NCBI RefSeq assembly: GCF_037198315.1
Contig: NZ_CP144913.1
Span: forward strand, 2,976,001 to 3,040,000
Origin: Janibacter sp. A1S7
GTDB taxonomy: Bacteria; Actinomycetota; Actinomycetes; Actinomycetales; Dermatophilaceae
Length of the DNA: 64,000 nucleotides
Direction of reading: 5' to 3'
The translations under genes were made by a program, and so were the position numbers. Shown in pieces: positions 1 through 64,000 of the stretch. The notes beneath the pieces were generated by a model. That model worked only from the letters and a program-made list of their open reading frames with translations, was not told the origin of the DNA and made no database searches. Numbering within the stretch: position 1 is the stretch's first letter; each line of letters opens with the position of its first letter.

Positions 1-218
1 CGCGTAGTACCGACGGACCTGACGCGCCGCACGCCGAGCATGCGCCCCACGCACCCCGGGCCCACGATGACCCCGGGCAGTCTCGTCCTGAGAAGCCACA
101 GGTGCCACCCTTCGCGCTCGCTCCCGTGGACGTCCTCAACGCGCCCCTGGGCAGATATCACCCGACATCGTGGCACAACGCGACCCCCGCACGTAACGTC
201 CCACCCCCGACCCACCCA
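1..218. other. no gene recognised at window start
   Basis: I see no convincing coding frame, RNA gene or repeat in this stretch. Open frames crossing it have no recognisable family signature and read into the RraB-like gene or the SRPBCC gene in other frames. It may hold the promoter or end of a gene lying outside the window. Confidence 0.3.
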
Positions 219-479
219 TCACACCGGATCCGGGTCATACCACCCATCACACTCCTCGACCAACCCAGCAAACCGCTCGCGCACCCCACCACCGGGAGCA
301 CCGTCCCGCGGGTCCGGGGGCGCGACGACGTGGACCGCCCACTCGTGGTCCTCGCCGTCGTCCTCCCCGGCCAGTGCCTCGCGAACGACCCGCACCTCGA
401 GGAACCCCTCGTCGATCAGGTCGTCTGCGATCCGCTCGGCGTCGTCCCGGTCGGGGAAGACCATCAGGTGCTCGGTCAT
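219..479 (-). CDS. RraB-like small protein (ribonuclease E inhibitor family)
   Basis: An 86-residue acidic protein beginning MTEHLMVFPDRDDAER and ending in DGWYDPDP. The layout resembles the RraB family (regulator of ribonuclease activity B): a short beta-strand, a helix of the type DAERIADDLIDEGF, a second strand, a central VHVVAPPDP strand and a C-terminal helix ending in a DGW-type motif. RraB binds RNase E and lowers its activity in E. coli; in actinobacteria the role of such proteins is unproven. I chose the ATG at 479 because longer versions of the frame run antisense through the neighbouring SRPBCC gene. It is divergent from that gene with about 105 bp between them. The assignment rests on pattern only, without alignment. 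Confidence 0.6.
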   Translation of the reverse strand: MTEHLMVFPDRDDAERIADDLIDEGFLEVRVVREALAGEDDGEDHEWAVHVVAPPDPRDGAPGGGVRERFAGLVEECDGWYDPDPV

Positions 480-584
480 GCCCCGACTTTCGCACGGACG
501 CCGCCGTCGATGCCACGTCGCGGGTGGCGGGCGCGAGGCCGGACCCGGCTTTACACCACCGGCGAGACGTGGTCTGGTCGAGGC

Positions 585-1049
585 ATGGCACAGGAAAAGA
601 AGATCACCGTCCAGCGCACCATCGACGCGCCCACCGAGGACGTCTTCGAGGTGCTGACCAACCCCGAGCGCCACCCCGACCTGGACGGGTCCGGGTTCGT
701 CCGCTCGGTCGATCATGCAGACCGGATCCAGGCCGTCGGCGAGGTGTTCACGATGAACATGTCCGGCGACCACATGGGTGGGGACTACCAGACCGACAAC
801 CACGTGACCGCGTACAGCGAGAACAAGATGGTCGGTTGGAAGACGGCACCCGCCGGCACCGAGCCGCCCGGGTGGGAGTGGCTGTGGGAGCTCGCACCCG
901 AGGGGCCGGGCCACACCCTCGTCACCCACACCTACGACTGGAGCGCCGTCACCGACGAGGCGCTGCTGGAGAAGGTCGACTTCCCACTCGTCTCCGAGGA
1001 GGACCTCGAGGAGACCCTCAAGCACCTCGCCGCCGCGGTGAGCCGCTGA
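585..1049 (+). CDS. SRPBCC (START/AHSA1-like) family protein
   Basis: A 154-residue cytoplasmic protein of the START/SRPBCC fold. The N-terminus, ITVQRTIDAPTEDVFEVLTNPERHPDLDGSG, is the usual first strand and helix of the ligand-binding pocket, and the C-terminal part ends in a long amphipathic helix (EEDLEETLKHLAAAV). Such proteins bind hydrophobic ligands or act as polyketide/lipid handling or stress proteins; the ligand here is unknown. The start is the ATG in GAGGCATGGCACAG. Its stop is one base before the GTG of the next gene, so it is probably co-transcribed with the cysteine-desulfurase-like protein, but no functional link is evident. Confidence 0.8.
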   Translation: MAQEKKITVQRTIDAPTEDVFEVLTNPERHPDLDGSGFVRSVDHADRIQAVGEVFTMNMSGDHMGGDYQTDNHVTAYSENKMVGWKTAPAGTEPPGWEWLWELAPEGPGHTLVTHTYDWSAVTDEALLEKVDFPLVSEEDLEETLKHLAAAVSR

Positions 1050-1050
1050 C

Positions 1051-2265
1051 GTGACCGATCTCGACGTCGCCGCGCTGCGCGCGGGTTTCCCCTCGCTGTC
1101 CTCCGGCATCGCCCACTTCGACGGTCCCGGAGGAACCCAGACACCAGCAGTGGTGGGCGAGGCCGTTGCCCGTACGTTGACCGGGCCGCTGTCCAACCGG
1201 GGCAGCGGCCTGGTCAGCGGGACCAACGCCGAGGAGGCGATCACCGGTTTCCGCAGCGCGCTGGCGGACCTGCTCGGGGCGCAGCCGCAGGGCATCGTCT
1301 ACGGCCGCAGCGCCACCCAGATCACCTACGACATCGCGCGGACCCTGGCGAAGGGGTGGGGACCGGGTGATGACGTCGTCGTCAGCGAGCTCGACCACGA
1401 CTCGAACGTGCGCCCGTGGATCCAGGCGGCCCGGGCGGTGGGCGCGACAGTGCGGTGGCTGCCGCTGGACCCGGTCACCGGCGACCTCGACCTGAGCGGC
1501 ATCCACGGGGTGATCACCGGGCGCACCCGTCTCGTGGCGGTCACTGCGGCGTCGAACCTCTTGGGTACGCAGCCGCAGGTCGCGCAGATCGCCGAGGCAG
1601 CGCACGCGGTCGACGCCCTCGTCTACGTCGATGGCGTCCATCACACCGCGCACGCGAGCGTGGACGTGGCCGCACTGGGGGCCGACTTCTACGTCTGCTC
1701 CCCCTACAAGTTCTTCGGGCCGCACTGCGCCGCGCTCGCCGCGGACCCCGAGCTGCTGGCGGGCCTCGACCCCGACAAGTTGCTCCCGTCCACGGATGAG
1801 GTGCCGGAGCGCTTCGAGCTGGGGACGCTTCCCTACGAGCTGATGGCCGGCGCGACGGCGGCGGTCGACGTCATCGCCGGCATCGCCCCGCAGGGCGGCA
1901 GCCGGCGCGAGCAGCTGGCCCGAGCCCACGAGCTCGTGCACGAGCACGAGACGCGGCTGCGCCGACGGGTCGAGGAGGGCCTGGCCGGGCTGGGCGACCG
2001 CGTCACCCTGCACTCCGTGGCCGAGCACCGCACTCCCACGCTGTTCTTCACCTTCGTCGACCGGGACGCCGCCCGGGCCAGCGCCTTCCTCGGCGAGCGT
2101 GACGTCCTCGCCCCCGCCGGTACGTTCTACGCGTACGAGACCTTCCGCGCACTGGACCTGCCGGTGGACCTCGGGATGAGGGTGGGGCTGGCGCCCTACA
2201 CCGACGACTCCGACGTCGATCGACTCCTGACGGGCCTGACCGACGTCCTCGCCCGAGGTGACTGA
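1051..2265 (+). CDS. cysteine-desulfurase-like protein (class V aminotransferase)
   Basis: A 404-residue PLP enzyme of the class V aminotransferase superfamily, closest in pattern to the cysteine desulfurase-like family (VC1184 type). Visible features are the N-terminal FPSLSSGIAHFDGPGGTQTP segment, a cofactor-stacking histidine in SELDHDSNVRPW (H116), and the Schiff-base lysine in SPYKFFGPH (K220). The usual SufS/IscS active-site cysteine loop is not obvious, so sulfur transfer is not assured; many members of this subgroup have unknown substrates. The start is GTG at 1051, one base after the upstream stop. The gene ends at the first unit of a structured repeat that also forms a convergent terminator. 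Confidence 0.85.
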   Translation: MTDLDVAALRAGFPSLSSGIAHFDGPGGTQTPAVVGEAVARTLTGPLSNRGSGLVSGTNAEEAITGFRSALADLLGAQPQGIVYGRSATQITYDIARTLAKGWGPGDDVVVSELDHDSNVRPWIQAARAVGATVRWLPLDPVTGDLDLSGIHGVITGRTRLVAVTAASNLLGTQPQVAQIAEAAHAVDALVYVDGVHHTAHASVDVAALGADFYVCSPYKFFGPHCAALAADPELLAGLDPDKLLPSTDEVPERFELGTLPYELMAGATAAVDVIAGIAPQGGSRREQLARAHELVHEHETRLRRRVEEGLAGLGDRVTLHSVAEHRTPTLFFTFVDRDAARASAFLGERDVLAPAGTFYAYETFRALDLPVDLGMRVGLAPYTDDSDVDRLLTGLTDVLARGD

Positions 2266-2271
2266 GGTCCG

Positions 2272-2337
2272 GGCACATGCCCTGGGCAGTTGCGACGTTC
2301 GAGCCCCACGAACCCGCAAGAGCCTATGCAGGTGCGA
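2272..2337. repeat. 66-bp paired palindromic repeat, copy A
   Basis: Two 24-bp half-palindromic units (2272-2295 and 2314-2337) flank an 18-bp spacer. Each unit is built on CGCAA...GCCTAGGC...TTGCG. The same architecture and spacing recur at 58287-58352. The second unit covers the last 14 bp of the leftward DinB-type gene and supplies its TAG stop codon. Between the units, TTGCG/CGCAA (2290-2294, 2315-2319) and GTTCG/CGAAC (2297-2301, 2309-2313) can pair, so the element could also act as a convergent terminator. Confidence 0.7.
2290..2319. terminator. possible bidirectional terminator inside repeat A
   Basis: A nested inverted repeat, TTGCG-2 nt-GTTCG-7 nt loop-CGAAC with CGCAA closing the outer stem, lies between two converging genes. 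There is no U-run on either strand, as is common in high-GC actinobacteria, so termination is inferred from position and symmetry only. Confidence 0.4.
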
Positions 2338-2899
2338 CGGGGTCGCGGCCGGTGAGGCCGATGAGACGCTCCTGACGGGAGGCGTCGGCGGGGAGGTCCA
2401 CCGCCGGCGCACACACCCCTTCGCCCCGGATCGCCTCACCGAAACCGGCGATGGCCTCCTCGATCTGGTCGAGCTCGCGGTCGCTGAAGACCACGTCGAT
2501 GCCCGCGGTCCGGCCGATGTCCCAGCGGTGGACCAGCAGGTCGAAGCCGTAGAACCGGTCGAAGGCACCGCCGACGGTCGTGCTGCCGAAGGGAGTGTCG
2601 TAGGGCCGCTCGGCGAGGGTGTCGTCGGCGAGCTGGCGGGCCACCGCCTCGGCATGCGTGCGCCACGCGGTGGCTGCGCCCAGGGCCTCCGTCGTCGGGG
2701 TCGGGTCGGGCATGTCGGCCCCGGCCTTGAGCAGGAAGTCACGCTGGGTGTCGATGAGGTGCTGGACCACGTCGAATCCCGTCCAGCCCTCGCAGGGACT
2801 CGGGCCGGCGAGCTCCAACGGGTCGGCGGAGTCGACGAGCCGCATCAACGGTGTGTTCTTGCGGTCGAAGACGGAGGCTGCATCAGAAGGAAGGGGCAT
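2324..2899 (-). CDS. TIGR03086-type DinB / maleylpyruvate-isomerase N-terminal domain protein
   Basis: A 191-residue four-helix-bundle protein of the DinB/mycothiol-dependent maleylpyruvate isomerase superfamily. Metal-binding histidines typical of the family are visible in FDVVQHLIDTQRDF (about residue 50) and DLLVHRWDIGRT (about residue 143). Family members bind Zn2+ and some transfer or use mycothiol; the substrate is unknown. I chose the ATG at 2899 (MPLPSDAASVF), where the recognisable helix bundle begins. The C-terminus (PVAPA) and the TAG stop lie within the structured repeat at 2272-2337, so the native end of the protein may have been replaced by repeat-encoded residues. Confidence 0.75.
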   Translation of the reverse strand: MPLPSDAASVFDRKNTPLMRLVDSADPLELAGPSPCEGWTGFDVVQHLIDTQRDFLLKAGADMPDPTPTTEALGAATAWRTHAEAVARQLADDTLAERPYDTPFGSTTVGGAFDRFYGFDLLVHRWDIGRTAGIDVVFSDRELDQIEEAIAGFGEAIRGEGVCAPAVDLPADASRQERLIGLTGRDPVAPA

Positions 2900-2931
2900 G
2901 ACCCCAGCCTGCCATCCCCGACCGGCGCGAC

Positions 2932-2978
2932 CCAGTGCTGCGGGGCAGGACGTACTCGAGCCTGCGGCGGTTCGTAGG
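2932..2978. repeat. type-2 intergenic repeat, copy 1
   Basis: About 47 bp with GTGCTGC at the left and CGAGCCTGC-GC-GTTCGT at the right. It matches a 47-bp segment at 52048-52094 at the majority of positions with a one-base shift in the middle. It lies between the start of the DinB-type gene and the end of hspR. The function is unknown; imperfect inverted symmetry suggests an RNA hairpin or a REP-like element. Confidence 0.5.
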
Positions 2979-2999
2979 AGCGATGACGAAGGGGGTGGG

Positions 3000-3464
3000 T
3001 CAGTCGCGCCTGCGCGGCTGCCAGACGACGAGCGCCTGACCGGCGTTGCGGGGACGCGGGCGCTGCCCGTGGCGCAGGGCAACGATGTCGCCCTGTGAGC
3101 CCACGGCAAAGAATCGCCGTCCGTGGCCGAGCTCCTCGCGGGCTGCGTCGAGCTCCGCCCCGAGCTCGAGCACCCGGTCGCGCAGGGCGGCGACCTGGTG
3201 CTCGAGCTCGAAGATGCGCTGGATCCCCTCGAGGGAGACGCCCTCGTCCTGGGAGAGTCGCTGCACCTCGCGCAGTCGGGTGACGTCGGCGGCGCTGTAC
3301 CGCCGGCCCCCACCACGGGTGCGCGAGGGGATGACCAAGCCGATCCGGTCGTACTGCCGCAGCGTCTGCGCGTGCATGCCGGCGAGCTCGGCGGCGACGG
3401 AGATGACGAAGACCGGGGTCTCGTCGTCCCCGCTCAGTCCGGAGATCCGGGCCATCGAGCTCAC
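3000..3464 (-). CDS. hspR: HspR, MerR-family heat-shock repressor
   Basis: A 154-residue MerR-type repressor, last gene of the leftward dnaK-grpE-dnaJ-hspR operon. The winged-helix domain is clear: VFVISVAAELAGMHAQTLRQYDRIGLVIPSRT followed by GGGRRYSAADVTRLREVQRLSQDEGVSLEGIQRIFELE. A coiled coil then runs from about residue 85 to 115 and the tail is basic. In Streptomyces and mycobacteria HspR binds HAIR inverted repeats together with DnaK as corepressor, giving feedback control of the operon. Two HAIR-like sites lie before dnaK in this window. The start could be this ATG or the internal methionine of MARISG at residue 4. Spacing from dnaJ is 28 bp. Confidence 0.92.
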   Translation of the reverse strand: MSSMARISGLSGDDETPVFVISVAAELAGMHAQTLRQYDRIGLVIPSRTRGGGRRYSAADVTRLREVQRLSQDEGVSLEGIQRIFELEHQVAALRDRVLELGAELDAAREELGHGRRFFAVGSQGDIVALRHGQRPRPRNAGQALVVWQPRRRD

Positions 3465-3492
3465 TCCCTTCGTCCGTCAGTCTCCCGCAGGC

Positions 3493-4515
3493 TCAGGCCT
3501 GCGCCGCGGAGGCCAGGCCGGCCCGCGGGTCGTCCGTGGCCGAGTCGCGCAGCACCTCGACGGCCTCGCGCTCGGCGTCACTGAGATCCCTCGGCACGAC
3601 GACCTGCACCTTCGCGAGGAGGTCACCCGTCGCCTTGGCCGTCTTCACTCCGCGGCCCTTGAGCCGCAGCACGCGGCCGCTCGGCGTGCCGGGTGCCACC
3701 TTGACCCTCACGCTCGAGCCGTCGAGGGTCGGCACGGCCACGGTCGCTCCGAGCGTCGCCTCGGCGAAGGTCACCGGCAGGTCGATCGTCAGGTTGTTGC
3801 CGTCGCGACCGAAGACCGCGTGCGAGTCCACCGAGACGGTGAGGATCAGGTCGCCGCGTCCGGCCTGCGGGTCGCCGTGGGCGCCCTTGCCGCGCACGCG
3901 GATCTTCTGCCCGTCCTTGACCCCGGCCGGGATCTTGGCGGTGACCTTCTCTCCGTTCACGTCGAGGGAGATCGTGCGCCCCTCGACCGCGTCGCGGAAG
4001 GACAGCTGCGTGCGGGCGGTGAGGTCGGCCCCCTTCTGCGGGCCACGAGGCGCGCGGAAACCGGCGCCCTGTCCGCCGAAGCCGGCCGCGCCGCCACCGC
4101 CGAACATCGAGAGGATGTCCTCCAGGTCCGGCTCACCGGCCCCACCCCCGGCGAAGGGGGAGCCGCCCCCCGTGCTGTAGCGCATCCGGGAGCCGCCCCC
4201 TCCCCCGCCGAAGGCGGAGAAGATGTCCTCGAAGCCCCCGTTGCCGCCGGGGCCACCCGCGGTGAAACGGGCACCCCCTCCGGTCATGGAGCGGATCGCG
4301 TCGTACTCGCGCCGCTCCTCGGGGTCGGAGAGCACGGCGTGCGCCTCGCCGATGTCCTTGAACTTCTGCTCGGCCGCGGCGTTCCCCTCGTTGCGGTCGG
4401 GGTGGTACTGCTTGGCGAGCTTGCGGTAGGCCTTCTTGATCTCACTGGTCTCGGCGTCCTTGCTGACCCCGAGGACGGCGTAGAAGTCCTTGTCCAACCA
4501 GTCCTGATTTGCCAT
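3493..4515 (-). CDS. dnaJ: DnaJ-family co-chaperone lacking the zinc-finger domain
   Basis: A 340-residue J-domain protein. The J domain occupies residues 9-75 with HPD at 38-40, and is followed by a long Gly/Phe-rich linker (about 80-155, including [14 protein letters not shown]). It then passes directly to the C-terminal substrate-binding beta domains (from [19 protein letters not shown]). The four CxxCxGxG repeats of type I DnaJ are absent, so this is a type II (CbpA/DnaJ1-like) arrangement, as in many actinobacterial dnaK operons. It stimulates DnaK ATPase and delivers unfolded clients. It is preceded by an AGGAG-type ribosome site in the 27 bp after grpE. Confidence 0.92.
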
Positions 4516-4542
4516 GTTCTCCTCCTTTCGGGCGTCCGGTGG

Positions 4543-5183
4543 CTACTGCGGGTCGGCGACGGCGACGCGGGCGGCCCGCAGGACACGCTCGCCCGCACGG
4601 TAGCCCGGCTGGAGCACCGTGACGATCGTCGTCTCGGTGGCATCCGTCGGCAGGTCCGAGTCCTGCGGATCCCACTCGGCGTGCATCAGTGCCTCGTGGA
4701 CGTTGGGGTCGAAGGGCTCACCCTTCGCCCCGACACGCTCCAGGCCGTACTTGCCCAGCGCTTGCTGGAGCTTGTCGGTGATGGTGCGCACCGGGGTGCC
4801 CTCGGGCAGGTCCCCGTGCTGATCGGCGAGCTGGATCTCGTCGAGCACCGGCAGGAGCGTCTCGAGGACGTCGTGCGCCGCACGGATCTGGATCTCCGCC
4901 CGGTCGCGGTCCACACGTCGCTTGTAGTTGACGTACTCGGCCTGCAGTCGCTGCAGGTCCGCGAGCCGCTCGGCCGCGAGGGCGGTGTCGGGGTGCACAT
5001 CGCCCTCGGGGGCGTCCGACGGTGTCGTGTCGTCTCCGTCGGACGAACCGCCGGGGGCGGCCCCGGAGCCAGCGCTCGGCTGCTCCTGCGGGACCACCTC
5101 GGCCTCGACCGGCTCCTCGGCACCAGGGGCAGCGTCGACCGCGTCCACGCTCACCTCGGGGTCGATCGGCTGGTTGGGGTCGG

Positions 5184-5187
<4 letters not shown>
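4543..5187 (-). CDS. grpE: GrpE nucleotide-exchange factor
   Basis: A 214-residue GrpE. Residues 1 to about 60 are acidic and disordered. A coiled-coil helix ([20 protein letters not shown]) follows, then the exchange domain with the family signature [23 protein letters not shown] near the end. It accelerates ADP release from DnaK. The start is GTG at 5187, whose bases overlap the dnaK stop codon (GTGA), indicating translational coupling with dnaK. The unusually long acidic N-terminus ([20 protein letters not shown]) is common in actinobacteria. Confidence 0.93.
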
Positions 5188-7082
<1,895 letters not shown>

Positions 7083-7127
7083 GGGGCGCTCCTTCGTGAT
7101 CGGGTGTCGAGGCCGGGCCCCGACGGG

Positions 7128-7150
7128 AGTTGAGTTGCTGATACTCAACT
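7128..7150. promoter_or_regulatory. HAIR operator 1 (HspR-binding inverted repeat)
   Basis: A perfect 8-bp inverted repeat, AGTTGAGT-N7-ACTCAACT, 45 bp upstream of dnaK. It fits the HspR-associated inverted repeat consensus CTTGAGT-N7-ACTCAAG with only the outermost base pair changed and the 7-nt spacer retained. Confidence 0.85.
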
Positions 7151-7190
7151 TAGACACCGAACTGCAGCCTGCGCAAATCCGAGGCTCAAA

Positions 7191-7213
7191 AGTTGAGTTC
7201 ACTTGGCTCAACT
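7191..7213. promoter_or_regulatory. HAIR operator 2
   Basis: AGTTGAG and CTCAACT arms; read as GTTGAGT-N7-GCTCAAC it again has the 7-nt HAIR spacer with one mismatch between arms. It lies 62 bp upstream of operator 1, so the two sites bracket the probable dnaK promoter. It also sits beside the rightward promoter at 7259, so HspR could affect both directions. Confidence 0.75.
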
Positions 7214-7258
7214 AAGGACGGCCGGGGTTTGTTCCCACCCGTGATGCAGCAGCGGGAC

Positions 7259-7324
7259 TACCATTCGCCCATGGGTTGCAGCTGCGCGCCGGTCCCGGAG
7301 AGCTGGGCCCACTCGTGTTCCTGA
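7259..7324 (+). other. possible leaderless mini-ORF upstream of membrane protein
   Basis: A TANNNT -10-like hexamer (TACCAT, 7259-7264) lies 6 bp before an ATG at 7271, the geometry of leaderless mRNAs in actinobacteria. The ATG opens a 17-codon frame, MGCSCAPVPESWAHSCS, with three cysteines; its stop (7322-7324) overlaps the start region of the next gene. It could be a cysteine-sensing leader peptide or a chance reading frame. Confidence 0.3.
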
Positions 7325-7824
7325 CCCATCGCCACACCACGGCCCTTGCCCCCGCATCTGCGGCCACTCGCATCAGTGCCTACGTCTACGGCAACATCCT
7401 GGTGCTGGCCGCCCTGGTGCCGATCACCCTCTCCCAGACCTACTGGGGCATCGCCATCGTCGCAGGCGTGGCGTTCTCGACCTTCATCGCGCACGTGTTC
7501 GCGCACGCACTCGTGCAGAACCTGCACGCGGGCAGGTCGCTGACCCGCTCCGAGCGCCTGGCCCTGCTGCCGGATGCCATGCCCATCGTCACGTCCGCCG
7601 TGCTGCCCTGCGCCGTCCTCGCCACGGCGGGTCTGCACTGGACGGATCCGCGCAACGTGCAGCTGCTCGCCGAGGTGGTGATCCTGATCCGCATCGCGAT
7701 GATCGTCTTCGTCGTCGAGCGGCTCCAGGGGAAGAAGCCCTCGGGTGGGACATGGATCTTCTCGGTCGCCATCGCGTTGTTGGCCGCGGTCGTCGTCGCG
7801 GTGAAGGTGGTCCTCACCCACTGA
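7315..7824 (+). CDS. hypothetical integral membrane protein
   Basis: A 169-residue protein with about four hydrophobic helices: YGNILVLAALVPITL, YWGIAIVAGVAFSTFIAHV, MPIVTSAVLPCAVLATAGL plus VILIRIAMIVFVVE, and TWIFSVAIALLAAVVVAVKVVL at the C-terminus. I recognise no family. The start is uncertain: GTG 7315 has a weak GGAGAG at 7297, while the frame is open from TTG 7276. It lies alone between the dnaK promoter region and a convergent spermidine-synthase-like gene. Confidence 0.65.
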   Translation: MFLTHRHTTALAPASAATRISAYVYGNILVLAALVPITLSQTYWGIAIVAGVAFSTFIAHVFAHALVQNLHAGRSLTRSERLALLPDAMPIVTSAVLPCAVLATAGLHWTDPRNVQLLAEVVILIRIAMIVFVVERLQGKKPSGGTWIFSVAIALLAAVVVAVKVVLTH

Positions 7825-7853
7825 TCACCCGCCGTACCGTGCGGCGGTCCCGA

Positions 7854-8561
7854 TCAGCGGGCCACGTAGACGGTGTTGCTCGACTCCCCACCGGTGAGGA
7901 AGTTGTCGAAGCCGACCACGTGCGCGTCCACCCGGTCGAAGACCTGCTCGAGCAGCGCGCCGAACTGCTCGTCCGGCGGGTCGTCCGACCAGAGCGCGAA
8001 GACACCGTCGGACCTGAGGTGCGAACGCAGACGGCGCAGCCCGTCCACCGTGTAGAACGGCGCGTGGTCCGGATGCAACAGGTGGTGCGGCGTGTGGTCG
8101 ATGTCCAGCAGCACGGCGTCGAAGGTGCGCCCGGGAGCCTGCGGGTCGAGCCCCTCCTCGGATGCGGCCAGCGCGAAGAAGTCGTCGTGGAGCAACCGGG
8201 TGCGCGGGTCCCGCACCAGCTGCCGGGACTCCGGCAGCAACTCGCGCTCGTGCCAGTCGATGACCTCGGCCATGGCGTCGACGACGACCAACGAGCGCAC
8301 CCGCGGGACCTCCAGGGCCGCCCTCGCGGTGCAGCCGAGGCCGAGGCCGCCGACGACGACGTCCAGCTGGTCGCCCTTCGCCTGCGCCAGGCCCAGCCGG
8401 GCCAGCTCGACCTCGGCGACCGTGAAGAGGCTGGACATGAGGAACTCGTCGCCGAGCTTCACCTCGTAGACATCGACCTTGAGCGTCGGCTCGATCCGCC
8501 GGCGCAGGCTGATCTCCCCCCGTGGCGTCTCGCTCCAGGCCAGTTCCTCGAATCGTCGCAT
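7854..8561 (-). CDS. spermidine synthase-like protein (Rossmann methyltransferase fold)
   Basis: A 235-residue protein with the spermidine/spermine synthase Rossmann fold. The nucleotide-binding loop is VVVGGLGLGCTARAAL, the acidic end of the second strand is SLVVVDAMAEVIDWHE, and a DAVLLDIDHTPHHLLHP segment takes the place of the catalytic region. Polyamine synthases normally carry conserved aspartates there that I do not see in the usual context, so aminopropyl transfer is doubtful; the family is often annotated only as spermidine-synthase-like. It is a single gene, convergent with the membrane protein and divergent from the GAF-ANTAR gene. Confidence 0.75.
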   Translation of the reverse strand: MRRFEELAWSETPRGEISLRRRIEPTLKVDVYEVKLGDEFLMSSLFTVAEVELARLGLAQAKGDQLDVVVGGLGLGCTARAALEVPRVRSLVVVDAMAEVIDWHERELLPESRQLVRDPRTRLLHDDFFALAASEEGLDPQAPGRTFDAVLLDIDHTPHHLLHPDHAPFYTVDGLRRLRSHLRSDGVFALWSDDPPDEQFGALLEQVFDRVDAHVVGFDNFLTGGESSNTVYVAR

Positions 8562-8652
8562 CGCCCCCAGTGTGCCTCCCGGGGCGCGCCTCCTGCGTCA
8601 ACCGTGGGTGAGGGGGTAGGGCAGTGGTGACGTCGTGGAGAGGACGCCATCG

Positions 8653-9348
8653 ATGAACGACGAGGACGAGACGGTGCTTTTCGCGACCATCGCGAGGGAT
8701 CTGGCCAGCGAGACCTCCGAGCAGGGCGTGCTCGACGCCGTCGTGGACATGGCCGTGGACCTGGTGCCCGGGTGCGACGACGCCGGGATCATGCTCCTGA
8801 CCAAGCGGCAGAAGGTCGCGACGCCTGCCGCCACCAGCCAGCGGGTGCGCGACTCCGACGATGCCCAGGCAGAGTTCGGCGAGGGACCGTGCTACGACGC
8901 CTCGCACGCTCAGGAGGCGCGCAACCAGGCCTTCCACTGCCCGTCGACGAGGACCGACACCCGGTGGCCCCGGTACCTGCCCCGTGCGCGTGAGCTCGGG
9001 GTCGGGGGCATGCTCGGCTTCCAGCTGTTCAACCACCAGCACACGTTCGGCGCGCTGAACCTCTACAGCGACCGGGAGCACGCCCTCGGCGTCGTGAGCG
9101 AGAGCCGTGGCTGGGTCCTGGCCTCCCACGCCGCGGTCGCGCTGACCGCGGCACGCACGAGCCGACAGCTGCACGCCGCGCTGGAGAACGCTCGCACGAT
9201 CGGGCAGGCGGTCGGGATGGTGCGGGCGCGCTACGACATGTCGGAGGAGCAGGCGACCTCGGTCCTGCTGCGGATGTCGCAGGAGAACAACGTCAAGATG
9301 TCCGACCTCGCCGAGTCCGTCGTCACGCGGGGCGACCTGTCGGGCTGA
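8653..9348 (+). CDS. GAF and ANTAR domain regulator
   Basis: A 231-residue two-domain regulator. The GAF sensor spans residues about 15-155 (DAVVDMAVDLVPGCDDAGIMLL through GVGGMLGFQLF). A C-terminal ANTAR RNA-binding domain (about 165-225) is seen as ALENARTIGQAVGMVRARYDMSEEQATSVLLRMSQ. ANTAR proteins bind paired hexaloop stems in nascent RNA and prevent termination. Actinobacterial GAF-ANTAR proteins such as mycobacterial Rv1626 relatives are mostly of unknown ligand. I chose ATG 8653 because GGAGAGG lies 10 bases upstream; the frame is open to GTG 8635. No ANTAR target hairpin pair is evident nearby. Confidence 0.85.
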   Translation: MNDEDETVLFATIARDLASETSEQGVLDAVVDMAVDLVPGCDDAGIMLLTKRQKVATPAATSQRVRDSDDAQAEFGEGPCYDASHAQEARNQAFHCPSTRTDTRWPRYLPRARELGVGGMLGFQLFNHQHTFGALNLYSDREHALGVVSESRGWVLASHAAVALTAARTSRQLHAALENARTIGQAVGMVRARYDMSEEQATSVLLRMSQENNVKMSDLAESVVTRGDLSG

Positions 9349-9415
9349 CCCGCAACGACCGGCCGGGGAGTGACCCGGCACCCGATCGGTCATCGACGAA
9401 GGGGACAATGCCGTC

Positions 9416-10351
9416 ATGGGTGCAGGACACGATCACACCCCCGCCATCGAGACCGGCCACCCGGGGGACTTCCGCGCGAAGCTCGCCATCGTCTTCGTCA
9501 TCACGGCGGGCGTCGTGGTCACGCAGGCCGTCGGCGCGTGGCTCACCGGGAGCCTCGCGCTGCTGACCGACACGGCCCACGCCCTCACCGACGCATCAGG
9601 GCTGCTCGTCGCGCTCGTCGCCGGCACATTGATGCTGCGCCCCCCGTCGCCCGGGCGGACCTGGGGCTACCGACGCATCGAGGTGATCGCGGCGCTGGCC
9701 CAGGCCACCCTCCTGCTCGTCGTCGGTGCCTACGCGGCGGTGGAAGGCGTGCGCCGCCTCCTCGACCCGCCGACGATCCTGGCCGGGGAGCTGCTGGTCT
9801 TCGGTGTCATCGGTCTGGTGGCCAACGTCATCGCCATTGCCGTGCTCGCCTCGGGCCGGTCGGCGAACTTCAACATGCGCGCCGCCTTCCTCGAGGTGCT
9901 CAACGACGCCCTCGGCTCGGTCGGCGTGATCATCGCGGCGATCGTCATCTCGACCTCCGGGTACCTGCGGGCGGATGCCATCGCCGCCCTCTTCATCGCG
10001 GTGCTCATCCTGCCGCGCGCGATCAAGCTCATGCGCGAGACCTCGAGCGTGCTCATGGAGTTCGCGCCGAAGGGACTGGACCTGGACGAGGTCCACCACC
10101 ACATCCTGTCCGTGGAGCACGTGCGCGAGGTCCACGACCTGCACGCCTCCACCGTGGCAACCGGGCTGCCCACGCTCACCGCCCACGTCGTCGTGGACGA
10201 GGAGTGTTTCGTCGACGGGCATGCCGCCGAGGTACTGGCCCAGGTCAAGGAGTGCGTCGCCGAGCACTTCGACGTGGCGATCCACCACTCGACCATCCAG
10301 GTCGAGACACCGACGATCAGCAAGGATGAGCCGCGCTCGACCAAGCACTGA
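9416..10351 (+). CDS. cation diffusion facilitator (CDF) efflux transporter
   Basis: A 311-residue CDF transporter with about six membrane helices and a C-terminal cytoplasmic domain (from about residue 215) of the ZT_dimer type. It exports divalent metals, usually Zn2+, in exchange for protons. The helix-2 metal site HxxxD is present in LLTDTAHALTDASGLL. In helix 5 the usual histidine is a glutamate (FLEVLNDALGSVGV, ExxxD), so metal preference may differ from the zinc paradigm. The N-terminus is mildly histidine-rich (MGAGHDHTPAIETGH). It is followed 37 bp later by an EamA transporter gene on the same strand. Confidence 0.9.
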   Translation: MGAGHDHTPAIETGHPGDFRAKLAIVFVITAGVVVTQAVGAWLTGSLALLTDTAHALTDASGLLVALVAGTLMLRPPSPGRTWGYRRIEVIAALAQATLLLVVGAYAAVEGVRRLLDPPTILAGELLVFGVIGLVANVIAIAVLASGRSANFNMRAAFLEVLNDALGSVGVIIAAIVISTSGYLRADAIAALFIAVLILPRAIKLMRETSSVLMEFAPKGLDLDEVHHHILSVEHVREVHDLHASTVATGLPTLTAHVVVDEECFVDGHAAEVLAQVKECVAEHFDVAIHHSTIQVETPTISKDEPRSTKH

Positions 10352-10388
10352 CGGACACGACCCGGGGTCACCGGCGAGGATGGTCCCC

Positions 10389-11336
10389 GTGACACGGAGT
10401 ACGGGGACAACGACAGCGGTGGTGGCCGCCATCGGGGCTGCCGCGCTCTGGGGAACCACGGGCACCGCCCAGGCACTCGGTCCGGAGGGTACCCAGCCGG
10501 TCGTGGTGGGAACGTTGCGCATCGTCGCCGGTGCGCTGGCCCTGGCGCTGCTGGCCGTGGCGATCCGGCCCCGGAGCGGCCGGGCCCACCCCACCGTCCG
10601 GGCGGCACGGGTCCCCCAGCCGGTCGTCGTGCTGCTCGGCGGCCTCTGCGTCGCGGCTTACCAGGTGTGCTTCTTCGAAGGGGTCGCCCGCGCCGGGGTG
10701 GCGGTCGGTACGGTCGTGGCGCTGGGGACCGCTCCTCTCGCAACCGGTCTTCTCGGCCTCCTGCTGTCCGAGAGACCACGTCCCCGGTGGGCCGTGGCGA
10801 CGACCGGGGCGGTCACGGGTGTCGTCCTCCTGGTGGCCGGATCCGCCGGCGGGGCCGAGCGGGTCGATGCGCTGGGCATCGCCGCGGCCGTCGGCGCGGG
10901 TGTGTCCTACGCGGGCTACACGGTCGCCGCCCGCACGCTCCTGCTCCGGGGAGTACGCGGACTGGCCGTCGTGGCCGGCCTCTTCGTCACCGGCGCCGTC
11001 CTGCTGTTGCCCGCGCTCTTCTCGGCCGACCTGACGTGGCTGCGTGCCCCCGCCGGGTGGGCCGTGGTGCTCTGGCTCGGGATCGGCGCGACCGGGGTCT
11101 CCTACGTGCTCTTCCAGCACGGGCTGGCCCGGCTCTCCGCGAGCACGGTCGCCACCCTCTCGCTCGCCGAACCGGTCACGGCGACCCTGCTGGGAGTGCT
11201 CGTCCTGCGTGAGACCCTCTCGGCGCTCTCTGCCGCCGGTATCGCTGTGGCCCTGCTCAGTCTGCTGCTCGTGGCGGCTCCGGCGCACCGCCGTGGACGA
11301 CGCCTCGGCTCGAGGTCGGTGCCGTCCCCGCCATGA
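10389..11336 (+). CDS. EamA/DMT-family transporter
   Basis: A 315-residue drug/metabolite transporter with ten predicted helices in two EamA repeats (about 10-145 and 160-300). Motifs include AIGAAALWGTTGTAQALGP at the N-terminus and GVSYVLFQHGLARLSASTVATLSLAEPVTATLLGVLVL in the second repeat, which is the conserved DMT signature. The substrate is not predictable. I chose GTG 10389, with GCGAGGA 8 bases upstream, over the in-frame ATG at 10380. The stop overlaps the ATG of the PP-loop protein gene by 4 bp. Confidence 0.85.
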   Translation: MTRSTGTTTAVVAAIGAAALWGTTGTAQALGPEGTQPVVVGTLRIVAGALALALLAVAIRPRSGRAHPTVRAARVPQPVVVLLGGLCVAAYQVCFFEGVARAGVAVGTVVALGTAPLATGLLGLLLSERPRPRWAVATTGAVTGVVLLVAGSAGGAERVDALGIAAAVGAGVSYAGYTVAARTLLLRGVRGLAVVAGLFVTGAVLLLPALFSADLTWLRAPAGWAVVLWLGIGATGVSYVLFQHGLARLSASTVATLSLAEPVTATLLGVLVLRETLSALSAAGIAVALLSLLLVAAPAHRRGRRLGSRSVPSPP

Positions 11337-12031
11337 GGACAGTCGCCTTCCACTGGAGCGGCGGCAAGGACTCGGCCCTGGCCCTGACCGCCCTGCTCGA
11401 CGACGAGAGCGTCGTCGTCGACCGGCTGGTGACGACGGTCCTGCGTGAGAGCAGCGCCTCGACGGTGCACGAGATCCCGGTCGACCTGCTGCAGGCGCAG
11501 GCGGACAGTATCGGCCTGCCGCTGCAGACGGTGGTGATCCCGGGGCCGGGTCTGGGCGGATACGTCGAGGCGATGGACGCTGCCGCGACCCGGATGCGAA
11601 GGGAGGGCATCGACACCTTCGCCTTCGGTGACCTGTGTGCATCGGGGGTCCTCGACCACAAGGTGGCGCAGTTCGCGCCGCTCGGGATCGAGGTGCTCGA
11701 GCCCCTGTGGGGGCTGACCTCGCACGAGTGCGTGGAGAGGTTCCTCGCCTCGGGCATCCGCGCCGTCACCGTCGTCGTCGATGCGGCCGTGCTCGGTCCC
11801 GACGGCCTCGGGGTCGGCCTGGACCACGACTTCTTCGCCGACCTTCCCGCTGGTGTCGATCCGTGCGGGGAGCTCGGCGAGTTCCACTCCTTCGCGCACG
11901 ACGGTCCGCTCTTCCGGCGACCGGTCGACTTCGAGCTCACCGCACCGCGCCGGTTCGAGCAGGAGATCGGGACCACCGACGGGATGCGGACCTACACCTA
12001 CTGGTTGGCCACGCCCCGGGGACGCCGGTGA
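11333..12031 (+). CDS. diphthine-ammonia-ligase-like PP-loop ATPase
   Basis: A 232-residue protein of the adenine nucleotide alpha-hydrolase superfamily. It has the PP-loop SGGKDSALAL at residues 9-18, and FGDLCASGVLDHK and WGLTSHECVERFLASG, which match the Dph6/MJ0570 ATP-binding domain. Eukaryotic and archaeal Dph6 amidates diphthine on EF2; bacteria lack diphthamide, so the bacterial substrate is unknown. Coupling to the upstream transporter gene by an ATGA overlap suggests they form a two-gene unit. It converges with the lipid-kinase-like gene 31 bp away. Confidence 0.8.
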   Translation: MRTVAFHWSGGKDSALALTALLDDESVVVDRLVTTVLRESSASTVHEIPVDLLQAQADSIGLPLQTVVIPGPGLGGYVEAMDAAATRMRREGIDTFAFGDLCASGVLDHKVAQFAPLGIEVLEPLWGLTSHECVERFLASGIRAVTVVVDAAVLGPDGLGVGLDHDFFADLPAGVDPCGELGEFHSFAHDGPLFRRPVDFELTAPRRFEQEIGTTDGMRTYTYWLATPRGRR

Positions 12032-12062
12032 CCTCCCGGGCCGCAGCGCAGCAGCGACGCAG

Positions 12063-12938
12063 CTACACGAGGATGCGCAGCGCCTGCTGCCGGACGGTGA
12101 AGCTCATCGGTGTCCGACCGACGATGTCCCCGTCCGCGTAGACCCGCTGCCCGACGGGCGCACTGACCTCGATCTCCCGTCCCCGAGCCGCGCGGATGTC
12201 GACGCCGTCGATGTGGGTGCCCTTGAAGTACCGCGGCAGAAGCATCGGGTACTTCCACCGCGGTAGGCCCTCGACGGTGGTGACGTCGAGTTCCCCGTCG
12301 TCGAGGTCGGCGTCCGGGTTGACCTTCATCCCGGCGCCGTAGTGGCCCGAGTTGCCGATCGCCACACTCCACCCGGCGAAGGTGCGGCTGCGCCCGTCCG
12401 TCGTCATCGTGATCGAGGTCGACCGGGTCTCCAGCAGGGCCCGGGCTCCGCCGTAGGCGTAGACCAGACCTCCCGGCAGCCAGCCCGGAGCCTGGTTGGC
12501 GTGGTCGTTGGCGCGGGAGTCGTAGCCGACCGTGGCCACGCCGAGGAAGGGGGTGGCTCCCGCGTAGCCGACGTCCACCCTTCGCTCCGTGGCGAAGGGC
12601 AGCGCCGACGCCGCCTCGTCCAGGATCCGGGAGCCACCGACGGCTCGGATGAAGTCGCACCCACGACCGCCGGGCAGGGGCGCGACGAGCGCGTCGGATC
12701 GGATGGCCCCCTCCGCGACCCGGGCGAGCAGACCGTCGCCGCCCAGCGCGACGAGCAGCCGTCCGTCCGACCCTCCGGCCGCGGCGGTCTCGACCGCGTG
12801 CTCGGCGGACGTGGTCACCGCGACCTCGACCGACCACCCGTGCGCACGCAGGATGTCCGCCGCCACCGGGATCAAGGTCCTGGTCTCGCCGTTGCGCGCG
12901 GCGGGGTTGGCCACGATCAGGGCGTCCCGGATGCTCAT
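12063..12938 (-). CDS. diacylglycerol/sphingosine kinase-family lipid kinase
   Basis: A 291-residue lipid kinase of the DAGK catalytic fold (YegS/DgkB type). The N-terminus ALIVANPAARNGETRTLIP holds the conserved NP-A motif. VALGGDGLLARVAEGAI is the GGDG nucleotide-binding motif, with L in place of the common T after G. PLPGGRGCDFIRAVG corresponds to PLGTGNDFAR. The C-terminal domain carries the AGWSVAIGNSGHYGAGMKVNPDADLDDGELDV signature. It would phosphorylate a lipid or polyol hydroxyl at the membrane. Its ATG overlaps the stop of the upstream FAD-linked oxidase (ATGA), so the two are translated together. Confidence 0.88.
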   Translation of the reverse strand: MSIRDALIVANPAARNGETRTLIPVAADILRAHGWSVEVAVTTSAEHAVETAAAGGSDGRLLVALGGDGLLARVAEGAIRSDALVAPLPGGRGCDFIRAVGGSRILDEAASALPFATERRVDVGYAGATPFLGVATVGYDSRANDHANQAPGWLPGGLVYAYGGARALLETRSTSITMTTDGRSRTFAGWSVAIGNSGHYGAGMKVNPDADLDDGELDVTTVEGLPRWKYPMLLPRYFKGTHIDGVDIRAARGREIEVSAPVGQRVYADGDIVGRTPMSFTVRQQALRILV

Positions 12939-14602
12939 CCGCGGTCCCCCTCCTCGGGCAGGAGCTTGCCGGGGTTGAGGATCCCGGTCGGATCGAGCTC
13001 GGCCTTGATCGCCCGCAGGATCCGGATGCCGCCGTCGCCGATCTCCGTCCCGATCCACCGACGGTGGTCGGTGCCGACGGCGTGGTGGTGGGTGATGGTG
13101 CCACCGGCCTCGATCATCGCGGTGCCGGCGGCCGTCTTGACCCTCTCCCACTGGGCGATGGGGTCGCTCTCGCCGCTGGCCAGCACGGTGTAGTAGAGCG
13201 AGGCGCCACCGTCGCCGAGGTGGGAGATGTGGCACTGCACCCAGACACGACCCATCGACTCGGCGATCGCCGCCTGCACCCGGTCGTGGAGGTGCTGCAG
13301 GTTGTCCCACGTCGTCGCGGTCTCCACCGTCTCGACGAAGACGCCGCGGTCCATCAGGTGGTCGCGCTGGTACGGGCCACGGAAGCGGCCCCCCATCCAG
13401 TGCTCGGCGATCGAGTCGGTCATCCTGACCGCGCCGTGGCGCTTGAGGAGCGCGGCGAGCCGCTTGCGTCGGAACTTCAGCGTGGCCTTGTCCTCGGCCT
13501 CGAACTGGAAGACCGCGAGAGCGGGGTCGCGCCACCCGCGGGCCCGCATCAGCCCCATGCCGGCCATCCCGGGGATCCCGGCCTGCGCCATCACCGTGGT
13601 CGTCTCGTTGTGGTCGGACAACCGGGAGACGTCGGGCATGATCCCGTGGCCCAGCTCCTGCGCCAGGCCGCGGAAGGCGGCGAACCCGGTCTCGGTGTCA
13701 CGCAGCGCCCAGGTCTCCTGGTGCTCGATCACGGGCCGGCGGGCCAGCTGCACCGTGGCCTCGGTGACGACACCGAGGAGGCCCTCGCTGCCGATGACGA
13801 CGTCGAGCAGCTTCGGTCCCGCCGCTGTCTGGTTGGCCGGCGTCCGGCCACCGAGGACGACATCGCCGGTCGGGGTCGCCATGGTCACCGAGACGACGTT
13901 CTCCTCGAACCGGCCGTACCCGGACGAGGCCTGGCCGGCGCTGCGGGTGACGAGGTACCCACCGATGGTGGCCTGCTGGTAGCTCTGCGGGAAGTGGCCC
14001 AGGGTCAGGTCGTACCGCTGGAAGACCGCCTCGGCCTCGGGCCCGCGGGCACCGGCCTGCACGACCGCCGTCTGGGAGACCGGGTCGACCCGTGTGACGG
14101 CATTGAGGCGCCGCAGGTCGAGACTGATCACCGCGGCGAAGCGGCCGCGTACGGGGTCGACTCCACCGACGACGCTGGTGCCGCCACCGAAGGGGACGAC
14201 CGCCACCTCGTGCTCCACGCAGGCGGCGAGCAGCTCGGAGACCTCCCGTGAGGTGCCGGGGAAGACCACCGCGTCCGGGGCCCGGGATCCGTCGCCGGTG
14301 CGCAGGCGGTGCAGGTCCGGGTAGCTCTTGCCGCCGGCATGCTCCACGCGGTCGAGGTGCTCGGTGGAGACGTGCTCGTCGCCGACGACCGCGGCCAGCG
14401 CCGCCCGGGCGGAGTCCGTCAGGCGCACCGCGGGCAGGCGCACGTCCTCCAGCGCGACCGGCGGCGTCTCCCGCGCGGCCGGCTCGACCCCGCCGAGGAA
14501 CTTCAGCAGCGGCCAGCCACCGGTGGGCAGGGGCTTGACGTGCGCCGGGTCACCCCACCCGTGCCAGACGGAGCGCCGCGGAAGGTCGGTGAGATCAGCC
14601 AT
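12935..14602 (-). CDS. FAD-binding oxidoreductase, alkyl-DHAP synthase-like
   Basis: A 555-residue flavoprotein of the VAO/PCMH superfamily. The FAD domain has VVPFGGGTSVVGGVDPVRGRFAAVISLDLRRLNAV (about 150-185) and TIGGYLVTRSAGQASSGYGRFEENVVSV, and the C-terminal cap ends in GILNPGKLLPEEGD. Overall it resembles alkyldihydroxyacetonephosphate synthase, the ether-lipid enzyme, but actinobacterial homologues are not proven to make ether lipids. It is read with a lipid kinase and diverges, over 74 bp, from a glycerol-3-phosphate dehydrogenase, so a role in glycerolipid metabolism is plausible. The ATG at 14602 was chosen; the upstream extension overlaps the divergent promoter. Confidence 0.88.
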   Translation of the reverse strand: MADLTDLPRRSVWHGWGDPAHVKPLPTGGWPLLKFLGGVEPAARETPPVALEDVRLPAVRLTDSARAALAAVVGDEHVSTEHLDRVEHAGGKSYPDLHRLRTGDGSRAPDAVVFPGTSREVSELLAACVEHEVAVVPFGGGTSVVGGVDPVRGRFAAVISLDLRRLNAVTRVDPVSQTAVVQAGARGPEAEAVFQRYDLTLGHFPQSYQQATIGGYLVTRSAGQASSGYGRFEENVVSVTMATPTGDVVLGGRTPANQTAAGPKLLDVVIGSEGLLGVVTEATVQLARRPVIEHQETWALRDTETGFAAFRGLAQELGHGIMPDVSRLSDHNETTTVMAQAGIPGMAGMGLMRARGWRDPALAVFQFEAEDKATLKFRRKRLAALLKRHGAVRMTDSIAEHWMGGRFRGPYQRDHLMDRGVFVETVETATTWDNLQHLHDRVQAAIAESMGRVWVQCHISHLGDGGASLYYTVLASGESDPIAQWERVKTAAGTAMIEAGGTITHHHAVGTDHRRWIGTEIGDGGIRILRAIKAELDPTGILNPGKLLPEEGDRG

Positions 14603-14676
14603 GCGGGCATTGTGCCAAGTTGTACGATCCACGAACTGCCCGACAACCGTGACGCTCCACTCAGCCGAGGAGTCCA

Positions 14677-16209
14677 TTGAGCCCCCGGACCCCGTCCTCC
14701 AGCCTCAACCGCGAGCAGCGGCGCGAGGCCCTCGACCGGCTGGCCACCGACCGCTATGACGTCATCGTCGTCGGCGGTGGCGTCACCGGTACCGGCGCCG
14801 CGCTGGATGCCGCGTCCCGCGGTCTGCGCACCGCCCTCGTCGAGCGCGCCGACCTCGCCTCGGGCACGAGCCGCTGGAGCAGCAAGCTCGTGCACGGCGG
14901 GCTGCGGTACCTGGCCAAGGCCGACGTCCCGATCGCCCACCGCTCGGCGGTCGAGCGCCATCACCTGCTGACCCGGACCGCGCCGCACCTCGTACGTCCG
15001 CTGCGCAACATCGTCCCGGACACGACCGTGGTCGAGTCGCTCGCGTCCAATGCCGGCATCGTCCTCGCCGACGGGCTCCGCCGGGTCGCCGGGACCCCCG
15101 GCTCGATCCTGCCGACCCCCTCCCGGGTCTCGGCCGCCGGGGTCCGCGCGCTCGTGCCCGCGGCCCGCGAGGGCCTGCGCGGGATCATGTACTCCGACGG
15201 TCAGGTCGAGGACGACGCGCGTCTGGTGACCACCCTGGCCCGCACGGCCGCCGCCCACGGGGCGGACATCGTCACCTATGTCGACGCCGAGCCGCTCGAC
15301 GCCGATCGGGTGCGCCTGACCGACACCCTCTCCGGCACGACGATCGACGCCACCGGACACGTCCTGCTGGCCACCGGTGTCTGGAGCGGCGAGTACGAGC
15401 CGTCGATCGCCGTCACCCCCTCCCGCGGGTCCCACCTCGTGCTGCGGGCCGAGCGGCTGGGCTTCCCCACCGCGCAGCTGAGTGCGCCGGTGCCCGGGCA
15501 CTTCGGCCGCTTCATCTTCACCATCCCGATCAGCGGCGACCTGGTCCTCCTCGGCCTGACCGACGAAGGCGCTCCCGGCGCCGACCCCACCGCTCCCCCG
15601 GTCCCGCTGGCCGACGAGACCTTCCTGCTGGAGACGATGAGCACCGTGCTAGCCGAGCCGCTGACCCGGAGCGACGTCGTGGGTCGCTTCGCCGGCCTGC
15701 GGCCGCTGGTCACCCTCGCCGGCCGGGGCGAAGGGGGCGCCAGCGCCGACGCCTCCCGCGACCACCTGCTCATCGACGAGCCGGGACGCCCGATCACGAT
15801 CACCGGCGGCAAGCTGACCGAGTACCGGAAGATGGCCGAGGACGCGATCGACGCCATCGCAATCCGCGTCGGCGGTCCGGTCGCCCCGTGCCGGACCACC
15901 TCCCTTCCCCTCCTGGGTGCCGCGCCGCCACACCTGCTGGAGCGGGTCGCGGCCCCCACCCGGCTCGTGCGCCGCTACGGCACGCTCGCTCCCCGGGTGA
16001 CGGCGTTCGCGGAGGCCGATCCGGGTCTGGCCGAGCAGGTCGCGCCGGGCTGCCCGACCATCGGCGCCGAGTTCACCCACGCCGTCGCGCACGAGGGCGC
16101 CCTCACCGTCGAGGACCTGATCGAGCGTCGCACCCGGATCAGCTTCGTCGATGCGGACGTCACACGCGCCACCGCCGCCGCAGAGCGCGCGCTCGCACTC
16201 ACCGTCTGA
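14677..16209 (+). CDS. glycerol-3-phosphate dehydrogenase/oxidase (FAD)
   Basis: A 510-residue GlpD-family flavoenzyme. The dinucleotide-binding motif is DVIVVGGGVTGTGAALDAASRGLRTALVE (residues 28-56). SSKLVHGGLRYL and ITGGKLTEYRKMAEDAID are family landmarks, and the C-terminal DAO_C domain ends in ALTVEDLIERRTRISFVDADV. It oxidises glycerol-3-phosphate to dihydroxyacetone phosphate at the membrane, passing electrons to quinone or oxygen. It starts at TTG 14677, supported by GAGGAG seven bases upstream (14666-14671). Its position opposite the alkyl-DHAP-synthase-like gene makes DHAP a possible shared metabolite. Confidence 0.92.
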   Translation: MSPRTPSSSLNREQRREALDRLATDRYDVIVVGGGVTGTGAALDAASRGLRTALVERADLASGTSRWSSKLVHGGLRYLAKADVPIAHRSAVERHHLLTRTAPHLVRPLRNIVPDTTVVESLASNAGIVLADGLRRVAGTPGSILPTPSRVSAAGVRALVPAAREGLRGIMYSDGQVEDDARLVTTLARTAAAHGADIVTYVDAEPLDADRVRLTDTLSGTTIDATGHVLLATGVWSGEYEPSIAVTPSRGSHLVLRAERLGFPTAQLSAPVPGHFGRFIFTIPISGDLVLLGLTDEGAPGADPTAPPVPLADETFLLETMSTVLAEPLTRSDVVGRFAGLRPLVTLAGRGEGGASADASRDHLLIDEPGRPITITGGKLTEYRKMAEDAIDAIAIRVGGPVAPCRTTSLPLLGAAPPHLLERVAAPTRLVRRYGTLAPRVTAFAEADPGLAEQVAPGCPTIGAEFTHAVAHEGALTVEDLIERRTRISFVDADVTRATAAAERALALTV

Positions 16210-16298
16210 CGCCATCGCCCCGGATTGTCGCCTGAACCACCCTGCTGGACCCGGCCGTCGCGGACTCCTCGAGCGCGAACGGGGGTAGCGTCATCCGC

Positions 16299-17663
16299 GT
16301 GGCCCAGGGCACGATGAACACGCATCTGCTGAACCGTCTGGTGGCGAATCCTGCCCGAACGGTCATGATGGGCTTCGCCACGGTCATCGCCCTCGGCACT
16401 CTGGCCCTGTGGACGCCACTGGCCGCGGAGACGGGCGAGTCCACCGACGTCCTCACGGCGCTGTTCACCGCGACGTCGGCCACGTGCGTCACCGGTCTGA
16501 CCACCGTCGACACGGCCACCCACTGGTCGACCTTCGGTGAAGTGACCATCCTCGCGCTGATCCAGATCGGCGGCCTCGGCGTCATGTCGGCCGCGACCCT
16601 GCTGGTCATGGTCATCGGCCGCCGGTTGGCCGCCCCGGCCAACGTGCTGACCAGCGCCGAGTCACGCGCCATCTTCCACCGCACCCCGGGCGACGTCGTC
16701 CTCGGCATCGTCTGGTTCACCCTGGCCGTCGAGGTGGCGACCACCCTGGCGCTCTCGGTCCGGCTGCGCGTGGCCTACCACGACGGCTGGTCCGAGGCGC
16801 TCTATTCCGGCCTCTTCCACGCGATCTCGGCCTTCAACAACGCCGGTTTCGCCCTGCAGGCCGACAGCGCAGTGCCCTGGGTGGAGGACCCGTGGATGTG
16901 CGTGCCGATCATGGCATCGGTGATGGTCGGCGGACTCGGCTTCCCCGTGTGGTGGGAGGTGCTGCGGCACTGGCGCCAGCAGTTCCGGCGGTGGACGACA
17001 CACGCACGGATCGTCCTGTGGGGATCGCTCGTGCTGTGGATCGGCGGCGCGGGTGCCCTGGCCGCCTTCGAGTGGCGCAACGAGGACACGCTCGGCCCCT
17101 TGGGCACCGGGGGCAAGTTCCTTGCCGCGGCCTTCCAGTCCGTGGCCGCCCGCACCGCCGGCTTCAACAGCATCGACATCGGCGCACTGCACGAGGAGAG
17201 CCTGCTGCTGCTGGACGGACTGATGTTCATCGGGGGCGGCAACGCCGGCACCGCGGGCGGCATCAAGGTCTCGACCTTCGCACTGCTCGGTTTCGTCATC
17301 TGGGCCGAGCTGCGCGGCGAGCCCTCCGTGCGCGTGCTGCGCCGTCGGCTCTCCCCGGAGAACATGCGCCAGGCGTTGACGGTGGTCCTGCTGGGTGTCG
17401 GCCTCGTCGGTGGGTCGACGGCCATCCTGCTCGTGGTCACCCCCTTCACCCTCGACGCCGTGCTCTTCGAGGCGATCTCGGCCTTCGGCACCGTGGGGAT
17501 GTCGACCGGCATCACCGGCAGGCTCCCACCGAGCGGCGAGGTGATCCTCATCGGGATGATGTTCCTCGGTCGCCTCGGACCGCTGACCCTCGGCGCCGCA
17601 CTGGCGCTCCGCCACCGCCCTCGACGCTTCGAGGTCCCCCACGAAAGGGTTCTCGTTGGCTAG
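16299..17663 (+). CDS. TrkH/KtrB-family potassium channel subunit
   Basis: A 454-residue membrane protein with the repeated M1-P-M2 architecture of KtrB/TrkH. The selectivity-filter loops are visible as ATSATCVTGLTTVDT (first pore), ISAFNNAGFAL (second), VAARTAGFNSIDI (third) and ISAFGTVGMSTGIT (fourth). It moves K+ with Na+ or H+ and needs a cytoplasmic RCK ring. The start is GTG 16299; an alternative ATG lies 15 bases later. The gene overlaps the TTG of the RCK gene by 8 bp, so channel and regulator are translationally linked. Confidence 0.92.
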   Translation: MAQGTMNTHLLNRLVANPARTVMMGFATVIALGTLALWTPLAAETGESTDVLTALFTATSATCVTGLTTVDTATHWSTFGEVTILALIQIGGLGVMSAATLLVMVIGRRLAAPANVLTSAESRAIFHRTPGDVVLGIVWFTLAVEVATTLALSVRLRVAYHDGWSEALYSGLFHAISAFNNAGFALQADSAVPWVEDPWMCVPIMASVMVGGLGFPVWWEVLRHWRQQFRRWTTHARIVLWGSLVLWIGGAGALAAFEWRNEDTLGPLGTGGKFLAAAFQSVAARTAGFNSIDIGALHEESLLLLDGLMFIGGGNAGTAGGIKVSTFALLGFVIWAELRGEPSVRVLRRRLSPENMRQALTVVLLGVGLVGGSTAILLVVTPFTLDAVLFEAISAFGTVGMSTGITGRLPPSGEVILIGMMFLGRLGPLTLGAALALRHRPRRFEVPHERVLVG

Positions 17664-18063
17664 GTTCGACATCGCCGTCATCGGCCTCGGTCGCTTCGGC
17701 GCCGCCCTCGCGCTGCGTCTGGAGGGCGCAGGCCGTCGCGTCCTCGGCGTCGACATCGACGAGGCGGTGGTCGATGGCCTCGCCGAGGACATCGAGCACC
17801 TCGCCATCGCCGAGGCCCGGGACGAGGAAACCCTGCGTCAGCTCGGCATCACCCCCGACACCATCGTCGTGCTCGGGATGACGAACGTGGCTGCGTCCCT
17901 GATGACCGCGACGGCGCTGAACGAGCTCGGGATCCACGAGGTGTGGGCCAAAGCCGGCTCCCGCCAGCACTACGAGGCCCTGCTCCGCCTCGGTGTCACC
18001 CGGATCATCCAGCCCGAGCGTGACGCGGGCCTGTCGATGGCCGACGACCTCCTGCAGCGGTAG
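17656..18063 (+). CDS. short KtrA/TrkA-like RCK_N protein, lacking the C-terminal domain
   Basis: A 135-residue protein containing only the NAD-binding RCK_N Rossmann domain: FDIAVIGLGRFGAALALRLEGAGRRVLGVDID at the N-terminus, then NVAASLMTATALNELGIHEVWAKAGS and IIQPERDAG. Ordinary KtrA/TrkA proteins of this family carry a further TrkA_C (RCK_C) domain of roughly 70-80 residues, which is missing. The TAG stop follows LSMADDLLQR, and I find no continuation in other frames in the 103 bp before the next gene. It starts at TTG 17656 with GAAAGGG upstream and overlaps the channel gene. Confidence 0.85.
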   Translation: MARFDIAVIGLGRFGAALALRLEGAGRRVLGVDIDEAVVDGLAEDIEHLAIAEARDEETLRQLGITPDTIVVLGMTNVAASLMTATALNELGIHEVWAKAGSRQHYEALLRLGVTRIIQPERDAGLSMADDLLQR

Positions 18064-18081
18064 CGCCGGACCACCACGAGA

Positions 18082-18129
18082 GGCAGCAGGTTGTGCCTAC
18101 GCACGCCGGGACGTTCGGCACCTGTTGCC
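18082..18129 (+). terminator. possible stem-loop after the K+ channel operon
   Basis: GGCAGCAGGT (18082-18091) can pair with ACCTGTTGCC (18120-18129) with one G-U pair, and TGCC/GGCA pair inside. It lies 18 bp after the RCK gene stop and before the carboxyltransferase gene. There is no U-run. Confidence 0.4.
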
Positions 18130-18166
18130 CTGCCCCCGCAGGTCCGCCGTGGCTAGCCTCGCCAGC

Positions 18167-19600
18167 ATGTCCTCTCGTCATCGCCTGTCCGTGCACGACC
18201 TGCTCGACCGGGTGTTCGATCCCGGGTCGTTCGACTCGTGGGACCGACCCATCGACATCAGTGGGCACCCGCAGGACTACCGGGCAACACTGCGCCGCGC
18301 CGCTGAACGGGCCGGAACCGATGAGTCGGTGGTCACCGGCAGCGCACGCGTGCACGGACGCCCGGTGGCCGTGATCGCCAACGAGTTCTCCTTCCTCGCC
18401 GGCTCGATCGGCGCTGCCGCCGCCGACCGGATCGTCCACGCCGTCCGACGGGCCACCGCCGAGGGACTGCCACTGGTGGCCTCCACGGCTTCCGGCGGTA
18501 CCCGCATGCAGGAGGGCACCCCGGCCTTCGTGCACATGGTGACGATCTCGCGCGCCCTGATGGACCACCGGGACGCGGGCCTGCCCTACCTAGTGCACCT
18601 ACGCCACCCCACCACCGGAGGAGTGCTTGCCTCGTGGGGATCACTGGGTCACATCACCGTGGCCGAGCCCGAGGCCCTGGTCGCCTTCCTCGGACCGAAG
18701 GTGTACGAACAGCTCGAAGGGCGACCCTTCCCCCCGGGGGTTCAGGTCGGCGAGAACCTGGTCCAGCACGGCATCATCGACGCCGTCGTCCCGACCGAGG
18801 ACCTGCCGCGCCTGCTGGACCGCACCCTCGGCCTGCTGCTGGACCCACCGGCTCCCTCCACGCGCCGGGAGCGTCCGACACCGACGACCCGGCGCCGGTC
18901 CTCGTGGCAGTCCGTCGAGCTGACCCGCGAGCCGGATCGTCCCGGGGTGCGCGACCTGCTGCGCCACGGCAGCGATGCCATCGTGCGGCTGCAGGGCACC
19001 GACGAGGGCGAGCGTGACACCGCGATGCTCGTCGCGGTCGCCCGCATCGACGGGGTCGCCTGCGTCGTCATCGGCCAGGACCGGGCCCATCAGTCCCCGT
19101 CCTCGCCCATGGGCCCGGCGGCGCTGCGCGAGGCACGCCGCGGCATGAAGCTGGCCAACCAGCTGCGCCTGCCGCTCGTGTCCGTCATCGACACCCCGGG
19201 CGCAGAGCTGTCCCAGCGGGCCGAGGAGGGCGCCATCGCCGGCGAGATCGCCCGGTGCATCGCCGGCATGACGACGCTCACCGTCCCCAGCGTCTCGGTG
19301 CTGCTCGGTCAGGGCTGCGGGGGTGGCGCGCTCGCCCTCCTCCCGGCGGATGCCACGATCGCCGCCGAGAACGCCTGGCTCTCCCCGCTGCCCCCGGAGG
19401 GCGCCAGCGTCATCGTCCACGGTGACACCACGCACGCGCCGCAGATGGTCGAGCAGCAGAAGGTCTCCGCATTCGAGCTGATGGAGACCGGGACCGTCAG
19501 CCGGATCATCCCCGAGACGGCCACCGACACCCCCGAGGACTTCGCCGATGCCGTCGCCGCGTCGATCGGCGCACGCCTGCGCGAACTCAGTGGGGACTGA
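18167..19600 (+). CDS. fused acyl-CoA carboxyltransferase (AccD/AccA-like)
   Basis: A 477-residue protein with two crotonase-fold carboxyltransferase halves. The N-terminal half (about 10-235) is beta-like: FAGSIGAAAADRIV-type helix, LPLVASTASGGTRMQEG, ITVAEPEALVAFLGPKVYE. The C-terminal half (about 250-477) is alpha-like: GRDRAHQSPSSPMGPAALREARRGMKLANQLRLPLVSVIDTPGAELS and GQGCGGGALALLPAD. It transfers a carboxyl group between biotin and an acyl-CoA. The Cys4 zinc finger of bacterial AccD is absent and no biotin carboxylase or BCCP is nearby, so its acyl-CoA is uncertain. It converges with xdhC, overlapping its end by 14 bp. Confidence 0.85.
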   Translation: MSSRHRLSVHDLLDRVFDPGSFDSWDRPIDISGHPQDYRATLRRAAERAGTDESVVTGSARVHGRPVAVIANEFSFLAGSIGAAAADRIVHAVRRATAEGLPLVASTASGGTRMQEGTPAFVHMVTISRALMDHRDAGLPYLVHLRHPTTGGVLASWGSLGHITVAEPEALVAFLGPKVYEQLEGRPFPPGVQVGENLVQHGIIDAVVPTEDLPRLLDRTLGLLLDPPAPSTRRERPTPTTRRRSSWQSVELTREPDRPGVRDLLRHGSDAIVRLQGTDEGERDTAMLVAVARIDGVACVVIGQDRAHQSPSSPMGPAALREARRGMKLANQLRLPLVSVIDTPGAELSQRAEEGAIAGEIARCIAGMTTLTVPSVSVLLGQGCGGGALALLPADATIAAENAWLSPLPPEGASVIVHGDTTHAPQMVEQQKVSAFELMETGTVSRIIPETATDTPEDFADAVAASIGARLRELSGD

Positions 19601-20741
19601 CCGGCTCCTGCCGCCCCTCGGCGTGGATGTCGTGCCCGGTGCTGCGTAGCTCGCGGCCCGATCCGCCCCAGCGCAGGGCGATGATCTCGGCGGCGATGGC
19701 CACTGCGGTCTCCTCGGGGGTCCGCCCGCGCAGGTCGAGACCGATCGGGCTGTGGAAGCCTGCGAAGTGCTCCTCCCCCAGCCCGACCTCGCGCAGGCGC
19801 TCGAGCCGGTCCTCGTGCGTCCGGCGCGACCCCATCGCGCCGATGTAGAACGGCCGCTGCCGCCCTTCCAACCGCAGGGCGATGTCCAGCACCGGCACGT
19901 CGAACTTGGGGTCGTGCGTCAGGACGCACACCACCGAGCGGTTGTCGATGCGTCCGGCGTCGAGCTCCCGCTGCAGGTACCGGTGCGGCCAGGAGACGAC
20001 CACCTCGTCCGCCTCCTTGAAACGCTCCCGGGTGGCGAAGAGCGGACGCGCATCGCACACCGTCACGTGGTACCCGATGAGCGCTCCCTGGCGGGCGACC
20101 GCCGCGGCGAAGTCGATCGCGCCGAAGACGATCATCCGCGGCCGGGGCTGGAAGGACGACACGAAGACCGACATGCCGCTGTCCATGCGCTGGCCCTCGG
20201 GCCCGTAGGCGAGGATCGCGTTCGTCCCTGCTGCCAGCAGGCCCTGGACGTCGTCGGCCACGGCATGGTCTGCGTGGTCATTGCCCAGGGTGCCCTCCGT
20301 CGTATCCGGACGTACCACCAGCCGACGACCCAGCCACGCCGGATCGGGGTGCTCGATCACCGTCGCCACCGCCACCGGACGCCCGTGCCGGATGTCCTCG
20401 GCGACGGTGCCGAACTGCGGGAAGGTCTCGCGACTGACCGGCTCGACGAAGACGTCGATGATCCCCCCGCAGGTCAGCCCGACCGCGAAGGCGTCGTCGT
20501 CGCTGAACCCGTAACGCTCCAGGACCGGCGTCCCGGTGGCCACGACCTCCTCGGACAGCTCGTAGACCGCGCCCTCGACGCAGCCGCCGGAGACCGACCC
20601 CGCAGCGCTGCCGTCCGGGAGCACGACCATGGCCGCTCCGGGCAGTCGGGGCGCCGAGCGGATCGTGTTCACCACGGTCGCCAGACCGGCCACGCCCCCT
20701 TCCTCCCACGCAGACACGACGTCGTCCAGAACATCACGCAT
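19587..20741 (-). CDS. XdhC/CoxF-family molybdenum cofactor maturation protein
   Basis: A 384-residue XdhC-family protein. The N-terminal XdhC/CoxI domain contains GLATVVNTIRSAPRLPGAAMVV and GSVSGGCVEGAVYE. A C-terminal Rossmann domain (about 200-350) includes PRMIVFGAIDFAAAVARQGALIGYHVTVCDAR and FYIGAMGSRRTHEDRLERL. XdhC proteins bind and sulfurate the molybdenum cofactor and insert it into xanthine-dehydrogenase-type hydroxylases. It overlaps the VWA gene by 8 bp and ends the leftward moxR-coxE-xdhC cluster. Its probable client is the Mo hydroxylase encoded at 33-37 kb. Confidence 0.9.
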   Translation of the reverse strand: MRDVLDDVVSAWEEGGVAGLATVVNTIRSAPRLPGAAMVVLPDGSAAGSVSGGCVEGAVYELSEEVVATGTPVLERYGFSDDDAFAVGLTCGGIIDVFVEPVSRETFPQFGTVAEDIRHGRPVAVATVIEHPDPAWLGRRLVVRPDTTEGTLGNDHADHAVADDVQGLLAAGTNAILAYGPEGQRMDSGMSVFVSSFQPRPRMIVFGAIDFAAAVARQGALIGYHVTVCDARPLFATRERFKEADEVVVSWPHRYLQRELDAGRIDNRSVVCVLTHDPKFDVPVLDIALRLEGRQRPFYIGAMGSRRTHEDRLERLREVGLGEEHFAGFHSPIGLDLRGRTPEETAVAIAAEIIALRWGGSGRELRSTGHDIHAEGRQEPVSPH

Positions 20742-21846
20742 CGCGCACCACCTCCATCAGTTCCGCGAACGCTGCCAACGAGTGGCCGGCAACCAGACCG
20801 TCGAGGAAGGGCATCGCCGCCTTGATGCCTCCCTGTACCGGAACATACCCCGGCTTGCCGCGGTGCGGGTTGGCCCAGACGATGGCGTGCGCCAGCAGTC
20901 GCAGGCGACCCACCTGCTCCCCCAGGAGCGTGGCGCCCCCGCGCTCCCACCCATCGCTGGCGATCACCACGACGGCGCCGCGGGCCACGCCACGCTGCCC
21001 CCACCGGTCCACGAAGGCCTGGAGCACCTCACCCAGCCGAGTGCCGCCGGACCAGTCCGGCACCAGGGACCCCACGCTCGCGAGCGCCTCCTCGGGGTCG
21101 GCCTGGCGCAGCGCCGGCGTCACGCGGGTCAGGCGGGTGCCGAGTGTGAAGACCTCGGTCGTGCGGGGCGCCGCGCCGACCATGCGATGGGCCAGGCGCA
21201 GCAGACTGTCGGCGTAGGGCTGCATCGAGCCCGAGACATCGATCAGGACGACCACGCGCCGGGGCCGCGACCGGCGCGACCGGCGACGCAGCGGACCCGG
21301 CTCACCCCCACGACGCAACTGGTCACGCACGGTCCTGGCGATGTCGATGTCGCCACGCCTGGCCGGGTAGCGACGTCGCGACCGTCGCTGGGGCCCGCGC
21401 GCATCGAGCCGCGCCAGCATGGCGTTGACCCGTCGCCGCTCCGCGGCGCTCAGTTCGGCCACGTCCCGGTGCCTCAGCTGCTCCACCGGTGAGGCGGTCG
21501 CCGCCACCGCGTCCTCCTGGGCGTCAGAGGAGCCGGAGTCGTTCTCGTCCTCGCCGAAGGCCTCCGCCGACGCGCGGACCTCGGTCGTCGGTGACCCTCT
21601 CCCACCATCGACGAGCTCGGCGACGAACCACGACCGGAAGACCCGGTCATAGGTGGGGATGTCATCCGGCTCGTCGCACAGCGTCGCCCGACCGGCCCAG
21701 TAGACGTCGTCCCGGGAGCCGGCGTCCAGCCGGCTGATGGCCTCGATGAAGTCCTGGGCCCGCCGGGTGCGCACCCCGGCAGCACGCAGCGCCCGCGTGA
21801 AACCGACGAACCCCGTGATCGGGTCGGCCGGCTGCTCGGGTGCCAC
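20734..21846 (-). CDS. CoxE-like VWA domain protein
   Basis: A 370-residue protein whose C-terminal half (about 195-365) is a von Willebrand factor A domain, with MIDAS motif VVVLIDVSGSMQPYADSLL. The N-terminal half is charged and holds an Arg-rich linker. CoxE pairs with the MoxR-type ATPase CoxD in maturing the molybdenum centre of aerobic Mo hydroxylases. The start is GTG 21846, placed 7 bp after the ATPase stop, with TGAGG just upstream. There is no ATG in the region between the ATPase stop and this codon. Confidence 0.88.
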   Translation of the reverse strand: MAPEQPADPITGFVGFTRALRAAGVRTRRAQDFIEAISRLDAGSRDDVYWAGRATLCDEPDDIPTYDRVFRSWFVAELVDGGRGSPTTEVRASAEAFGEDENDSGSSDAQEDAVAATASPVEQLRHRDVAELSAAERRRVNAMLARLDARGPQRRSRRRYPARRGDIDIARTVRDQLRRGGEPGPLRRRSRRSRPRRVVVLIDVSGSMQPYADSLLRLAHRMVGAAPRTTEVFTLGTRLTRVTPALRQADPEEALASVGSLVPDWSGGTRLGEVLQAFVDRWGQRGVARGAVVVIASDGWERGGATLLGEQVGRLRLLAHAIVWANPHRGKPGYVPVQGGIKAAMPFLDGLVAGHSLAAFAELMEVVRDA

Positions 21847-21853
21847 GCCGACC

Positions 21854-22732
21854 TCAGTCGCTGATGATCTGGTCGAGCGCGGAGCGCACCCGCTCGGTGT
21901 CCTCGCGGTACTTGCACAGGGCGCCGATCGTGGCCGAGGCCGACTCCAGGTCCAGGTCGGCGCGACCGAGCTCGTGCAGGGCGCGCGCCCAGTCGAGTGT
22001 CTCCGCCACACCCGGGGGCTTCATCAGGGACCCCTCCGCGCGCAGTCGTTGCACCACGTGCACGACCCGCTCGGCGAGCCGCTCGCTCACCTGCGGCAGT
22101 CGGCTGCGGACGATCGCCGTCTCGCGCGCCAGATCAGGATGCTCGATCCAGTGGTAGAGGCAGCGACGCTTGAGCGCATCGTGCAGCTCCCGGGTCCGGT
22201 TCGAGGTCAGCACGACGATCGGGGGCTCCGTCGCCCGGACCGTCCCGATCTCGGGGATGGAGACCTGATACGTCGAGAGCACCTCGAGCAGGAAGGCCTC
22301 GAACTCGTCATCGGCACGGTCGATCTCGTCCACGAGCAGGACGGCGGGACTGCCGCGCAGGGCCTGCAGGATCGGTCGCGTCAGCAGGAAACGCTCGTCG
22401 AAGAGGGACTCCTCGGTGGCCCGCAGGTCACCCGCGGCGCCGACCGCCTCGACGGCGCGCAGGTGCAGGATCTGGCGGGTGAAGTCCCAGTCGTAGAGGG
22501 CCTGGGTGGCGTCGATCCCCTCGTAGCACTGCAGGCGGATCAGGGGCAGGTCGAACGACTGCGCCAGGGCCTCGGCGAGGGCCGTCTTGCCGGTACCCGG
22601 TTCGCCCTCCAGCAGCAGCGGCCGTTGCATGGCCACGGCGAGGTAGGCGATCGTCGAGACGCCCTCGTCGGCGAGGTACCCGACCTCGCCGAGCTGGGCA
22701 CGCATGCTGGCGGCGCTGTCGGGGGTGGTCAC
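21854..22732 (-). CDS. MoxR-family AAA+ ATPase (CoxD-like)
   Basis: A 292-residue AAA+ protein. Walker A is LLLEGEPGTGKTALAEALA (about 40-58), Walker B is AVLLVDEIDRADDEFEAFLLEVL, and an arginine/sensor region is seen in LTSNRTRELHDALKRRCLYHWIEHPD. MoxR ATPases act as chaperones with VWA partners; CoxD is needed for cofactor maturation of Mo hydroxylases. It starts at GTG 22732. It is the first gene of the moxR-coxE-xdhC group and lies 93 bp after the CoA-transferase gene, on the same strand. Confidence 0.9.
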   Translation of the reverse strand: MTTPDSAASMRAQLGEVGYLADEGVSTIAYLAVAMQRPLLLEGEPGTGKTALAEALAQSFDLPLIRLQCYEGIDATQALYDWDFTRQILHLRAVEAVGAAGDLRATEESLFDERFLLTRPILQALRGSPAVLLVDEIDRADDEFEAFLLEVLSTYQVSIPEIGTVRATEPPIVVLTSNRTRELHDALKRRCLYHWIEHPDLARETAIVRSRLPQVSERLAERVVHVVQRLRAEGSLMKPPGVAETLDWARALHELGRADLDLESASATIGALCKYREDTERVRSALDQIISD

Positions 22733-22825
22733 GCGCTCATCCTAGGTGCGTGACCGTGCCTCCCGGCCGACGCCGCCACCCGCCGGTCCTCGTGACTGCT
22801 CATCAAGGAGCTCCCATCCACCCGG

Positions 22826-24034
22826 CTACCGGCCGGTGTCGTCCTCGGTCTCGGCCAACCAGGTCCGAATCGACTCGTTGTGCTGGCCCAGGGTCGGCGG
22901 GGCGATGTGCTCCCGTCGTGCCCCGGCGTAGTCGTTGTCGTCCAGCCGCAGGACGGGTCCGGGCAGCGCCAGGCGGCCCTTCGTCGCGTGGTCGACCTCG
23001 ATCCGCAGGCCCTGGGACAGGGCCTGATCCCACTGGTAGACCTCATCGAGGGTGCGCACCTTGCCGGAGGGGACCCCGACGTCGGTGAGCACCTCGAGCC
23101 AGTGCTCGGCGCTCTCCTCGGCGAAGATCCCCTCGAGCAGGGCGATCAGCTCGTCCTTGTGTGCCACGCGGTCGCCGTTCGTGGCGAAGCGGGCCTCGGC
23201 CGGGTCGAGCCCGAGCGCCGGGGCGAACCGCTGCCACAGCGACTCGGAGCCACACGAGAGCTGAATCGGTGCCGTGGCGGTGTGGAACAACCCGTAGGGG
23301 GCGATGGACGGGTGGTGTGAACCGGACAGGCCCGGCACCTCGCCCCCGACGGTCCACCGGGTGCCCTGGAAGGCGTGGATGCCGACGACGCTCGCAATCA
23401 GCGAGGTGCGTACCACGCGGCCACGGCCGGTGCGCTCGCGCTCGTAGAGGGCGGCCACGGCCCCGTAGGCACCGTTCATGCCCGCCAGCAGGTCGGCGAT
23501 CGGCACGCCGACCTTCGTCGGCTCGTCGATCCCGGTCAGGCTCATCAGCCCGGCCTCACCCTGGGCGATCTGGTCGTAACCCGCCCGGGTGGCCTCGGGC
23601 CCGTCATGACCGAAGCCGGTGATGGACAGGATGACCAACCGGGGGTTGAGCTCGTGCAGGTGCTCGACGCTGAATCCCAGCCGGGCCAGCACACCGACCC
23701 GGAAGTTCTCCATCAGCACATCGGCCCGGCGCACCAGCCGGGTCATCACCTCGCGGTCGTCCTCGTCCTTGAGGTCGAGGGTGATCGACTCCTTGTTGCG
23801 GTTGGCCGACATGAAGTAGGTGGACTCGCGGTCCTCCCCCTCGCCGAGGAAGGGAGGGCCCCAGCCGCGGCTGTCGTCGCCGGTGGGGCTCTCGATCTTG
23901 ATGACCCGGGCGCCCATGTCGCCGAGCATCATGCCCGCGTGGGGGCCGGCGAGCGCCCGGGTCATGTCCAGGACCAGGGTCCCGGACAGTGGCCCGGCGC
24001 CCGCCGACGCCGCGGTGACGTCGCCGTCAGTCAC
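22826..24034 (-). CDS. CaiB/BaiF-family (class III) CoA transferase
   Basis: A protein of about 402 residues with the class III CoA transferase fold. Signatures are LVLDMTRALAGPHAGMMLGDMGARVIKIE, FMSANRNKESITLDLK, and RAGYDQIAQGEAGLMSLTG, in which the aspartate is the expected acyl-anhydride-forming residue. It moves CoA between carboxylic acids. The start is GTG 24034 or TTG 24040; the latter directly abuts the upstream stop. Its immediate link to the ring-opening amidohydrolase suggests it activates the released acid. If that acid is malonate, the product is malonyl-CoA, but substrate specificity cannot be read from sequence. Confidence 0.88.
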   Translation of the reverse strand: MTDGDVTAASAGAGPLSGTLVLDMTRALAGPHAGMMLGDMGARVIKIESPTGDDSRGWGPPFLGEGEDRESTYFMSANRNKESITLDLKDEDDREVMTRLVRRADVLMENFRVGVLARLGFSVEHLHELNPRLVILSITGFGHDGPEATRAGYDQIAQGEAGLMSLTGIDEPTKVGVPIADLLAGMNGAYGAVAALYERERTGRGRVVRTSLIASVVGIHAFQGTRWTVGGEVPGLSGSHHPSIAPYGLFHTATAPIQLSCGSESLWQRFAPALGLDPAEARFATNGDRVAHKDELIALLEGIFAEESAEHWLEVLTDVGVPSGKVRTLDEVYQWDQALSQGLRIEVDHATKGRLALPGPVLRLDDNDYAGARREHIAPPTLGQHNESIRTWLAETEDDTGR

Positions 24035-24040
24035 GCGCAA

Positions 24041-25147
24041 TCAGCCCATGTCCACGATCGCCGCGACGGGCCCGCCACCCTCGGGGCCCTGGTGGGCTGC
24101 GGAGACCGAGACGAAGACGGCCGGGTCGCCGGTCACCGCGGCGGTGACCCCACCGACGGCAGCCTTGATCTGGCGGTGCCAGTGGACGTCCGAGTCGTCG
24201 AGCATCGCGTTGCGGCGACCTCGCACGTGTCCGTCCTGGCTGGTCTCGCACTTGAGGAAGACATTGACCAAACGGTCATCAAGGTCCGAGGGGTGCGGCC
24301 GCTCCGGGAGCTCCAGACCGGCGTCCCGGATCGCCTCCCAGATGCCGTCGGCGTCGAGGGCGTCGTCCATCACGGAGTGGCCGATGCGGTAGTTGCCACC
24401 GATGCCGCGGGCGTTGCCGACGACGACGACCTGGGCGCGGTCCAGCTCCACACCGGAGGAGCAGGAGGCCACCGCGGAGTAGAGGTCACGGTTCTCCAGC
24501 ACGTCGGCGTCCGTCGGCATCTCGATCTCACCGAGCGCGACGGCGATGCCCAACGCGGTCACGCCGTTGGACAGGTCCATCGACTTCAGCGTGTCGTCGG
24601 TCCAGACGCTCTTGCCACGGCTCTTGGCATCGCGGATGGTGTCGATCGTCAGCAACGGCGTCTTGGTCTGGACGTAGTGGACGTCGGCCGGATCGGTGAT
24701 GCCGGCCCGCTCCATCGCGTCCTTGACCGCCACCGCGACCTTCTCGATCATCGGCGTGCGCCCGATCTCCTCCGGCAACAGCTGGTCGCTCATGGCGAAG
24801 CCCACGGACAGGCGCGGCTCGTCCGTGGCCGTGGTCTTCTCCTCGGGCAGGGTGGCGAAGATGGTCGCGTGGGGGCTGATGACGCCGTCGGTGCCACCGG
24901 ACCAGACGATCGGGATCTGGCGCACCTCCTCCTCGGAGCGGGTGCCCTTGTCCTGGATCACCTCACGGAAGGCACGGTCGGCGATGATGCGGGTGTAGTC
25001 GTTGACTCCGCCGTTGCCCTCGGTCTTGCCGATGATGGCGATGACGCGGTCGGCCTCCATGACGCCGCCGTCGATGAGCGTGGCCAGCTCACTGGCGTCG
25101 GCCACGGAGTGGATCGGGACCTTGCGGACTTCGATTGCAGATGGCAT
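24041..25147 (-). CDS. ring-opening amidohydrolase (barbiturase / cyanuric acid amidohydrolase family)
   Basis: A 368-residue enzyme of the small barbiturase/cyanuric acid amidohydrolase family, which folds as three similar domains each giving a Ser-Lys pair around one active site. Visible elements are [17 protein letters not shown] and [14 protein letters not shown] in domain 1, [10 protein letters not shown] and [14 protein letters not shown] in domain 2, and [21 protein letters not shown] and [18 protein letters not shown] in domain 3. It hydrolyses a cyclic ureide: barbiturate to ureidomalonate, or cyanurate to carboxybiuret. Motifs do not decide between them; the neighbours favour barbiturate. 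I chose ATG 25147, which has GGAAGG 8 bases upstream, over ATG 25153. Confidence 0.9.
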
Positions 25148-25205
25148 TGGCATGTCCTTCCGTTGTACTGGCTGGATCGGTGGTGGTGCGGGTGCGGACT
25201 GTTGC

Positions 25206-26144
25206 TCACCGGGCGGGCACGACACGCGTACCGGCCCGGGACTCGATGGCAGCGGTGATGCGGTCGAGCGAGGTGATCACGCCCGTCCCCGTGCCGGACT
25301 CGGCGAAGGTGGTCACGGCCTCGACCTTGGGTCCCATGGACCCGGCGGCGAAACCCTGCTCGGCGGCGATGGTGCGCATCTCCTCGGTGGTGACCTCGTC
25401 GATCGGGTGCGCCGACGGGGCCCCCCAGTCGGCGACGACCGCGTCGACGTCGGTGGCGATGACGAGATAGTCGGCCGCCACCTGCTGGGCGATGAGGGCT
25501 GCGGTCAGGTCCTTGTCGATGACCGCTTCGACCCCGACGTAGGCGCCGTCGGAGTCCTTGATCGTGGGGATGCCGCCGCCGCCGGAGCAGACGACGACGT
25601 AACCGGCGCTCATCAGCGCGTCTGCGGTCGGCCCGTCGAGGCACTCCACCGGAGAGGGCGAGGCCACGACGCGGCGCCAGCCACGGTCCTCGACCTCGAT
25701 GAACTGCTGCCCCTGGGCCATCAGCGGACGGGCGTCCGCCTCGGTGAGGTACCGCCCGATGGGCTTGGTGGGCTCCACGAAGTGCTCGTCCTGCGCATCC
25801 ACCAGGGTGCGCGAGACCAGTGCGGCGCTGCGCCGGTCGACACCTCGGGCAGCGAACGCCTCGTCGAGGGCGTTCAGCAGGAGCATGCCGATCGTCGCCT
25901 GCGTCTGGGCGCCGCACCAGTCCAACGGCACGGGTGGCACGTGCCCCGCCGTGAGCTCGTTCTTCACGAGCAGGTTGCCGACCTGGGGGCCGTTGCCGTG
26001 GGTGAGCAGCACCTCGTGGCCGGCCGCCACGAGGTCGACGATGGGACCGGCGGCGCGCCGGATCGCATCCCGTTGGTCGCCGGGCCGGGCACTGCCGTCC
26101 TCGGCGGTCATGGCGTTTCCGCCCAGAGCAATCACGAAGCGCAT
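25206..26144 (-). CDS. arcC: carbamate kinase
   Basis: A 312-residue carbamate kinase of the amino acid kinase fold. Landmarks are VIALGGNAM (substrate loop), [41 protein letters not shown] and [12 protein letters not shown]. It makes ATP, CO2 and NH3 from carbamoyl phosphate and ADP in catabolic pathways. No arginine deiminase genes are here, so the carbamoyl phosphate probably comes from the AllFGH-like transcarbamoylase encoded at 40.4-44.1 kb. The start ATG 26144 has AAGG 8 bases upstream; a GTG codon lies three codons earlier. It is followed 58 bp later by the ring-opening amidohydrolase. Confidence 0.93.
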
Positions 26145-26229
26145 GTGATGCACCTTACGAGTCGACCGGATGGGCCCGCATGGTCAACAGATGCCGAGTT
26201 CGCGGCTGTGGGAGGCAGGTGTTGCCAAG

Positions 26230-27051
26230 TCACTCACGGTGATGCCCGGGGCCGGGGTCCAGCTCTCGAGCCAGCACCTCGCGCACGTCGCGCGGCGGCC
26301 GACCCAGCAGGCCGGACAGGGTCCGGGGACGCGCGGGCAGGCCGTAGCGGTCGTAGTAGGCGAACATCGCCAGGAGCCACTCCTGCTCCCGCGGGTCGAG
26401 ACCGGCCCCGGCACCTGCCGCCCATGCCCAGGCACCGATCCGTCGCGCCCGCACCGGCCGGGACAGCACCTCCTGCGCGATCGCAGCCACGTCACGCATA
26501 CCCACCAGATCGGGGCCGCCCAGCTCGTAGGTGGCGCCGATGTGCTCGGCCCGGGTGAGCACGGTGGCCGCCGCCTGCGCCACGTCCGCGACATCGACCA
26601 GGCCGAAGGGGGCATCGAGGTCGTAGGCGACGTCGATCCCGGGGTCCTCCCCCTGCAGACCGGGGATGACGTTCTGCACGTAGGCGCAGGGCTGCAGGAT
26701 CGTCCAGTCGGTCCCGCTGCGGCGGACGAGGTCCTCCGCCACGGCCTTGTTCACGTGATGGGGCATCAGCGGCGCGTAGGGAGCGGCCACGGAGTGGTAG
26801 ACCACCCGGGTCACACCCGCGGACCGCGCGGCGGCGAGTACCTCTCGCACGAGGTCGGGCTCGTCCGGGGCCATGTTGGGCGCCATGAGGTAGACCGCCC
26901 GGCACCCCCGCAGGTCCGTGCCCGGGTCGGCTCGCTCGGCACGGCCCAGGGCTCGGGCTCCGACCCCGAGGTCGGCGAGCGCCGAGACCACCGCCGTGCC
27001 GGTCTTGCCCCGGCCACTGATGACGGCGATCTCGGCGCTCGGGGCCCTCAC
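26230..27051 (-). CDS. NmrA-like NAD(P)-binding protein (atypical SDR)
   Basis: A 273-residue atypical short-chain dehydrogenase. The N-terminal Rossmann motif is IAVISGRGKTGTAVVSALADLG. GCRAVYLMAPNMAPDEPDLV, RVVYHSVAAPYAP and DWTILQPCAYVQNV are typical of the NmrA/QOR2 group. The Tyr-x-x-x-Lys catalytic pair of classical SDRs is not seen in place. Such proteins are redox sensors or reductases of quinones or NAD(P)-linked substrates. It starts at GTG 27051, overlapping the hyuB stop (GTGA), so it is part of the hyuA-hyuB-nmrA unit. Its role in the pathway is unknown. Confidence 0.82.
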   Translation of the reverse strand: MRAPSAEIAVISGRGKTGTAVVSALADLGVGARALGRAERADPGTDLRGCRAVYLMAPNMAPDEPDLVREVLAAARSAGVTRVVYHSVAAPYAPLMPHHVNKAVAEDLVRRSGTDWTILQPCAYVQNVIPGLQGEDPGIDVAYDLDAPFGLVDVADVAQAAATVLTRAEHIGATYELGGPDLVGMRDVAAIAQEVLSRPVRARRIGAWAWAAGAGAGLDPREQEWLLAMFAYYDRYGLPARPRTLSGLLGRPPRDVREVLARELDPGPGHHRE

Positions 27052-28988
27052 AGCCAGTCGACGTCCGCGCTGAGGCTGCCGCCGCTGAGTCGCTCGTACC
27101 CGGGGCCCCGGTCGAAGAAGGGCTCCTCGGCACGCGCGTCGCGGATCCGCTGCCGCTCGGCCGTGGTGGCCGCGGCGTCGTGCGCCAGGTCGTCCGTGTC
27201 GACCGCACCGGTGAGGACGACACCGTAGTCGCGCAGGGCGGCCTCCGTGGAGACCTTCGCCCAGGTCACGTCCCGGACCACGAGCTCGGGGTCGCGGTCG
27301 AGCGGGTCGCCCCATCCGCCTCCGCCGGTGGTGCGGATGCAGATCGTCTCGCCGGCTGCCACGAACTCGTCGTCGGCGAGCGCGTCGACGCGACGCTCCT
27401 GCGGGGTGTCGATGTTGATGATCACCTCGAAGGGGGAGCCGGCCTTGCCGCCCTTGACTCCCCAGCACGCGAGGATCGAGCGGTCGGCGATGGACATGAA
27501 GTGCGCGTCCTTGAGCATCCGCAGACGCTTCTCGTACCCCAGCCCACCGCGGAACTGGCCCGCTCCGCCGGAGTCGAGGGCCAGACCGAGGCTCTCCACG
27601 ATGAACGGGAAGCGCGACTCGGTGAACTCGGTCGGCAGGTTCCGCGAGTCCGGCACCACGTGGATGGTGTCCTCGCCGTCGGCATAGTAACGACCACCGG
27701 AGCCGCCGCCGAGCACCTCGCGCATCAGGTACGAGCGCCCCTGGAGGTCCTCGCCGTAGACGCCGGTGTACCGGATCGTCTCCTGGTCCGCCGGCATCCG
27801 CCCGTCGACCGCCTTGGCGATCACCCCGGACAGCACCCCGAGCAGGCGCAGGATGACGAAGGTGCGGGCATTCGTCGGCGCCGGGAACTCGGGCGTGAGC
27901 AGGGTGCCCTTCGGGGGGAAGCGCATCTCGATCAGCGGCACGATGCCCTCGTTGACGTCGAGCTCGGCCATGCGCTCGGGCGTCTGCGCCAGGTTGCGCA
28001 GGATCGGGGCCAGCCACTTCTTCAGGAAGACGCCGTCGGAGTAGTCACCGCAGTGGTTGATCGGCCCCTTGGCCTGCGGGGACGTGCCGGCGAAGTCGAA
28101 GATCAGCCGTTCACCGTCGGGGTCGCTGGCCGGGGTCTTGGTCAGCGTGATCCGCTGCGTGTGCAGCTTCGGCTCGTCGACCCCGTCGTGCTCGGCGTAG
28201 TCCTCCCACGTCCAGGTGCCCACGGGGATCTGGCTGAGGATCTCCCGGCGGTAGGTCCGGGTGGTGTTGTCGATGATGGCGTCGAAGGCCTCCTCGACAG
28301 GGCCACGGCCGTACCGGTCGAAGAGCTCCCCGAGTCGCTGCGCACCCATGAGGCAGGCGGAGCACTCGGCGTCGAGGTCGGCTGCGAGGGCCTCGGGCGT
28401 GCGGGAGTTGCGGGTCATGATCCGCAGCGCCGACTGCACGGGGACCCCGGCGTCCCAGAGCTTGATGGGGGGAACCATCAACCCCTCCTCGTAGACGCTC
28501 GTGGCGCCACTGGGCATCGAGCCGGGCACGGCGCCACCGATGTCGTCGTGGTGACCGAAGGCCTGGACGAAGGCGACCACCTCGGACTCGCCGGTCTCCG
28601 GTGAGGTGTGGAAGACGGGCACCGTGACGCACAGGTCCGGAAGGTGACCGATGCCCCCTTCGGACTCGTAGACGTCGTTGTGGAAGAAGACGTCGCCCGG
28701 GACCATCGTCTCCAGCGGGAAGTCACGCGCCACGGGGTGGACGAGCGCGCTGTACGAGCGGCCCGTGAGCTTGCGCATCAGCCGGTCGTGGATGCCGGCG
28801 CGGAAGTCGTGGGCGTCGCGGATCATCGGGGACCGGGAGGTGCGTCCGATGGCCGTCTCCACCTCCATCTCGACCGCGGCCAGGCTGCCCTGGACGATCT
28901 CGACCAGGACCGGGTCGGCACCCGCCCCGGCGTCGGGGGTCAGCGAGTCGAACGGGAAGTCGGTGGGGGCAAGCCTCGAGGTGGTCAT
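27048..28988 (-). CDS. hyuB: hydantoinase B / oxoprolinase-family subunit (HyuB)
   Basis: A 646-residue hydantoinase B/oxoprolinase protein. Family landmarks are the N-terminal DPVLVEIVQGSLAAVEMEVETAIGRTSRSPMIRD, HNDVYESEGGIGHLPDLCVTVPVF, and FRGGLGYEKRLRML toward the C-terminus. With HyuA it forms an ATP-dependent ring-opening amidase: 5-oxoprolinase, N-methylhydantoinase and acetone carboxylase are relatives. The start ATG overlaps the hyuA stop (ATGA). Set in a regulon already containing a metal-independent ring-opening enzyme, it suggests a second cyclic or acyl-urea substrate, perhaps a hydantoin. Confidence 0.9.
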   Translation of the reverse strand: MTTSRLAPTDFPFDSLTPDAGAGADPVLVEIVQGSLAAVEMEVETAIGRTSRSPMIRDAHDFRAGIHDRLMRKLTGRSYSALVHPVARDFPLETMVPGDVFFHNDVYESEGGIGHLPDLCVTVPVFHTSPETGESEVVAFVQAFGHHDDIGGAVPGSMPSGATSVYEEGLMVPPIKLWDAGVPVQSALRIMTRNSRTPEALAADLDAECSACLMGAQRLGELFDRYGRGPVEEAFDAIIDNTTRTYRREILSQIPVGTWTWEDYAEHDGVDEPKLHTQRITLTKTPASDPDGERLIFDFAGTSPQAKGPINHCGDYSDGVFLKKWLAPILRNLAQTPERMAELDVNEGIVPLIEMRFPPKGTLLTPEFPAPTNARTFVILRLLGVLSGVIAKAVDGRMPADQETIRYTGVYGEDLQGRSYLMREVLGGGSGGRYYADGEDTIHVVPDSRNLPTEFTESRFPFIVESLGLALDSGGAGQFRGGLGYEKRLRMLKDAHFMSIADRSILACWGVKGGKAGSPFEVIINIDTPQERRVDALADDEFVAAGETICIRTTGGGGWGDPLDRDPELVVRDVTWAKVSTEAALRDYGVVLTGAVDTDDLAHDAAATTAERQRIRDARAEEPFFDRGPGYERLSGGSLSADVDWL

Positions 28989-31084
28989 GAGTCGGCTCCT
29001 TCACGGGTGACGATGATGTTGCGGTATTCGTCGACGCGCACGGCGAATCCGGGGTGGATCGGGACGGTGGAACCGAACTCCTCGATGATGGCCGGCCCGG
29101 TCAGACGCGTTCCGGGCACGAGGTCCTCGCGCCAGTGGACGGGGGTCTCGACACGACCGAGCTCGGCGTCGAAGCAGACCTGGCGACGGGAGGTCGGCTC
29201 GGGTCGCGGGTCCTGCTGCAGGGCCTCCGGGGTGAGTTCCGGGCGCTGGATCGGGCCGATGCCCGAGACCCGCAGGTTGACCCACTCGACCTGCTGGTCG
29301 GGGTTGCCGTCGAAGTCGTAGCCGTAGAGCGCCCGGTGCTCGTCGTGGAAGCGCTGGGCCACCGCGTCGACCAGCTCCTGGGTGATGGGCCCGTCGTCGA
29401 CGGACACCCGGACCTCGAAGGCCTGACCGAAGTAGCGCAGGTCCGCCGTGCGGACGAGCTGGTGGGTCTCGGGGTCGAAGCCCTCACGGTTCAAGGCGTC
29501 GATCGCGCGCTCGCCGAGTTCGTCGTAGATCCTCGCCAACCGGTCGGTCTCGAGGGCCTCGTGCAAGGTGACCGACGTCTGGACGTAGTCGTTCTTCACG
29601 TCCACGGTCAGCAGGCCGAACGCGGAGAGGTTGCCGGGGTTGAGCGGGACGAGGACCGTGGAGATGTCCAGGATGTCCATCAGCCGGCACAGCAGCAGGG
29701 AGCCGGAGCCGCCGAAGGTGGTCAGGGTGAAGTCGCGCACGTCGAGACCACGCTTGACGGTGATCTGCCGCAGTGCGTTGGCCTGGTTCCACGCCGAGAT
29801 CTCCAGGATCCCGGTGGCGCACTGCTCGACCGTCATGCCGAGCTGACCGGCCAGTTCCTCCAGCGCCGTGCGGGCGCTGTCGACGTCCAGTGCGATCTCA
29901 CCACCGAGCAGGTGGGCCGGGATGCGACCCAGGACGACGTGGGCGTCGGTGATCGTGACCTCGGTGCCCCCGTTGCCGTAGCAGACCGGGCCGGGATCGG
30001 CGCCGGCCGAGGCGGGACCGACCTTGAGGGTGCCCTCCGGTGACAGCGCGGCGATGGACCCGCCACCGGCGCCGACGGTGACGACGTCGATCATCGGGAT
30101 CTTGCTCGGGAAGACGCCGACGGAGCCCTCCGTGGTCAACGTGGGCTCACCGTCGATGACGACCGAGACGTCGGTGGAGGTACCGCCGCCGTCACAGCCG
30201 AGGATGCGGTCGAAGCCGGCGATCTCACCGATCATGGCCGCGCCGAGCGCGCCGGCGGCCGGACCGGAGAGCACGGTCGTGATCGGCTGGTGCACGACCT
30301 CGTCGGCGCTGAGCACGCCACCGTTGGACTTCATGACGTAGAAGGGGACCTCGCGCTGGGCGGACTCCGAGGTCATCTCGCGCAGCCGGTTCTTGATGTT
30401 GTCCACGTATCGCGAGAGCTTCGGCTTCACCGCGGCGTCGACGAGCGTGGTCATGGACCGCTCGTACTCGCGGTACTCGCGCAGCACCTCCGAGGAGACC
30501 GAGATGATCGCCTCGGGGTGCTCCTCGGCGAGGATCTCGCGCATCCGCTGCTCGTGGGCGGGGTTGGCGTAGGAGTGCATGAGGCAGACGCCGAGGGTGT
30601 TGACCTCGTGGGTGCGGAACCAGCGCGCGATCCCGCGGGCCTGCTCCTCGTCGAAGGGCTCGATCTCCTTCCCGGTGAAGTCCAACCGTCCGGAGACCCC
30701 CTTGACCAGGTGCCGCGGGACGATGCGCTCCTCCTTCACCCAGAAGTAGGAGTTGCCGTACCCGTCGGGCACGGACTGGCGCGCGATCTCCAGCACCGAC
30801 TCGTACCCGGTGTTGGTGATGAACCCCATCCGCTCGATCTTGCCCTCGAGCAGCTGGTTCGTGGCGACGGTGGTGCCGTGGCTGATGGCACTCAGCGTGT
30901 CCACGCTCAGGTCCAGCATCTGCAGGACCTTGGCGATGCCGGCCAAGAAGCCGTCCGCGGGATCACCGGGTGTCGATGGGGTCTTGGTCGTGACCGTCAG
31001 CCCGGTGGACTCGTCGAAGGCGACGACGTCCGTGAACGTCCCACCCGTGTCGATCCCGATCCTGACGTGGCTTTCCTGTGGCAC
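28985..31084 (-). CDS. hyuA: hydantoinase A / oxoprolinase-family subunit (HyuA)
   Basis: A 699-residue ATP-binding subunit. The N-terminal Hydant_A_N domain begins VRIGIDTGGTFTDVVAFDE and includes SHGTTVATNQLLEGK. The central Hydantoinase_A domain has ILGCDGGGTSTDVSVVIDGEP, and the C-terminal domain ends with GTRLTGPAIIEEFGSTVPIHPGFAVRVDEY. These ATPase motifs belong to the ASKHA-like fold. It couples ATP hydrolysis to cleavage of a cyclic amide. I chose GTG 31084 because AGGAGG lies 8 bases upstream; the frame is open to 31123. It begins a new unit 109 bp downstream of the amidase gene. Confidence 0.9.
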   Translation of the reverse strand: MPQESHVRIGIDTGGTFTDVVAFDESTGLTVTTKTPSTPGDPADGFLAGIAKVLQMLDLSVDTLSAISHGTTVATNQLLEGKIERMGFITNTGYESVLEIARQSVPDGYGNSYFWVKEERIVPRHLVKGVSGRLDFTGKEIEPFDEEQARGIARWFRTHEVNTLGVCLMHSYANPAHEQRMREILAEEHPEAIISVSSEVLREYREYERSMTTLVDAAVKPKLSRYVDNIKNRLREMTSESAQREVPFYVMKSNGGVLSADEVVHQPITTVLSGPAAGALGAAMIGEIAGFDRILGCDGGGTSTDVSVVIDGEPTLTTEGSVGVFPSKIPMIDVVTVGAGGGSIAALSPEGTLKVGPASAGADPGPVCYGNGGTEVTITDAHVVLGRIPAHLLGGEIALDVDSARTALEELAGQLGMTVEQCATGILEISAWNQANALRQITVKRGLDVRDFTLTTFGGSGSLLLCRLMDILDISTVLVPLNPGNLSAFGLLTVDVKNDYVQTSVTLHEALETDRLARIYDELGERAIDALNREGFDPETHQLVRTADLRYFGQAFEVRVSVDDGPITQELVDAVAQRFHDEHRALYGYDFDGNPDQQVEWVNLRVSGIGPIQRPELTPEALQQDPRPEPTSRRQVCFDAELGRVETPVHWREDLVPGTRLTGPAIIEEFGSTVPIHPGFAVRVDEYRNIIVTREGADS

Positions 31085-31136
31085 CTGTGCAGCCTCCTGG
31101 TTGTCGTTGCCGTCACATCCCATCGCGCTGGAGGCG

Positions 31137-31160
31137 CATCATCCATGGCGACACATGATG
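31137..31160. promoter_or_regulatory. possible operator upstream of hyuA
   Basis: CATCAT-N12-ATGATG inverted repeat in the 109-bp gap between the amidase and hyuA genes. The core CATGATG/CATCATG also occurs in the permease upstream region (near 38568-38574), so a shared regulator such as PucR is conceivable. The match is short and could be chance. Confidence 0.25.
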
Positions 31161-31193
31161 ACGAAAGGTCGTTCCGTTGGCAGAGTACGCCAG

Positions 31194-32609
31194 TCAGAGG
31201 GCGGGGTGACGCCGCCCGATCAGGGTCAGCTGCTCGTAGGCGTGGGCGATGGACAACAACCGCCGCTCGCTGTTGGCAGGTGTCACGATCTGCAGACCGA
31301 CCGGCCACCCCTGCCGGGTGAATCCGGCCGGGACCGACATCGCCGGGCACCCGGTGACCGTGATCAGGTACGCCGAGCGCATCCAGTCCAGATAGGTCTG
31401 CTGGACCTGCCCGTTGATGTCGGCCGGATACTCCTGATCGGCGGGGAAGGGGGGCACCTGGCTGACCGGCAGCACCAGGGCGTCGTAGTCGGCGAAGAAG
31501 GTGCGCATCCGCTCGGCCAGCAGCGACCGTTGCCGGTACCCCCGGGCGATGTCGGCACCGGTGAGAGTCTCCCCCGCCCGGATGTTGTCGGCCAGGGACG
31601 CCTTGAACTGGTCGGGGTGCTCGGCCAGCAGGCCACCGTAGGAGGCGTGGAAGTGCCAGGCCCGCAGGGTGCGGAAGGTGTCCTCGGCCTCACTGAGGTC
31701 GGGCGCGGCATCGGTGACCCGGGAGCCGACACCCTCGAAGATCGCTGCCTGGGCGCGAATGATCGAGGCCACGTCCGCGTCCACCTCGAAGGCACCGCCC
31801 AGATCGATCGACAGGGCGATCCGCAGGTCCTTCAGGTCCAGTGGGTCGATCAGGTCGAAGGTCTCCCCCGGCACCTGCTGGGAGAGGGGGACACGATCGG
31901 TGGGACCGGCCTGCACCGAGAGCAACAACGCCAGGTCGTCGACGCTGCGGGCCAACGGGCCCTGGACCGAGATCGCCTCCCAGTGGTTGGGGTTGGGCCA
32001 CTGCGGCACCCGCTGGAAGGAGGGGCGCATGCCCACGACGTTGCAGAACGAGGCGGGGTTGCGCAGGGAGCCGCCCATGTCGCTGCCGTCCGCCAGCGGC
32101 ACCATCCCGCTGGCCAGCGCCGCGGCCGAGCCGCCGCTGGAGCCCCCGGCCGAGCGGCCGAGGTCGTAGGGGTTGTACGTCGTGCCGAAGATCGGGTTGA
32201 AGGTGTGCGAACCGGACGCGAACTCGGGGGTGTTGGTCTTGGCGACCGTGATCGCGCCCGCGGCACGGGCTCGCTGGACCACCAGCTCGTCGTGCTCCGG
32301 GATGTGGTCGGCTCGCACCGGGGAGCCGGAGGTGGAGCGCCACCCACCGACCTCGTGGGTGTCCTTGACGGCGTAGGGGAGCCCGTGCAGGGGCCCGACG
32401 GGCTCTCCCCGGGCCAGCCGCTCATCGGCCCGATGTGCCTCGGCACGGGCCCGCTCCGGGTCGAGGCTGACGAGGGCGTTGACCTGCGGGTTCGTCCGCT
32501 CGATGCGCTCGAGGTGCAGGTCGAGCAGCTCCCGGGCGGAGATCGACTTCTCCCGCACGGCGTCGCGCATCGTCCGTGCGCTGGAGTAGTGGTCGATGGA
32601 TTGACTCAC
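31194..32609 (-). CDS. amidase-signature family amidase
   Basis: A 471-residue amidase-signature enzyme with the Ser-cisSer-Lys triad in view: lysine in LPYAVKDTHEV (about residue 81), the Gly/Ser-rich GRSAGGSSGGSAAALASGM, and GSDMGGSLRNPASFCNVVG. It hydrolyses a carboxamide to acid and ammonia. Named relatives with plausible roles here are malonamidase E2 (malonamate to malonate) and ureidomalonase-type enzymes. Placement between the Mo hydroxylase genes and hyuA, 10 bp after coxG, ties it to the pathway. The exact amide cannot be deduced from sequence. The start is GTG 32609. Confidence 0.9.
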   Translation of the reverse strand: MSQSIDHYSSARTMRDAVREKSISARELLDLHLERIERTNPQVNALVSLDPERARAEAHRADERLARGEPVGPLHGLPYAVKDTHEVGGWRSTSGSPVRADHIPEHDELVVQRARAAGAITVAKTNTPEFASGSHTFNPIFGTTYNPYDLGRSAGGSSGGSAAALASGMVPLADGSDMGGSLRNPASFCNVVGMRPSFQRVPQWPNPNHWEAISVQGPLARSVDDLALLLSVQAGPTDRVPLSQQVPGETFDLIDPLDLKDLRIALSIDLGGAFEVDADVASIIRAQAAIFEGVGSRVTDAAPDLSEAEDTFRTLRAWHFHASYGGLLAEHPDQFKASLADNIRAGETLTGADIARGYRQRSLLAERMRTFFADYDALVLPVSQVPPFPADQEYPADINGQVQQTYLDWMRSAYLITVTGCPAMSVPAGFTRQGWPVGLQIVTPANSERRLLSIAHAYEQLTLIGRRHPAL

Positions 32610-32619
32610 GGCCGCCTCC

Positions 32620-33258
32620 TCACCTGCGGCGCGCGGCGAGCGCGCCGGTCACGACGCCCGCGAGCATGACGCCCGCGCCGAGCAGGAAGCCCTTGACCAG
32701 GTCGCTCGAGGAGGCAACCGGCGCCGCGACCGCGCGGGCCCCGGGCTGCTGCAGAGCCGCATCGGCGACGGGGGTGGGCGCCGTGGGGGCGGCCGCCGCC
32801 ACGGCTGCCGGCGTCTCGGTGCCGGTGAGCACCTTGTTGACCGAGGTGAAGAACTCCGCGGCCAGACGCTTGCTGACCGATGTGAGCATCCGCTGGCCGA
32901 CGCCGCCGATCATGCCGCCCACGACGGCATCCGCGTCGTAGCTGAGGTTGGTCGTGCCGTCCTCACCGGGTTCGAAGCGCACGAGCACGGTGACACCGAT
33001 GGTGCCGGCCGACCCGGCGGCGTTGACCCGCATGGTCAGCGACGAGTGGGGGTTGAGGTCCTCCAGGTGGACGTCCCCCTTGTAGGTGCCCTTGATGGAG
33101 GCGACCCCGGCCGTGACGGACAGCGCGTAGCTGTTCTCGCCGGTGGCCTCGAGTCGGCCGCAGCCCGGGATGGTGCGGACCAGGACCTCCGGTGACAGCA
33201 GGGCGTCCCAGACCTTCTCCGGTGGTGCGGCCAGCTGCGCGGACCCAGAAATCTTCAC
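32620..33258 (-). CDS. coxG: CoxG-like SRPBCC protein with C-terminal membrane anchor
   Basis: A 212-residue protein. Residues 1 to about 145 form a CoxG-type SRPBCC domain (MKISGSAQLAAPPEKVWDALLSPEVLVRTIPGCGRLE, and GMIGGVGQRMLTSVSKRLAAEFF). An Ala/Pro-rich linker then leads to a C-terminal hydrophobic helix (GFLLGAGVMLAGVVTGALAA) followed by arginines, an arrangement suiting a cytoplasmic domain anchored in the membrane. CoxG recruits Mo hydroxylases to the membrane for electron transfer to the respiratory chain. Its ATG overlaps the Mo-subunit stop (ATGA), fitting such a role for the adjacent hydroxylase. Confidence 0.88.
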   Translation of the reverse strand: MKISGSAQLAAPPEKVWDALLSPEVLVRTIPGCGRLEATGENSYALSVTAGVASIKGTYKGDVHLEDLNPHSSLTMRVNAAGSAGTIGVTVLVRFEPGEDGTTNLSYDADAVVGGMIGGVGQRMLTSVSKRLAAEFFTSVNKVLTGTETPAAVAAAAPTAPTPVADAALQQPGARAVAAPVASSSDLVKGFLLGAGVMLAGVVTGALAARRR

Positions 33259-35675
33259 GAGTTCGACCTTTCGATGGTGTCCTGATCGCGTGCGCGATCG
33301 TGTTCATGGGTGAGCCGCAGAGCGTGCAGCTCGGAAGGGGAGATGGGCATCGCGGTGATCGGAAAGCCTTCCGCGTCCTCGATGGCTGAGGCGAAGACGG
33401 CGGAGGTGGGGATGACACCGGCCTCTCCCGCCCCCTTCAGCCCGAGCGGGTTGAGCGGGGACGGTGTCTCGAGGTGGTCGACCTCGATCCCGTCGGGGAC
33501 CTCCGTGACGTAGGGCATCAGGAAGTCCATGAACGAGGCGTTCTGCAGCTGGCCGTGCTCGTCGTAGGCCATCTTCTCGTAGAGGGCACCGCCGACGCCC
33601 TGGGCCACGCCACCGTGGATCTGCCCCTCGACGATCTTGGGATTGATCAGTGTGCCGCAGTCGTGGACGACCGCATAGCGCAGGATGGTGATCTCCGCCG
33701 TCTCCGGGTCGGTCTCGACGATCACCGCGTGGATCCCACTGGCAAAGGTGCACCGCATCGGCGAGTAGTAGTCCTTGCCCTCGAGCCCCGGCTCGTCGTC
33801 CTCGCCGACCGGCGGTTGCAGCGGGTCGCCGACGATGAACTGGGTCGCGGCCCGGGAGGCCTCGTCGAAGGCATAGCGAAGGGGGTTGGACAGCACCGCC
33901 AGCGTGCCCAGCGCGATCTCGCTCTGGGGCACACCCTTGACCCGGACGATGCCCTCGCTGATCTCCAGGTCGTCGACATCGGCCTCCAGTGCCTGCGCCG
34001 CGATCCGTAGGGCCTTCTGGCGTGCGTTGCGTGCGGCCAGAGCGATCGCCGAGCCACTCATCACCGCAGCCCGGGAGGCGAATGTCCCCACCGAGTAGGG
34101 CGAACGCCGGGTGTCCCCGGTGACGACCTCGATGTCCGCGAAGGGGACGCCGAGCTCGTCGGCCACGATCTGCGCGAAGGCCGTCTCGTGGCCCTGCCCC
34201 TGGCTGGTCAGGCCGGTCGAGACCTTGACCTTGCCGCTGGTCTCGATGTGGACGTGACCGCCCTCGTAGGGCCCGACGCCGGTGCCCTCGACGTAGCAGG
34301 CGATACCGATGCCGACCTTCCGGCCGGCGGCCCGGGCCTCCTCGCGGTAGGCCTCGAAGTCCGACCAGTCGATCAGGGCCTTGGCCTTGTCCATCAGCTC
34401 CGGGTAGTTGCCCGAGTCGTAGATCAACGGCCGGCCGTCCTGGAAGAGCAGATCGCCCTGCGCGTACGGGAAGTCCTCGGGCTGGATGAAGTTGGCCTCC
34501 CGCACCTGCACCCGGTCCTTGCCCAGGTGCGCCGCGATCGCGTCCATGGTGCGTTCCATGGCGTACACGCCCTGCGGACGCCCGGCGCCGCGATAGGGGG
34601 TGACGATGACCGTGTTGGTGTAGAGGCTCTCGAAGGTCACCGAGTAGTTCGGCGGCTTGTACGGGCCGAGCAGCTGGGTGGAGGTGATGATCGGCACGAT
34701 CAGGCCGTAGGGGGTGTAGGCCCCGTTGTCGTGCCAGAAGTGCACCGACAGCCCGGTGATCCGCCCGTCGTCGTCGAAGCCGACGTCGACGTGCTGCTCC
34801 TGGCCGCGCTCGTGGGCGGCGGAGATGAAGTGTTCCCGGCGGTCCTCGGTGAACTTCACCGGACGCTTCAGCGACCTCGCTGCCAGGGGGACGAGCAGCT
34901 CCTCGGGCCAGGGGTGCATGATCTTCACGCCGAAGCCACCGCCGACGTCGGGGGTGATCACGTCGACCTGTCCCAGGTCGAGACCGAGCTTGGACGCCAC
35001 CGCGGCGCGCACTCCGGTGGAGGTCTGCGTGGAGGTCCACACGCTCAGCCGCTTGAGGTCCTCGTCCCACCGTGCGACCGTCCCACGTCCCTCCAGTGGC
35101 ATCGACGCGCTGCGTTCGATGGTGAAGTCCAGACTCAACGTGTGCGTCGCGTCCCGGATCGCCGCGTCGGCGTCACCGAAGGACTGGTGCATGGTGGCGG
35201 CCCGGTTGCCGGGGACGTCCTCGTGCACCAGCTCCTGTGCCGCCCGCGCGGCGGGGATACCGACCACGGGGGGCAGGAAGTCGTACTCGACCTCGATGTG
35301 CTCCAGCGCGTCCTCCGCGATGTAGCGGTTGTCGGCGACGACGAAGGCGATGGCCTCGCCGACGTAGTTGACCTCGTCCTTGGCCAGGGCGTACTGGGTG
35401 CGTCCGTGCGTCAGCGCCGGGTGCGGGATGAGCAGCGGAAGCGGATCGGCCATCGGGCCGGGCAGGTCCTCGTAGGTGTAGACCGCGTGCACACCGTGCA
35501 CGTCGAGGACCGCCTCCACGTCGATCGAGACGATCCGGGCGTGGGCGTGGGGACTACGCAGTACTGCGGTCTCGAGGGCTCCGGGGACCAGGTCGTCGGA
35601 GTAGCGGCCCTTGCCGGTGACGAGCCGGTCGTCCTCGACCCGCGGGACGCGCTCTCCCATCATCTTGGTGGTCAC
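33255..35675 (-). CDS. molybdenum hydroxylase large subunit (xanthine dehydrogenase family, Mo-binding)
   Basis: An 806-residue Mo-binding subunit. It begins GERVPRVEDDRLVTGKGRYSDD and contains DVGGGFGVKIM, the active-site loop VTPYRGAGRPQGVYAMER (about 355-370), and a C-terminal LKGAGEAGVIPTSAVF with the catalytic glutamate (about residue 745). The loop lacks the Cys-Ser-Phe-Arg of true CO dehydrogenase and is of the YRGAGRP type, so it is a hydroxylase of an organic substrate. In this context it would hydroxylate a pyrimidine or other N-heterocycle. GTG 35675 overlaps the stop of the 2Fe-2S subunit (GTGA); an ATG lies four codons later. Confidence 0.92.
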   Translation of the reverse strand: MTTKMMGERVPRVEDDRLVTGKGRYSDDLVPGALETAVLRSPHAHARIVSIDVEAVLDVHGVHAVYTYEDLPGPMADPLPLLIPHPALTHGRTQYALAKDEVNYVGEAIAFVVADNRYIAEDALEHIEVEYDFLPPVVGIPAARAAQELVHEDVPGNRAATMHQSFGDADAAIRDATHTLSLDFTIERSASMPLEGRGTVARWDEDLKRLSVWTSTQTSTGVRAAVASKLGLDLGQVDVITPDVGGGFGVKIMHPWPEELLVPLAARSLKRPVKFTEDRREHFISAAHERGQEQHVDVGFDDDGRITGLSVHFWHDNGAYTPYGLIVPIITSTQLLGPYKPPNYSVTFESLYTNTVIVTPYRGAGRPQGVYAMERTMDAIAAHLGKDRVQVREANFIQPEDFPYAQGDLLFQDGRPLIYDSGNYPELMDKAKALIDWSDFEAYREEARAAGRKVGIGIACYVEGTGVGPYEGGHVHIETSGKVKVSTGLTSQGQGHETAFAQIVADELGVPFADIEVVTGDTRRSPYSVGTFASRAAVMSGSAIALAARNARQKALRIAAQALEADVDDLEISEGIVRVKGVPQSEIALGTLAVLSNPLRYAFDEASRAATQFIVGDPLQPPVGEDDEPGLEGKDYYSPMRCTFASGIHAVIVETDPETAEITILRYAVVHDCGTLINPKIVEGQIHGGVAQGVGGALYEKMAYDEHGQLQNASFMDFLMPYVTEVPDGIEVDHLETPSPLNPLGLKGAGEAGVIPTSAVFASAIEDAEGFPITAMPISPSELHALRLTHEHDRARDQDTIERSNS

Positions 35676-36184
35676 GATGCCTCCTCCTCGCGCTGGATCT
35701 CGGCCGCGCGCAGCACCGACGCCACGATGTTCTGGTACCCGGTGCACCGGCACAGATTGCCGGCGATCATGTCGCGGGCGTCCTCCCGGTCGGGGTCGGG
35801 GTTGTCCCGGATGCCCGCAGCGATCGTCGTCAGGAACCCGGGCGTGCAGAATCCGCACTGCAGCCCGTGGCAGTCCTTGAATGCCTGCTGCACCGGGCTG
35901 AGGCTGCCGTCCTCGTGGGTGAGCCCCTCGACCGTGGTCAACTCGACGTCCTGGGCACCGACGGCGAACATCAGGCAGGCTCGCGAGGGCGCTCCGTCGA
36001 CGAGGATGGTGCAGGCACCACACACCCCGTGCTCACATCCCACGTGTGTTCCGGTCAGACCGATGTCGTGACGGAGCGCGTCGCTGAGCAGACGGCGTGG
36101 CGGAACGACGATGTCGTGGGTGACTCCGTTGACGTGCAACCGGACGGGCACCGTCTCTTCGCTGGTTGGTTCGGACATGGTCAT
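35672..36184 (-). CDS. molybdenum hydroxylase 2Fe-2S subunit
   Basis: A 170-residue electron-transfer subunit with two [2Fe-2S] clusters. The plant-ferredoxin-like N-terminal domain has CEHGVCGACTILVDGAPSRAC, and the C-terminal four-helix domain has LQCGFCTPGF and NLCRCTGYQNIV. It passes electrons from the Mo site to the FAD subunit. The start at ATG 36184 (MTMSEPT) overlaps the FAD-subunit stop by 4 bp; ATG 36178 is an alternative. FAD, FeS and Mo subunits are translationally coupled in the CoxM-S-L order. Confidence 0.93.
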   Translation of the reverse strand: MTMSEPTSEETVPVRLHVNGVTHDIVVPPRRLLSDALRHDIGLTGTHVGCEHGVCGACTILVDGAPSRACLMFAVGAQDVELTTVEGLTHEDGSLSPVQQAFKDCHGLQCGFCTPGFLTTIAAGIRDNPDPDREDARDMIAGNLCRCTGYQNIVASVLRAAEIQREEEAS

Positions 36185-37068
36185 GAACTCACCTTCTGCG
36201 CCGCTCTGGCGCGTGCGTCGTCCTGCGCGGCCTTCAGCACGCGCGCGGTGAGCGCACGCGCCAGTTGCGCGCGGTAGTCGGCCGTGCCGTGGATGTCGGA
36301 CTCCGGGTCGAGCTGCCCCACGGCCATCTCCCCCGCGGCGGCCAGTGTCCGAGCGGTCATCTCGCCGTCCGGGAAGCACTCGGTCAGGTCGACGACGGCG
36401 GGGGTCTCGGAGACCGAGACGTAGCCGGCACGGACGTGCTCGACCGAGCCGGCCCCGTCGAGGGCGACCACCGCGCCCACGCCACAGAGGGCGTAGTCGC
36501 CGTGTCGACGAGCGACCTCGTCGAAGGCGACCCCGCTTCCCGCAGGGAGGGCAGGCACGAAGGCCTCGACAGCGATCTCGTCGGCCGCCAGGCTCGTCTC
36601 CAGGGGCCCGACGAAGAGGTCCCGCGCGGCGATCTCCCGACGTCCACGGGATGAGGCCACCGTCAGGGTCCCGTCGGCGAGGCGCAGGATCATCGGCATC
36701 TCACCCGAGGCATCGGCGTGGACGATCGAACCCACCGTCGTCCCGCGGTTGCGGATGGTCGGGTGCGCCACGTGCCGCAATGCCGCAGCGAGCAACGGCT
36801 GGGCCGCCGCGGCACCCTCGTGCGCCAGCAGGTCGCTGTGCCGCACGAGGGCACCGAAGCGCACTCCCGAGTCATCGACGGTGACCCGGGCCAGGTCCGG
36901 CAGACCGTTGATGTCGATGAGCACGGGCACCGAGCTCAGCCGCATGGACAGCAAGGGCACCAGGCTCTGGCCACCGGCCAGGACCTTCGCCTCGGGTTCC
37001 TGCGCGAGCAGGTCGAGGGCCTCGGTCAGGGACGTGGGACGTCTGTAGGTGAAGGGTGCTGGTTTCAC
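36181..37068 (-). CDS. molybdenum hydroxylase FAD-binding subunit
   Basis: A 295-residue CoxM/XdhB-type flavoprotein subunit. FAD-binding motifs are AKVLAGGQSLVPLLSMRL (about 28-45) and ATIRNRGTTVGSIVHADASGEMP, with the CO dehydrogenase flavoprotein C-terminal domain from about residue 175. It accepts electrons from the 2Fe-2S subunit and hands them to quinone, NAD or oxygen. The start GTG 37068 overlaps the permease stop (GTGA), so uptake and oxidation are encoded in one transcript. Confidence 0.92.
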   Translation of the reverse strand: MKPAPFTYRRPTSLTEALDLLAQEPEAKVLAGGQSLVPLLSMRLSSVPVLIDINGLPDLARVTVDDSGVRFGALVRHSDLLAHEGAAAAQPLLAAALRHVAHPTIRNRGTTVGSIVHADASGEMPMILRLADGTLTVASSRGRREIAARDLFVGPLETSLAADEIAVEAFVPALPAGSGVAFDEVARRHGDYALCGVGAVVALDGAGSVEHVRAGYVSVSETPAVVDLTECFPDGEMTARTLAAAGEMAVGQLDPESDIHGTADYRAQLARALTARVLKAAQDDARARAAQKVSS

Positions 37069-38456
37069 GTGTAGGTCGGGTCCGTTTCTTCAGCTGGCTT
37101 GTTGTCGATGTCGTGAGCCTTGCCCTTGACCATGTGGTAGAGCCCCACCACGAGGATGGTGCCGAAGGCGATGCCGCTGAGCTGGAAGTCGTCGGTGATG
37201 TTCAGCGTGACGTCACCGATACCGACGATCAGGCCCGCGGCCAGCGGCACGATGTTGACGGGGTTGCCGAAGTCGACCCGGTTGTCGACCCAGATCTTGG
37301 CGCCGATCAGGCCGATCATTCCGTAGAGCACCACGGTGATGCCGCCGAGGACCCCGCCGGGGATGGCGTTGATGATGACGCCGAACTTCGGCACCAGGCC
37401 GAGGATGATCGCGACGATCGCGGCCACGTAGTACGCGGCGGTCGAGTAGATCCGGGTGGCCGACATGACGCCGATGTTCTCCGCGTAGGTCGTCGTGGGC
37501 GAGGCACCCACCGAGCTGGCGATGGCCGTCGCCAGACCATCCGCACCCAGCGCGCGGCCCATGTAGGGGTCGAGGTCGTCGCCGGTCATCTCCGCGACCG
37601 CCCGCACGTGGCCGGTGTTCTCGGCGATGAGCGCGATCACGCCGGGCAGTGCCAGCAGGACGAAGACGAAGGAGAAGCTGGGGCCGTGGATCGCGGAGAC
37701 CCCGTCGGCGAGTTGTCCGCTCGGCAGGCCGAACCACGCCGCGTCGCCCAGACCCGCCAGATTCACGCGGTCGTGCGCGATGGCCTCGCCACCGCTGGTC
37801 GGAGTGACGGAGGTGATCGGTCCGAAGACCAGGTCGGCGATCCAGGAGGCGGCAAAGCCGAAGACGAGACCGAGGAAGACCGCGATACGTGCCCAGAAGC
37901 CGGGGAAGAGAACGGCTCCGGACACGAGGAAGAGTGTGGTCAGGATCGCGATCCACTGGTCCTGCGGCCAGTAGACGTTGGCCACGACCGGAGCGAGGTT
38001 GAAGCCGATCAACATGACCACGGCGCCGGTGACCGCGGGCGGAAGCACCTTCTTCAGCATGCCCGGACCCGCGAAGTGGACCATGACGCCCACCAGGCCC
38101 ATGACGATGCCGGCTGCCATGATCGCGCCGGTGACGTCGGCCGAGTCACCGCCCTGGGCACGGATCGCCGCCACGACACCGACGAACGCCGCGCTGGTAC
38201 CGAGGTAGCTGGGAACCCAGTTCTTGACGATGACCAGGAAGAGGATCGTCATCAGGCCGGAGAACAGGATGGCGAGGTTGGGGTCCAGCCCCATCACCAC
38301 CGGGAAGACGAAGGTGGCGCCGAACATCGCGACGACGTGCTGCACGCCGATGCCGATGGTGCGGCCCCAGCTCATTCGTTCGTGGGGCCCGACCGATTCA
38401 CCCGGAGGAGGGGTCTTGCCGCCGTGGACCTCGGTCCACTGGAAAATGCTCGCCAT
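37065..38456 (-). CDS. NCS2 nucleobase permease, uracil (UraA) type
   Basis: A 463-residue permease with about 14 helices of the NCS2/NAT family. TM1 contains the conserved QH motif (VQHVVAMFGATFVFP). The TM10 signature is TTYAENIGVMSATR with E326-N-I-G. Uracil permeases (UraA, PyrP) carry Glu at this position, while characterised xanthine and urate carriers carry Gln; IALIAENTGHVRA parallels the UraA TM8 glutamate region. This favours a pyrimidine substrate. It is the first gene of the leftward operon, 180 bp from pucR, and overlaps the FAD-subunit gene. Confidence 0.9.
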   Translation of the reverse strand: MASIFQWTEVHGGKTPPPGESVGPHERMSWGRTIGIGVQHVVAMFGATFVFPVVMGLDPNLAILFSGLMTILFLVIVKNWVPSYLGTSAAFVGVVAAIRAQGGDSADVTGAIMAAGIVMGLVGVMVHFAGPGMLKKVLPPAVTGAVVMLIGFNLAPVVANVYWPQDQWIAILTTLFLVSGAVLFPGFWARIAVFLGLVFGFAASWIADLVFGPITSVTPTSGGEAIAHDRVNLAGLGDAAWFGLPSGQLADGVSAIHGPSFSFVFVLLALPGVIALIAENTGHVRAVAEMTGDDLDPYMGRALGADGLATAIASSVGASPTTTYAENIGVMSATRIYSTAAYYVAAIVAIILGLVPKFGVIINAIPGGVLGGITVVLYGMIGLIGAKIWVDNRVDFGNPVNIVPLAAGLIVGIGDVTLNITDDFQLSGIAFGTILVVGLYHMVKGKAHDIDNKPAEETDPTYT

Positions 38457-38522
38457 GAGGTACTCCTAGAAGAAGAGCGGTAGCCGCTGCGGTGGCCTGA
38501 GCCTAGTGCGGAGAATCACACA

Positions 38523-38578
38523 TACTCATTGGTCACTAGTGACAGACGACCGCGCTGACTACTGGCACATCATGAGTA
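38523..38578. promoter_or_regulatory. candidate operator region between permease and pucR
   Basis: A perfect 12-bp palindrome, GTCACTAGTGAC (38532-38543), is flanked by an outer inverted pair, TACTCAT (38523-38529) and ATGAGTA (38572-38578). It lies 67 to 122 bp upstream of the permease start in the 180-bp gap. This is the only sizeable regulatory gap of the leftward operon, so it is a natural target for the adjacent PucR-type activator. The binding is inferred. Confidence 0.45.
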
Positions 38579-38612
38579 GCGGCAGCCGTGCGGATCGAGC
38601 CTGACGCGCCTA

Positions 38613-38634
38613 CACCTGAGCGCTGGTTCAGGTG
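38613..38634 (-). terminator. probable terminator of pucR
   Basis: CACCTGA (38613-38619) and TCAGGTG (38628-38634) form a 7-bp stem with an 8-nt loop directly after the pucR stop codon. No clear U-run follows on the minus strand. Confidence 0.5.
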
Positions 38635-38636
38635 TT

Positions 38637-40295
38637 TCAGAAGGATACTTCGTGCACCTTCAGGGCCACTGCGAGGTTCAGCCTCAGGACCGCATCCGTG
38701 GTGAATGGACCCACGATCTGCTCCAGCTTGGCGATCCGGTAGCGCATCGTGTTGTAGTGCACGAACTGCACCCGGGAGGCCTCCGCGACGTTCAGGTTCG
38801 TGTCCAGCAGCACCTGCAGGGTCTCGCGCAGGCTCTCGTGCTCGGCGTCGGCGCCGGCGAGCTCGCCGAGGACGTCGCGGGCGAAGGCCGCCATCTCGTC
38901 CCGGTCGGGGATGAGACCGATGAGGCGGTGGATGCCCAGGTCGTCGAAGTGGGATGTGCTCCGGTCCCCGTTGAACCGGCGACCGACCTCGTTCGCCCGG
39001 CGGGCCTGCCCGTAGGCGGCGGGCAGCTCCTCGAGGCTGTGCGCCAGCCGACTGGTCCCCACCGAGAAGGGGCGACGCCGACCACCGCCGTCCCCGGCCA
39101 CCGCGGTGACGATCTTGCCCACCTGGGCCTGCAGGTACGCGGTGTCGGCCTGCGGGTCCTCACGCAGATGCGCGGGCACCGAGATCACGCTGACCACCTC
39201 GTCGAAGAAGTCGGCCGACGGAAAGCTCTTGCTGTGCGAGGCGACGACCTTGTTCCAGGCCAGGAAGAAGCGCTCGTGCCACGCCCGACGCGTGGTCGTG
39301 GGCACCTCCGAGTCCGAGCGCTGGGGATCGAGCGTGGCGGTGACCACCATCGCGGGCAGGTCGAGGCTCCACCCGAGCCCCTCCGCGTACTCCGCGATGC
39401 GCTGGGCCTCACCCGCCCGCCCGCTGAGGACGTCCCGCAGGAAGTCCCCGCGGTACTTCGACTCCACCGCGTTGACCGCCTGCTGCTGAGTGATCAGGAG
39501 CGCAGCGACGGCCGAGGCCCGCTGCAGTGCATGGACGTCGTCCTTGGGCACCGCCCGGTCCGGGTCGAAGGCGACGAGCCGCGCCAGGTCGCTGCTGGCG
39601 GCGACCACGGGTTGCACGAGCACCTGCCCCTCGCCGACGGGCATCGGTTGCAGCCTCGCCCGCTCGACCCGGAAGCGCCCGGTGTCGTCGAAGGCGTCGG
39701 CCGCCACGAGCACCTCCCGCATGTGCTCGGTGAGCGCACCCGCGAGTTCGCGCCCATCCACGGTCGTGACCAGGATGCCCAGGCCGAGCACCTCGGAGAT
39801 GCGCCCGGCGATCTCATCCAGCCCTGCCCCCTCGAGAAGCAGCCCTTCAAGGGCTGCGTGCAGGGCGTCAGTGCGTTGGAGCACGTCCGCCTGGACGTCG
39901 GTCAGCCTCACGTGGACCTCCTCGAGGAGGTCGTCGAAGGCCATGTCCGCGGACAGGGAGAGGATGGGGAACCCGAGGTCGTCGGCCACGTCGAGCACGG
40001 CGGACGGGATCTCGTTGACGTACCGGCCGATCTTGATGCCAAGCGCCGCGACGTCGCGGTCGACGAGCGAGCGCAGCAACTCGATGAAGCGGGCCTCGCT
40101 GAGACCGACGAGGGGGTAACCGGCGGTGACCAGCAGTGCGTGCGGACGGACCCAGTCGACGATGTCCGGGACCTCCATCACGTTCAACCGCGTGACCACA
40201 CGGTCGAGCCCGGACCGTCCCGCCAGCACCGAGGTGTTGCGCATCACGTCGACCTTCAGCACGTCCCGTAGCGGAACCCGGTAACTGTGGCTCAT
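38637..40295 (-). CDS. PucR-family transcriptional regulator
   Basis: A 552-residue PucR/CdaR-type regulator. The N-terminal PucR domain (about 5-125) includes RVVTRLNVMEVPDIVDWVRPHALLVTAGYPL. A middle GGDEF-like region spans about 300-440. The C-terminal HTH_30 domain has ESLRETLQVLLDTNLNVAEASRVQFVHYNTMRYRIAKLEQIVGPF. PucR activates purine catabolism in Bacillus; related regulators control other nitrogen-source genes. It stands between the leftward permease operon and the divergent allHFG-like operon, the expected place for a pathway-specific activator. The start is ATG 40295, directly preceded by GTG. Confidence 0.9.
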   Translation of the reverse strand: MSHSYRVPLRDVLKVDVMRNTSVLAGRSGLDRVVTRLNVMEVPDIVDWVRPHALLVTAGYPLVGLSEARFIELLRSLVDRDVAALGIKIGRYVNEIPSAVLDVADDLGFPILSLSADMAFDDLLEEVHVRLTDVQADVLQRTDALHAALEGLLLEGAGLDEIAGRISEVLGLGILVTTVDGRELAGALTEHMREVLVAADAFDDTGRFRVERARLQPMPVGEGQVLVQPVVAASSDLARLVAFDPDRAVPKDDVHALQRASAVAALLITQQQAVNAVESKYRGDFLRDVLSGRAGEAQRIAEYAEGLGWSLDLPAMVVTATLDPQRSDSEVPTTTRRAWHERFFLAWNKVVASHSKSFPSADFFDEVVSVISVPAHLREDPQADTAYLQAQVGKIVTAVAGDGGGRRRPFSVGTSRLAHSLEELPAAYGQARRANEVGRRFNGDRSTSHFDDLGIHRLIGLIPDRDEMAAFARDVLGELAGADAEHESLRETLQVLLDTNLNVAEASRVQFVHYNTMRYRIAKLEQIVGPFTTDAVLRLNLAVALKVHEVSF

Positions 40296-40362
40296 CACAA
40301 TGTGGTCATCCGATCTCAGATCCTTGGCAACTTCTGCCTTCAACGAGGCTAGCAGGACCGGA

Positions 40363-40408
40363 TACCGTCCCAGACATGACCATGTCGAGGCCGTCGTGTC
40401 CACAGTGA
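40363..40408 (+). other. leaderless mini-ORF coupled to the allH-like gene
   Basis: A TANNNT hexamer (TACCGT, 40363-40368) lies 7 bp before ATG 40376, which opens a ten-codon frame, MTMSRPSCPQ. Its TGA (40406-40408) overlaps GTG 40405, a possible start of the allH-like gene (GTGA). This suggests a leaderless peptide that couples or attenuates translation of the operon, though a ten-codon frame may be coincidental. Confidence 0.35.
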
Positions 40409-41214
40409 CCCGGGTAGAGCTCGCCGCAGCGGCGCCCCGGTGGGTTCGCGACCTGCTCGCCGCCGGCAGCGGCGAGGCGACCGTCGTCCACGCCGGCCCC
40501 GACGCCCTGTACCTCGCACTGGACTCGGACGTCCTGGCCATCACCACCCGAGCTGCCGTCCAGGTCCCCTGCGCCCTGCGCACCACGCTGAGCACGACGG
40601 CCGACCTGTCCGCGTCCGGGGAGGTCCCCCCGGTGGGCACGGCGATACCGATCGTCGCCCGCAGGGTGCACCTCAGCGGCGCCACCGTCCGCATCGGACG
40701 CACGATCGACACGACGGCGCCGCGGATCGACCCGGCGACCGCCCCGGCCATGGCCGAGCGACTGTCCGCGGCCCTGGGGCCGGGGCACGCACGAGCCCGT
40801 GCCGAGCTGCCGGAGGCCGGGCTCGGGCTGCTCGAGGCGGCCGAACCCGATGCCGTCGTCGCCCTGCTCGGCCGGGGCAGCGGTCTGACCCCGGTGGGGG
40901 ACGACGTGCTCTGCGGTTGGTTGGCCACCATGGTCGCGGCCTCCTATCCGGGCGTCGCCCCCGTGGCCGAGCGGGTCATCGACCTCGCGGACCACCGAAC
41001 GACCGCGCTGTCGGCGACGCTGCTGCGCCGCTCGGTCCACGCCGAGGTCGTGCCCCAGTTCGGGCAGCTGCTGACCGCGCTCGCCCACCCGTCCACCAAC
41101 CCCGCAGAGTCCCTGGCGAGCGTCACCCGGATCGGCCACACCTCCGGAGACGGGCTCGTCCTCGGACTCGCCCTCGCCCTCGCCCACCTCGCACCAAGGA
41201 GTAGTTGCACATGA
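40405..41214 (+). CDS. allH: DUF2877 protein, AllH (YlbF)-like transcarbamoylase subunit
   Basis: A 269-residue DUF2877 protein. The C-terminal half holds the family motifs LLGRGSGLTPVGDDVLCGWLATMV and RIGHTSGDGLVLGLALALAHL, which correspond to GLTPSHDD and GHTSGADTLLG in E. coli YlbF/AllH. In E. coli AllF, AllG and AllH together form oxamate (oxalurate) transcarbamoylase. The start is uncertain: GTG 40405 overlaps the stop of a mini-ORF; GTG 40396 is three codons earlier with GAGG at 40387. It is divergent from pucR, and its stop overlaps the allF-like start (ATGA). Confidence 0.82.
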   Translation: MTRVELAAAAPRWVRDLLAAGSGEATVVHAGPDALYLALDSDVLAITTRAAVQVPCALRTTLSTTADLSASGEVPPVGTAIPIVARRVHLSGATVRIGRTIDTTAPRIDPATAPAMAERLSAALGPGHARARAELPEAGLGLLEAAEPDAVVALLGRGSGLTPVGDDVLCGWLATMVAASYPGVAPVAERVIDLADHRTTALSATLLRRSVHAEVVPQFGQLLTALAHPSTNPAESLASVTRIGHTSGDGLVLGLALALAHLAPRSSCT

Positions 41215-42716
41215 CGAATTCACCCGGCGAAGCCGGTTTCACCCACGTCGAGCGCCGTCCCGGGGCGTACGCCGACTCCGTCGCCCTGCTGCAGGTGAGC
41301 AAGGACGTCGCCGCGGTCGACGGCGTCCGCGCCGCCCAGGTCGCGATGGCCACACCGTTGAACCTGGACGTCATCGCCTCGATGGGCTTCGACCTGCCGG
41401 AGACCTCCCCGAACGACATGGTCGTGGCCGTCCGTCTGGACGACGAGAGCCGTCTGGACGCCGCCCTGGCCGCCGTCGACGCCGCTCTGGCCGCCGTGAC
41501 CAAGCGGGGCGGGTCCTCGGAGAGCAGCGAGGAGGCCCCCCGCACCATCGGCACCGCGATCAAGCGCACCGGTACCGCACTGGCGCTGGTCTCCGTACCG
41601 GGGCCCAACGCCACCGTCGAGGCCATGGACGCGCTCGACGCCGGACAGGACGTGCTCATCTTCAGCGACAACGTGCCCGTGGAGCAGGAGGTCGCCCTCA
41701 AGCGCATCGCCAGCGACCGGGACCTGCTCGTCATGGGACCCGACTGCGGCACCGCGATGGTCGACGGAGTCGGTCTCGGGTTCGCCAACACGGTCCGGCC
41801 CGGGCCCGTCGGCATCGTCGCAGCCTCCGGGACCGGCTGCCAGCAGCTGATGTGCCTGCTCGACCACGCAGGCGTCGGCATGACCGCCGCGCTCGGCGTG
41901 GGCGGTCGGGACCTGAGCACCGAGGTCGGCGCGCTGGCCACCCGCCAGGCGATGCGTCGACTTGACGCCGACCCGTCCACCGAGCTGATCGTCGTGGTCT
42001 CCAAGCCGCCCGCGGAGGACGTCGCCGGCGAGCTGCGCGCCTACGCCGAGACGCTCGCCACCCCGGTGCACTTCGCCCTCCTCGGCGCCGGCCAGCCTGA
42101 CCTGACCGCATCGGCGGAGGCGATCCTGACCACCCTCGGCCGGACGGTTCCGCAGTGGCCGATGTGGGGATCGGCCCCCGAGCAGGTCTCCTCCGGTCGG
42201 CTGCGCGGCCTCTTCGCGGGGGGCACCCTCTGCGACGAGTCGATGCTCCTGGCCAGCGAGAGCCTGGGGCCGGTGCACAGCAACATCCCCCTCGACCCGG
42301 CCCACGCACTCGACTCCTCCCTGACCGCCGAGGGCACCGTGATGATCGACTTCGGTGATGACTCGATGACGGCCGGACGCGCCCACCCGATGATCGACCC
42401 GACCATCCGGATGGACCACCTGGCCCGGACCGCGGCGGACCCGGAGTGCTCGGTCGTCCTGATGGACGTCGTCCTCGGGCACGGCGCCGACGCCGACCCG
42501 GCCGCCACCGCCGCCCCGGCCATTCGGGAGGCCATCGCCTCCGCGCAGGCGGACGGCCGTCGCCTGGCGGTTCTCGTCTCCTGCGTCGGCACCGCCGACG
42601 ACCCCCAGGTCCTCAGCACCCAAGCGCAGGCGCTGGCCGACGCCGGCGCCGAGGTCCACCTCTCCAACGCCCGGGCCACCCGCCGGGCCCTGACGCTGAT
42701 CGGAGCCGCATCATGA
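41211..42716 (+). CDS. allF: FdrA/AllF-like transcarbamoylase subunit (CoA-ligase fold)
   Basis: A 501-residue FdrA-family protein. The CoA-binding-like domain contains VMGPDCGTAMVDGVGLGFANTVRPGPVGIVAASGTGCQQL (about 177-217). The ligase domain follows, with GRAHPMIDPTIRMD about 70% along, as in succinyl-CoA-synthetase-like folds. The E. coli homologue FdrA (AllF) is a subunit of oxamate transcarbamoylase, phosphorolysing a carbamoyl amide to carbamoyl phosphate. ATG 41211 has AAGGAG nine bases upstream. Both ends overlap neighbouring genes by 4 bp (ATGA), so the three subunits are made stoichiometrically. Confidence 0.88.
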   Translation: MTNSPGEAGFTHVERRPGAYADSVALLQVSKDVAAVDGVRAAQVAMATPLNLDVIASMGFDLPETSPNDMVVAVRLDDESRLDAALAAVDAALAAVTKRGGSSESSEEAPRTIGTAIKRTGTALALVSVPGPNATVEAMDALDAGQDVLIFSDNVPVEQEVALKRIASDRDLLVMGPDCGTAMVDGVGLGFANTVRPGPVGIVAASGTGCQQLMCLLDHAGVGMTAALGVGGRDLSTEVGALATRQAMRRLDADPSTELIVVVSKPPAEDVAGELRAYAETLATPVHFALLGAGQPDLTASAEAILTTLGRTVPQWPMWGSAPEQVSSGRLRGLFAGGTLCDESMLLASESLGPVHSNIPLDPAHALDSSLTAEGTVMIDFGDDSMTAGRAHPMIDPTIRMDHLARTAADPECSVVLMDVVLGHGADADPAATAAPAIREAIASAQADGRRLAVLVSCVGTADDPQVLSTQAQALADAGAEVHLSNARATRRALTLIGAAS

Positions 42717-44131
42717 CGACGACCCACACCAGCCTCGAGACCGGGGTCTCCTCCGCGGGTGTCGGCATCTTCGCCGACGCCCTGGATGCCCAGGCCGTTC
42801 CCGTCACCCGCGTCGACTGGCGCCCCCCGATGGCGGGCACCGAGGCCGACCTGGCCACGGTCGTCACCGACCCCCTTCGCGCCGAGGCGAACCGTCGTGC
42901 CGTCGAGGCGGTCCTGGCGGTGCAGGCCATGGTCGTCGACGTCGCCCCGGCCCACGAGGTGCTCGGCCTGCAGAAGGGCGAGTTCCTCCACGCCGGACCC
43001 CCGCTGAGCTGGGAGAACGCCTCCGGTCCGATGCGCGGGGCCCTGATGGGAGCCGCCGCCCTCGAGGGCCTCGTGGAGGACCCCGAGGACGCCGAGGCAC
43101 TCTTCGCCTCGGGAGAGGGAGTCAGCCTGGCGCCCTGCCACAGCCGCCGCGCCGTCGGCCCGATGGCCGGCGTCGTCTCGCCGTCGATGTGGATGTGGGT
43201 CCTGGAGGACCCCGAGGACGGTCGCCGGACGTACTGCTCCCTGAACGAGGGACTGGGCAAGGTCCTGCGCTACGGCGCCTACGCGCCCGAGGTCCTCGAG
43301 CGCCTGCGGTGGATGTCGCGGACGCTCGGTCCACTGCTGGCCGAGGCGGTCCGGGCGACGGGGCCCATCGACGCCACGGCCATCCTCGGTCAGATGCTCC
43401 AGATGGGCGACGAGGCGCACAACCGCAACCGCGCCGGGACCCTGATGCTCCTGCGGGACCTGGCGCCGGCACTGGTGACATCCGATGCCGACCCGTCCGA
43501 CGTCGCCGAGGCCTTGGCGTTCATGGGCGGCAACGACCACTTCTTCCTCAACGTCGCCATGCCGGCGTGCAAGCTCCAGCTCGACGCGGCGCGCGGTATC
43601 GAGGGATCGACCATGGTGGTCGCGATGGCCCGCAACGGCACCGAGTTCGGCATCCAGGTCGCCGGGACGGACGACGAGTGGTTCACCGGGCCGGCGCAGA
43701 TCGCCGACGGCCTCTTCCTGGGTGACTTCGGTCCCGAGGACGCCAACCCCGACATCGGGGACTCGGCGATCACCGAGACCGCCGGGATCGGCGGGTTCTC
43801 GATGGCGACCGCGCCGGCGATCGTCCGGTTCGTCGGCGGGTCGGTGCCCGACGCGTTGGCCACCACGCGCCGAATGGGTGAGATCACCCTGGCGGAGAAC
43901 AACCGCTGGGCGATCCCGGTGCTGGAGTTCATGGGTGCGCCCACGGGTATCGACGTCACCAAGGTCTGCCGGACCAGCATCCTCCCGCAGATCAACACCG
44001 GCATGGCCGGCCGCCTCGCCGGGGTCGGTCAGGTGGGCGCCGGCCTCGTCACGCCGCCCGGGGAGATCTTTCCCAAGGCCCTCGCCGCGCTGGCCACCAG
44101 GACCCGTTCCCGGGCGGACCGGTCCGGCTGA
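42713..44131 (+). CDS. allG: DUF1116 protein, AllG (YlbE)-like transcarbamoylase subunit
   Basis: A 472-residue DUF1116 protein matching the YlbE/AllG family. Landmarks are VTRVDWRPPMAG near the N-terminus, HAGPPLSWENASGPMRGALMGA, MGDEAHNRNRAGTLMLLRDLAP, and MGGNDHFFLNVAMPACK. In E. coli it is one of the three subunits of oxamate transcarbamoylase. It is the last gene of the operon and is followed by a strong hairpin. The substrate here is predicted to be ureidomalonate rather than oxalurate, by pathway context only. Confidence 0.88.
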   Translation: MTTTHTSLETGVSSAGVGIFADALDAQAVPVTRVDWRPPMAGTEADLATVVTDPLRAEANRRAVEAVLAVQAMVVDVAPAHEVLGLQKGEFLHAGPPLSWENASGPMRGALMGAAALEGLVEDPEDAEALFASGEGVSLAPCHSRRAVGPMAGVVSPSMWMWVLEDPEDGRRTYCSLNEGLGKVLRYGAYAPEVLERLRWMSRTLGPLLAEAVRATGPIDATAILGQMLQMGDEAHNRNRAGTLMLLRDLAPALVTSDADPSDVAEALAFMGGNDHFFLNVAMPACKLQLDAARGIEGSTMVVAMARNGTEFGIQVAGTDDEWFTGPAQIADGLFLGDFGPEDANPDIGDSAITETAGIGGFSMATAPAIVRFVGGSVPDALATTRRMGEITLAENNRWAIPVLEFMGAPTGIDVTKVCRTSILPQINTGMAGRLAGVGQVGAGLVTPPGEIFPKALAALATRTRSRADRSG

Positions 44132-44146
44132 GCCCACGCATGTACC

Positions 44147-44179
44147 GCGCCGCTCCGACCCGTGGGGTCGGGGCGGCGC
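44147..44179 (+). terminator. terminator after the allHFG-like operon
   Basis: A 15-bp stem (44147-44161 with 44165-44179, one G-U pair) with a 3-nt loop follows the allG-like stop by 15 bp. It is succeeded by a short pyrimidine run, CTCTTT. This is the best intrinsic terminator in the window by form. Confidence 0.75.
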
Positions 44180-44296
44180 GCTCTTTGCGGTCCCGGTCGA
44201 CCGCCACCGCCGACCTCCGGTCGGGTCGCCCTCGCAGCGGCGGGGGTGGGCGGGCACGATGGGCCCGTGCGCCCACCGACGAGTCCGACCACACCG

Positions 44297-44842
44297 ATGA
44301 TCCGAACCCGACGAGCCTCAGACGTGCCCGACCTCGCCGCGGCCCTCCTCGAGCAGCAGCCCGGCTCGGGCTACCCGCACCGCCACCCGCTGCCGTACCC
44401 GGCTGAGCAGTTCATCCAGCGTCCGCGGATCTCGAGCGCCTGGGTGGCCGAGATCGACGAACGACCGGTCGGGCACATCGCCATCTCGACGCCGGCCGAC
44501 CCGGCGAGGCTCGAGGGCGGTGACGCCGACGTCGTCCGCGCCTGGGAGCGCGGCCACGGGCGCCCCCACGACGAGCTGGGTGAGGTCGCGGTCTTCTTCA
44601 CCGCCACGGCTGCGCGGGGCACCGGTACCGGAGCCGCGCTCCTGGCGACCGCCGTCGAGTCGCTGCGGGAGCAGGGCCTGGCGCCGTGCCTCGACGTCGT
44701 GCCCACCTGCACTGCCGCCATGCGGCTCTACCGACGCGCCGGATGGCACGAGGTGGGGCGGGTCCGCCCCGGGTGGCTCTCCCCTCAGGCCCCCGATGTC
44801 ATCGCCATGGTCCTCCCCGCTGGCGACGGTGGAGCACGATGA
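44297..44842 (+). CDS. GNAT-family N-acetyltransferase
   Basis: A protein of about 181 residues with the GNAT fold: MIRTRRASDVPDLAAAL at the N-terminus, a core strand GEVAVFFTATAARGTGTGAALLATAVESLREQG with the acetyl-CoA pyrophosphate loop (ARGTGTG), and CTAAMRLYRRAGWHEVGRVRP at the C-terminus. It acetylates an unknown amine. The start is uncertain: ATG 44297 begins the fold, but GTG 44267 preceded by CACGAT at about 6 bp could be a leaderless start. Its stop overlaps the SDR start (ATGA). Confidence 0.8.
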   Translation: MIRTRRASDVPDLAAALLEQQPGSGYPHRHPLPYPAEQFIQRPRISSAWVAEIDERPVGHIAISTPADPARLEGGDADVVRAWERGHGRPHDELGEVAVFFTATAARGTGTGAALLATAVESLREQGLAPCLDVVPTCTAAMRLYRRAGWHEVGRVRPGWLSPQAPDVIAMVLPAGDGGAR

Positions 44843-45606
44843 ACCGCCGCGTCCTCGTCACCGGCGCCTCGCGCGGGATCGGCCGCGCGGTGGCGCAGGC
44901 CTTCGCCGAGCAGGGCGATCACGTCGCCGTCCACGTGCGCACGGCCCGGGACGAAGGGGGCGAGACGCTCGCGTCCCTCCCGGGCACCGGTCACGCCCTC
45001 CTCGCGGCCGACCTGGGCGACGCGGAGGACGCCCGTGGCCTGCCGGCTGCCGCCGAGATGGCCCTCGGTGGTCCGGTGACAGTGCTGGTCAACAACGCCG
45101 GGATCGCGACGACGCCGACCCTGGGGCACCACCCGGCCACGACGGAGTCCGTCGTCTGGCAACGCCGGTGGGAGGAGTACCTGCGGATCAACACCCTCGG
45201 TACCGCTCTGGTGACCCACGCGATGACAGCCCGTCTGATCGAGCTCGGGCTGCCGGGCCGGGTCATCACGGTCGGCACGCGCGGGGTTCACCGCGGCGAG
45301 CCGGACTTCCCCGCCTATGCGGCGTCCAAGGCGGCGCTGCACTCCATGGACGCCTCGCTCGCGGTCGCGCTGGCCCCGCACGGCATCGCGGTCGCCACGG
45401 TCGCGCCCGGGTTCATCGACACCGAGCGGGTGGCCGACCGGCTCGCCTCCACGGATGGCGATGCGATCAGGGGGGACTCCCCCTTCGCCCGGGTGGGTCG
45501 ACCCGAGGAAGTGGCCTCCGCCGTGCTCTGGCTCGCCTCGCCCGACGCGCAGTGGGCCTCCGGCGCCACGGTCGACCTCAACGGGGCCTCGCACCTGCGG
45601 CCCTGA
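44839..45606 (+). CDS. short-chain dehydrogenase/reductase (classical SDR)
   Basis: A 255-residue classical SDR. The cofactor motif is VTGASRGIGRAVAQAF (TGxxxGxG), and VLVNNAGIATT is the NNAG strand. The catalytic Tyr and Lys are in AYAASKAAL. The residue 13 before the tyrosine, normally serine, is threonine (VITVGTRGVHRGEPDFPAY). The C-terminus, GATVDLNGASHLRP, is of the usual GxxxxVDGG-like kind. The basic residue after the glycines suggests NADP(H). It is coupled to the GNAT gene; the substrate is unknown. Confidence 0.85.
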   Translation: MNRRVLVTGASRGIGRAVAQAFAEQGDHVAVHVRTARDEGGETLASLPGTGHALLAADLGDAEDARGLPAAAEMALGGPVTVLVNNAGIATTPTLGHHPATTESVVWQRRWEEYLRINTLGTALVTHAMTARLIELGLPGRVITVGTRGVHRGEPDFPAYAASKAALHSMDASLAVALAPHGIAVATVAPGFIDTERVADRLASTDGDAIRGDSPFARVGRPEEVASAVLWLASPDAQWASGATVDLNGASHLRP

Positions 45607-45609
45607 TGC

Positions 45610-46941
45610 TCACTCGTCGGTGATGCCCTCGCTGGCGCGGAAGCCGGCCTCGTCGGCACTGACCAACCCGAGGCGGGAGATCGGCCGGTCGCTGGTCACC
45701 TCGGCGGTCCACGCGAGCGCGGTCGCCCAGCGGTTGGCCGACCGTGGCAGGGACGCCAGGTGATAGCCGCGGGCGGCGATCTTGGCCGGCCACCCGGACA
45801 ACCTGACACCCAGGGGGTTCGCCACGGCGTACTTCGGTCCCAGGTCGACCACCAGACCGAGGTTGCGGTGCTTGTAGCGCCGGCTGCTGCCCACGCCGAG
45901 GCTCGCCGCGACGTTGCGCGCGACGGCCTTGCCCTGACGCACCGCGTGCTGCGCGGTCGGCGGGGTGATCGCGTCCTTGTCCTTGCTCGCGAGGTCCGGC
46001 ACGGCCGCGGCATCACCGGCCGCGAAGACGTGCGGGTGGCCCGGGACGGACAGGTCCGCGTTGACGGCGAGGCGACCCTTCGTCAGCGGCAGGTCGAGCG
46101 TCCCGAGCATCGGTGCACCCGTCACGCCCGTCACCCAGGCGACCGTCCGCGTGCCGATGACGTCGCCGTCGGTCAGCGTGGCCTCCTCCGCCGTGAGTTC
46201 CTCGAGGCTCGTGCCCAGGCGGACCTCGATGCCCCGTCCCCGCAGCGACTGCAGCGCACGGTCGCCGAGCTTGTCACCGACCTCGGGCATGACCCGGTCG
46301 GCGAGGTCGATCAGGACGAAGCGGGCCTGGCCCGAAGGCTTGCCGCGCTGACGCGCATGGTCCTGCGCGAGCGCGTGCAGCTGGGCGACGAGCTCCGTCC
46401 CCGCGTACGAGGCGCCCACGACGACGACCGTGCGTCGGGCCTGTCGCACCTCGGGGTCGCGCTCGTGCTCGGCGAGCTCGAGCTGGTACAGGAACTGCTC
46501 GCGCAGGTACAACGCCTCCGCGACGGTCTTCAGGCCGCGGGCGTGCTCGGCGACCCCGGGCACGCCGAGGAGCTTGGTCACCGACCCCGGCGTGAGGACC
46601 AACCGGTCCCAGTGCATCTCCTCGTCCTCGGGCGCGCAGCCGCTGACGTGCAGCGTCCGCGCCTGCAGGTCGACACCGTCGACGCAACCCGGTCGCAGCG
46701 AGACCCCCGGCAGCTCGTTGGCCAGCGGCACCGCCACGTAGCGCGGATCGATGAGCCCGCCCGCCACGTCGGGAAGCAAGGGGGTGTAGAGCATGTAGTC
46801 GTGCATCGAGACGAGCACGACCTCGGCAGGTCGCTCGGCGCGGCGCAGCCGTCGGGAGACTCCTCGGGCCGCCTCGAATCCGGCGAACCCGCTGCCGACG
46901 ACGACCACCCGTTCGGGGCGGTTGCTGCTCGAGACGGTCAC
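45610..46941 (-). CDS. FAD-dependent NADH dehydrogenase, type II-like
   Basis: A 443-residue two-dinucleotide-binding-domain flavoprotein of the NDH-2 family. The FAD motif is RVVVVGSGFAGFEAARGVSRR at the N-terminus. YTPLLPDVAGGLIDPRYVAVPL is the NDH-2 active-site region. The NAD motif is TVVVVGASYAGTELVAQLHAL, and HVFAAGDAAAVPDL is the second FAD-binding signature. It oxidises NADH and reduces menaquinone without pumping protons. The start GTG 46941 has AAAGGAG six bases upstream. It is divergent from the ThrE-type exporter. Confidence 0.9.
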   Translation of the reverse strand: MTVSSSNRPERVVVVGSGFAGFEAARGVSRRLRRAERPAEVVLVSMHDYMLYTPLLPDVAGGLIDPRYVAVPLANELPGVSLRPGCVDGVDLQARTLHVSGCAPEDEEMHWDRLVLTPGSVTKLLGVPGVAEHARGLKTVAEALYLREQFLYQLELAEHERDPEVRQARRTVVVVGASYAGTELVAQLHALAQDHARQRGKPSGQARFVLIDLADRVMPEVGDKLGDRALQSLRGRGIEVRLGTSLEELTAEEATLTDGDVIGTRTVAWVTGVTGAPMLGTLDLPLTKGRLAVNADLSVPGHPHVFAAGDAAAVPDLASKDKDAITPPTAQHAVRQGKAVARNVAASLGVGSSRRYKHRNLGLVVDLGPKYAVANPLGVRLSGWPAKIAARGYHLASLPRSANRWATALAWTAEVTSDRPISRLGLVSADEAGFRASEGITDE

Positions 46942-47016
46942 TGGGACTCCTTTCGTCGTTGGTCTGTCACTACGGCCTACCCACCTCTGCCGTCCCCAAT
47001 CCCCCACAATGGCGCG

Positions 47017-48330
47017 GTGACCACGACCGCCGCCCAGGACACCCGCCGACTGCTCGCCTGGCTCGGCGCCGGGCTGCTCGCCGGCGGCATGCCGGTCCAC
47101 GAGGTCGAGGAGGACGTGCGGGAGGCTGCGCAGACCCTCGGCCACGTCGGCATCGAGGTCGCTGCCTCGCCCACCGGGCTCTGGGTGTCGCTGACCAGTG
47201 GCGACGCGGCCACCTTCGAGGGTGTCGACGGCGGGGTCCGGCTCGATCAGCTCGCCGAGGTGACGGCCGTGCACGCGGCCCTCACCGCCGGCACCCTCCC
47301 ACCGGCCGATGCCCTGGCCAGGCTGGCGGTCCTGCGTCAGCATCCGCACCGCTATCCCGCCTACGGTCTGCCGCTGGGCATCTTCCTCATCGGCACCGGG
47401 GTCGCCCTCGTCCTGGCGCCGGCATGGACGTCGGTGCTCTTCGCCGCCGTGCTCAGCCAGGTCATCGCCGGACTGATGATGCTCAGTGGTCGCACCCTCC
47501 TCGTCAGCACCCTGATGCCCTTCCTGGCGGCCTTCGCGTCGGCCATGGCCGCCTTCGGCGCGGCCGAGATCGGACTCGTCGACGCACCGCTGTGGACGCT
47601 CGTCCCCCCGATCGCCGTGCTGCTGCCGGGGGCCCTCATCGTCACCGGCCTCACCGAGCTGTCCGCGGGCGCGATGGTGGCCGGCACGTCCCGGCTGGCC
47701 TACGGCGCGACCCAGCTGCTGCTGGCCACCCTCGGAGTCGGGGCGGCCGTCGCCGTGCTGGGCGTCCCGCTCTCGCGGATCAACGGTGAGCGCCCGGACC
47801 AGTTGGGCCTGTGGGCGCCCCTCCTCGGCCTGCTGCTCGTCGCCGTGGGCATCTCCCTGCTCGAGTCCGTGCCCCCGTCCCTCGTCCCGGCGCTGCTCCT
47901 GACGATCGGCGCGACCGTCATCGCGCAGGAGCTCGGCCGCGCGACGGACCAGGGTCCGTGGCTCGGCGCCTTCCTCGGCGCCTCCGCCGCGAGCCTCGTC
48001 GCGACGTTGGTGGAGTTCGTCAGGCCGCAGGTGCCCCGCGTCGTCGCCTTCCTGCCGAGCTTCTGGCTGCTCGTGCCCGGGTCGCTGGGGCTCGTCTCCG
48101 TGGCCCAGATCGAGTCCTCCCCTGCCGCCGGTGTCGTCGCCGCGGCCGAGGTCCTCGTCATCGTGGCAGCCATCGCCCTCGGGGTCCTCGTCGGCGCCGC
48201 GCTCGCCCACCCGCTGCGCGACATCGCCCGCAGGCTCAGTCCTGCGCGTCGGCGGTTCGTTCGGCAGCTGGCCGTGCGGTCTGCACGCCGCCCCCGCAGG
48301 TCCGGCGGCCCGCAGGGGCCCACTCCCTGA
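47017..48330 (+). CDS. ThrE-family threonine/serine exporter-like protein
   Basis: A 437-residue ThrE-type protein. A cytoplasmic N-terminal region (GAGLLAGGMPVHEVEEDVREAAQTLG) matches the first part of the Thr/Ser exporter domain. About ten hydrophobic helices follow in two sets (ThrE and ThrE_2), and the tail is Arg-rich. It would export threonine or serine driven by the proton gradient, as in Corynebacterium. The start GTG 47017 lies 6 bp after CACAAT, consistent with a leaderless mRNA, and there is no ribosome site. Confidence 0.85.
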   Translation: MTTTAAQDTRRLLAWLGAGLLAGGMPVHEVEEDVREAAQTLGHVGIEVAASPTGLWVSLTSGDAATFEGVDGGVRLDQLAEVTAVHAALTAGTLPPADALARLAVLRQHPHRYPAYGLPLGIFLIGTGVALVLAPAWTSVLFAAVLSQVIAGLMMLSGRTLLVSTLMPFLAAFASAMAAFGAAEIGLVDAPLWTLVPPIAVLLPGALIVTGLTELSAGAMVAGTSRLAYGATQLLLATLGVGAAVAVLGVPLSRINGERPDQLGLWAPLLGLLLVAVGISLLESVPPSLVPALLLTIGATVIAQELGRATDQGPWLGAFLGASAASLVATLVEFVRPQVPRVVAFLPSFWLLVPGSLGLVSVAQIESSPAAGVVAAAEVLVIVAAIALGVLVGAALAHPLRDIARRLSPARRRFVRQLAVRSARRPRRSGGPQGPTP

Positions 48331-48444
48331 GCGGCAGCCCGACACGACGCGCAGGCCACGCCCCGTGCCCACGCGCACGACGATCGCACCCGGACACCAC
48401 AGCCATGCGGCTCGTCGACCCCCGCGGTCGGGGAGACTGGGCGG

Positions 48445-50955
48445 GTGCCCTCCTTCGACCTCGCCGCCATCGGTCAGGCACTCCCCTTCGCCGAGGCCCT
48501 CGACGACCTGGGGATCGCCGTCACGGGTCGGGGCGTCGCGGTGGTGCAGGCGCCGCCCGGCAGCGGCAAGACGACCCTCGCCCCGCCCCTCGTCGCGGAC
48601 CGTGTCCCCGGTCGGGTCGTGGTCACCGGTCCCCGGCGCGTGGCCGTACGCGCTGCTGCACACCGTCTCGCCCACCTGACGGGTACGGCGGTCGGCGAGC
48701 TCGTCGGCTACACGGTGCGCGGCGACCGGCGGCTGCGGGCGGGCGCGCGGATCGAGTTCTTCACCCCCGGCGTCCTCGTGCGTCGGCTGCTCTCCGATCC
48801 GGAGCTGTCCGGGACCGCTGCCGTCGTCCTCGACGAGATCCACGAGCGCGCCCTCGACACCGACCTGCTGCTGGGGATGCTCGCCGAGGTCCGCCAGTTG
48901 CGTGACCTGCCACTGGTGGCGATGTCCGCGACGCTTGATGCGCCGACCGTCGCGGATGCCCTGGCCGACGGGGCCGGACCTGCGCCGCTCGTCGACAGCC
49001 CCGGTGCGCTGCACCCTCTCGAGGTCCGGTGGGCGCCCTCCCCCACGCCGCGCACCGACGCCCGCGGTGTGACACGCGACTTCCTCCACCACGTGGCGAC
49101 GACGACCGCGCACCACCACGGCGAAGGGGGCGACACCCTCGTCTTCGTTCCCGGCGCCCGGGAGGTCGAGCGGGTCATCGAGGGGCTGAACCGGCTCGTG
49201 CCCGGCGCGGAGGTGCTGCCGCTGCACGGACGTCTCGGTCCGCGGGAGCAGGACCGGGCGACCGGCGTGCGACGCGGCGACTCGTCACGGATCATCGTCT
49301 CCACCGACCTCGCGGAGTCCTCGCTCACGGTCCCCGGGGTGCGACTGGTCGTCGACGCGGGCCTCTCCCGCGAACCACGCCGCGATGCGGCCCGGGACAT
49401 GTCCGGCCTTGTGACGGTCCAGGCCTCCCGGGCCTCGATGATCCAGCGGGCCGGCCGGGCCGCCCGCCTCGGTCCCGGCACCGCGGTCCGCCTCATCGAG
49501 GAGTCCGCGTGGGTCCGCGCGCCGGAGCACGTCACCCCGCAGATCACGACCGCGGACCTCACCGAGGCGGCACTGGTGCTCGCCGCCTGGGGCTCGCCTC
49601 GGGGTGACGGGATGCCGCTGCTGACCCCGCCCCCTGTCGCCGCCATCACCGCTGCCGAGGAAACCCTCCACGGGCTCGGACTCGTCGACGACGAGGGCCG
49701 GATCACCGACCTCGGGCAGGCTGCCGTCCGGGTGCCCGCGGACCCCCGGCTGGCCAGGGCCCTGCTCGCCGGCACGCACCTCGTCGGCACCAGGGCCGCC
49801 GCCGAGGTCGTCGCTGCGCTGGCCGATGACCTGCGCAGCGAGGACGGGGACCTCACCCGGCTCCTCGCGGGCCTGCGCGCCGGTCGCGGTCGGGAGGCCC
49901 CCCGCTGGCGGCGCGAGGTGGACCGGCTGACCCGACTCGTCCCCGCCGTGGACGGCGAACCACACTCCGGCGCAGCAGGGCTCATCGCCGCCCTGGCCCA
50001 CCCCAGCCGCATCGCCCGACGCGTCGGTGACGGACCGACCTACCTGCTCGCGTCCGGGACGCGGGCCGCCCTGCCGGCGGGCAACTCCCTTCGCCACCAC
50101 GAGTGGATCGTCGCCGCGGACGTCGCTCGCGCCGAGGGGCGGGTCGCCGCCGGGACCGGTGCCGTCATCCGGCTGGCCACCGGTCTCACCCGGCAGGAGG
50201 CGGAGACCGCCGGAGCGGGACTGCGCGTGCGTCAGGTCCGCGCCGACCTCGGCGACCAGAGGGTGACCGCCCGTGAGGTCGACGCCATCGGGGCCATCGA
50301 GCTGAGCTCCACCCCGGTCCGGGTGGACGCCCGGACCGGCGCCGCGGCAGTCGCCCGTGCCCTGACCGGTCGCGGGCTCGACGTGCTGGTCTGGTCACCC
50401 GCCGCGGACACACTTCGACGCCGCCTCGCCGCGCTGCACCACCACCTCGGCGACCCGTGGCCGGACGTGTCCGACGAGGCCCTGGGCAGACGGCTGGCCG
50501 AGTGGCTGGGCCCCGAGCTGCAGCGGATCGCCATGGGGACACCGGTGGCCACGATCGACCTGACCGACCCCCTTCGCCGGCTGCTGCCGTGGCCCGAGGC
50601 GACGCGACTCGACGAGCTGGCGCCGGACCGGCTCGCGGTCCCCAGCGGCTCACGCGTGTCCATCACCTGGCCGGAGCACGACGAGCCCTCTGCCGCACCG
50701 GTGGTCGCGGTGAAACTGCAGGAGTGCTTCGGCCTCGCGGAGTCGCCGAGGCTGGTCGACGGTCGGGTGCCCGTACTCTTCCACCTGCTCTCCCCGGCCC
50801 GGCGTCCGCTCGCGGTCACCGACGACCTCGCCTCCTTCTGGTCCGGGCCGTACACGCAGGTGCGCGGCGAGATGCGAGGGCGCTACCCGAAGCACCCGTG
50901 GCCGCAGGACCCGTGGTCCGCTCCCGCGACGTCCCGGACCAAGCGCCGAATGTAG
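48445..50955 (+). CDS. hrpB: HrpB-type ATP-dependent RNA helicase
   Basis: An 836-residue DEAH-family helicase. Motif I is APPGSGKTTLAPPL, motif II is VVLDEIHERALDTD (DEIH), motif III is AMSATLD, and the second RecA domain has ISTDLAESSLTVPGVRLVVDAGL and QRAGRAARLGPG. The C-terminal HrpB domain ends RYPKHPWPQDPWSAPATSRTKRRM, the family hallmark. HrpB helicases are widespread, and the physiological RNA target is unknown. It begins at GTG 48445. Confidence 0.93.
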   Translation: MPSFDLAAIGQALPFAEALDDLGIAVTGRGVAVVQAPPGSGKTTLAPPLVADRVPGRVVVTGPRRVAVRAAAHRLAHLTGTAVGELVGYTVRGDRRLRAGARIEFFTPGVLVRRLLSDPELSGTAAVVLDEIHERALDTDLLLGMLAEVRQLRDLPLVAMSATLDAPTVADALADGAGPAPLVDSPGALHPLEVRWAPSPTPRTDARGVTRDFLHHVATTTAHHHGEGGDTLVFVPGAREVERVIEGLNRLVPGAEVLPLHGRLGPREQDRATGVRRGDSSRIIVSTDLAESSLTVPGVRLVVDAGLSREPRRDAARDMSGLVTVQASRASMIQRAGRAARLGPGTAVRLIEESAWVRAPEHVTPQITTADLTEAALVLAAWGSPRGDGMPLLTPPPVAAITAAEETLHGLGLVDDEGRITDLGQAAVRVPADPRLARALLAGTHLVGTRAAAEVVAALADDLRSEDGDLTRLLAGLRAGRGREAPRWRREVDRLTRLVPAVDGEPHSGAAGLIAALAHPSRIARRVGDGPTYLLASGTRAALPAGNSLRHHEWIVAADVARAEGRVAAGTGAVIRLATGLTRQEAETAGAGLRVRQVRADLGDQRVTAREVDAIGAIELSSTPVRVDARTGAAAVARALTGRGLDVLVWSPAADTLRRRLAALHHHLGDPWPDVSDEALGRRLAEWLGPELQRIAMGTPVATIDLTDPLRRLLPWPEATRLDELAPDRLAVPSGSRVSITWPEHDEPSAAPVVAVKLQECFGLAESPRLVDGRVPVLFHLLSPARRPLAVTDDLASFWSGPYTQVRGEMRGRYPKHPWPQDPWSAPATSRTKRRM

Positions 50956-50994
50956 CTCGCGGGACAGGCAACCCGGCGACGATCGGTGCCGCGC

Positions 50995-51468
50995 TCACGC
51001 CAGGAGGCGGTTGAGGACCATCCGGTAGCCGGGGGCGGCAGCCCGGGCAGCGAGACGCTCCAGCCACGACAGGCGCGACGGGAGCCACGGCAGGTCGACC
51101 TGCTGGCGCCAGCTGATCCGCGTCCCGCCCTTGGCGACGGGGACGACGGTGACCTCGATCCGTCCACCGATGACGGAGCCGGTCTTGGTCACGACGGCAC
51201 GACCCGCGCCCGAGGTGGGTGGCTCCCACACGTCGACCCGCATCGGGTCGTCGAAACCGGCCGGCCCCACGGCCGTCCGACCGCAGAACTCCACCCCGAC
51301 GGCAAGCGGCGTCGCCGGGCCGACGGTGGTCACGGTCGTCAGGGGGATGACCTCGGTGTGCCGGTCGAAGTCCCACACCCGCTGCCACGCCTGCCCCGGC
51401 GTGAGCGGCGTGTCGACCTGGACGACGAAGTCGGCCGGCACCTCTCCGCCGTCGGCCCGTGGCCTCAC
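50995..51468 (-). CDS. SRPBCC family protein
   Basis: A 157-residue START/SRPBCC protein: VPADFVVQVDTPLTPGQAWQRVWDFDRHTEVIPLTTV at the N-terminus, a PMRVDVWEPP strand, and C-terminal LSWLERLAARAAAPGYRMVLNRLL helix. The ligand is unknown. The start GTG 51468 overlaps the stop of the DinB gene (GTGA), so it is translated with it. It converges with hrpB, 39 bp away. Confidence 0.75.
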   Translation of the reverse strand: MRPRADGGEVPADFVVQVDTPLTPGQAWQRVWDFDRHTEVIPLTTVTTVGPATPLAVGVEFCGRTAVGPAGFDDPMRVDVWEPPTSGAGRAVVTKTGSVIGGRIEVTVVPVAKGGTRISWRQQVDLPWLPSRLSWLERLAARAAAPGYRMVLNRLLA

Positions 51469-51974
51469 GCGGACCCGTCGATCAGGCCCCGGAGATAGGC
51501 CGCCTGACCGATGTGCTGGGTGTCGTCGTTGACGACACTGACCAGCCGCACCCCGAGGGTGACCGGCGGATCCCATGCGGTGTCGACGACCCGGTCGAGG
51601 TCGGCCTCCGTCAACCCGCCGACCCAGGCGAGCGTCTGGGCATGGACCTCCTGCGCGTATCGGGCCAGCAGGTCGGCGGGAGCGCGCACCGTCGCCACCT
51701 GGGCGGGCGTGTGCCGGAAGCCGGTGTCGTCCTCGTCGAGGTCGAGATCGAAGTGCTCGATGAACCCCCGCGCAGCCCAGACCTGCTGCAGTCCGGCGGC
51801 GTCGGCGACGTGGTCGTCCTGCACGCGGTAGGTGTGCCAGACCAGCCACGCGATCGAGTTGGCGTCCGGGGCGATGCGGTGCGCCAGCTGGTCCTCGGTC
51901 AGTCCGTCGACCGCGGCGAGCGCACCCTCGCGCACCCGGTCGAAGGCGTCGATGAGCAACTCTGCAGGTGTCAT
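51465..51974 (-). CDS. DinB-family (mycothiol transferase-like) protein
   Basis: A 169-residue DinB four-helix bundle. Metal ligands typical of the family are visible: His in AWLVWHTYRVQDDHVADAAG (about residues 46 and 53) and His in VNDDTQHIGQAAYLRGLID near the C-terminus. Actinobacterial members are often thiol-S-transferases using mycothiol; the substrate is unknown. A hairpin-rich repeat region precedes it. Confidence 0.82.
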   Translation of the reverse strand: MTPAELLIDAFDRVREGALAAVDGLTEDQLAHRIAPDANSIAWLVWHTYRVQDDHVADAAGLQQVWAARGFIEHFDLDLDEDDTGFRHTPAQVATVRAPADLLARYAQEVHAQTLAWVGGLTEADLDRVVDTAWDPPVTLGVRLVSVVNDDTQHIGQAAYLRGLIDGSA

Positions 51975-52001
51975 GACCCGACGCTACGCCGCTCGCCCGC
52001 T

Positions 52002-52033
52002 CATACGAAGTGCTGCTGGCCGCACTTCGTATG
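52002..52033. repeat. perfect hairpin, 12-bp stem, in type-2 repeat cluster
   Basis: CATACGAAGTGC (52002-52013) and GCACTTCGTATG (52022-52033) pair perfectly around an 8-nt loop, TGCTGGCC. The left part (52004-52021) is directly repeated, with two changes, at 52045-52062. It lies between the DinB gene and the FrnE-like gene and may terminate the latter's transcript. Confidence 0.6.
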
Positions 52034-52047
52034 GCCAGCCGCAGTAC

Positions 52048-52094
52048 GAGGTGCTGCTGACCATACGAAACCGAGCCTGCAGCAGTTCGTCAGG
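52048..52094. repeat. type-2 intergenic repeat, copy 2
   Basis: A 47-bp segment with GTGCTGC at the left and CGAGCCTGCAGCAGTTCGT at the right, homologous to 2932-2978. It has imperfect inverted symmetry (ACGAGGTGCTGC with GCAGCAGTTCGT). Confidence 0.5.
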
Positions 52095-52104
52095 GACGGG
52101 GCGC

Positions 52105-52845
52105 TCAGATCGCGCAGCCGTCGGGGCCGCACGACTCGGCGTCGGCGGAGCCGCGCTCGACCACCTGGATGGCCGGGGCCTGCTCCGCCCAGGCCTTGTC
52201 CAGCACCTCGCGGAAGACCTCCGGCGGCTGCGCACCGGAGACGGCGTACTTCATGTCCACGACGACGAAGGGCACACCGGTGACCCCGATCTGGCGGGCC
52301 ATGTCGATGTCGGAGGCGACGGCGCCCCGGTAGCGGCCGTCCGCGAGGGCCGAGCGGGCCTCCCCTGCGTCCAGACCGGCGGAGGCGCCGAGGCGCACCA
52401 GGGTGTCGACGTCGCCGATGTCCGCCCCCTGCTCGAAGTGAGCGGACAGCAGGACCTCCTTCAACTCGTCGCCGAGGCCGCGGTCCCTGGCCAGGTGCAG
52501 CAACTCGTGGGCACGAGCGGAGTTGGCGACGACGAGCGAGTCGAAGTCGTAGGCCAGCCCCTCACCCGCAGCCTGCGCGGCCACGTGCGCGAACATCTGC
52601 TGCACCTGCTCGGCGGGCATGCCCTTGCGGGAGGCCAGGTACTCGACCTCGGTGCCGTCGTAGTGCTCCGGCAGGGTCGGGTCGAGCTGGTAGCTGTGCC
52701 AGGTGACGCCCACCTCCGCCCGGTGCGGGAAGTCAGCCAGGGCCGTCTCGAGACGCCGCTTGCCGATGTAGCACCACGGGCAGGCGATGTCGGACCAGAT
52801 GTCGATCTGCATGTCCGGGGCAACAGCGCCCATCGGCCGAATCAT
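52105..52845 (-). CDS. DsbA-family oxidoreductase (FrnE-like)
   Basis: A 246-residue thioredoxin-fold protein with the active site CPWC in DIWSDIACPWCYIGKRR, a helical insertion, and the cis-proline region GVTGVPFVVVDMKYAVSGAQPPEVF. The C-terminus has an extra Cys pair (ESCGPDGC). There is no signal peptide, so it is cytoplasmic like FrnE, acting as a disulfide isomerase or related to dithiol stress. The start ATG 52845 overlaps the MFS stop (ATGA); internal ATGs at 52833 and 52812 are alternatives. Confidence 0.88.
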   Translation of the reverse strand: MIRPMGAVAPDMQIDIWSDIACPWCYIGKRRLETALADFPHRAEVGVTWHSYQLDPTLPEHYDGTEVEYLASRKGMPAEQVQQMFAHVAAQAAGEGLAYDFDSLVVANSARAHELLHLARDRGLGDELKEVLLSAHFEQGADIGDVDTLVRLGASAGLDAGEARSALADGRYRGAVASDIDMARQIGVTGVPFVVVDMKYAVSGAQPPEVFREVLDKAWAEQAPAIQVVERGSADAESCGPDGCAI

Positions 52846-54047
52846 CCCCGGTGGATGATCAGGGTCTCCTGCGCCCGCAGCCACGGGATGATCGCGAGCG
52901 CCGAGATGACCCCGCTCAGCGCGAACGCCCAGTGCCATCCGGCGTGGTCCGCGACGAGGCCCACGATGATCGGGCCGCCGATCCCACCCGCGTCCTGGCA
53001 CATCTGGAAGCCGGCGAGGACCTTGCCGCCGGAGCGGTCGTTGCCCACGACGTCGGCGACGCTCGCCTGCTGCGCCGGGTTGAGCAGGCCCGCGCCGGCG
53101 CCGACGACCACAGAGAGGACGAGGATCAGGACGAGCCCACCGGACAGTCCCATCACGCCCATCCCGGCGCCGCTCAGACCCAGGCCTGCCATCACCGGCA
53201 GACGCCGCCCCACACTGTCGGCGAGCCGACCGGAGACCTGCAGGGTCAGCGCGGTGGCACCCGCACCGACGGCGAGTGCGACACCGGCCGCCCAGGTCTC
53301 CCCGACGACCGCGACGGCGAAGAGCGGGAGGACGGCGACACGGACGCCGAAGTTCGTCCACCCGTTGGCGAAGGCGGAGACCATTGCTGCGCGGTAGGCG
53401 CTGTTGTGCCGCGCCTCGCGCACGGACATCGGCGGCAGCTCGGCCTTCGTGGGGTCGGGCCGCATGTGCGCACCCCGCAGCATCACGCCGACGAAGACCG
53501 CCGCGATGAGCAGGGCGATCCCGTAGACGACGAAGGGCACCCGCATCCCGAACTCGCCGAGCAGGCCACCGATGACGGGACCGATGACGCCACCGATGAG
53601 GAAGGCGCTGCCGTACAGTGACGAGACCTTCCCACGGATCACCGGCGGGGCCATCCGCACGAGCAGGGCCATCGCCGAGACGGTGAACATCGTCGACCCG
53701 ATGCCGCCGAGGGAGCGGAAGATCAGCAGCTGCCAGTACGTCTGCGCGAAGGCGGAGGCACCGGTGGACAGCGCGACGATGACCAACCCGGTGAGGTAGA
53801 CGGGCCGCTCGCCGAGTCGGGTGACGAGCACGCCTCCGGCGGGGGCGAAGACCAGCCGGAAGAAGGCGAACGCCGAGACGATCACCGTCGCGGCTGCGAC
53901 GGTGACGTCGAAGCTCTTGGCGAACTGCGGCAGGACCGGTGAGATCAGGCCGAAGCCGACGGCGATGACGAACGCCGCGGCCACCAGGACGAGGATCTCC
54001 CGCGGGATGGGGGGCCGCTCCTGCACTGTCGCGGCCCGGGTAGTCAC
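52842..54047 (-). CDS. MFS transporter
   Basis: A 401-residue major facilitator with 12 predicted helices. The loop 2-3 signature is in FFRLVFAPAGGVLVTRLGERPVYLTGL, and FSAYGSAFLIGGVIGPVIGGLLGEFGMRVPFVVYG-type helices appear in the first half (RGKVSSLYGSAFLIGG). It is a probable efflux pump of the DHA type with unknown substrate. It starts at GTG 54047 and is coupled to the FrnE-like oxidoreductase. Confidence 0.88.
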   Translation of the reverse strand: MTTRAATVQERPPIPREILVLVAAAFVIAVGFGLISPVLPQFAKSFDVTVAAATVIVSAFAFFRLVFAPAGGVLVTRLGERPVYLTGLVIVALSTGASAFAQTYWQLLIFRSLGGIGSTMFTVSAMALLVRMAPPVIRGKVSSLYGSAFLIGGVIGPVIGGLLGEFGMRVPFVVYGIALLIAAVFVGVMLRGAHMRPDPTKAELPPMSVREARHNSAYRAAMVSAFANGWTNFGVRVAVLPLFAVAVVGETWAAGVALAVGAGATALTLQVSGRLADSVGRRLPVMAGLGLSGAGMGVMGLSGGLVLILVLSVVVGAGAGLLNPAQQASVADVVGNDRSGGKVLAGFQMCQDAGGIGGPIIVGLVADHAGWHWAFALSGVISALAIIPWLRAQETLIIHRG

Positions 54048-54137
54048 CCTGCGTACTCTGCCATCCGGCGAAGGGGGTGGCGAACCACCACCGGCCCGGC
54101 CCCCGGGGTCGAAGGTCGGGTCGGTTGACGTGGTCGG

Positions 54138-54566
54138 CTACCCCTTCTCGTGCTGCATGACGGTGACCGGGCACCGGGCGTGGGTGACGAGGTGATGGCT
54201 GACCGAGCCCAGCAGCATGCCCCGGAACCCGCCGAAACCACGGCTACCCACGACGATCAGCTGCGCATCCTTCGACTCGCGCACGAGCACCTCCGAGGCG
54301 TTGCCCTTCTCGACGCGCACATCGACCTGCGCACCCCCACCGAGGGTGTCGGACACCAGCTTCTCGGCCACCTCGCGGTGCTTCTGCTCGACGGCGGTGC
54401 TGTCCCACTCGCCGGAGAAGGTGTCGCCGTAGAGCGTCGACACCTCCCAGGTGATCAGCGCTTGGAGCGGCGCCCCGGCCTGTTGGGCGTAGTCGGCGGC
54501 CCACTTCAGGGCTCGTCCGGAGTCCTTGGACCCGTCGACTCCGGCGATGACTGGTTTGACGTCCAT
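54138..54566 (-). CDS. universal stress protein (UspA family)
   Basis: A 142-residue single-domain Usp. The N-terminal strand is PVIAGVDGSKDSGRALKWAADYA, and the ATP-binding motif is VVGSRGFGGFRGMLLGSVSHHLVTHARCPVTVM (G-2X-G-9X-G(S/T) pattern). It is likely an ATP-binding stress protein of the UspFG/Rv type. It stands alone, with 158 bp upstream in which I see no gene. Confidence 0.92.
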   Translation of the reverse strand: MDVKPVIAGVDGSKDSGRALKWAADYAQQAGAPLQALITWEVSTLYGDTFSGEWDSTAVEQKHREVAEKLVSDTLGGGAQVDVRVEKGNASEVLVRESKDAQLIVVGSRGFGGFRGMLLGSVSHHLVTHARCPVTVMQHEKG

Positions 54567-54724
54567 GTGTTCACTCCCGTAGGGCTTGCCGACTTCGCGA
54601 CAGAATCTGCGTCGGTCGCTGCATCGTCAGCCTAGAGCCGGAGGATGCGCCAACGGGGCGATACGCCGCGACGGATCCACGACTCGGCGGTGTCGATCCT
54701 GCCCGGACCGCGCGAGGGGACAGC

Positions 54725-55429
54725 TCACGCGCCGGGGTGAGCCACCCGGCCGATCGGTCGCCGGACGACCAGCCGGCCGACACCCCACGTCAGGAGGTAG
54801 GACAGGACCAGCCCGCCGGTCATCGCAGCGGCGAAGCTGAGCAGGAAGGGGTTTCCGAGCGGGTCGCCGAGTCGGTAGAGCACGACCCCGACGAGCCCCT
54901 CCGGGTTGGTCAGCACGTCCCAGGAGTTGAACCGGGGGAAGCGGCCCAGGTAGATCCCGAGCGAGGACAGCGCCAGGGAGCCGAAGACCAGCACCCAGCC
55001 GGCGACGGATCCCAGTCGTGACCCCACCACGTCGTGGACCAGCAGCAGCGAGGCCATCCCGAGCAGCAACCCGGTACCGGCGAAGGCGCCGATGAGCAGC
55101 ACGTCGAACCACAGTGGCGCCCCCGGGATCGCCCCCAGGTGGATGAAGTCGGTGAGGAGGTACGGCGCGTTGGGCAGGAAGAGCAGCCACACCACACCGG
55201 GGACCGCCAGCAGCCATCCCGGCGCCCGCACCCGGTTCAGGCCGACGAGGACGAGCGCGACCACGTACGGCACCCACGCGAGGAAGAGGTTCCAGTGGAG
55301 GAAGGCGAAGGCGGGCGCGCCCGTCATGTCGGCACGCACGTCCTGCAGGGCCCAGGCCAGCAGGGAGCCGACGCCGAGCAGCACCGTCAGCCCGACGAGC
55401 CACGTGACGGTGCGCGGGGTGGAGGCCAT
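54725..55429 (-). CDS. DUF1361 membrane protein
   Basis: A 234-residue protein with about seven hydrophobic helices and the DUF1361 landmarks LLFLPNAPYLLTDFIHLG (about 83-100) and SLGIYLGRFPRFNSWDVLTNP (about 155-175). The function is unknown. It is read toward the universal stress gene and divergent from the DinB gene at 55559. Confidence 0.85.
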   Translation of the reverse strand: MASTPRTVTWLVGLTVLLGVGSLLAWALQDVRADMTGAPAFAFLHWNLFLAWVPYVVALVLVGLNRVRAPGWLLAVPGVVWLLFLPNAPYLLTDFIHLGAIPGAPLWFDVLLIGAFAGTGLLLGMASLLLVHDVVGSRLGSVAGWVLVFGSLALSSLGIYLGRFPRFNSWDVLTNPEGLVGVVLYRLGDPLGNPFLLSFAAAMTGGLVLSYLLTWGVGRLVVRRPIGRVAHPGA

Positions 55430-55558
55430 CCACGGAATCTAGACGATCCGGCTGGGAGAGCGGAAGGTGGTGGCTGGACGATCGCTGGACGATCCGGCGA
55501 TCGCTGGTGCGCACGGCACGGCGGTGGGAGGCTGGATCACCGACTGCAAGGAGCCGCG

Positions 55559-56143
55559 ATGACCGACGAGTCGAAGACCACCCTGCACACGGTCCTGCGC
55601 AGCCAGCGGGACGCCCTTCGCCTCAAGCTCGAGGACCTGTCCGAGCGCGATGCCCGCCTGCCGCGTACCGCGACCGGCACCAACCTGCTCGGCCTGTACA
55701 AGCACGCCGGGGCCTGCGAGCTCGGCTACTTCGGGGAGACCTTCGGCCGCCCGAGCGACCTTCCGCTGCCGTGGGACGCGCCGGGGGTGTCGGTCGAGGA
55801 CGACACCGACCTCTTCGCGACCGAGGACGAGTCGATGTCCGGGGTGATCGAGTGGGTCGGGGCGTGCTTCGCCCACGCCGACGCGACGATCGAGGCACTA
55901 CCGCTCGATGCACGCGGATCGGTGCCGTGGTGGCGACCGGGGAACTCGGTGACGCTCGAGCGGATCCTGGTGCACATGATCGAGGAGGAGGCCCGCCACG
56001 CCGGGCAGGCCGACATCCTGCGCGAGATGGTCGACGGGGCGGTCGGCTGGCACGGCGCCGACGACAACGTGCCGGATCGAGGCGTGGGGGGCTGGGCCTC
56101 CCGCCACGAGCGCCTCACCCGCATCGCCGATGCCCGCGCCTGA
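55559..56143 (+). CDS. DinB-family (DUF664-like) protein
   Basis: A 194-residue DinB bundle. Metal-binding histidines appear in LLGLYKHAGACELGYFGETFGRP (about residue 47) and in RILVHMIEEEARHAGQADILRE (about 139 and 147). It begins LHTVLRSQRDALRLKLEDLSE, as in mycothiol transferase-like DUF664 proteins. The start ATG has AAGGAG six bases upstream. It is followed 14 bp later by a coiled-coil protein gene. Confidence 0.85.
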   Translation: MTDESKTTLHTVLRSQRDALRLKLEDLSERDARLPRTATGTNLLGLYKHAGACELGYFGETFGRPSDLPLPWDAPGVSVEDDTDLFATEDESMSGVIEWVGACFAHADATIEALPLDARGSVPWWRPGNSVTLERILVHMIEEEARHAGQADILREMVDGAVGWHGADDNVPDRGVGGWASRHERLTRIADARA

Positions 56144-56157
56144 CAGGATCGTCCGTC

Positions 56158-56952
56158 ATGGACCTGGCCGAGGCGGTGGACGAGCTCTACGGAGCGTCAC
56201 TGGCGGACTTCGTCGCCGTGCGCGCCCGCCTCGTGGCGCGAGCGAAGGATGAGGCCCCCGATCTCGTCGACGAGCTGAAGACCCTGCGCAAGCCGACCGT
56301 CCCCGCGTGGCTGCTCAACCGGGTCGCCCGCTGCGAGCCGGCCGTGGTCGGCGCCCTCCTCGACCTCGGTGAGCGCATGCGCACCGCCCAGGCGAAGGGG
56401 GACGGCGCCGCCCTGTCCGCGGCGAGACCAGAGCGCCACGAGGCGATCGAGGCGCTCGTCGGGGCAGCGCGCAGGTCCGCGGAGGCGACCGGCACGTCCT
56501 TCGGCCCGAGTGCAGCCGACGGGGTCTCCTCGACCGCGGTGGCCGCGTTGGCCGACCCGGCGAGCGGGGAGGCCCTCGCGTCCGGTCGGTTGCTGCGGCC
56601 GCTGGCATATGCCGGGTTCGGCGAGGTCGAGCTCGACGACGCGGTGGCCGTGCTGCGGCTCGTCCCACCGCTACCCGGGAGCGAGGACGAGAAGCCGGAC
56701 GGGGCCGGGGGGAGGGTCGCCGACGACGCGCGGGACACCGGCACCGAGGCCGAGCGGGCCCGCGAGCGTGAGCTCGCCGACGCCCGGGACTCGCTGCGGG
56801 AGCGCGAGCGGGCACTCGGCGCGGCGCGACTCACCCGCTCCGAGGCGGTCGCGGCACTCGAGGCGGCGTCCGCGGAGGTCGCACGGCTCGAGGAGGAGGT
56901 CGCCCGGGCCACGGAGCACGTCGCCGACCTGGAGACACGCCCGCGCGCCTGA
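56158..56952 (+). CDS. hypothetical protein with C-terminal coiled coil
   Basis: A 264-residue protein with no family I recognise. The N-terminal half is helical (VDELYGASLADFVAVRARLVARAKDEAPDLVDELKTLRKPTVPAWLLNRV). A Pro-rich segment follows at about 180. A strongly charged heptad-like coiled coil is at about 195-262 (ERARERELADARDSLRERERALG and ARLEEEVARATEHVADLE). It has no membrane segment or signal peptide. Similar N-terminal patterns exist in actinobacterial uncharacterised proteins, but I assign no function. Confidence 0.72.
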   Translation: MDLAEAVDELYGASLADFVAVRARLVARAKDEAPDLVDELKTLRKPTVPAWLLNRVARCEPAVVGALLDLGERMRTAQAKGDGAALSAARPERHEAIEALVGAARRSAEATGTSFGPSAADGVSSTAVAALADPASGEALASGRLLRPLAYAGFGEVELDDAVAVLRLVPPLPGSEDEKPDGAGGRVADDARDTGTEAERARERELADARDSLRERERALGAARLTRSEAVAALEAASAEVARLEEEVARATEHVADLETRPRA

Positions 56953-56972
56953 CATGCACGGAATCGCTCCGG

Positions 56973-56993
56973 GCGCAAGAGATAGTTGTTCAC
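56973..56993 (+). promoter_or_regulatory. leaderless promoter with partial type-1 repeat
   Basis: GCGCAAGAGATAG resembles half of the 66-bp repeat unit. GATAGT (56981-56986) serves as a -10-like element 7 bp before the ATG at 56994, fitting a leaderless transcript. Confidence 0.35.
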
Positions 56994-57569
56994 ATGAGCA
57001 CCACGCGCACCATGCCGCCGTCCTCGGGGCCCACCGCCCTGCCGTCCGTCTCCCGGACGCGCGACATCCCGAGCGGGGACCTGGAGGCGATGCTCGCGAC
57101 CGACGACGACGTGGTCGACACCGCGCTCATCCCCACTCTCGCCTTCCGTGACGCCGTCGAGGAGGCCGCCACCCCCGGCAAGGCCCCGGTCACGTCCACG
57201 ACGCAGGCCAGCGCGGTCGCCTCGGCGCAGGACGCCGAGACCACCGTCGTCCCCGCCATCGACACCCCCGCACCGGAGGGCGGGGCCACGCCCGAGAGCG
57301 GTCTCGAGCGGGTCGTGCCTCCGGTCGGCCACAGCCTGCGCAGCCGGCACGCGACCCCCGAGTCCCGGGCGGCCGTGCGCCGCAACCTCATCGCGGTCTG
57401 CTGCGTCGTCGTCTCCGTGGTGGTCATCGGCATCGCCGTCGGCCTCGTCGGGGGCTGGCTCGCCCTTGCCGCCTATGCACTGCTCGTCGTCGTCGCTGCC
57501 TTCGCACTGCGCCGCGCCAATGCGCGGTACGCCCCGCGCCACAGCCGTTACACCGCACGTCACGCCTGA
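56994..57569 (+). CDS. hypothetical membrane-anchored protein
   Basis: A 191-residue protein. Residues 1 to about 125 are a low-complexity Ala/Thr/Pro-rich region (TSTTQASAVASAQDAETTVVPAIDTPAPEGGATP). An Arg-rich stretch (HSLRSRHATPESRAAVRRN) is followed by two hydrophobic helices, LIAVCCVVVSVVVIGIAVGLVG and LALAAYALLVVVAAFAL. A basic tail suggests the soluble region and tail are cytoplasmic. I do not recognise a family. Confidence 0.7.
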   Translation: MSTTRTMPPSSGPTALPSVSRTRDIPSGDLEAMLATDDDVVDTALIPTLAFRDAVEEAATPGKAPVTSTTQASAVASAQDAETTVVPAIDTPAPEGGATPESGLERVVPPVGHSLRSRHATPESRAAVRRNLIAVCCVVVSVVVIGIAVGLVGGWLALAAYALLVVVAAFALRRANARYAPRHSRYTARHA

Positions 57570-57583
57570 GCCCCGGCAGGGCA

Positions 57584-57621
57584 CGAAGGGGGGTCCCACC
57601 AGCTGGTGGGACCCCCCTTCG
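57584..57621. terminator. perfect 38-bp palindromic terminator
   Basis: Two 19-bp arms with no loop: one arm begins CGAAGGGGGGTCCC (57584) and its complement ends GGGACCCCCCTTCG (57621). It lies 15 bp after the hypothetical membrane protein stop and is followed by no U-run. It may act on both strands, facing the flavodoxin-like gene's downstream side. Confidence 0.7.
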
Positions 57622-57714
57622 CCGTGTCCGCGGCGTGTCGCCTCACCCAGCGCGACCCCGGTCGCACCTGCGTGGCTCTTGGAGGGCACCTGTCCGGCTC
57701 CCACCACCACAGCG

Positions 57715-57738
57715 ACGCAACCGCTTGGGCTCTTGCGA
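57715..57738. repeat. isolated type-1 repeat unit (reverse orientation)
   Basis: A 24-bp unit containing CGCAACCGC and GGGCTCTTGCGA that matches, in reverse complement, the second unit of the 66-bp repeats at 2272 and 58287. A recognisable partner unit is not clear. Confidence 0.4.
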
Positions 57739-57752
57739 CGTGGGGGCCGTGG

Positions 57753-58247
57753 TCAGCTGCTGAGCAGGGCGGCGAGGGTGCCGCCGAGCTCGGTGGCGCG
57801 GTCGGTGGCGTCCTCGTCCACGTCACCGAGCACCTCGAGGACCTCGGCCGCCTGCTTCCACTCGAGGGCCGAGACGATCGAGTTCACCGCACGGACCGCC
57901 CCGGTGACGTCGTAGCGCCCGTGGACCCACAGGCCGAAGGGTCGCTTGGCGGTCGGACCGGTCTGCCCCTCGCCGGCGCCGCCGGAGTCGTCGAGCGCTC
58001 CGCCGACCTGGAGGAAGGTCGAGTCGAAGAAGTGCTTGAGCGCCCCGGACATGTAACCGAAGTTCGCCGGTGTGCCGAGCAGGTAGCCGTCAGCGGCGAG
58101 GACGTCGTCGGCGGTGGCCTCCAGGGCGGGGACCACCTCCACCTCCACCCCCTCGATGTCGGGGTGCCGCGCGCCCTCGAGCGCCGCGTCGAGCAGCGCC
58201 TTGGTCGAGCGGGTCGGGCTGTGGTGGACGACGAGGAGACGTGCCAT
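57753..58247 (-). CDS. flavodoxin / NADPH-dependent FMN reductase-like protein
   Basis: A 164-residue flavodoxin-fold protein: LLVVHHSPTRSTKALLDAAL gives the phosphate-binding loop (SPTRST), ADGYLLGTPANFGYMSGALKHFFDST the isoalloxazine contact region (PANFGYMSG), and RPFGLWVHGRYD the next strand. It probably binds FMN and reduces quinones or similar compounds with NAD(P)H. It is flanked by type-1 repeat units on both sides. Confidence 0.85.
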   Translation of the reverse strand: MARLLVVHHSPTRSTKALLDAALEGARHPDIEGVEVEVVPALEATADDVLAADGYLLGTPANFGYMSGALKHFFDSTFLQVGGALDDSGGAGEGQTGPTAKRPFGLWVHGRYDVTGAVRAVNSIVSALEWKQAAEVLEVLGDVDEDATDRATELGGTLAALLSS

Positions 58248-58286
58248 ACCTCCATGGTGCCTGTTCCCCGCACATCAGGTACAGGG

Positions 58287-58352
58287 GCGCAATCGCCTGG
58301 GCAGCTGCGCAGGGAGCCGGGCCACAATGCGCAAGAGACTAGGCAGTTGCGA
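58287..58352. repeat. 66-bp paired palindromic repeat, copy B
   Basis: Two 24-bp units (58287-58310 and 58329-58352) separated by 18 bp, with the same spacing as copy A at 2272-2337. The second unit overlaps the last 14 bp of the ECF fusion gene and supplies its TAG stop (58339-58341), exactly as copy A does for the DinB-type gene. Confidence 0.7.
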
Positions 58353-60651
58353 AGCGCGCGAGCGCGACGATGACGATCGGCACGCACGCCACCAGCACGA
58401 CGAGTGTGTCCGCGAGCCGCCAGGGAGCGCGAGTCGCCCAGGTCCGGCGACCGGCCGAGGCGAAGCCCCGCGCGTCCATCGCCACCGCCAGGGTCGCTGC
58501 GGAGCCGAGCGAGCGCAGCAGCATCCCCAGCGTCGAGGACCACAGGTGCGCGACGACGCTGCGCGGGTGGCGCCAGCTGATGCCTTGACCGCGCAGCCGG
58601 CGTGCCCAGCCGACCTCGGTCCACGCCGCCCCGAAGGACTGGAGCCGCTGCAGCGCCGCACCGACGGCGACGACGGGCCTCGACGGCAGCCGGAGGCGTT
58701 GGCCCAGGTGGTCGGCGAGGTCGTCCGGGTCGATGAAGGCCAGCGTGATCGCCGACGGTACGACGATGACGAGCATGCGGGTGGCCGCCGAGTACGCCGC
58801 CCCGACGTCCTGGCCGCCGAGCAGCCAGGTCGACCAGCCGACTCCGAGGCCGCCGAGCAGCGCGGGCACGAGACGGATCGCCAACCCGCGCCAGCGCCCG
58901 GCCACGGTCCAGCCGCGACCGGAACCGGGCAGGTTCGCCAGTCCGACGAGCGCGCCGAGTGCCAGGAAGGCCAGCACGAGGAGCGATGCCGGCCACCCCG
59001 GTGAGAGCACCGCGGCGACGATCGGCAGTGCGGCTGCGGCGAAGAGCGACAGGGGCCCGCACGCCGAGAGCACCGCCCGCGCACGTGGCGGCGCCTCTCG
59101 CGGTGGCGGGGGGGTGACGGTGTGCACCTCGTCGACGAGCCGGACGAGGTCGCGGTCGTGCGTCGCGGTGACCACGGCCCCGCCCCGCTCGCGGTGCGCG
59201 GTGAGCAGACCGGCGACGGCCGCCCAGGTGCCACGGTCCTGCCCGACGGTGGGTTCGTCGGCAAGGACCACTCCGGGACCGTGGGCCAGCGCGGCAGCGA
59301 CCGCCAACCGGCGCTGCTCCCCCCCGGAGAGCGTCTGCGGGTCGGCCCGCTCGAGGTGGGCCAGGCCGAGCGCCGCCAGGAGGTGACGGGCGCGCCCTTC
59401 GTCCTGCGTGCCGAGGCCGCGCCCGGTCAGCATGACCTCGTCGAGGACGGTCCGCGCGAGCAGCGCGCTGGAGCTCCACTGCGGGACCCAGCCGAGTCGG
59501 CCGGCGACGTCCTGCGCCGGGACGTCGGCGACCTCCAGTCCGTCGTGGGTCACCACCCGGCCCGACGAAGGGGGCAGCAGCCCGGCCGTCGCCGCCAGCC
59601 AGGTGCTCTTGCCGCCCCCGCTGGGCCCGACCAGCGCGGTGGCCCGGCCGGCCGTGACAGTGAGGGTCCGGTCGGTCTCCAGCACGGTCGTGGTCTCGGT
59701 GCTGCCGTCCAGGCGGGTGCGGCGTCGCTCGACGTGCAGCGGGTCGGCGGTGACGAGGTGGGTGCCGTGCGGCTGCGGCTGGTGGAGGGGCCCGAGGTCG
59801 ATCGTCGTCGGCGTCGGCGCGGGAGCGCCGGGGACCCAGATGCCGTCGGCGACGAGTTCGTCGTGGTGCTCGGCGAGCACCTGCTCGGGGGCGCCGTCGT
59901 GCCGGATCCGGCCGTCGATGTCCAGCACGACGATCCGGTCGACGAGATCGAGCCAGGGCCCGATGCGGTGCTCGACGAGGACGGTGGTCAGCCCCTCACC
60001 GGCGGCGATGACGGCATCACGCACCTCCGCGCCGGTGGCCTCGTCGAGCATGGCGGTGGGCTCGTCGAGCAGGAGCAGGGACGGGCGCAGCGCGAGCGCC
60101 CCGGCGAGGGCGAGGCGCTGGGTCTGCCCGCCGGAGAGCGTGTGGGTCGGGGTGTCCAGCGGCAGGTGGCCCAGGCCCACGCTGTCGAGCGCAGCCGTCA
60201 CACGCGACGGCATCTCTTCGGCGGGCAGGGCGATGTTCTCCAGCCCGAAGGCGACGTCACGACCGACGGTGGCCGAGACGGTGCCGGAGCCGGGCTCCTG
60301 CAGGACCAGACCGACGGCTCCGGGGCGCTCCCCCGGCTCGCGGCCGTCGATGTGCACGCTCCCGGCACGGTCGCCGGAGTCGACGGTGAGCAGCAGGCCG
60401 GCCAGTGCTCGCAGCAGCGTGGACTTGCCCGAGCCGCTCGGTCCGACGAGCAGGACCCGCTGGCCCGCGGGCACGGTGAGGTCGAGGTCGCGCAGCACCG
60501 GCTCCCGACGACCCATCGGTCGCCAGGTCAGGCCCCGGACGGCGACGTCTCCCCCCTTCGTCCCCGCCGCGGGTGGAGACGAGCGCGCGGAGGAATCCTC
60601 GGCGCGGCCACCTCCCCCCAGCGGCGTGTGCGAGTGGATCAGCGCAGCCAC
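58339..60651 (-). CDS. fused ECF transporter: two ATPase domains plus EcfT
   Basis: A 770-residue fusion. The first ABC domain (about 30-260) has Walker A LLVGPSGSGKSTLLRALAG, signature HTLSGGQTQRLALAGAL and Walker B LLLLDEPTAMLD. The second (about 285-500) has LVGPSGGGKSTWLAATAG, LSGGEQRRLAVAAAL and GVVLADEPTVGQD. An EcfT-like membrane domain (about 510-770) has five or so helices, AVAMDARGF and the coupling Ala-Arg-Gly. In most bacteria these are YkoD and YkoC. It energises uptake of a thiamine-type substrate with the YkoE-like S subunit encoded 5 bp upstream and behind a TPP riboswitch. GTG 60651 is the start. The C-terminal RFATA and stop are repeat-encoded. Confidence 0.9.
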   Translation of the reverse strand: MAALIHSHTPLGGGGRAEDSSARSSPPAAGTKGGDVAVRGLTWRPMGRREPVLRDLDLTVPAGQRVLLVGPSGSGKSTLLRALAGLLLTVDSGDRAGSVHIDGREPGERPGAVGLVLQEPGSGTVSATVGRDVAFGLENIALPAEEMPSRVTAALDSVGLGHLPLDTPTHTLSGGQTQRLALAGALALRPSLLLLDEPTAMLDEATGAEVRDAVIAAGEGLTTVLVEHRIGPWLDLVDRIVVLDIDGRIRHDGAPEQVLAEHHDELVADGIWVPGAPAPTPTTIDLGPLHQPQPHGTHLVTADPLHVERRRTRLDGSTETTTVLETDRTLTVTAGRATALVGPSGGGKSTWLAATAGLLPPSSGRVVTHDGLEVADVPAQDVAGRLGWVPQWSSSALLARTVLDEVMLTGRGLGTQDEGRARHLLAALGLAHLERADPQTLSGGEQRRLAVAAALAHGPGVVLADEPTVGQDRGTWAAVAGLLTAHRERGGAVVTATHDRDLVRLVDEVHTVTPPPPREAPPRARAVLSACGPLSLFAAAALPIVAAVLSPGWPASLLVLAFLALGALVGLANLPGSGRGWTVAGRWRGLAIRLVPALLGGLGVGWSTWLLGGQDVGAAYSAATRMLVIVVPSAITLAFIDPDDLADHLGQRLRLPSRPVVAVGAALQRLQSFGAAWTEVGWARRLRGQGISWRHPRSVVAHLWSSTLGMLLRSLGSAATLAVAMDARGFASAGRRTWATRAPWRLADTLVVLVACVPIVIVALARFATA

Positions 60652-60656
60652 CGGAC

Positions 60657-61301
60657 TCAGACCGCCCTCTGCTCCAGGACCTCCTGGCCCGGCGGGAAGG
60701 GGTTGAGCGCCCCCGCCCGGGCGAGCGCCCGGGTGAGAATCCAGCCGCCGAGGCCGGCGATGACGATGCCGGAGACGACCATGAGCGGCAGGTAGGCCAG
60801 CTGCCACGCCCAGGTCCAGTCGGTGAAGTACGTCGTGATCTCGTAGACCCACTCCAGCGGCGCCGACAGCGCTCCGGAGAGCACGGCCACGACGGGGCCG
60901 AAGGAGGCGTAGGCGAAGAGCGCGAAGGCCAGCTCGGCGCCGATGCCCTGCGCGAGGCCGGAGACGACCGTCGTCACGCCCCACTGGTTGCCGAAGAGCG
61001 CGGAGACGGTCGCGGCGATGAGCTCGCACGCCACGGCTGCCCCCGGACGGCGGATGACCAGCCCCCCGACGACCCCGGCGATGAACCAGAAGCCGACGAA
61101 GAGGCCGAAGAGCGGCTGGAAGGCCAGCCCCAACGCGGAGATCGGGCCGTTGTAGATCAGGCCGTAGCCCCAGTAGGCGACCCCGAAGGCGACGCCGAGG
61201 AAGGCGAGCGTCAGCAGGTCGACGGTGCGCCAGCCCATGAGCGGGCGGGTGGCGAGGACGGTACCGGTGCGGATCTTGTCCGCCGGCTTGGTGGTGGTCA
61301 T
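60657..61301 (-). CDS. ECF transporter S component, YkoE-like (thiamine or precursor)
   Basis: A 214-residue membrane protein of about six helices resembling YkoE S components: GWRTVDLLTLAFLGVAFGVAYWGYGLIYNGPISALG, FGLFVGFWFIAGVVGGLVIRRPGAAVACELIAATVSALFGNQWG, and PLEWVYEITTYFTDW. It binds hydroxymethylpyrimidine/thiamine-like ligands. The TPP riboswitch upstream supports thiamine specificity. I chose ATG 61301 (MTTTKPADKI), which has GGAGAAG upstream. It is followed by the fused ATPase-T gene after 5 bp. Confidence 0.9.
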   Translation of the reverse strand: MTTTKPADKIRTGTVLATRPLMGWRTVDLLTLAFLGVAFGVAYWGYGLIYNGPISALGLAFQPLFGLFVGFWFIAGVVGGLVIRRPGAAVACELIAATVSALFGNQWGVTTVVSGLAQGIGAELAFALFAYASFGPVVAVLSGALSAPLEWVYEITTYFTDWTWAWQLAYLPLMVVSGIVIAGLGGWILTRALARAGALNPFPPGQEVLEQRAV

Positions 61302-61349
61302 GTGGGTGCTTCTCCTGTGTCGATGAAACCCACAGGGACGGTCCCCCAC

Positions 61350-61382
61350 CGATGACCGCGGTCCCGGGGACCTCGGTCATCG
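61350..61382 (-). terminator. riboswitch expression-platform hairpin
   Basis: CGATGACCG (61350-61358) pairs with CGGTCATCG (61374-61382), with GGTCCC/GGGACC pairing inside. It lies 20 bp downstream (minus strand) of the TPP aptamer and before the S-component start, and is likely the switching terminator or anti-SD structure of the riboswitch. Confidence 0.6.
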
Positions 61383-61404
61383 ACGAGGGCCCTTGAGACT
61401 CGAC

Positions 61405-61485
61405 TCCCTACGCCGGTGCGAACCGGATCAGGTACGAGGGTCTGCGGTTGCCCGCACTCTCAGCGCTGTGCGCTCCCCTGTCGTG
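61405..61485 (-). ncRNA. TPP riboswitch (THI element)
   Basis: On the minus strand the aptamer shows the hallmark sequence blocks: GGGGAGCGC, then GCTGAGAGTGCGGG, ACCGCAGACCCTCG, ACCTGATCCGGTTC, and GCACCGGCGTAGGGA. These are the conserved P2/J3-2, P4-P5 and 3' elements of thiamine pyrophosphate riboswitches. It sits about 100 bp before the ECF S-component gene and should repress it when TPP is high. Confidence 0.96.
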
Positions 61486-61610
61486 CCCGTCCAGCATACC
61501 CATGACCGGGTGCGGTCGGACAGCCCCGGGTCCACGCTGTGGCAGTGTTGGACCTGAACCGGTGGTCGCGGCGCCCTGACCGTGACCATGCGACGACGAA
61601 GGGAACCGCT

Positions 61611-61952
61611 GTGGGAAACATGGTCTGGAAGTTGCTCGGCACGGGATCGGCGATCATCGCCGGCATCGTGGCGAAGAAGGCGATCACGCTGATCTGGGAG
61701 AAGTCGGGCCACGACACCTCCATCGACCCGACCAACCCGGACGTCCCCGTCGGGGAGGCCATCGCCTACGCGGCCCTGGCCGGTGTGGCGATGGGCCTGG
61801 CCCGCACCTTCACCACCCGCCAGGCCGCGGCGATCTACCAGCGTTCGGCGGGGCACCTGCCCAAGCCCATGCGCGAGGAGATCGAGCAGGAGCTGGCCTC
61901 GGGCGGGCGCAACGCCGAGGACATCAGCAAGCACAACCGCGCGACCTCCTGA
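61611..61952 (+). CDS. DUF4235 membrane protein
   Basis: A 113-residue protein matching DUF4235: MVWKLLGTGSAIIAGIVAKKAITLIWEKSGHD contains the first helix and conserved W-K, and VGEAIAYAALAGVAMGLARTFTTRQAAAIYQR the second helix. The function is unknown; it is common in actinobacteria. GTG 61611 has AAGGGA six bases upstream. Its stop is one base before the GTG of the quinone oxidoreductase gene. Confidence 0.88.
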   Translation: MGNMVWKLLGTGSAIIAGIVAKKAITLIWEKSGHDTSIDPTNPDVPVGEAIAYAALAGVAMGLARTFTTRQAAAIYQRSAGHLPKPMREEIEQELASGGRNAEDISKHNRATS

Positions 61953-61953
61953 C

Positions 61954-62931
61954 GTGCGCGGGATCTCGATCACCGAGCCCGGCGAGGCCGACGTGCTGCA
62001 GGCCACCGACGTCGGGGCGCCGACCGCGCAGTCGGGCCAGGTCGTCATCGACACCGTCGCGGCCGGCGTCAACCGTGCCGACGTCATGCAGCGCAAGGGT
62101 CTCTACCCACCGCCGAAGGGGGCCTCCCCCCTGCCCGGCCTCGAGGTCTCGGGCACGGTCCGCGAGGTCGGCCCGGACGTCGAGGGCTGGTCCGTCGGCG
62201 ACGAGGTCTGCGCACTCGTCGACGGAGGCGGTTACGCCGAGCAGGTGCTCGCGCCCGCTGCCCAGCTGTTGCCGGTCCCCCGGGGTGTGTCCGTGCGCGA
62301 TGCCGCCGGGCTGCCCGAGGTCGCCTGCACGGTCTGGTCCAACGTCTTCCTGACCGCCAACCTCCAGCCGGGCGAGGTCTTCCTCGTGCACGGTGGCTCG
62401 TCGGGCATCGGCACGATGGCGATCCAGCTGGCCAAGGCCGCCGGCGCCACCGTCGCGGTGACCGCCGGGACCGAGGAGAAGCTCGCCTTCTGCCGCGAGC
62501 TCGGCGCGGACATCGCGATCAACTACCGCGAGCAGGACTTCGTGGAGGAGGTCCGCGCGGCCACCGACGGGCACGGCGCGGACGTCATCCTCGACGTCAT
62601 GGGGGCGAAGTACCTGCCCCGCAACGTCGACCTGCTCGCGACGAACGGCCGGCTGGTCGTCATCGGCCTGATGGGCGGACGCACGGGCGAGCTCGACCTC
62701 GGGAAGATGCTCAGCAAGCGGGCCGCGGTCATCGCGACGTCCCTGCGTGCCCGTCCCGCGGACGAGAAGGCCACGATCGTCGCGGCCGTGCGCGAGCACG
62801 TGTGGCCGCTCGTCGAGGACGGCGCGGTGCGCCCGATCATCCAGGGCTCCCACCCGCTGGACCGGGCCGCCGACGCCCACCGCGAGCTCGAGGCAAGCGG
62901 TCACATCGGCAAGATCCTGCTGACTCCCTGA
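61954..62931 (+). CDS. NAD(P)H quinone oxidoreductase (zinc-independent MDR, PIG3-like)
   Basis: A 325-residue medium-chain dehydrogenase/reductase of the quinone oxidoreductase group. The N-terminal catalytic domain has VNRADVMQRKGLYPPPKGASPLPGLEVSGTV. The NADPH-binding Rossmann domain has VFLVHGGSSGIGTMAIQLAKAAGATVAVTAGT and DVILDVMGAKYLPRNV. No zinc-binding cysteine cluster is present. It reduces quinones with NADPH. The start is GTG 61954, directly after the DUF4235 stop. Confidence 0.9.
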   Translation: MRGISITEPGEADVLQATDVGAPTAQSGQVVIDTVAAGVNRADVMQRKGLYPPPKGASPLPGLEVSGTVREVGPDVEGWSVGDEVCALVDGGGYAEQVLAPAAQLLPVPRGVSVRDAAGLPEVACTVWSNVFLTANLQPGEVFLVHGGSSGIGTMAIQLAKAAGATVAVTAGTEEKLAFCRELGADIAINYREQDFVEEVRAATDGHGADVILDVMGAKYLPRNVDLLATNGRLVVIGLMGGRTGELDLGKMLSKRAAVIATSLRARPADEKATIVAAVREHVWPLVEDGAVRPIIQGSHPLDRAADAHRELEASGHIGKILLTP

Positions 62932-62953
62932 CGCCGAGGACCTTCCGCTGCCT

Positions 62954-63011
62954 CCGCTGGGTCGAGGTGGTGACGAGCACTCGGGTGCGCGGGATCACCT
63001 CGACCCAGCGG
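62954..63011. terminator. long convergent hairpin
   Basis: Two perfect 16-bp arms, 62954-62969 and 62996-63011, surround a 26-nt loop that itself can form a small hairpin. It lies between the converging oxidoreductase and ABC ATPase genes, overlapping the last 17 bp of the latter. It is a probable bidirectional terminator. Confidence 0.6.
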
Positions 63012-63714
63012 TGAGCCGGCCGTCGTCGAGGTGCCAGCACGCGGCGGCGACCGCGGCGACCTCCGGGTCGTGCGTGGCCAGCAGGACGATCCCGCCACGG
63101 CGGGCGATGTCCTCCACCAGCGAGACCACCCGCTCGCGGGTGTCGTGGTCGAGCTCGGAGGTGGGCTCGTCCGCGAGCAGCAGCACACCCCCTTCGTCCA
63201 GGCGAAGGGAGGCCAGGGCCAGCCCGCGGGCGACGGCCACGCGCTGGCGCTGGCCCCCGGAGAGCTCCTCGGCGAGGTGACCGGCGTGCTCGCCGAGTCC
63301 GACGGCGGCCAGCGCCTCGTCGGCACGTCTGGTCGCGTCGGTACCGGCCGTGCCGGCCGCCAGGAGGGGGACGGCCACGTTGTCCCTGGCGGTGAGCACC
63401 TCGGCCAGGGCGCTGCCCTGCGGGATGAGGACCGCGCCCGCGGCGCGGGAGGACTCCTCGTCACCGATGGTCTGCCCGTCGAGCAACACGGTGCCCTCGA
63501 CCTGCTGGTGCCCGAGCAGCCCGCCGACGGCCCACAGCAACGAGGTCTTGCCGGCGCCCGAGTGCCCGGTGACCGCGGTGACCTCGCCGGGCCGGGCGGT
63601 CGCGACGACGTCACCGAGCGCGCGCAGGTCGCCGTAGACCACCCCGAGTCCATCGAGCACGAGATCGGCGGACGCCGCTCCCGCGGCGGACTCCGGGCGC
63701 GTGGCCTGGCTCAT
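62995..63714 (-). CDS. ABC transporter ATP-binding protein (MacB/LolD-type)
   Basis: A 239-residue ATPase. Walker A is VTGHSGAGKTSLLWAVGG, the signature is ELSGGQRQRVAVARGLAL, Walker B is VLLLADEPTSELDHDT, and the H-loop is LLATHDPEVAAVAA. The arrangement is that of the MacB/LolD exporter group. The start ATG 63714 overlaps the stop of the next upstream ABC gene (ATGA), so a pair of ATPases is co-translated. No permease is in view; it would lie beyond the window. Confidence 0.88.
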   Translation of the reverse strand: MSQATRPESAAGAASADLVLDGLGVVYGDLRALGDVVATARPGEVTAVTGHSGAGKTSLLWAVGGLLGHQQVEGTVLLDGQTIGDEESSRAAGAVLIPQGSALAEVLTARDNVAVPLLAAGTAGTDATRRADEALAAVGLGEHAGHLAEELSGGQRQRVAVARGLALASLRLDEGGVLLLADEPTSELDHDTRERVVSLVEDIARRGGIVLLATHDPEVAAVAAACWHLDDGRLTAGSR

Positions 63715-64000
63715 CGCTCCTCCTCGCCGGACATCAGCAGCCACTGACCGTCCTCGTCCTGGTGCACCCGCACGAGGGTTCCGGGCGGGAAGGCCCCCAG
63801 TGCCGGTGGCGGCAGCGGCAACGAGCCGTCCGCGGCGACGACGGAGTACTCCTCGCCGCTGCGGCCCTCACCGCCGACGCGACCGTCGCGGATGGTCACG
63901 GTGCGTGGGAAGGCCCGCGCCACGTCCGGGTCGTGGGTGACGACGACCACCGTCGTCCCGAGCGTGCGGCCCACCTCCGCCAGCGCGTCGAGGACGACGT
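63711..64000 (-). CDS. ABC transporter ATP-binding protein, C-terminal part (truncated by window)
   Basis: Only the last 96 or so residues are visible: an H-loop region (GTTVVVVTHDPDVARAFPRTVTIRDGRVGGE) preceded by a D-loop-like ALAEVGRTLG, then an unusual C-terminal extension (YSVVAADGSLPLPPPALGAFPPGTLVRVHQDEDGQWLLM) reminiscent of small regulatory tails. The rest lies upstream of position 64000. It is coupled to the following ATPase. Confidence 0.8.
   Translation of the reverse strand, partial: VVLDALAEVGRTLGTTVVVVTHDPDVARAFPRTVTIRDGRVGGEGRSGEEYSVVAADGSLPLPPPALGAFPPGTLVRVHQDEDGQWLLMSGEEER

Follow-up and report, generated by a model that had tools for sequence, protein, structure and literature searches.

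The oxidative pathway of Rhodococcus for pyrimidines consists of uracil/thymine dehydrogenase, barbiturase and ureidomalonase, and the oxidative route is described as ending in urea (PMC3758960; PMC7662398). The AllFGHK system of Escherichia coli combines an oxamic transcarbamylase with a catabolic carbamate kinase, and its AllFGH component interconverts oxamate plus carbamoyl phosphate and oxalurate plus Pi (PMC11326118). The cyanurate pathway (AtzD/TrzD with AtzE or BiuH, then AtzF) employs a ring-opening enzyme of the same family as barbiturase, and the Rut and reductive pathways start from uracil as well, although their chemistry and enzymes are different. We have analysed a stretch of 64,000 nucleotides (the window) from Janibacter sp. 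A1S7 (NZ_CP144913.1, positions 2,976,001 to 3,040,000; GCF_037198315.1) that resembles both of the first two systems. From sequence comparisons we consider it likely that its gene cluster, which is common to many actinobacteria, converts uracil to barbiturate and splits the opened ring with phosphate instead of water, by which the cell would gain ATP rather than release urea.

Pfam and NCBIfam searches, combined with reading of the sequence, recovered every gene named in a first-pass annotation of this DNA, in the order stated there (Table 1). The contents of the cluster that it had placed at 19587..44179 were thus correct, but the left edge was not, since one gene of the module, that for the carboxyltransferase, had been missed. 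Several of the long mechanically called open reading frames have starts placed too far upstream; for PucR, the start was set from the sequence and the extent given is the most likely one. ATGA overlaps are present at allH/allF and at allF/allG. The tRNA-Ala called by ARAGORN at 25992-26081, antisense within the gene for carbamate kinase, is probably a false call.

Table 1. Predicted features of the catabolic cluster, in window coordinates
Feature	Position	Strand	Basis
Carboxyltransferase, fused AccD/AccA-type	about 18167..19600 (ORF 17993-19600)	+	PF01039 189 bits
XdhC/CoxI, Mo-cofactor insertion	19587..20741	-	PF13478, PF02625
CoxE-like VWA protein, Mo-enzyme maturation	ORF 20734..22011	-	PF05762 175 bits
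MoxR-type AAA ATPase	21854..22732	-	PF07728
CoA transferase family III	22826..24040	-	PF02515 381 bits
Barbiturase (AtzD/barbiturase family)	24041..25225, true start probably near 25153	-	PDB 5hwe match, residue signature
Catabolic carbamate kinase	25206..26153	-	PF00696
NmrA-like NAD(P)-binding protein	26230..27048	-	PF05368 in open frame
HyuB, ATP-dependent hydantoinase/oxoprolinase subunit	27048..28988	-	PF02538 442 bits
HyuA, ATP-dependent hydantoinase/oxoprolinase subunit	28985..31123	-	PF01968, PF05378, PF19278
Amidase-signature amidase, proposed malonamidase	31194..32609	-	PF01425 339 bits
CoxG	32620..33258	-	PF06240
Mo subunit of hydroxylase	33255..35672, start near 35672	-	PF02738, PF20256, PF01315; NF040766 1479 bits
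2Fe-2S subunit of hydroxylase	35672..36184	-	open frame read from sequence
FAD subunit of hydroxylase	36181..37068	-	PF00941, PF03450
NCS2 permease, RutG-like	37065..38456	-	PF00860
PucR-family regulator, 552 aa	38637..40295	-	PF07905, PF13556, PF17853
Motif GATCCTTGGCAACTTCTG, candidate operator between pucR and allH	40319..40336	.	core TTGGCAA
AllH-like subunit, 272 aa	from about 40396, to 41214	+	PF11392 77.9 bits
AllF (FdrA)-like subunit	41211..42716	+	PF00549
AllG-like subunit	42713..44131	+	PF06545 319 bits

The front half of the cluster resembles locus L017 of R. erythropolis NBRC 15567, where barbiturase lies near Mo hydroxylase genes, HyuA, an NCS2 permease, PucR, a CoA transferase and a carboxyltransferase. 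The window differs in having AllFGH, carbamate kinase and an in-cluster amidase in place of the amidase that adjoins barbiturase in Rhodococcus, and the genome of R. erythropolis NBRC 15567 has neither AllG nor a strong carbamate kinase. All three hydroxylase subunits are present together with XdhC and CoxG maturation genes, as expected for the xanthine dehydrogenase family; the 2Fe-2S subunit has a 65% match in L017, beside the other two subunits, and we propose the enzyme as a candidate uracil/thymine dehydrogenase. The MoxR-type ATPase presumably acts in maturation of the Mo enzyme also, as in the cox family. The best NCBIfam model for the permease is RutG (347 bits, below the cut-off of 759). 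The core of the candidate operator was found in 8 of 11 stretches upstream of pucR and is absent from that of the nearest relative (L157), and the motif has no second copy in the 64-kb window at up to 3 mismatches and is no more frequent genome-wide than its reversed pattern.

Barbiturases (group VI of the AtzD/Bar family) are distinguished by Asn195, His321, Lys325, Val345 and Ser/Ala346, in AtzD numbering (PMC3758960). The ring opener of the window has all 5 of these residues (N-H-K-V-S) and none of the 5 that mark the cyanuric acid hydrolases of groups I-III (Arg195, Thr321, Arg325, Gly345, Gly346). Of 81 near orthologs, 80 carry the N-H-K-V-S/A signature and one has N-H-K-I-A; in the class sample described below, 56 of 57 genomes with a barbiturase-type enzyme show it and the other has N-Y-K-V-S. 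The ortholog in R. erythropolis NBRC 15567 is 84% identical, and the best solved relative is PDB 5hwe, 'Barbiturase' (679 bits vs 326 bits). That the enzyme takes cyanurate, with AllFGH or the amidase then acting on biuret or carboxybiuret, would agree with its score against the NCBIfam cyanuric acid amidohydrolase model (484, above the cut-off of 360), but appears very improbable in view of the residue signature, the solved relative and the position of a uracil salvage gene: in 8 Rhodococcus loci the gene for uracil phosphoribosyltransferase lies at a distance of 0.1-3 kb from that for barbiturase, directly adjoining it in 4. The sequence evidence that the ring opener is a barbiturase is strong, and we predict that it acts on barbiturate, not on cyanurate.

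We compared gene content in a class sample of 246 genomes (57 that have a barbiturase-type enzyme, 4 whose family members are all of other types and 185 that lack the family), in the closest 80 of 501 loci, and in a set of 49 genomes comprising 39 with linked AllG (the AllFGH genomes) and 10 of Rhodococcus/Tomitella; counts include related genomes, and the class sample partly overlaps the 49. AllG accompanied the barbiturase-type enzyme in 56 of 57 genomes (the exception is G233); none of the 4 with other family members alone had it, and 7 of the 185 lacking the family did. The Mo subunit accompanied barbiturase in 56 of the 57 and HyuB in 55, and all four occurred together in 54. When barbiturase and AllG shared a contig (35 pairs), they were less than 50 kb apart in 28 cases and 90 kb to 1.7 Mb apart in 7, so that the pairing persists even where the genes are unlinked. 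In 67 of the 80 closest loci the gene directly before barbiturase is that for carbamate kinase; 11 of the other 13 are from Rhodococcus/Tomitella. A strong carbamate kinase was found in 38 of the 39 AllFGH genomes (G038 lacks one, and the single one of G004 is on a different contig, next to an AllG paralogue), as against 1 of the 10 Rhodococcus/Tomitella genomes. The latter are without linked AllG, and most have another amidase adjoining barbiturase, and urease; in Tomitella (L031/G017) neither AllFGH, nor a barbiturase-adjacent amidase, nor urease was found. Recurrence of the block across several actinobacterial families is more than chance.

The AllF, AllG and AllH families are represented by three adjacent genes, with PF06545 and PF11392 above cut-off and the FdrA model NF004760 (407 bits) under its cut-off of 433. 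AllG and AllF are 47% and 38% identical, respectively, to their E. coli counterparts, and AllG matches PDB 3clq. Family membership alone would point to oxalurate as substrate. In a tree, however, the 43 AllG rows linked to barbiturase formed one clade (support 100/99) with E. coli AllG outside. Furthermore, AllFGH of the window is tied to barbiturase and a Mo hydroxylase, whereas that of E. coli is tied to allantoin genes, and the gene order differs, the kinase of the window being in the opposite operon. Our best reading is that AllFGH splits ureidomalonate, a substrate that we infer and that is one CH2 longer than oxalurate, into malonamate and carbamoyl phosphate; the E. coli reaction (PMC11326118), being the analogue one carbon shorter, counts in favour of this route.

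Alternatively, AllFGH might simply handle oxalurate in purine/allantoin breakdown and adjoin the pyrimidine genes because a single PucR controls both. E. coli AllFGH does make oxalurate (PMC11326118), and PucR, the NCS2 permease and the Mo hydroxylase would suit purines also. But no allantoinase above cut-off was found in the host (best match 234 bits, cut-off 358), and so, judged by this enzyme, no allantoin pathway that would feed oxalurate. The test suggested in the first-pass annotation, co-occurrence of barbiturase, AllFGH and carbamate kinase without allantoinase, gives a largely positive result: the three do occur together, and 20 of the 39 AllFGH genomes, the host included, have no allantoinase above cut-off, while 19 have one, as the oxalurate explanation would allow. 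Even so, the separate AllG clade, and the occurrence of AllG with barbiturase-type enzymes and not in the 4 genomes with only cyanurate-type or other members, make the oxalurate explanation quite improbable.

The amidase bears on a further alternative. Carbamate kinase itself, 38% identical to E. coli AllK, scored above cut-off with NF009007 (294.6 bits vs 266) and below it with TIGR00746 (335.5 vs 358.25). Among the 39 AllFGH genomes, the in-cluster amidase is of the amidase-signature type in 25 and of the nitrilase family in 11, and 3 (G038, G041 and G042) have neither; one of two unrelated amidases is thus present in 36, and never both, as hydrolysis of malonamate would need. The window amidase is only distantly related to malonamidase E2 (1ock, 89 bits; its best amidase match scores 208 bits). 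Possibly, the textbook oxidative route operates, with the in-cluster amidase, or elsewhere the nitrilase, serving as a ureidomalonase that gives malonate and urea; AllFGH and carbamate kinase would then be used for another ureide under the same regulator. The window amidase is about 40% identical to the barbiturase-adjacent amidase of R. erythropolis, with which it shares NF005686 (465 and 713 bits, respectively; cut-off 465), and the solved relatives of the nitrilase type include N-carbamoyl hydrolases, so that in-cluster amidases could take ureidomalonate directly as their substrate. The host also has urease, which makes a urea branch possible in this organism. We nevertheless think this explanation unlikely, because AllG tracks barbiturase, even unlinked, while the type of amidase varies, and because carbamate kinase so commonly adjoins barbiturase. 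Moreover, urease gave a full match in only 8 of the 39 AllFGH genomes (the host and 7 others; G011 matched in part, and the match of G006 is weak and contains a stop), as against 9 of the 10 Rhodococcus/Tomitella genomes. Amidases of the R. erythropolis type (77% or more) were found at 10 of the 80 loci, each from Rhodococcus and with no carbamate kinase beside barbiturase. In the window no amidase, our inferred marker of the ureidomalonase route, lies directly beside barbiturase, which is flanked by carbamate kinase and CoA transferase genes.

The phosphorolytic route that we prefer would begin with import of the base by the NCS2 permease and its oxidation to barbiturate by the hydroxylase, matured by XdhC, CoxE, MoxR and CoxG. 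Barbiturase, strongly assigned by sequence, would open the ring to ureidomalonate, from which AllFGH, acting in the phosphorolytic direction, is predicted on comparative grounds to yield malonamate and carbamoyl phosphate. Carbamate kinase, by its family function, would convert carbamoyl phosphate and ADP to ATP, ammonia and CO2, and the in-cluster amidase would hydrolyse malonamate to malonate and ammonia. The CoA transferase and the carboxyltransferase may then convert malonate through malonyl-CoA to acetyl-CoA or, alternatively, methylmalonate to the propionyl-CoA pool. The nearest NCBIfam models of the CoA transferase (succinate-glutarate and oxalate CoA-transferase) are all below cut-off; the carboxyltransferase, which probably acts on malonyl-/methylmalonyl-CoA, is 78% and 53% identical to its counterparts adjoining the CoA transferase gene of L006 and of R. 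erythropolis L017, respectively, and a carboxyltransferase is the 3' neighbour of AllG in L086, L088 and L091. The Rhodococcus version would share the front half and end in the barbiturase-adjacent amidase, with release of urea.

HyuAB belongs to the unit in both versions and is conserved like the core of the cluster, yet has no step in the proposed route. The nearest NCBIfam model for HyuA is caprolactamase CapA, below cut-off; by analogy with caprolactamase, HyuAB could convert the base to an activated lactim phosphate, ahead of its oxidation or in the course of it, and ATP from carbamate kinase may repay its ATP cost. The route from barbiturate through AllFGH, kinase and amidase, already put forward in the first-pass annotation, gains strong comparative support from sequence, but that proposal had no place for HyuAB, lacked the carboxyltransferase, and leaves the urea branch allowed by the host urease. 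In our reading, the genes of this region are inherited together as a single unit for the breakdown of uracil and, probably, of thymine.

On balance, we favour the view that barbiturate in actinobacteria is usually consumed through the reaction ureidomalonate + phosphate <-> malonamate + carbamoyl phosphate, normally yielding ATP and ammonia, and that the urea version is a special case of Rhodococcus and its kin. As far as we have found, this carbamoyltransferase reaction has had no gene assigned to date. If the view is right, the oxidative pyrimidine pathway would be completed with genes, with candidates for uracil/thymine dehydrogenase (the Mo hydroxylase), for the new carbamoyltransferase reaction and, in the barbiturase-adjacent amidase of Rhodococcus, for ureidomalonase. 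Homology-based annotation of AllFGH genes as oxalurate enzymes (as in PMC12625717) may then often be wrong, and pyrimidine use in this class of soil bacteria would have a different balance of energy and nitrogen, the products being ATP and ammonia rather than urea.

Searches of the window sequence and of protein families bore out every gene family named in the first-pass annotation, with order and strands as stated there: leftward hydroxylase and barbiturase genes and a divergent rightward allH-allF-allG set, with pucR between them. As to the extent of the unit, its gene list stands and its left edge does not, since a carboxyltransferase gene lies just outside it. The predicted carboxyltransferase is 78% and 53% identical to those encoded next to the CoA transferase gene in Janibacter corallicola (locus L006) and Rhodococcus erythropolis (L017), respectively, and the gene lies immediately downstream of allG in three genomes (L086, L088 and L091); these placements in relatives tie it to both halves of the unit. 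The window DNA is 71% GC, and mechanically called ORFs are overlong at several starts. Because ORF calling in such GC-rich DNA also picked up antisense frames, groups of very long ORFs were set aside by inspection, and ten plausible representatives were scanned against Pfam. One tRNA-Ala call, antisense within the carbamate kinase gene, is probably spurious.

Features with coordinates; positions are those of the window unless a related locus (L) or genome (G) is named
Feature	Position	Strand	Remark
Unit as first annotated	19587-44179		
Fused AccD/AccA-type carboxyltransferase	ORF 17993-19600	+	just beyond the left edge of the unit
Match to NCBIfam model NF052395	24041-25225		above cut-off
tRNA-Ala (ARAGORN)	25992-26081		
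Intergenic motif GATCCTTGGCAACTTCTG	40319-40336		between pucR and allH
AllG	42713-44131		
Barbiturase-adjacent amidase, R. erythropolis	L017:11245-12738		subfamily NF005686, scored in L017
Mo subunit and HyuB orthologs	G291:C35:80547-87843		

Barbiturase and cyanurate hydrolase differ at five positions according to PMC3758960, the former having N, H, K, V and S/A and the latter R, T, R, G and G. We observed N, H, K, V and S at these positions in the ring opener of the window, and the signatures in 81 aligned orthologs (the window and the best 80 of 501 loci) were NHKVS in 78, NHKVA in 2 and NHKIA in 1. The closest solved structure is 5hwe, named as a barbiturase, at 679 bits vs 326 for the best cyanurate enzyme, and the R. 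erythropolis NBRC 15567 protein (L017) is 84% identical to that of the window. Also, a uracil phosphoribosyltransferase gene lies near barbiturase in eight Rhodococcus loci, a placement that points to uracil; the distance is 0.2 kb or less in L014, L016, L017 and L020, roughly 1.2 kb in L024 and roughly 3 kb in L029, L033 and L036. Cyanurate is very unlikely to be the substrate, given the specificity residues, and, judged from its sequence, the ring opener is barbiturase-type. The earlier assignment of barbiturate as its target is supported by the five residues, the 5hwe match and the nearby salvage gene of Rhodococcus. The cyanuric acid amidohydrolase model NF052395, which scores above cut-off on this barbiturase-type protein, is misleading when used alone, and would give such genes the wrong name if annotation relied on it.

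In a class sample of 246 evenly drawn genomes of at least 90% completeness, 61 had the barbiturase/cyanurate family and 63 had AllG; the two co-occurred in 56, with the family without AllG in 5, AllG without the family in 7 and neither in 178 (Fisher's p = 2e-41, kinship uncorrected). The five specificity residues were read in all 61 genomes. Four carry cyanurate-type or other signatures only (G075, RTRGG; G128, RTRGG and N-KGG, two copies; G133 and G153, N-KGG), and the remaining 57, which cover twelve family labels, carry NHKVS (37, including the window), NHKVA (19) or NYKVS (one, G066). AllG accompanied barbiturase-type signatures in 56 of these 57 genomes (absent: G233), vs none of the four with other signatures only. 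Orthologs counted at E 1e-200 or better placed the Mo subunit of the Mo/FeS/FAD hydroxylase in 56 of the 57 (absent: G066) and HyuB in 55 (absent: G227 and G233), and barbiturase, AllG, Mo subunit and HyuB occurred all together in 54. Among 35 barbiturase-AllG pairs on the same contig, 28 were less than 50 kb apart, six were at 90-133 kb and one was at 1.7 Mb; 21 further pairs were split over different contigs. The distant same-contig pairs argue that the two genes are retained together even without linkage, and a chance neighbourhood is ruled out by this sample, in which 7 of the 35 pairs are far apart with both genes still retained.

The neighbors of barbiturase differ among lineages. Carbamate kinase lies directly upstream of it in 67 of the best 80 of 501 loci found; the 13 without it are eleven Rhodococcus/Tomitella loci, L010 and L063. 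Ten of the eleven, Tomitella (L031) being the exception, have directly downstream of barbiturase an amidase about 40% identical to that of the window. These ten amidases (in L017 and, in the same place, L014, L016, L020, L024, L029, L033, L036, L038 and L070) share 77-100% identity with the R. erythropolis enzyme, to which no other locus among the best 80 had a match of 55% or more. Locus L021 has a carbamate kinase and, directly downstream of barbiturase, an amidase that resembles the one in the window (60%). Ureidomalonase has been described in R. erythropolis. As the oxidative route in PMC3758960 leads to malonate and urea via ureidomalonase, the adjacent amidase of Rhodococcus is a candidate for the ureidomalonase gene.

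From 50 of the 80 loci, 48 genomes were searched, and AllG was found in 39: all 38 outside Rhodococcus/Tomitella, and R. jostii, whose AllG is a lower-scoring paralog outside the clade that accompanies barbiturase. With the window's genome included, we compared 39 genomes with this linked-type AllG to 10 of Rhodococcus/Tomitella. A strong carbamate kinase was present in 38 of the 39 (not G038) vs 1 of the 10 (G023), and a full urease match in 8 of the 39 (including the host) vs 9 of the 10 (p = 1e-4), a count that excludes G011 (partial match) and G006 (weak match with a stop). The placement of kinase and AllG was compared in 36 genomes: in 34 the two share a contig, at a distance of 9.2-37.8 kb (median, 20 kb), and in G029 and G037 they lie on separate contigs. 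This count excludes the window, where they are 18 kb apart, G038, which has no strong kinase, and G004, whose sole strong kinase adjoins a second AllG on another contig. Locus L137, from G233, has an NHKVA barbiturase-type enzyme without AllG or a close HyuB, adjoins a glutamine-synthetase-like gene and a P450, and may represent a third way in which the route ends.

The first-pass annotation had proposed that an AllFGH-like enzyme converts ureidomalonate, which is oxalurate with one extra CH2, to malonamate and carbamoyl phosphate. E. coli AllFGH reversibly forms oxalurate from oxamate and carbamoyl phosphate (PMC11326118), and the window proteins are 38% (AllF), 47% (AllG) and 33% (AllH, over part) identical to those of E. 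coli. That the AllFGH of the window is an ordinary oxalurate enzyme is made less probable by two observations. The host has no allantoinase above cut-off (best 234 bits vs 358), and the AllG clade that accompanies barbiturase is separate from E. coli AllG: in an IQ-TREE analysis of 56 AllG rows, the 43 barbiturase-linked rows grouped in a single clade (support 100/99) that excludes E. coli AllG and the paralogs. The L136 sequence was short and several of the paralogs had long branches, and the barbiturase-linked clade was nonetheless fully supported; L142-L148 were left out. The co-occurrence expected earlier, of barbiturase, AllFGH and kinase genes without allantoinase, held as regards the three genes together, and only in part as regards allantoinase, which was absent above cut-off from the host and 19 others and present in 19 of the 39 linked-type genomes.

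Fifteen AllG positions are peculiar to the barbiturase-linked clade (42 rows vs 19 others). Five of the clade-specific residues, M228, Q230, R240, L244 and M245, lie near the invariant G232, D233, H236 and R238, and are possibly, on this suggestive evidence, substrate-specificity residues. The order NCS2-pucR followed by divergent allH-allF-allG is repeated in eight fetched loci (L129, L131-L136 and L153). AllF, AllG and carbamate kinase also occur without barbiturase in L142 (G051), L143 (G188), L144 (G148) and L145 (G195), with an isochorismatase-family gene adjoining them in L142, and AllFGHK adjoins biuret hydrolase in nitrifiers (PMC12625717). AllFGH with the kinase looks like a cassette that serves several ureides.

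The window amidase gene sits between coxG and hyuA. Its in-cluster ortholog (62-79% identity) was found in 25 of the 39 linked-type genomes, window included; in G025 it is split (pieces 66 and 58% identical to the window's), and in G028 and G034 it has one internal stop. In 11 others of the 39, the cluster instead encodes a member of the nitrilase family (64-100% identity to the L013 enzyme); family membership alone would allow either amidase or N-carbamoyl hydrolase activity. None of the 39 has both in the cluster, and G038, G041 and G042 have neither; a 56-57% amidase lies outside the cluster in G006 and G042. Nor is either found between coxG and the hyuA start in L017 and L020, the two Rhodococcus loci that show both. 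Two unrelated enzymes in one place suggest that the route passes through an amide that is then hydrolysed; malonamate would be such a compound.

Upstream of pucR, 19 loci were tried and 10 yielded a stretch, which with the window made 11. The core TTGGCAA of the pucR-allH motif is in 8 of these, distant relatives included, the window matching by construction because the pattern was drawn from it; L156 has TTGGCAG, and the core is missing in L129 (start probably misplaced) and L157 (the nearest relative). The window contains no second copy, and a 13-base core with one mismatch gave 7 matches in the whole genome vs 8 for the reversed control. With one mismatch allowed, four of eight Rhodococcus loci had no match and four had scattered ones. 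A PucR regulon with several operators finds no support in the single copy in the window or in the genome counts, which show no excess over the reversed pattern; the motif would suit one candidate control region for both halves.

The comparative support for the proposed phosphorolysis of ureidomalonate is strong, and we consider this predicted route probable. Both versions of the route retain HyuAB together with the Mo subunit. For caprolactamase, which is related to HyuAB, activation of the lactam in the form of a phosphorylated or carboxylated lactim has been put forward (PMC8453981); by analogy, and speculatively, HyuAB may activate uracil similarly, which would fit the ATP economy. Outside the barbiturase-type genomes of the class sample, the Mo subunit and HyuB each occurred in G291 alone, a genome without barbiturase or AllG in which the two orthologs (65 and 79% identity, respectively) lie near each other, and this pair may help find the HyuAB role. 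Among the matches listed from open-access literature, none ties barbiturase to carbamate kinase or AllFGH. The route would be a new variant of the oxidative pyrimidine pathway, in which enzymes of known families are combined and a single reaction, a predicted one, is new.
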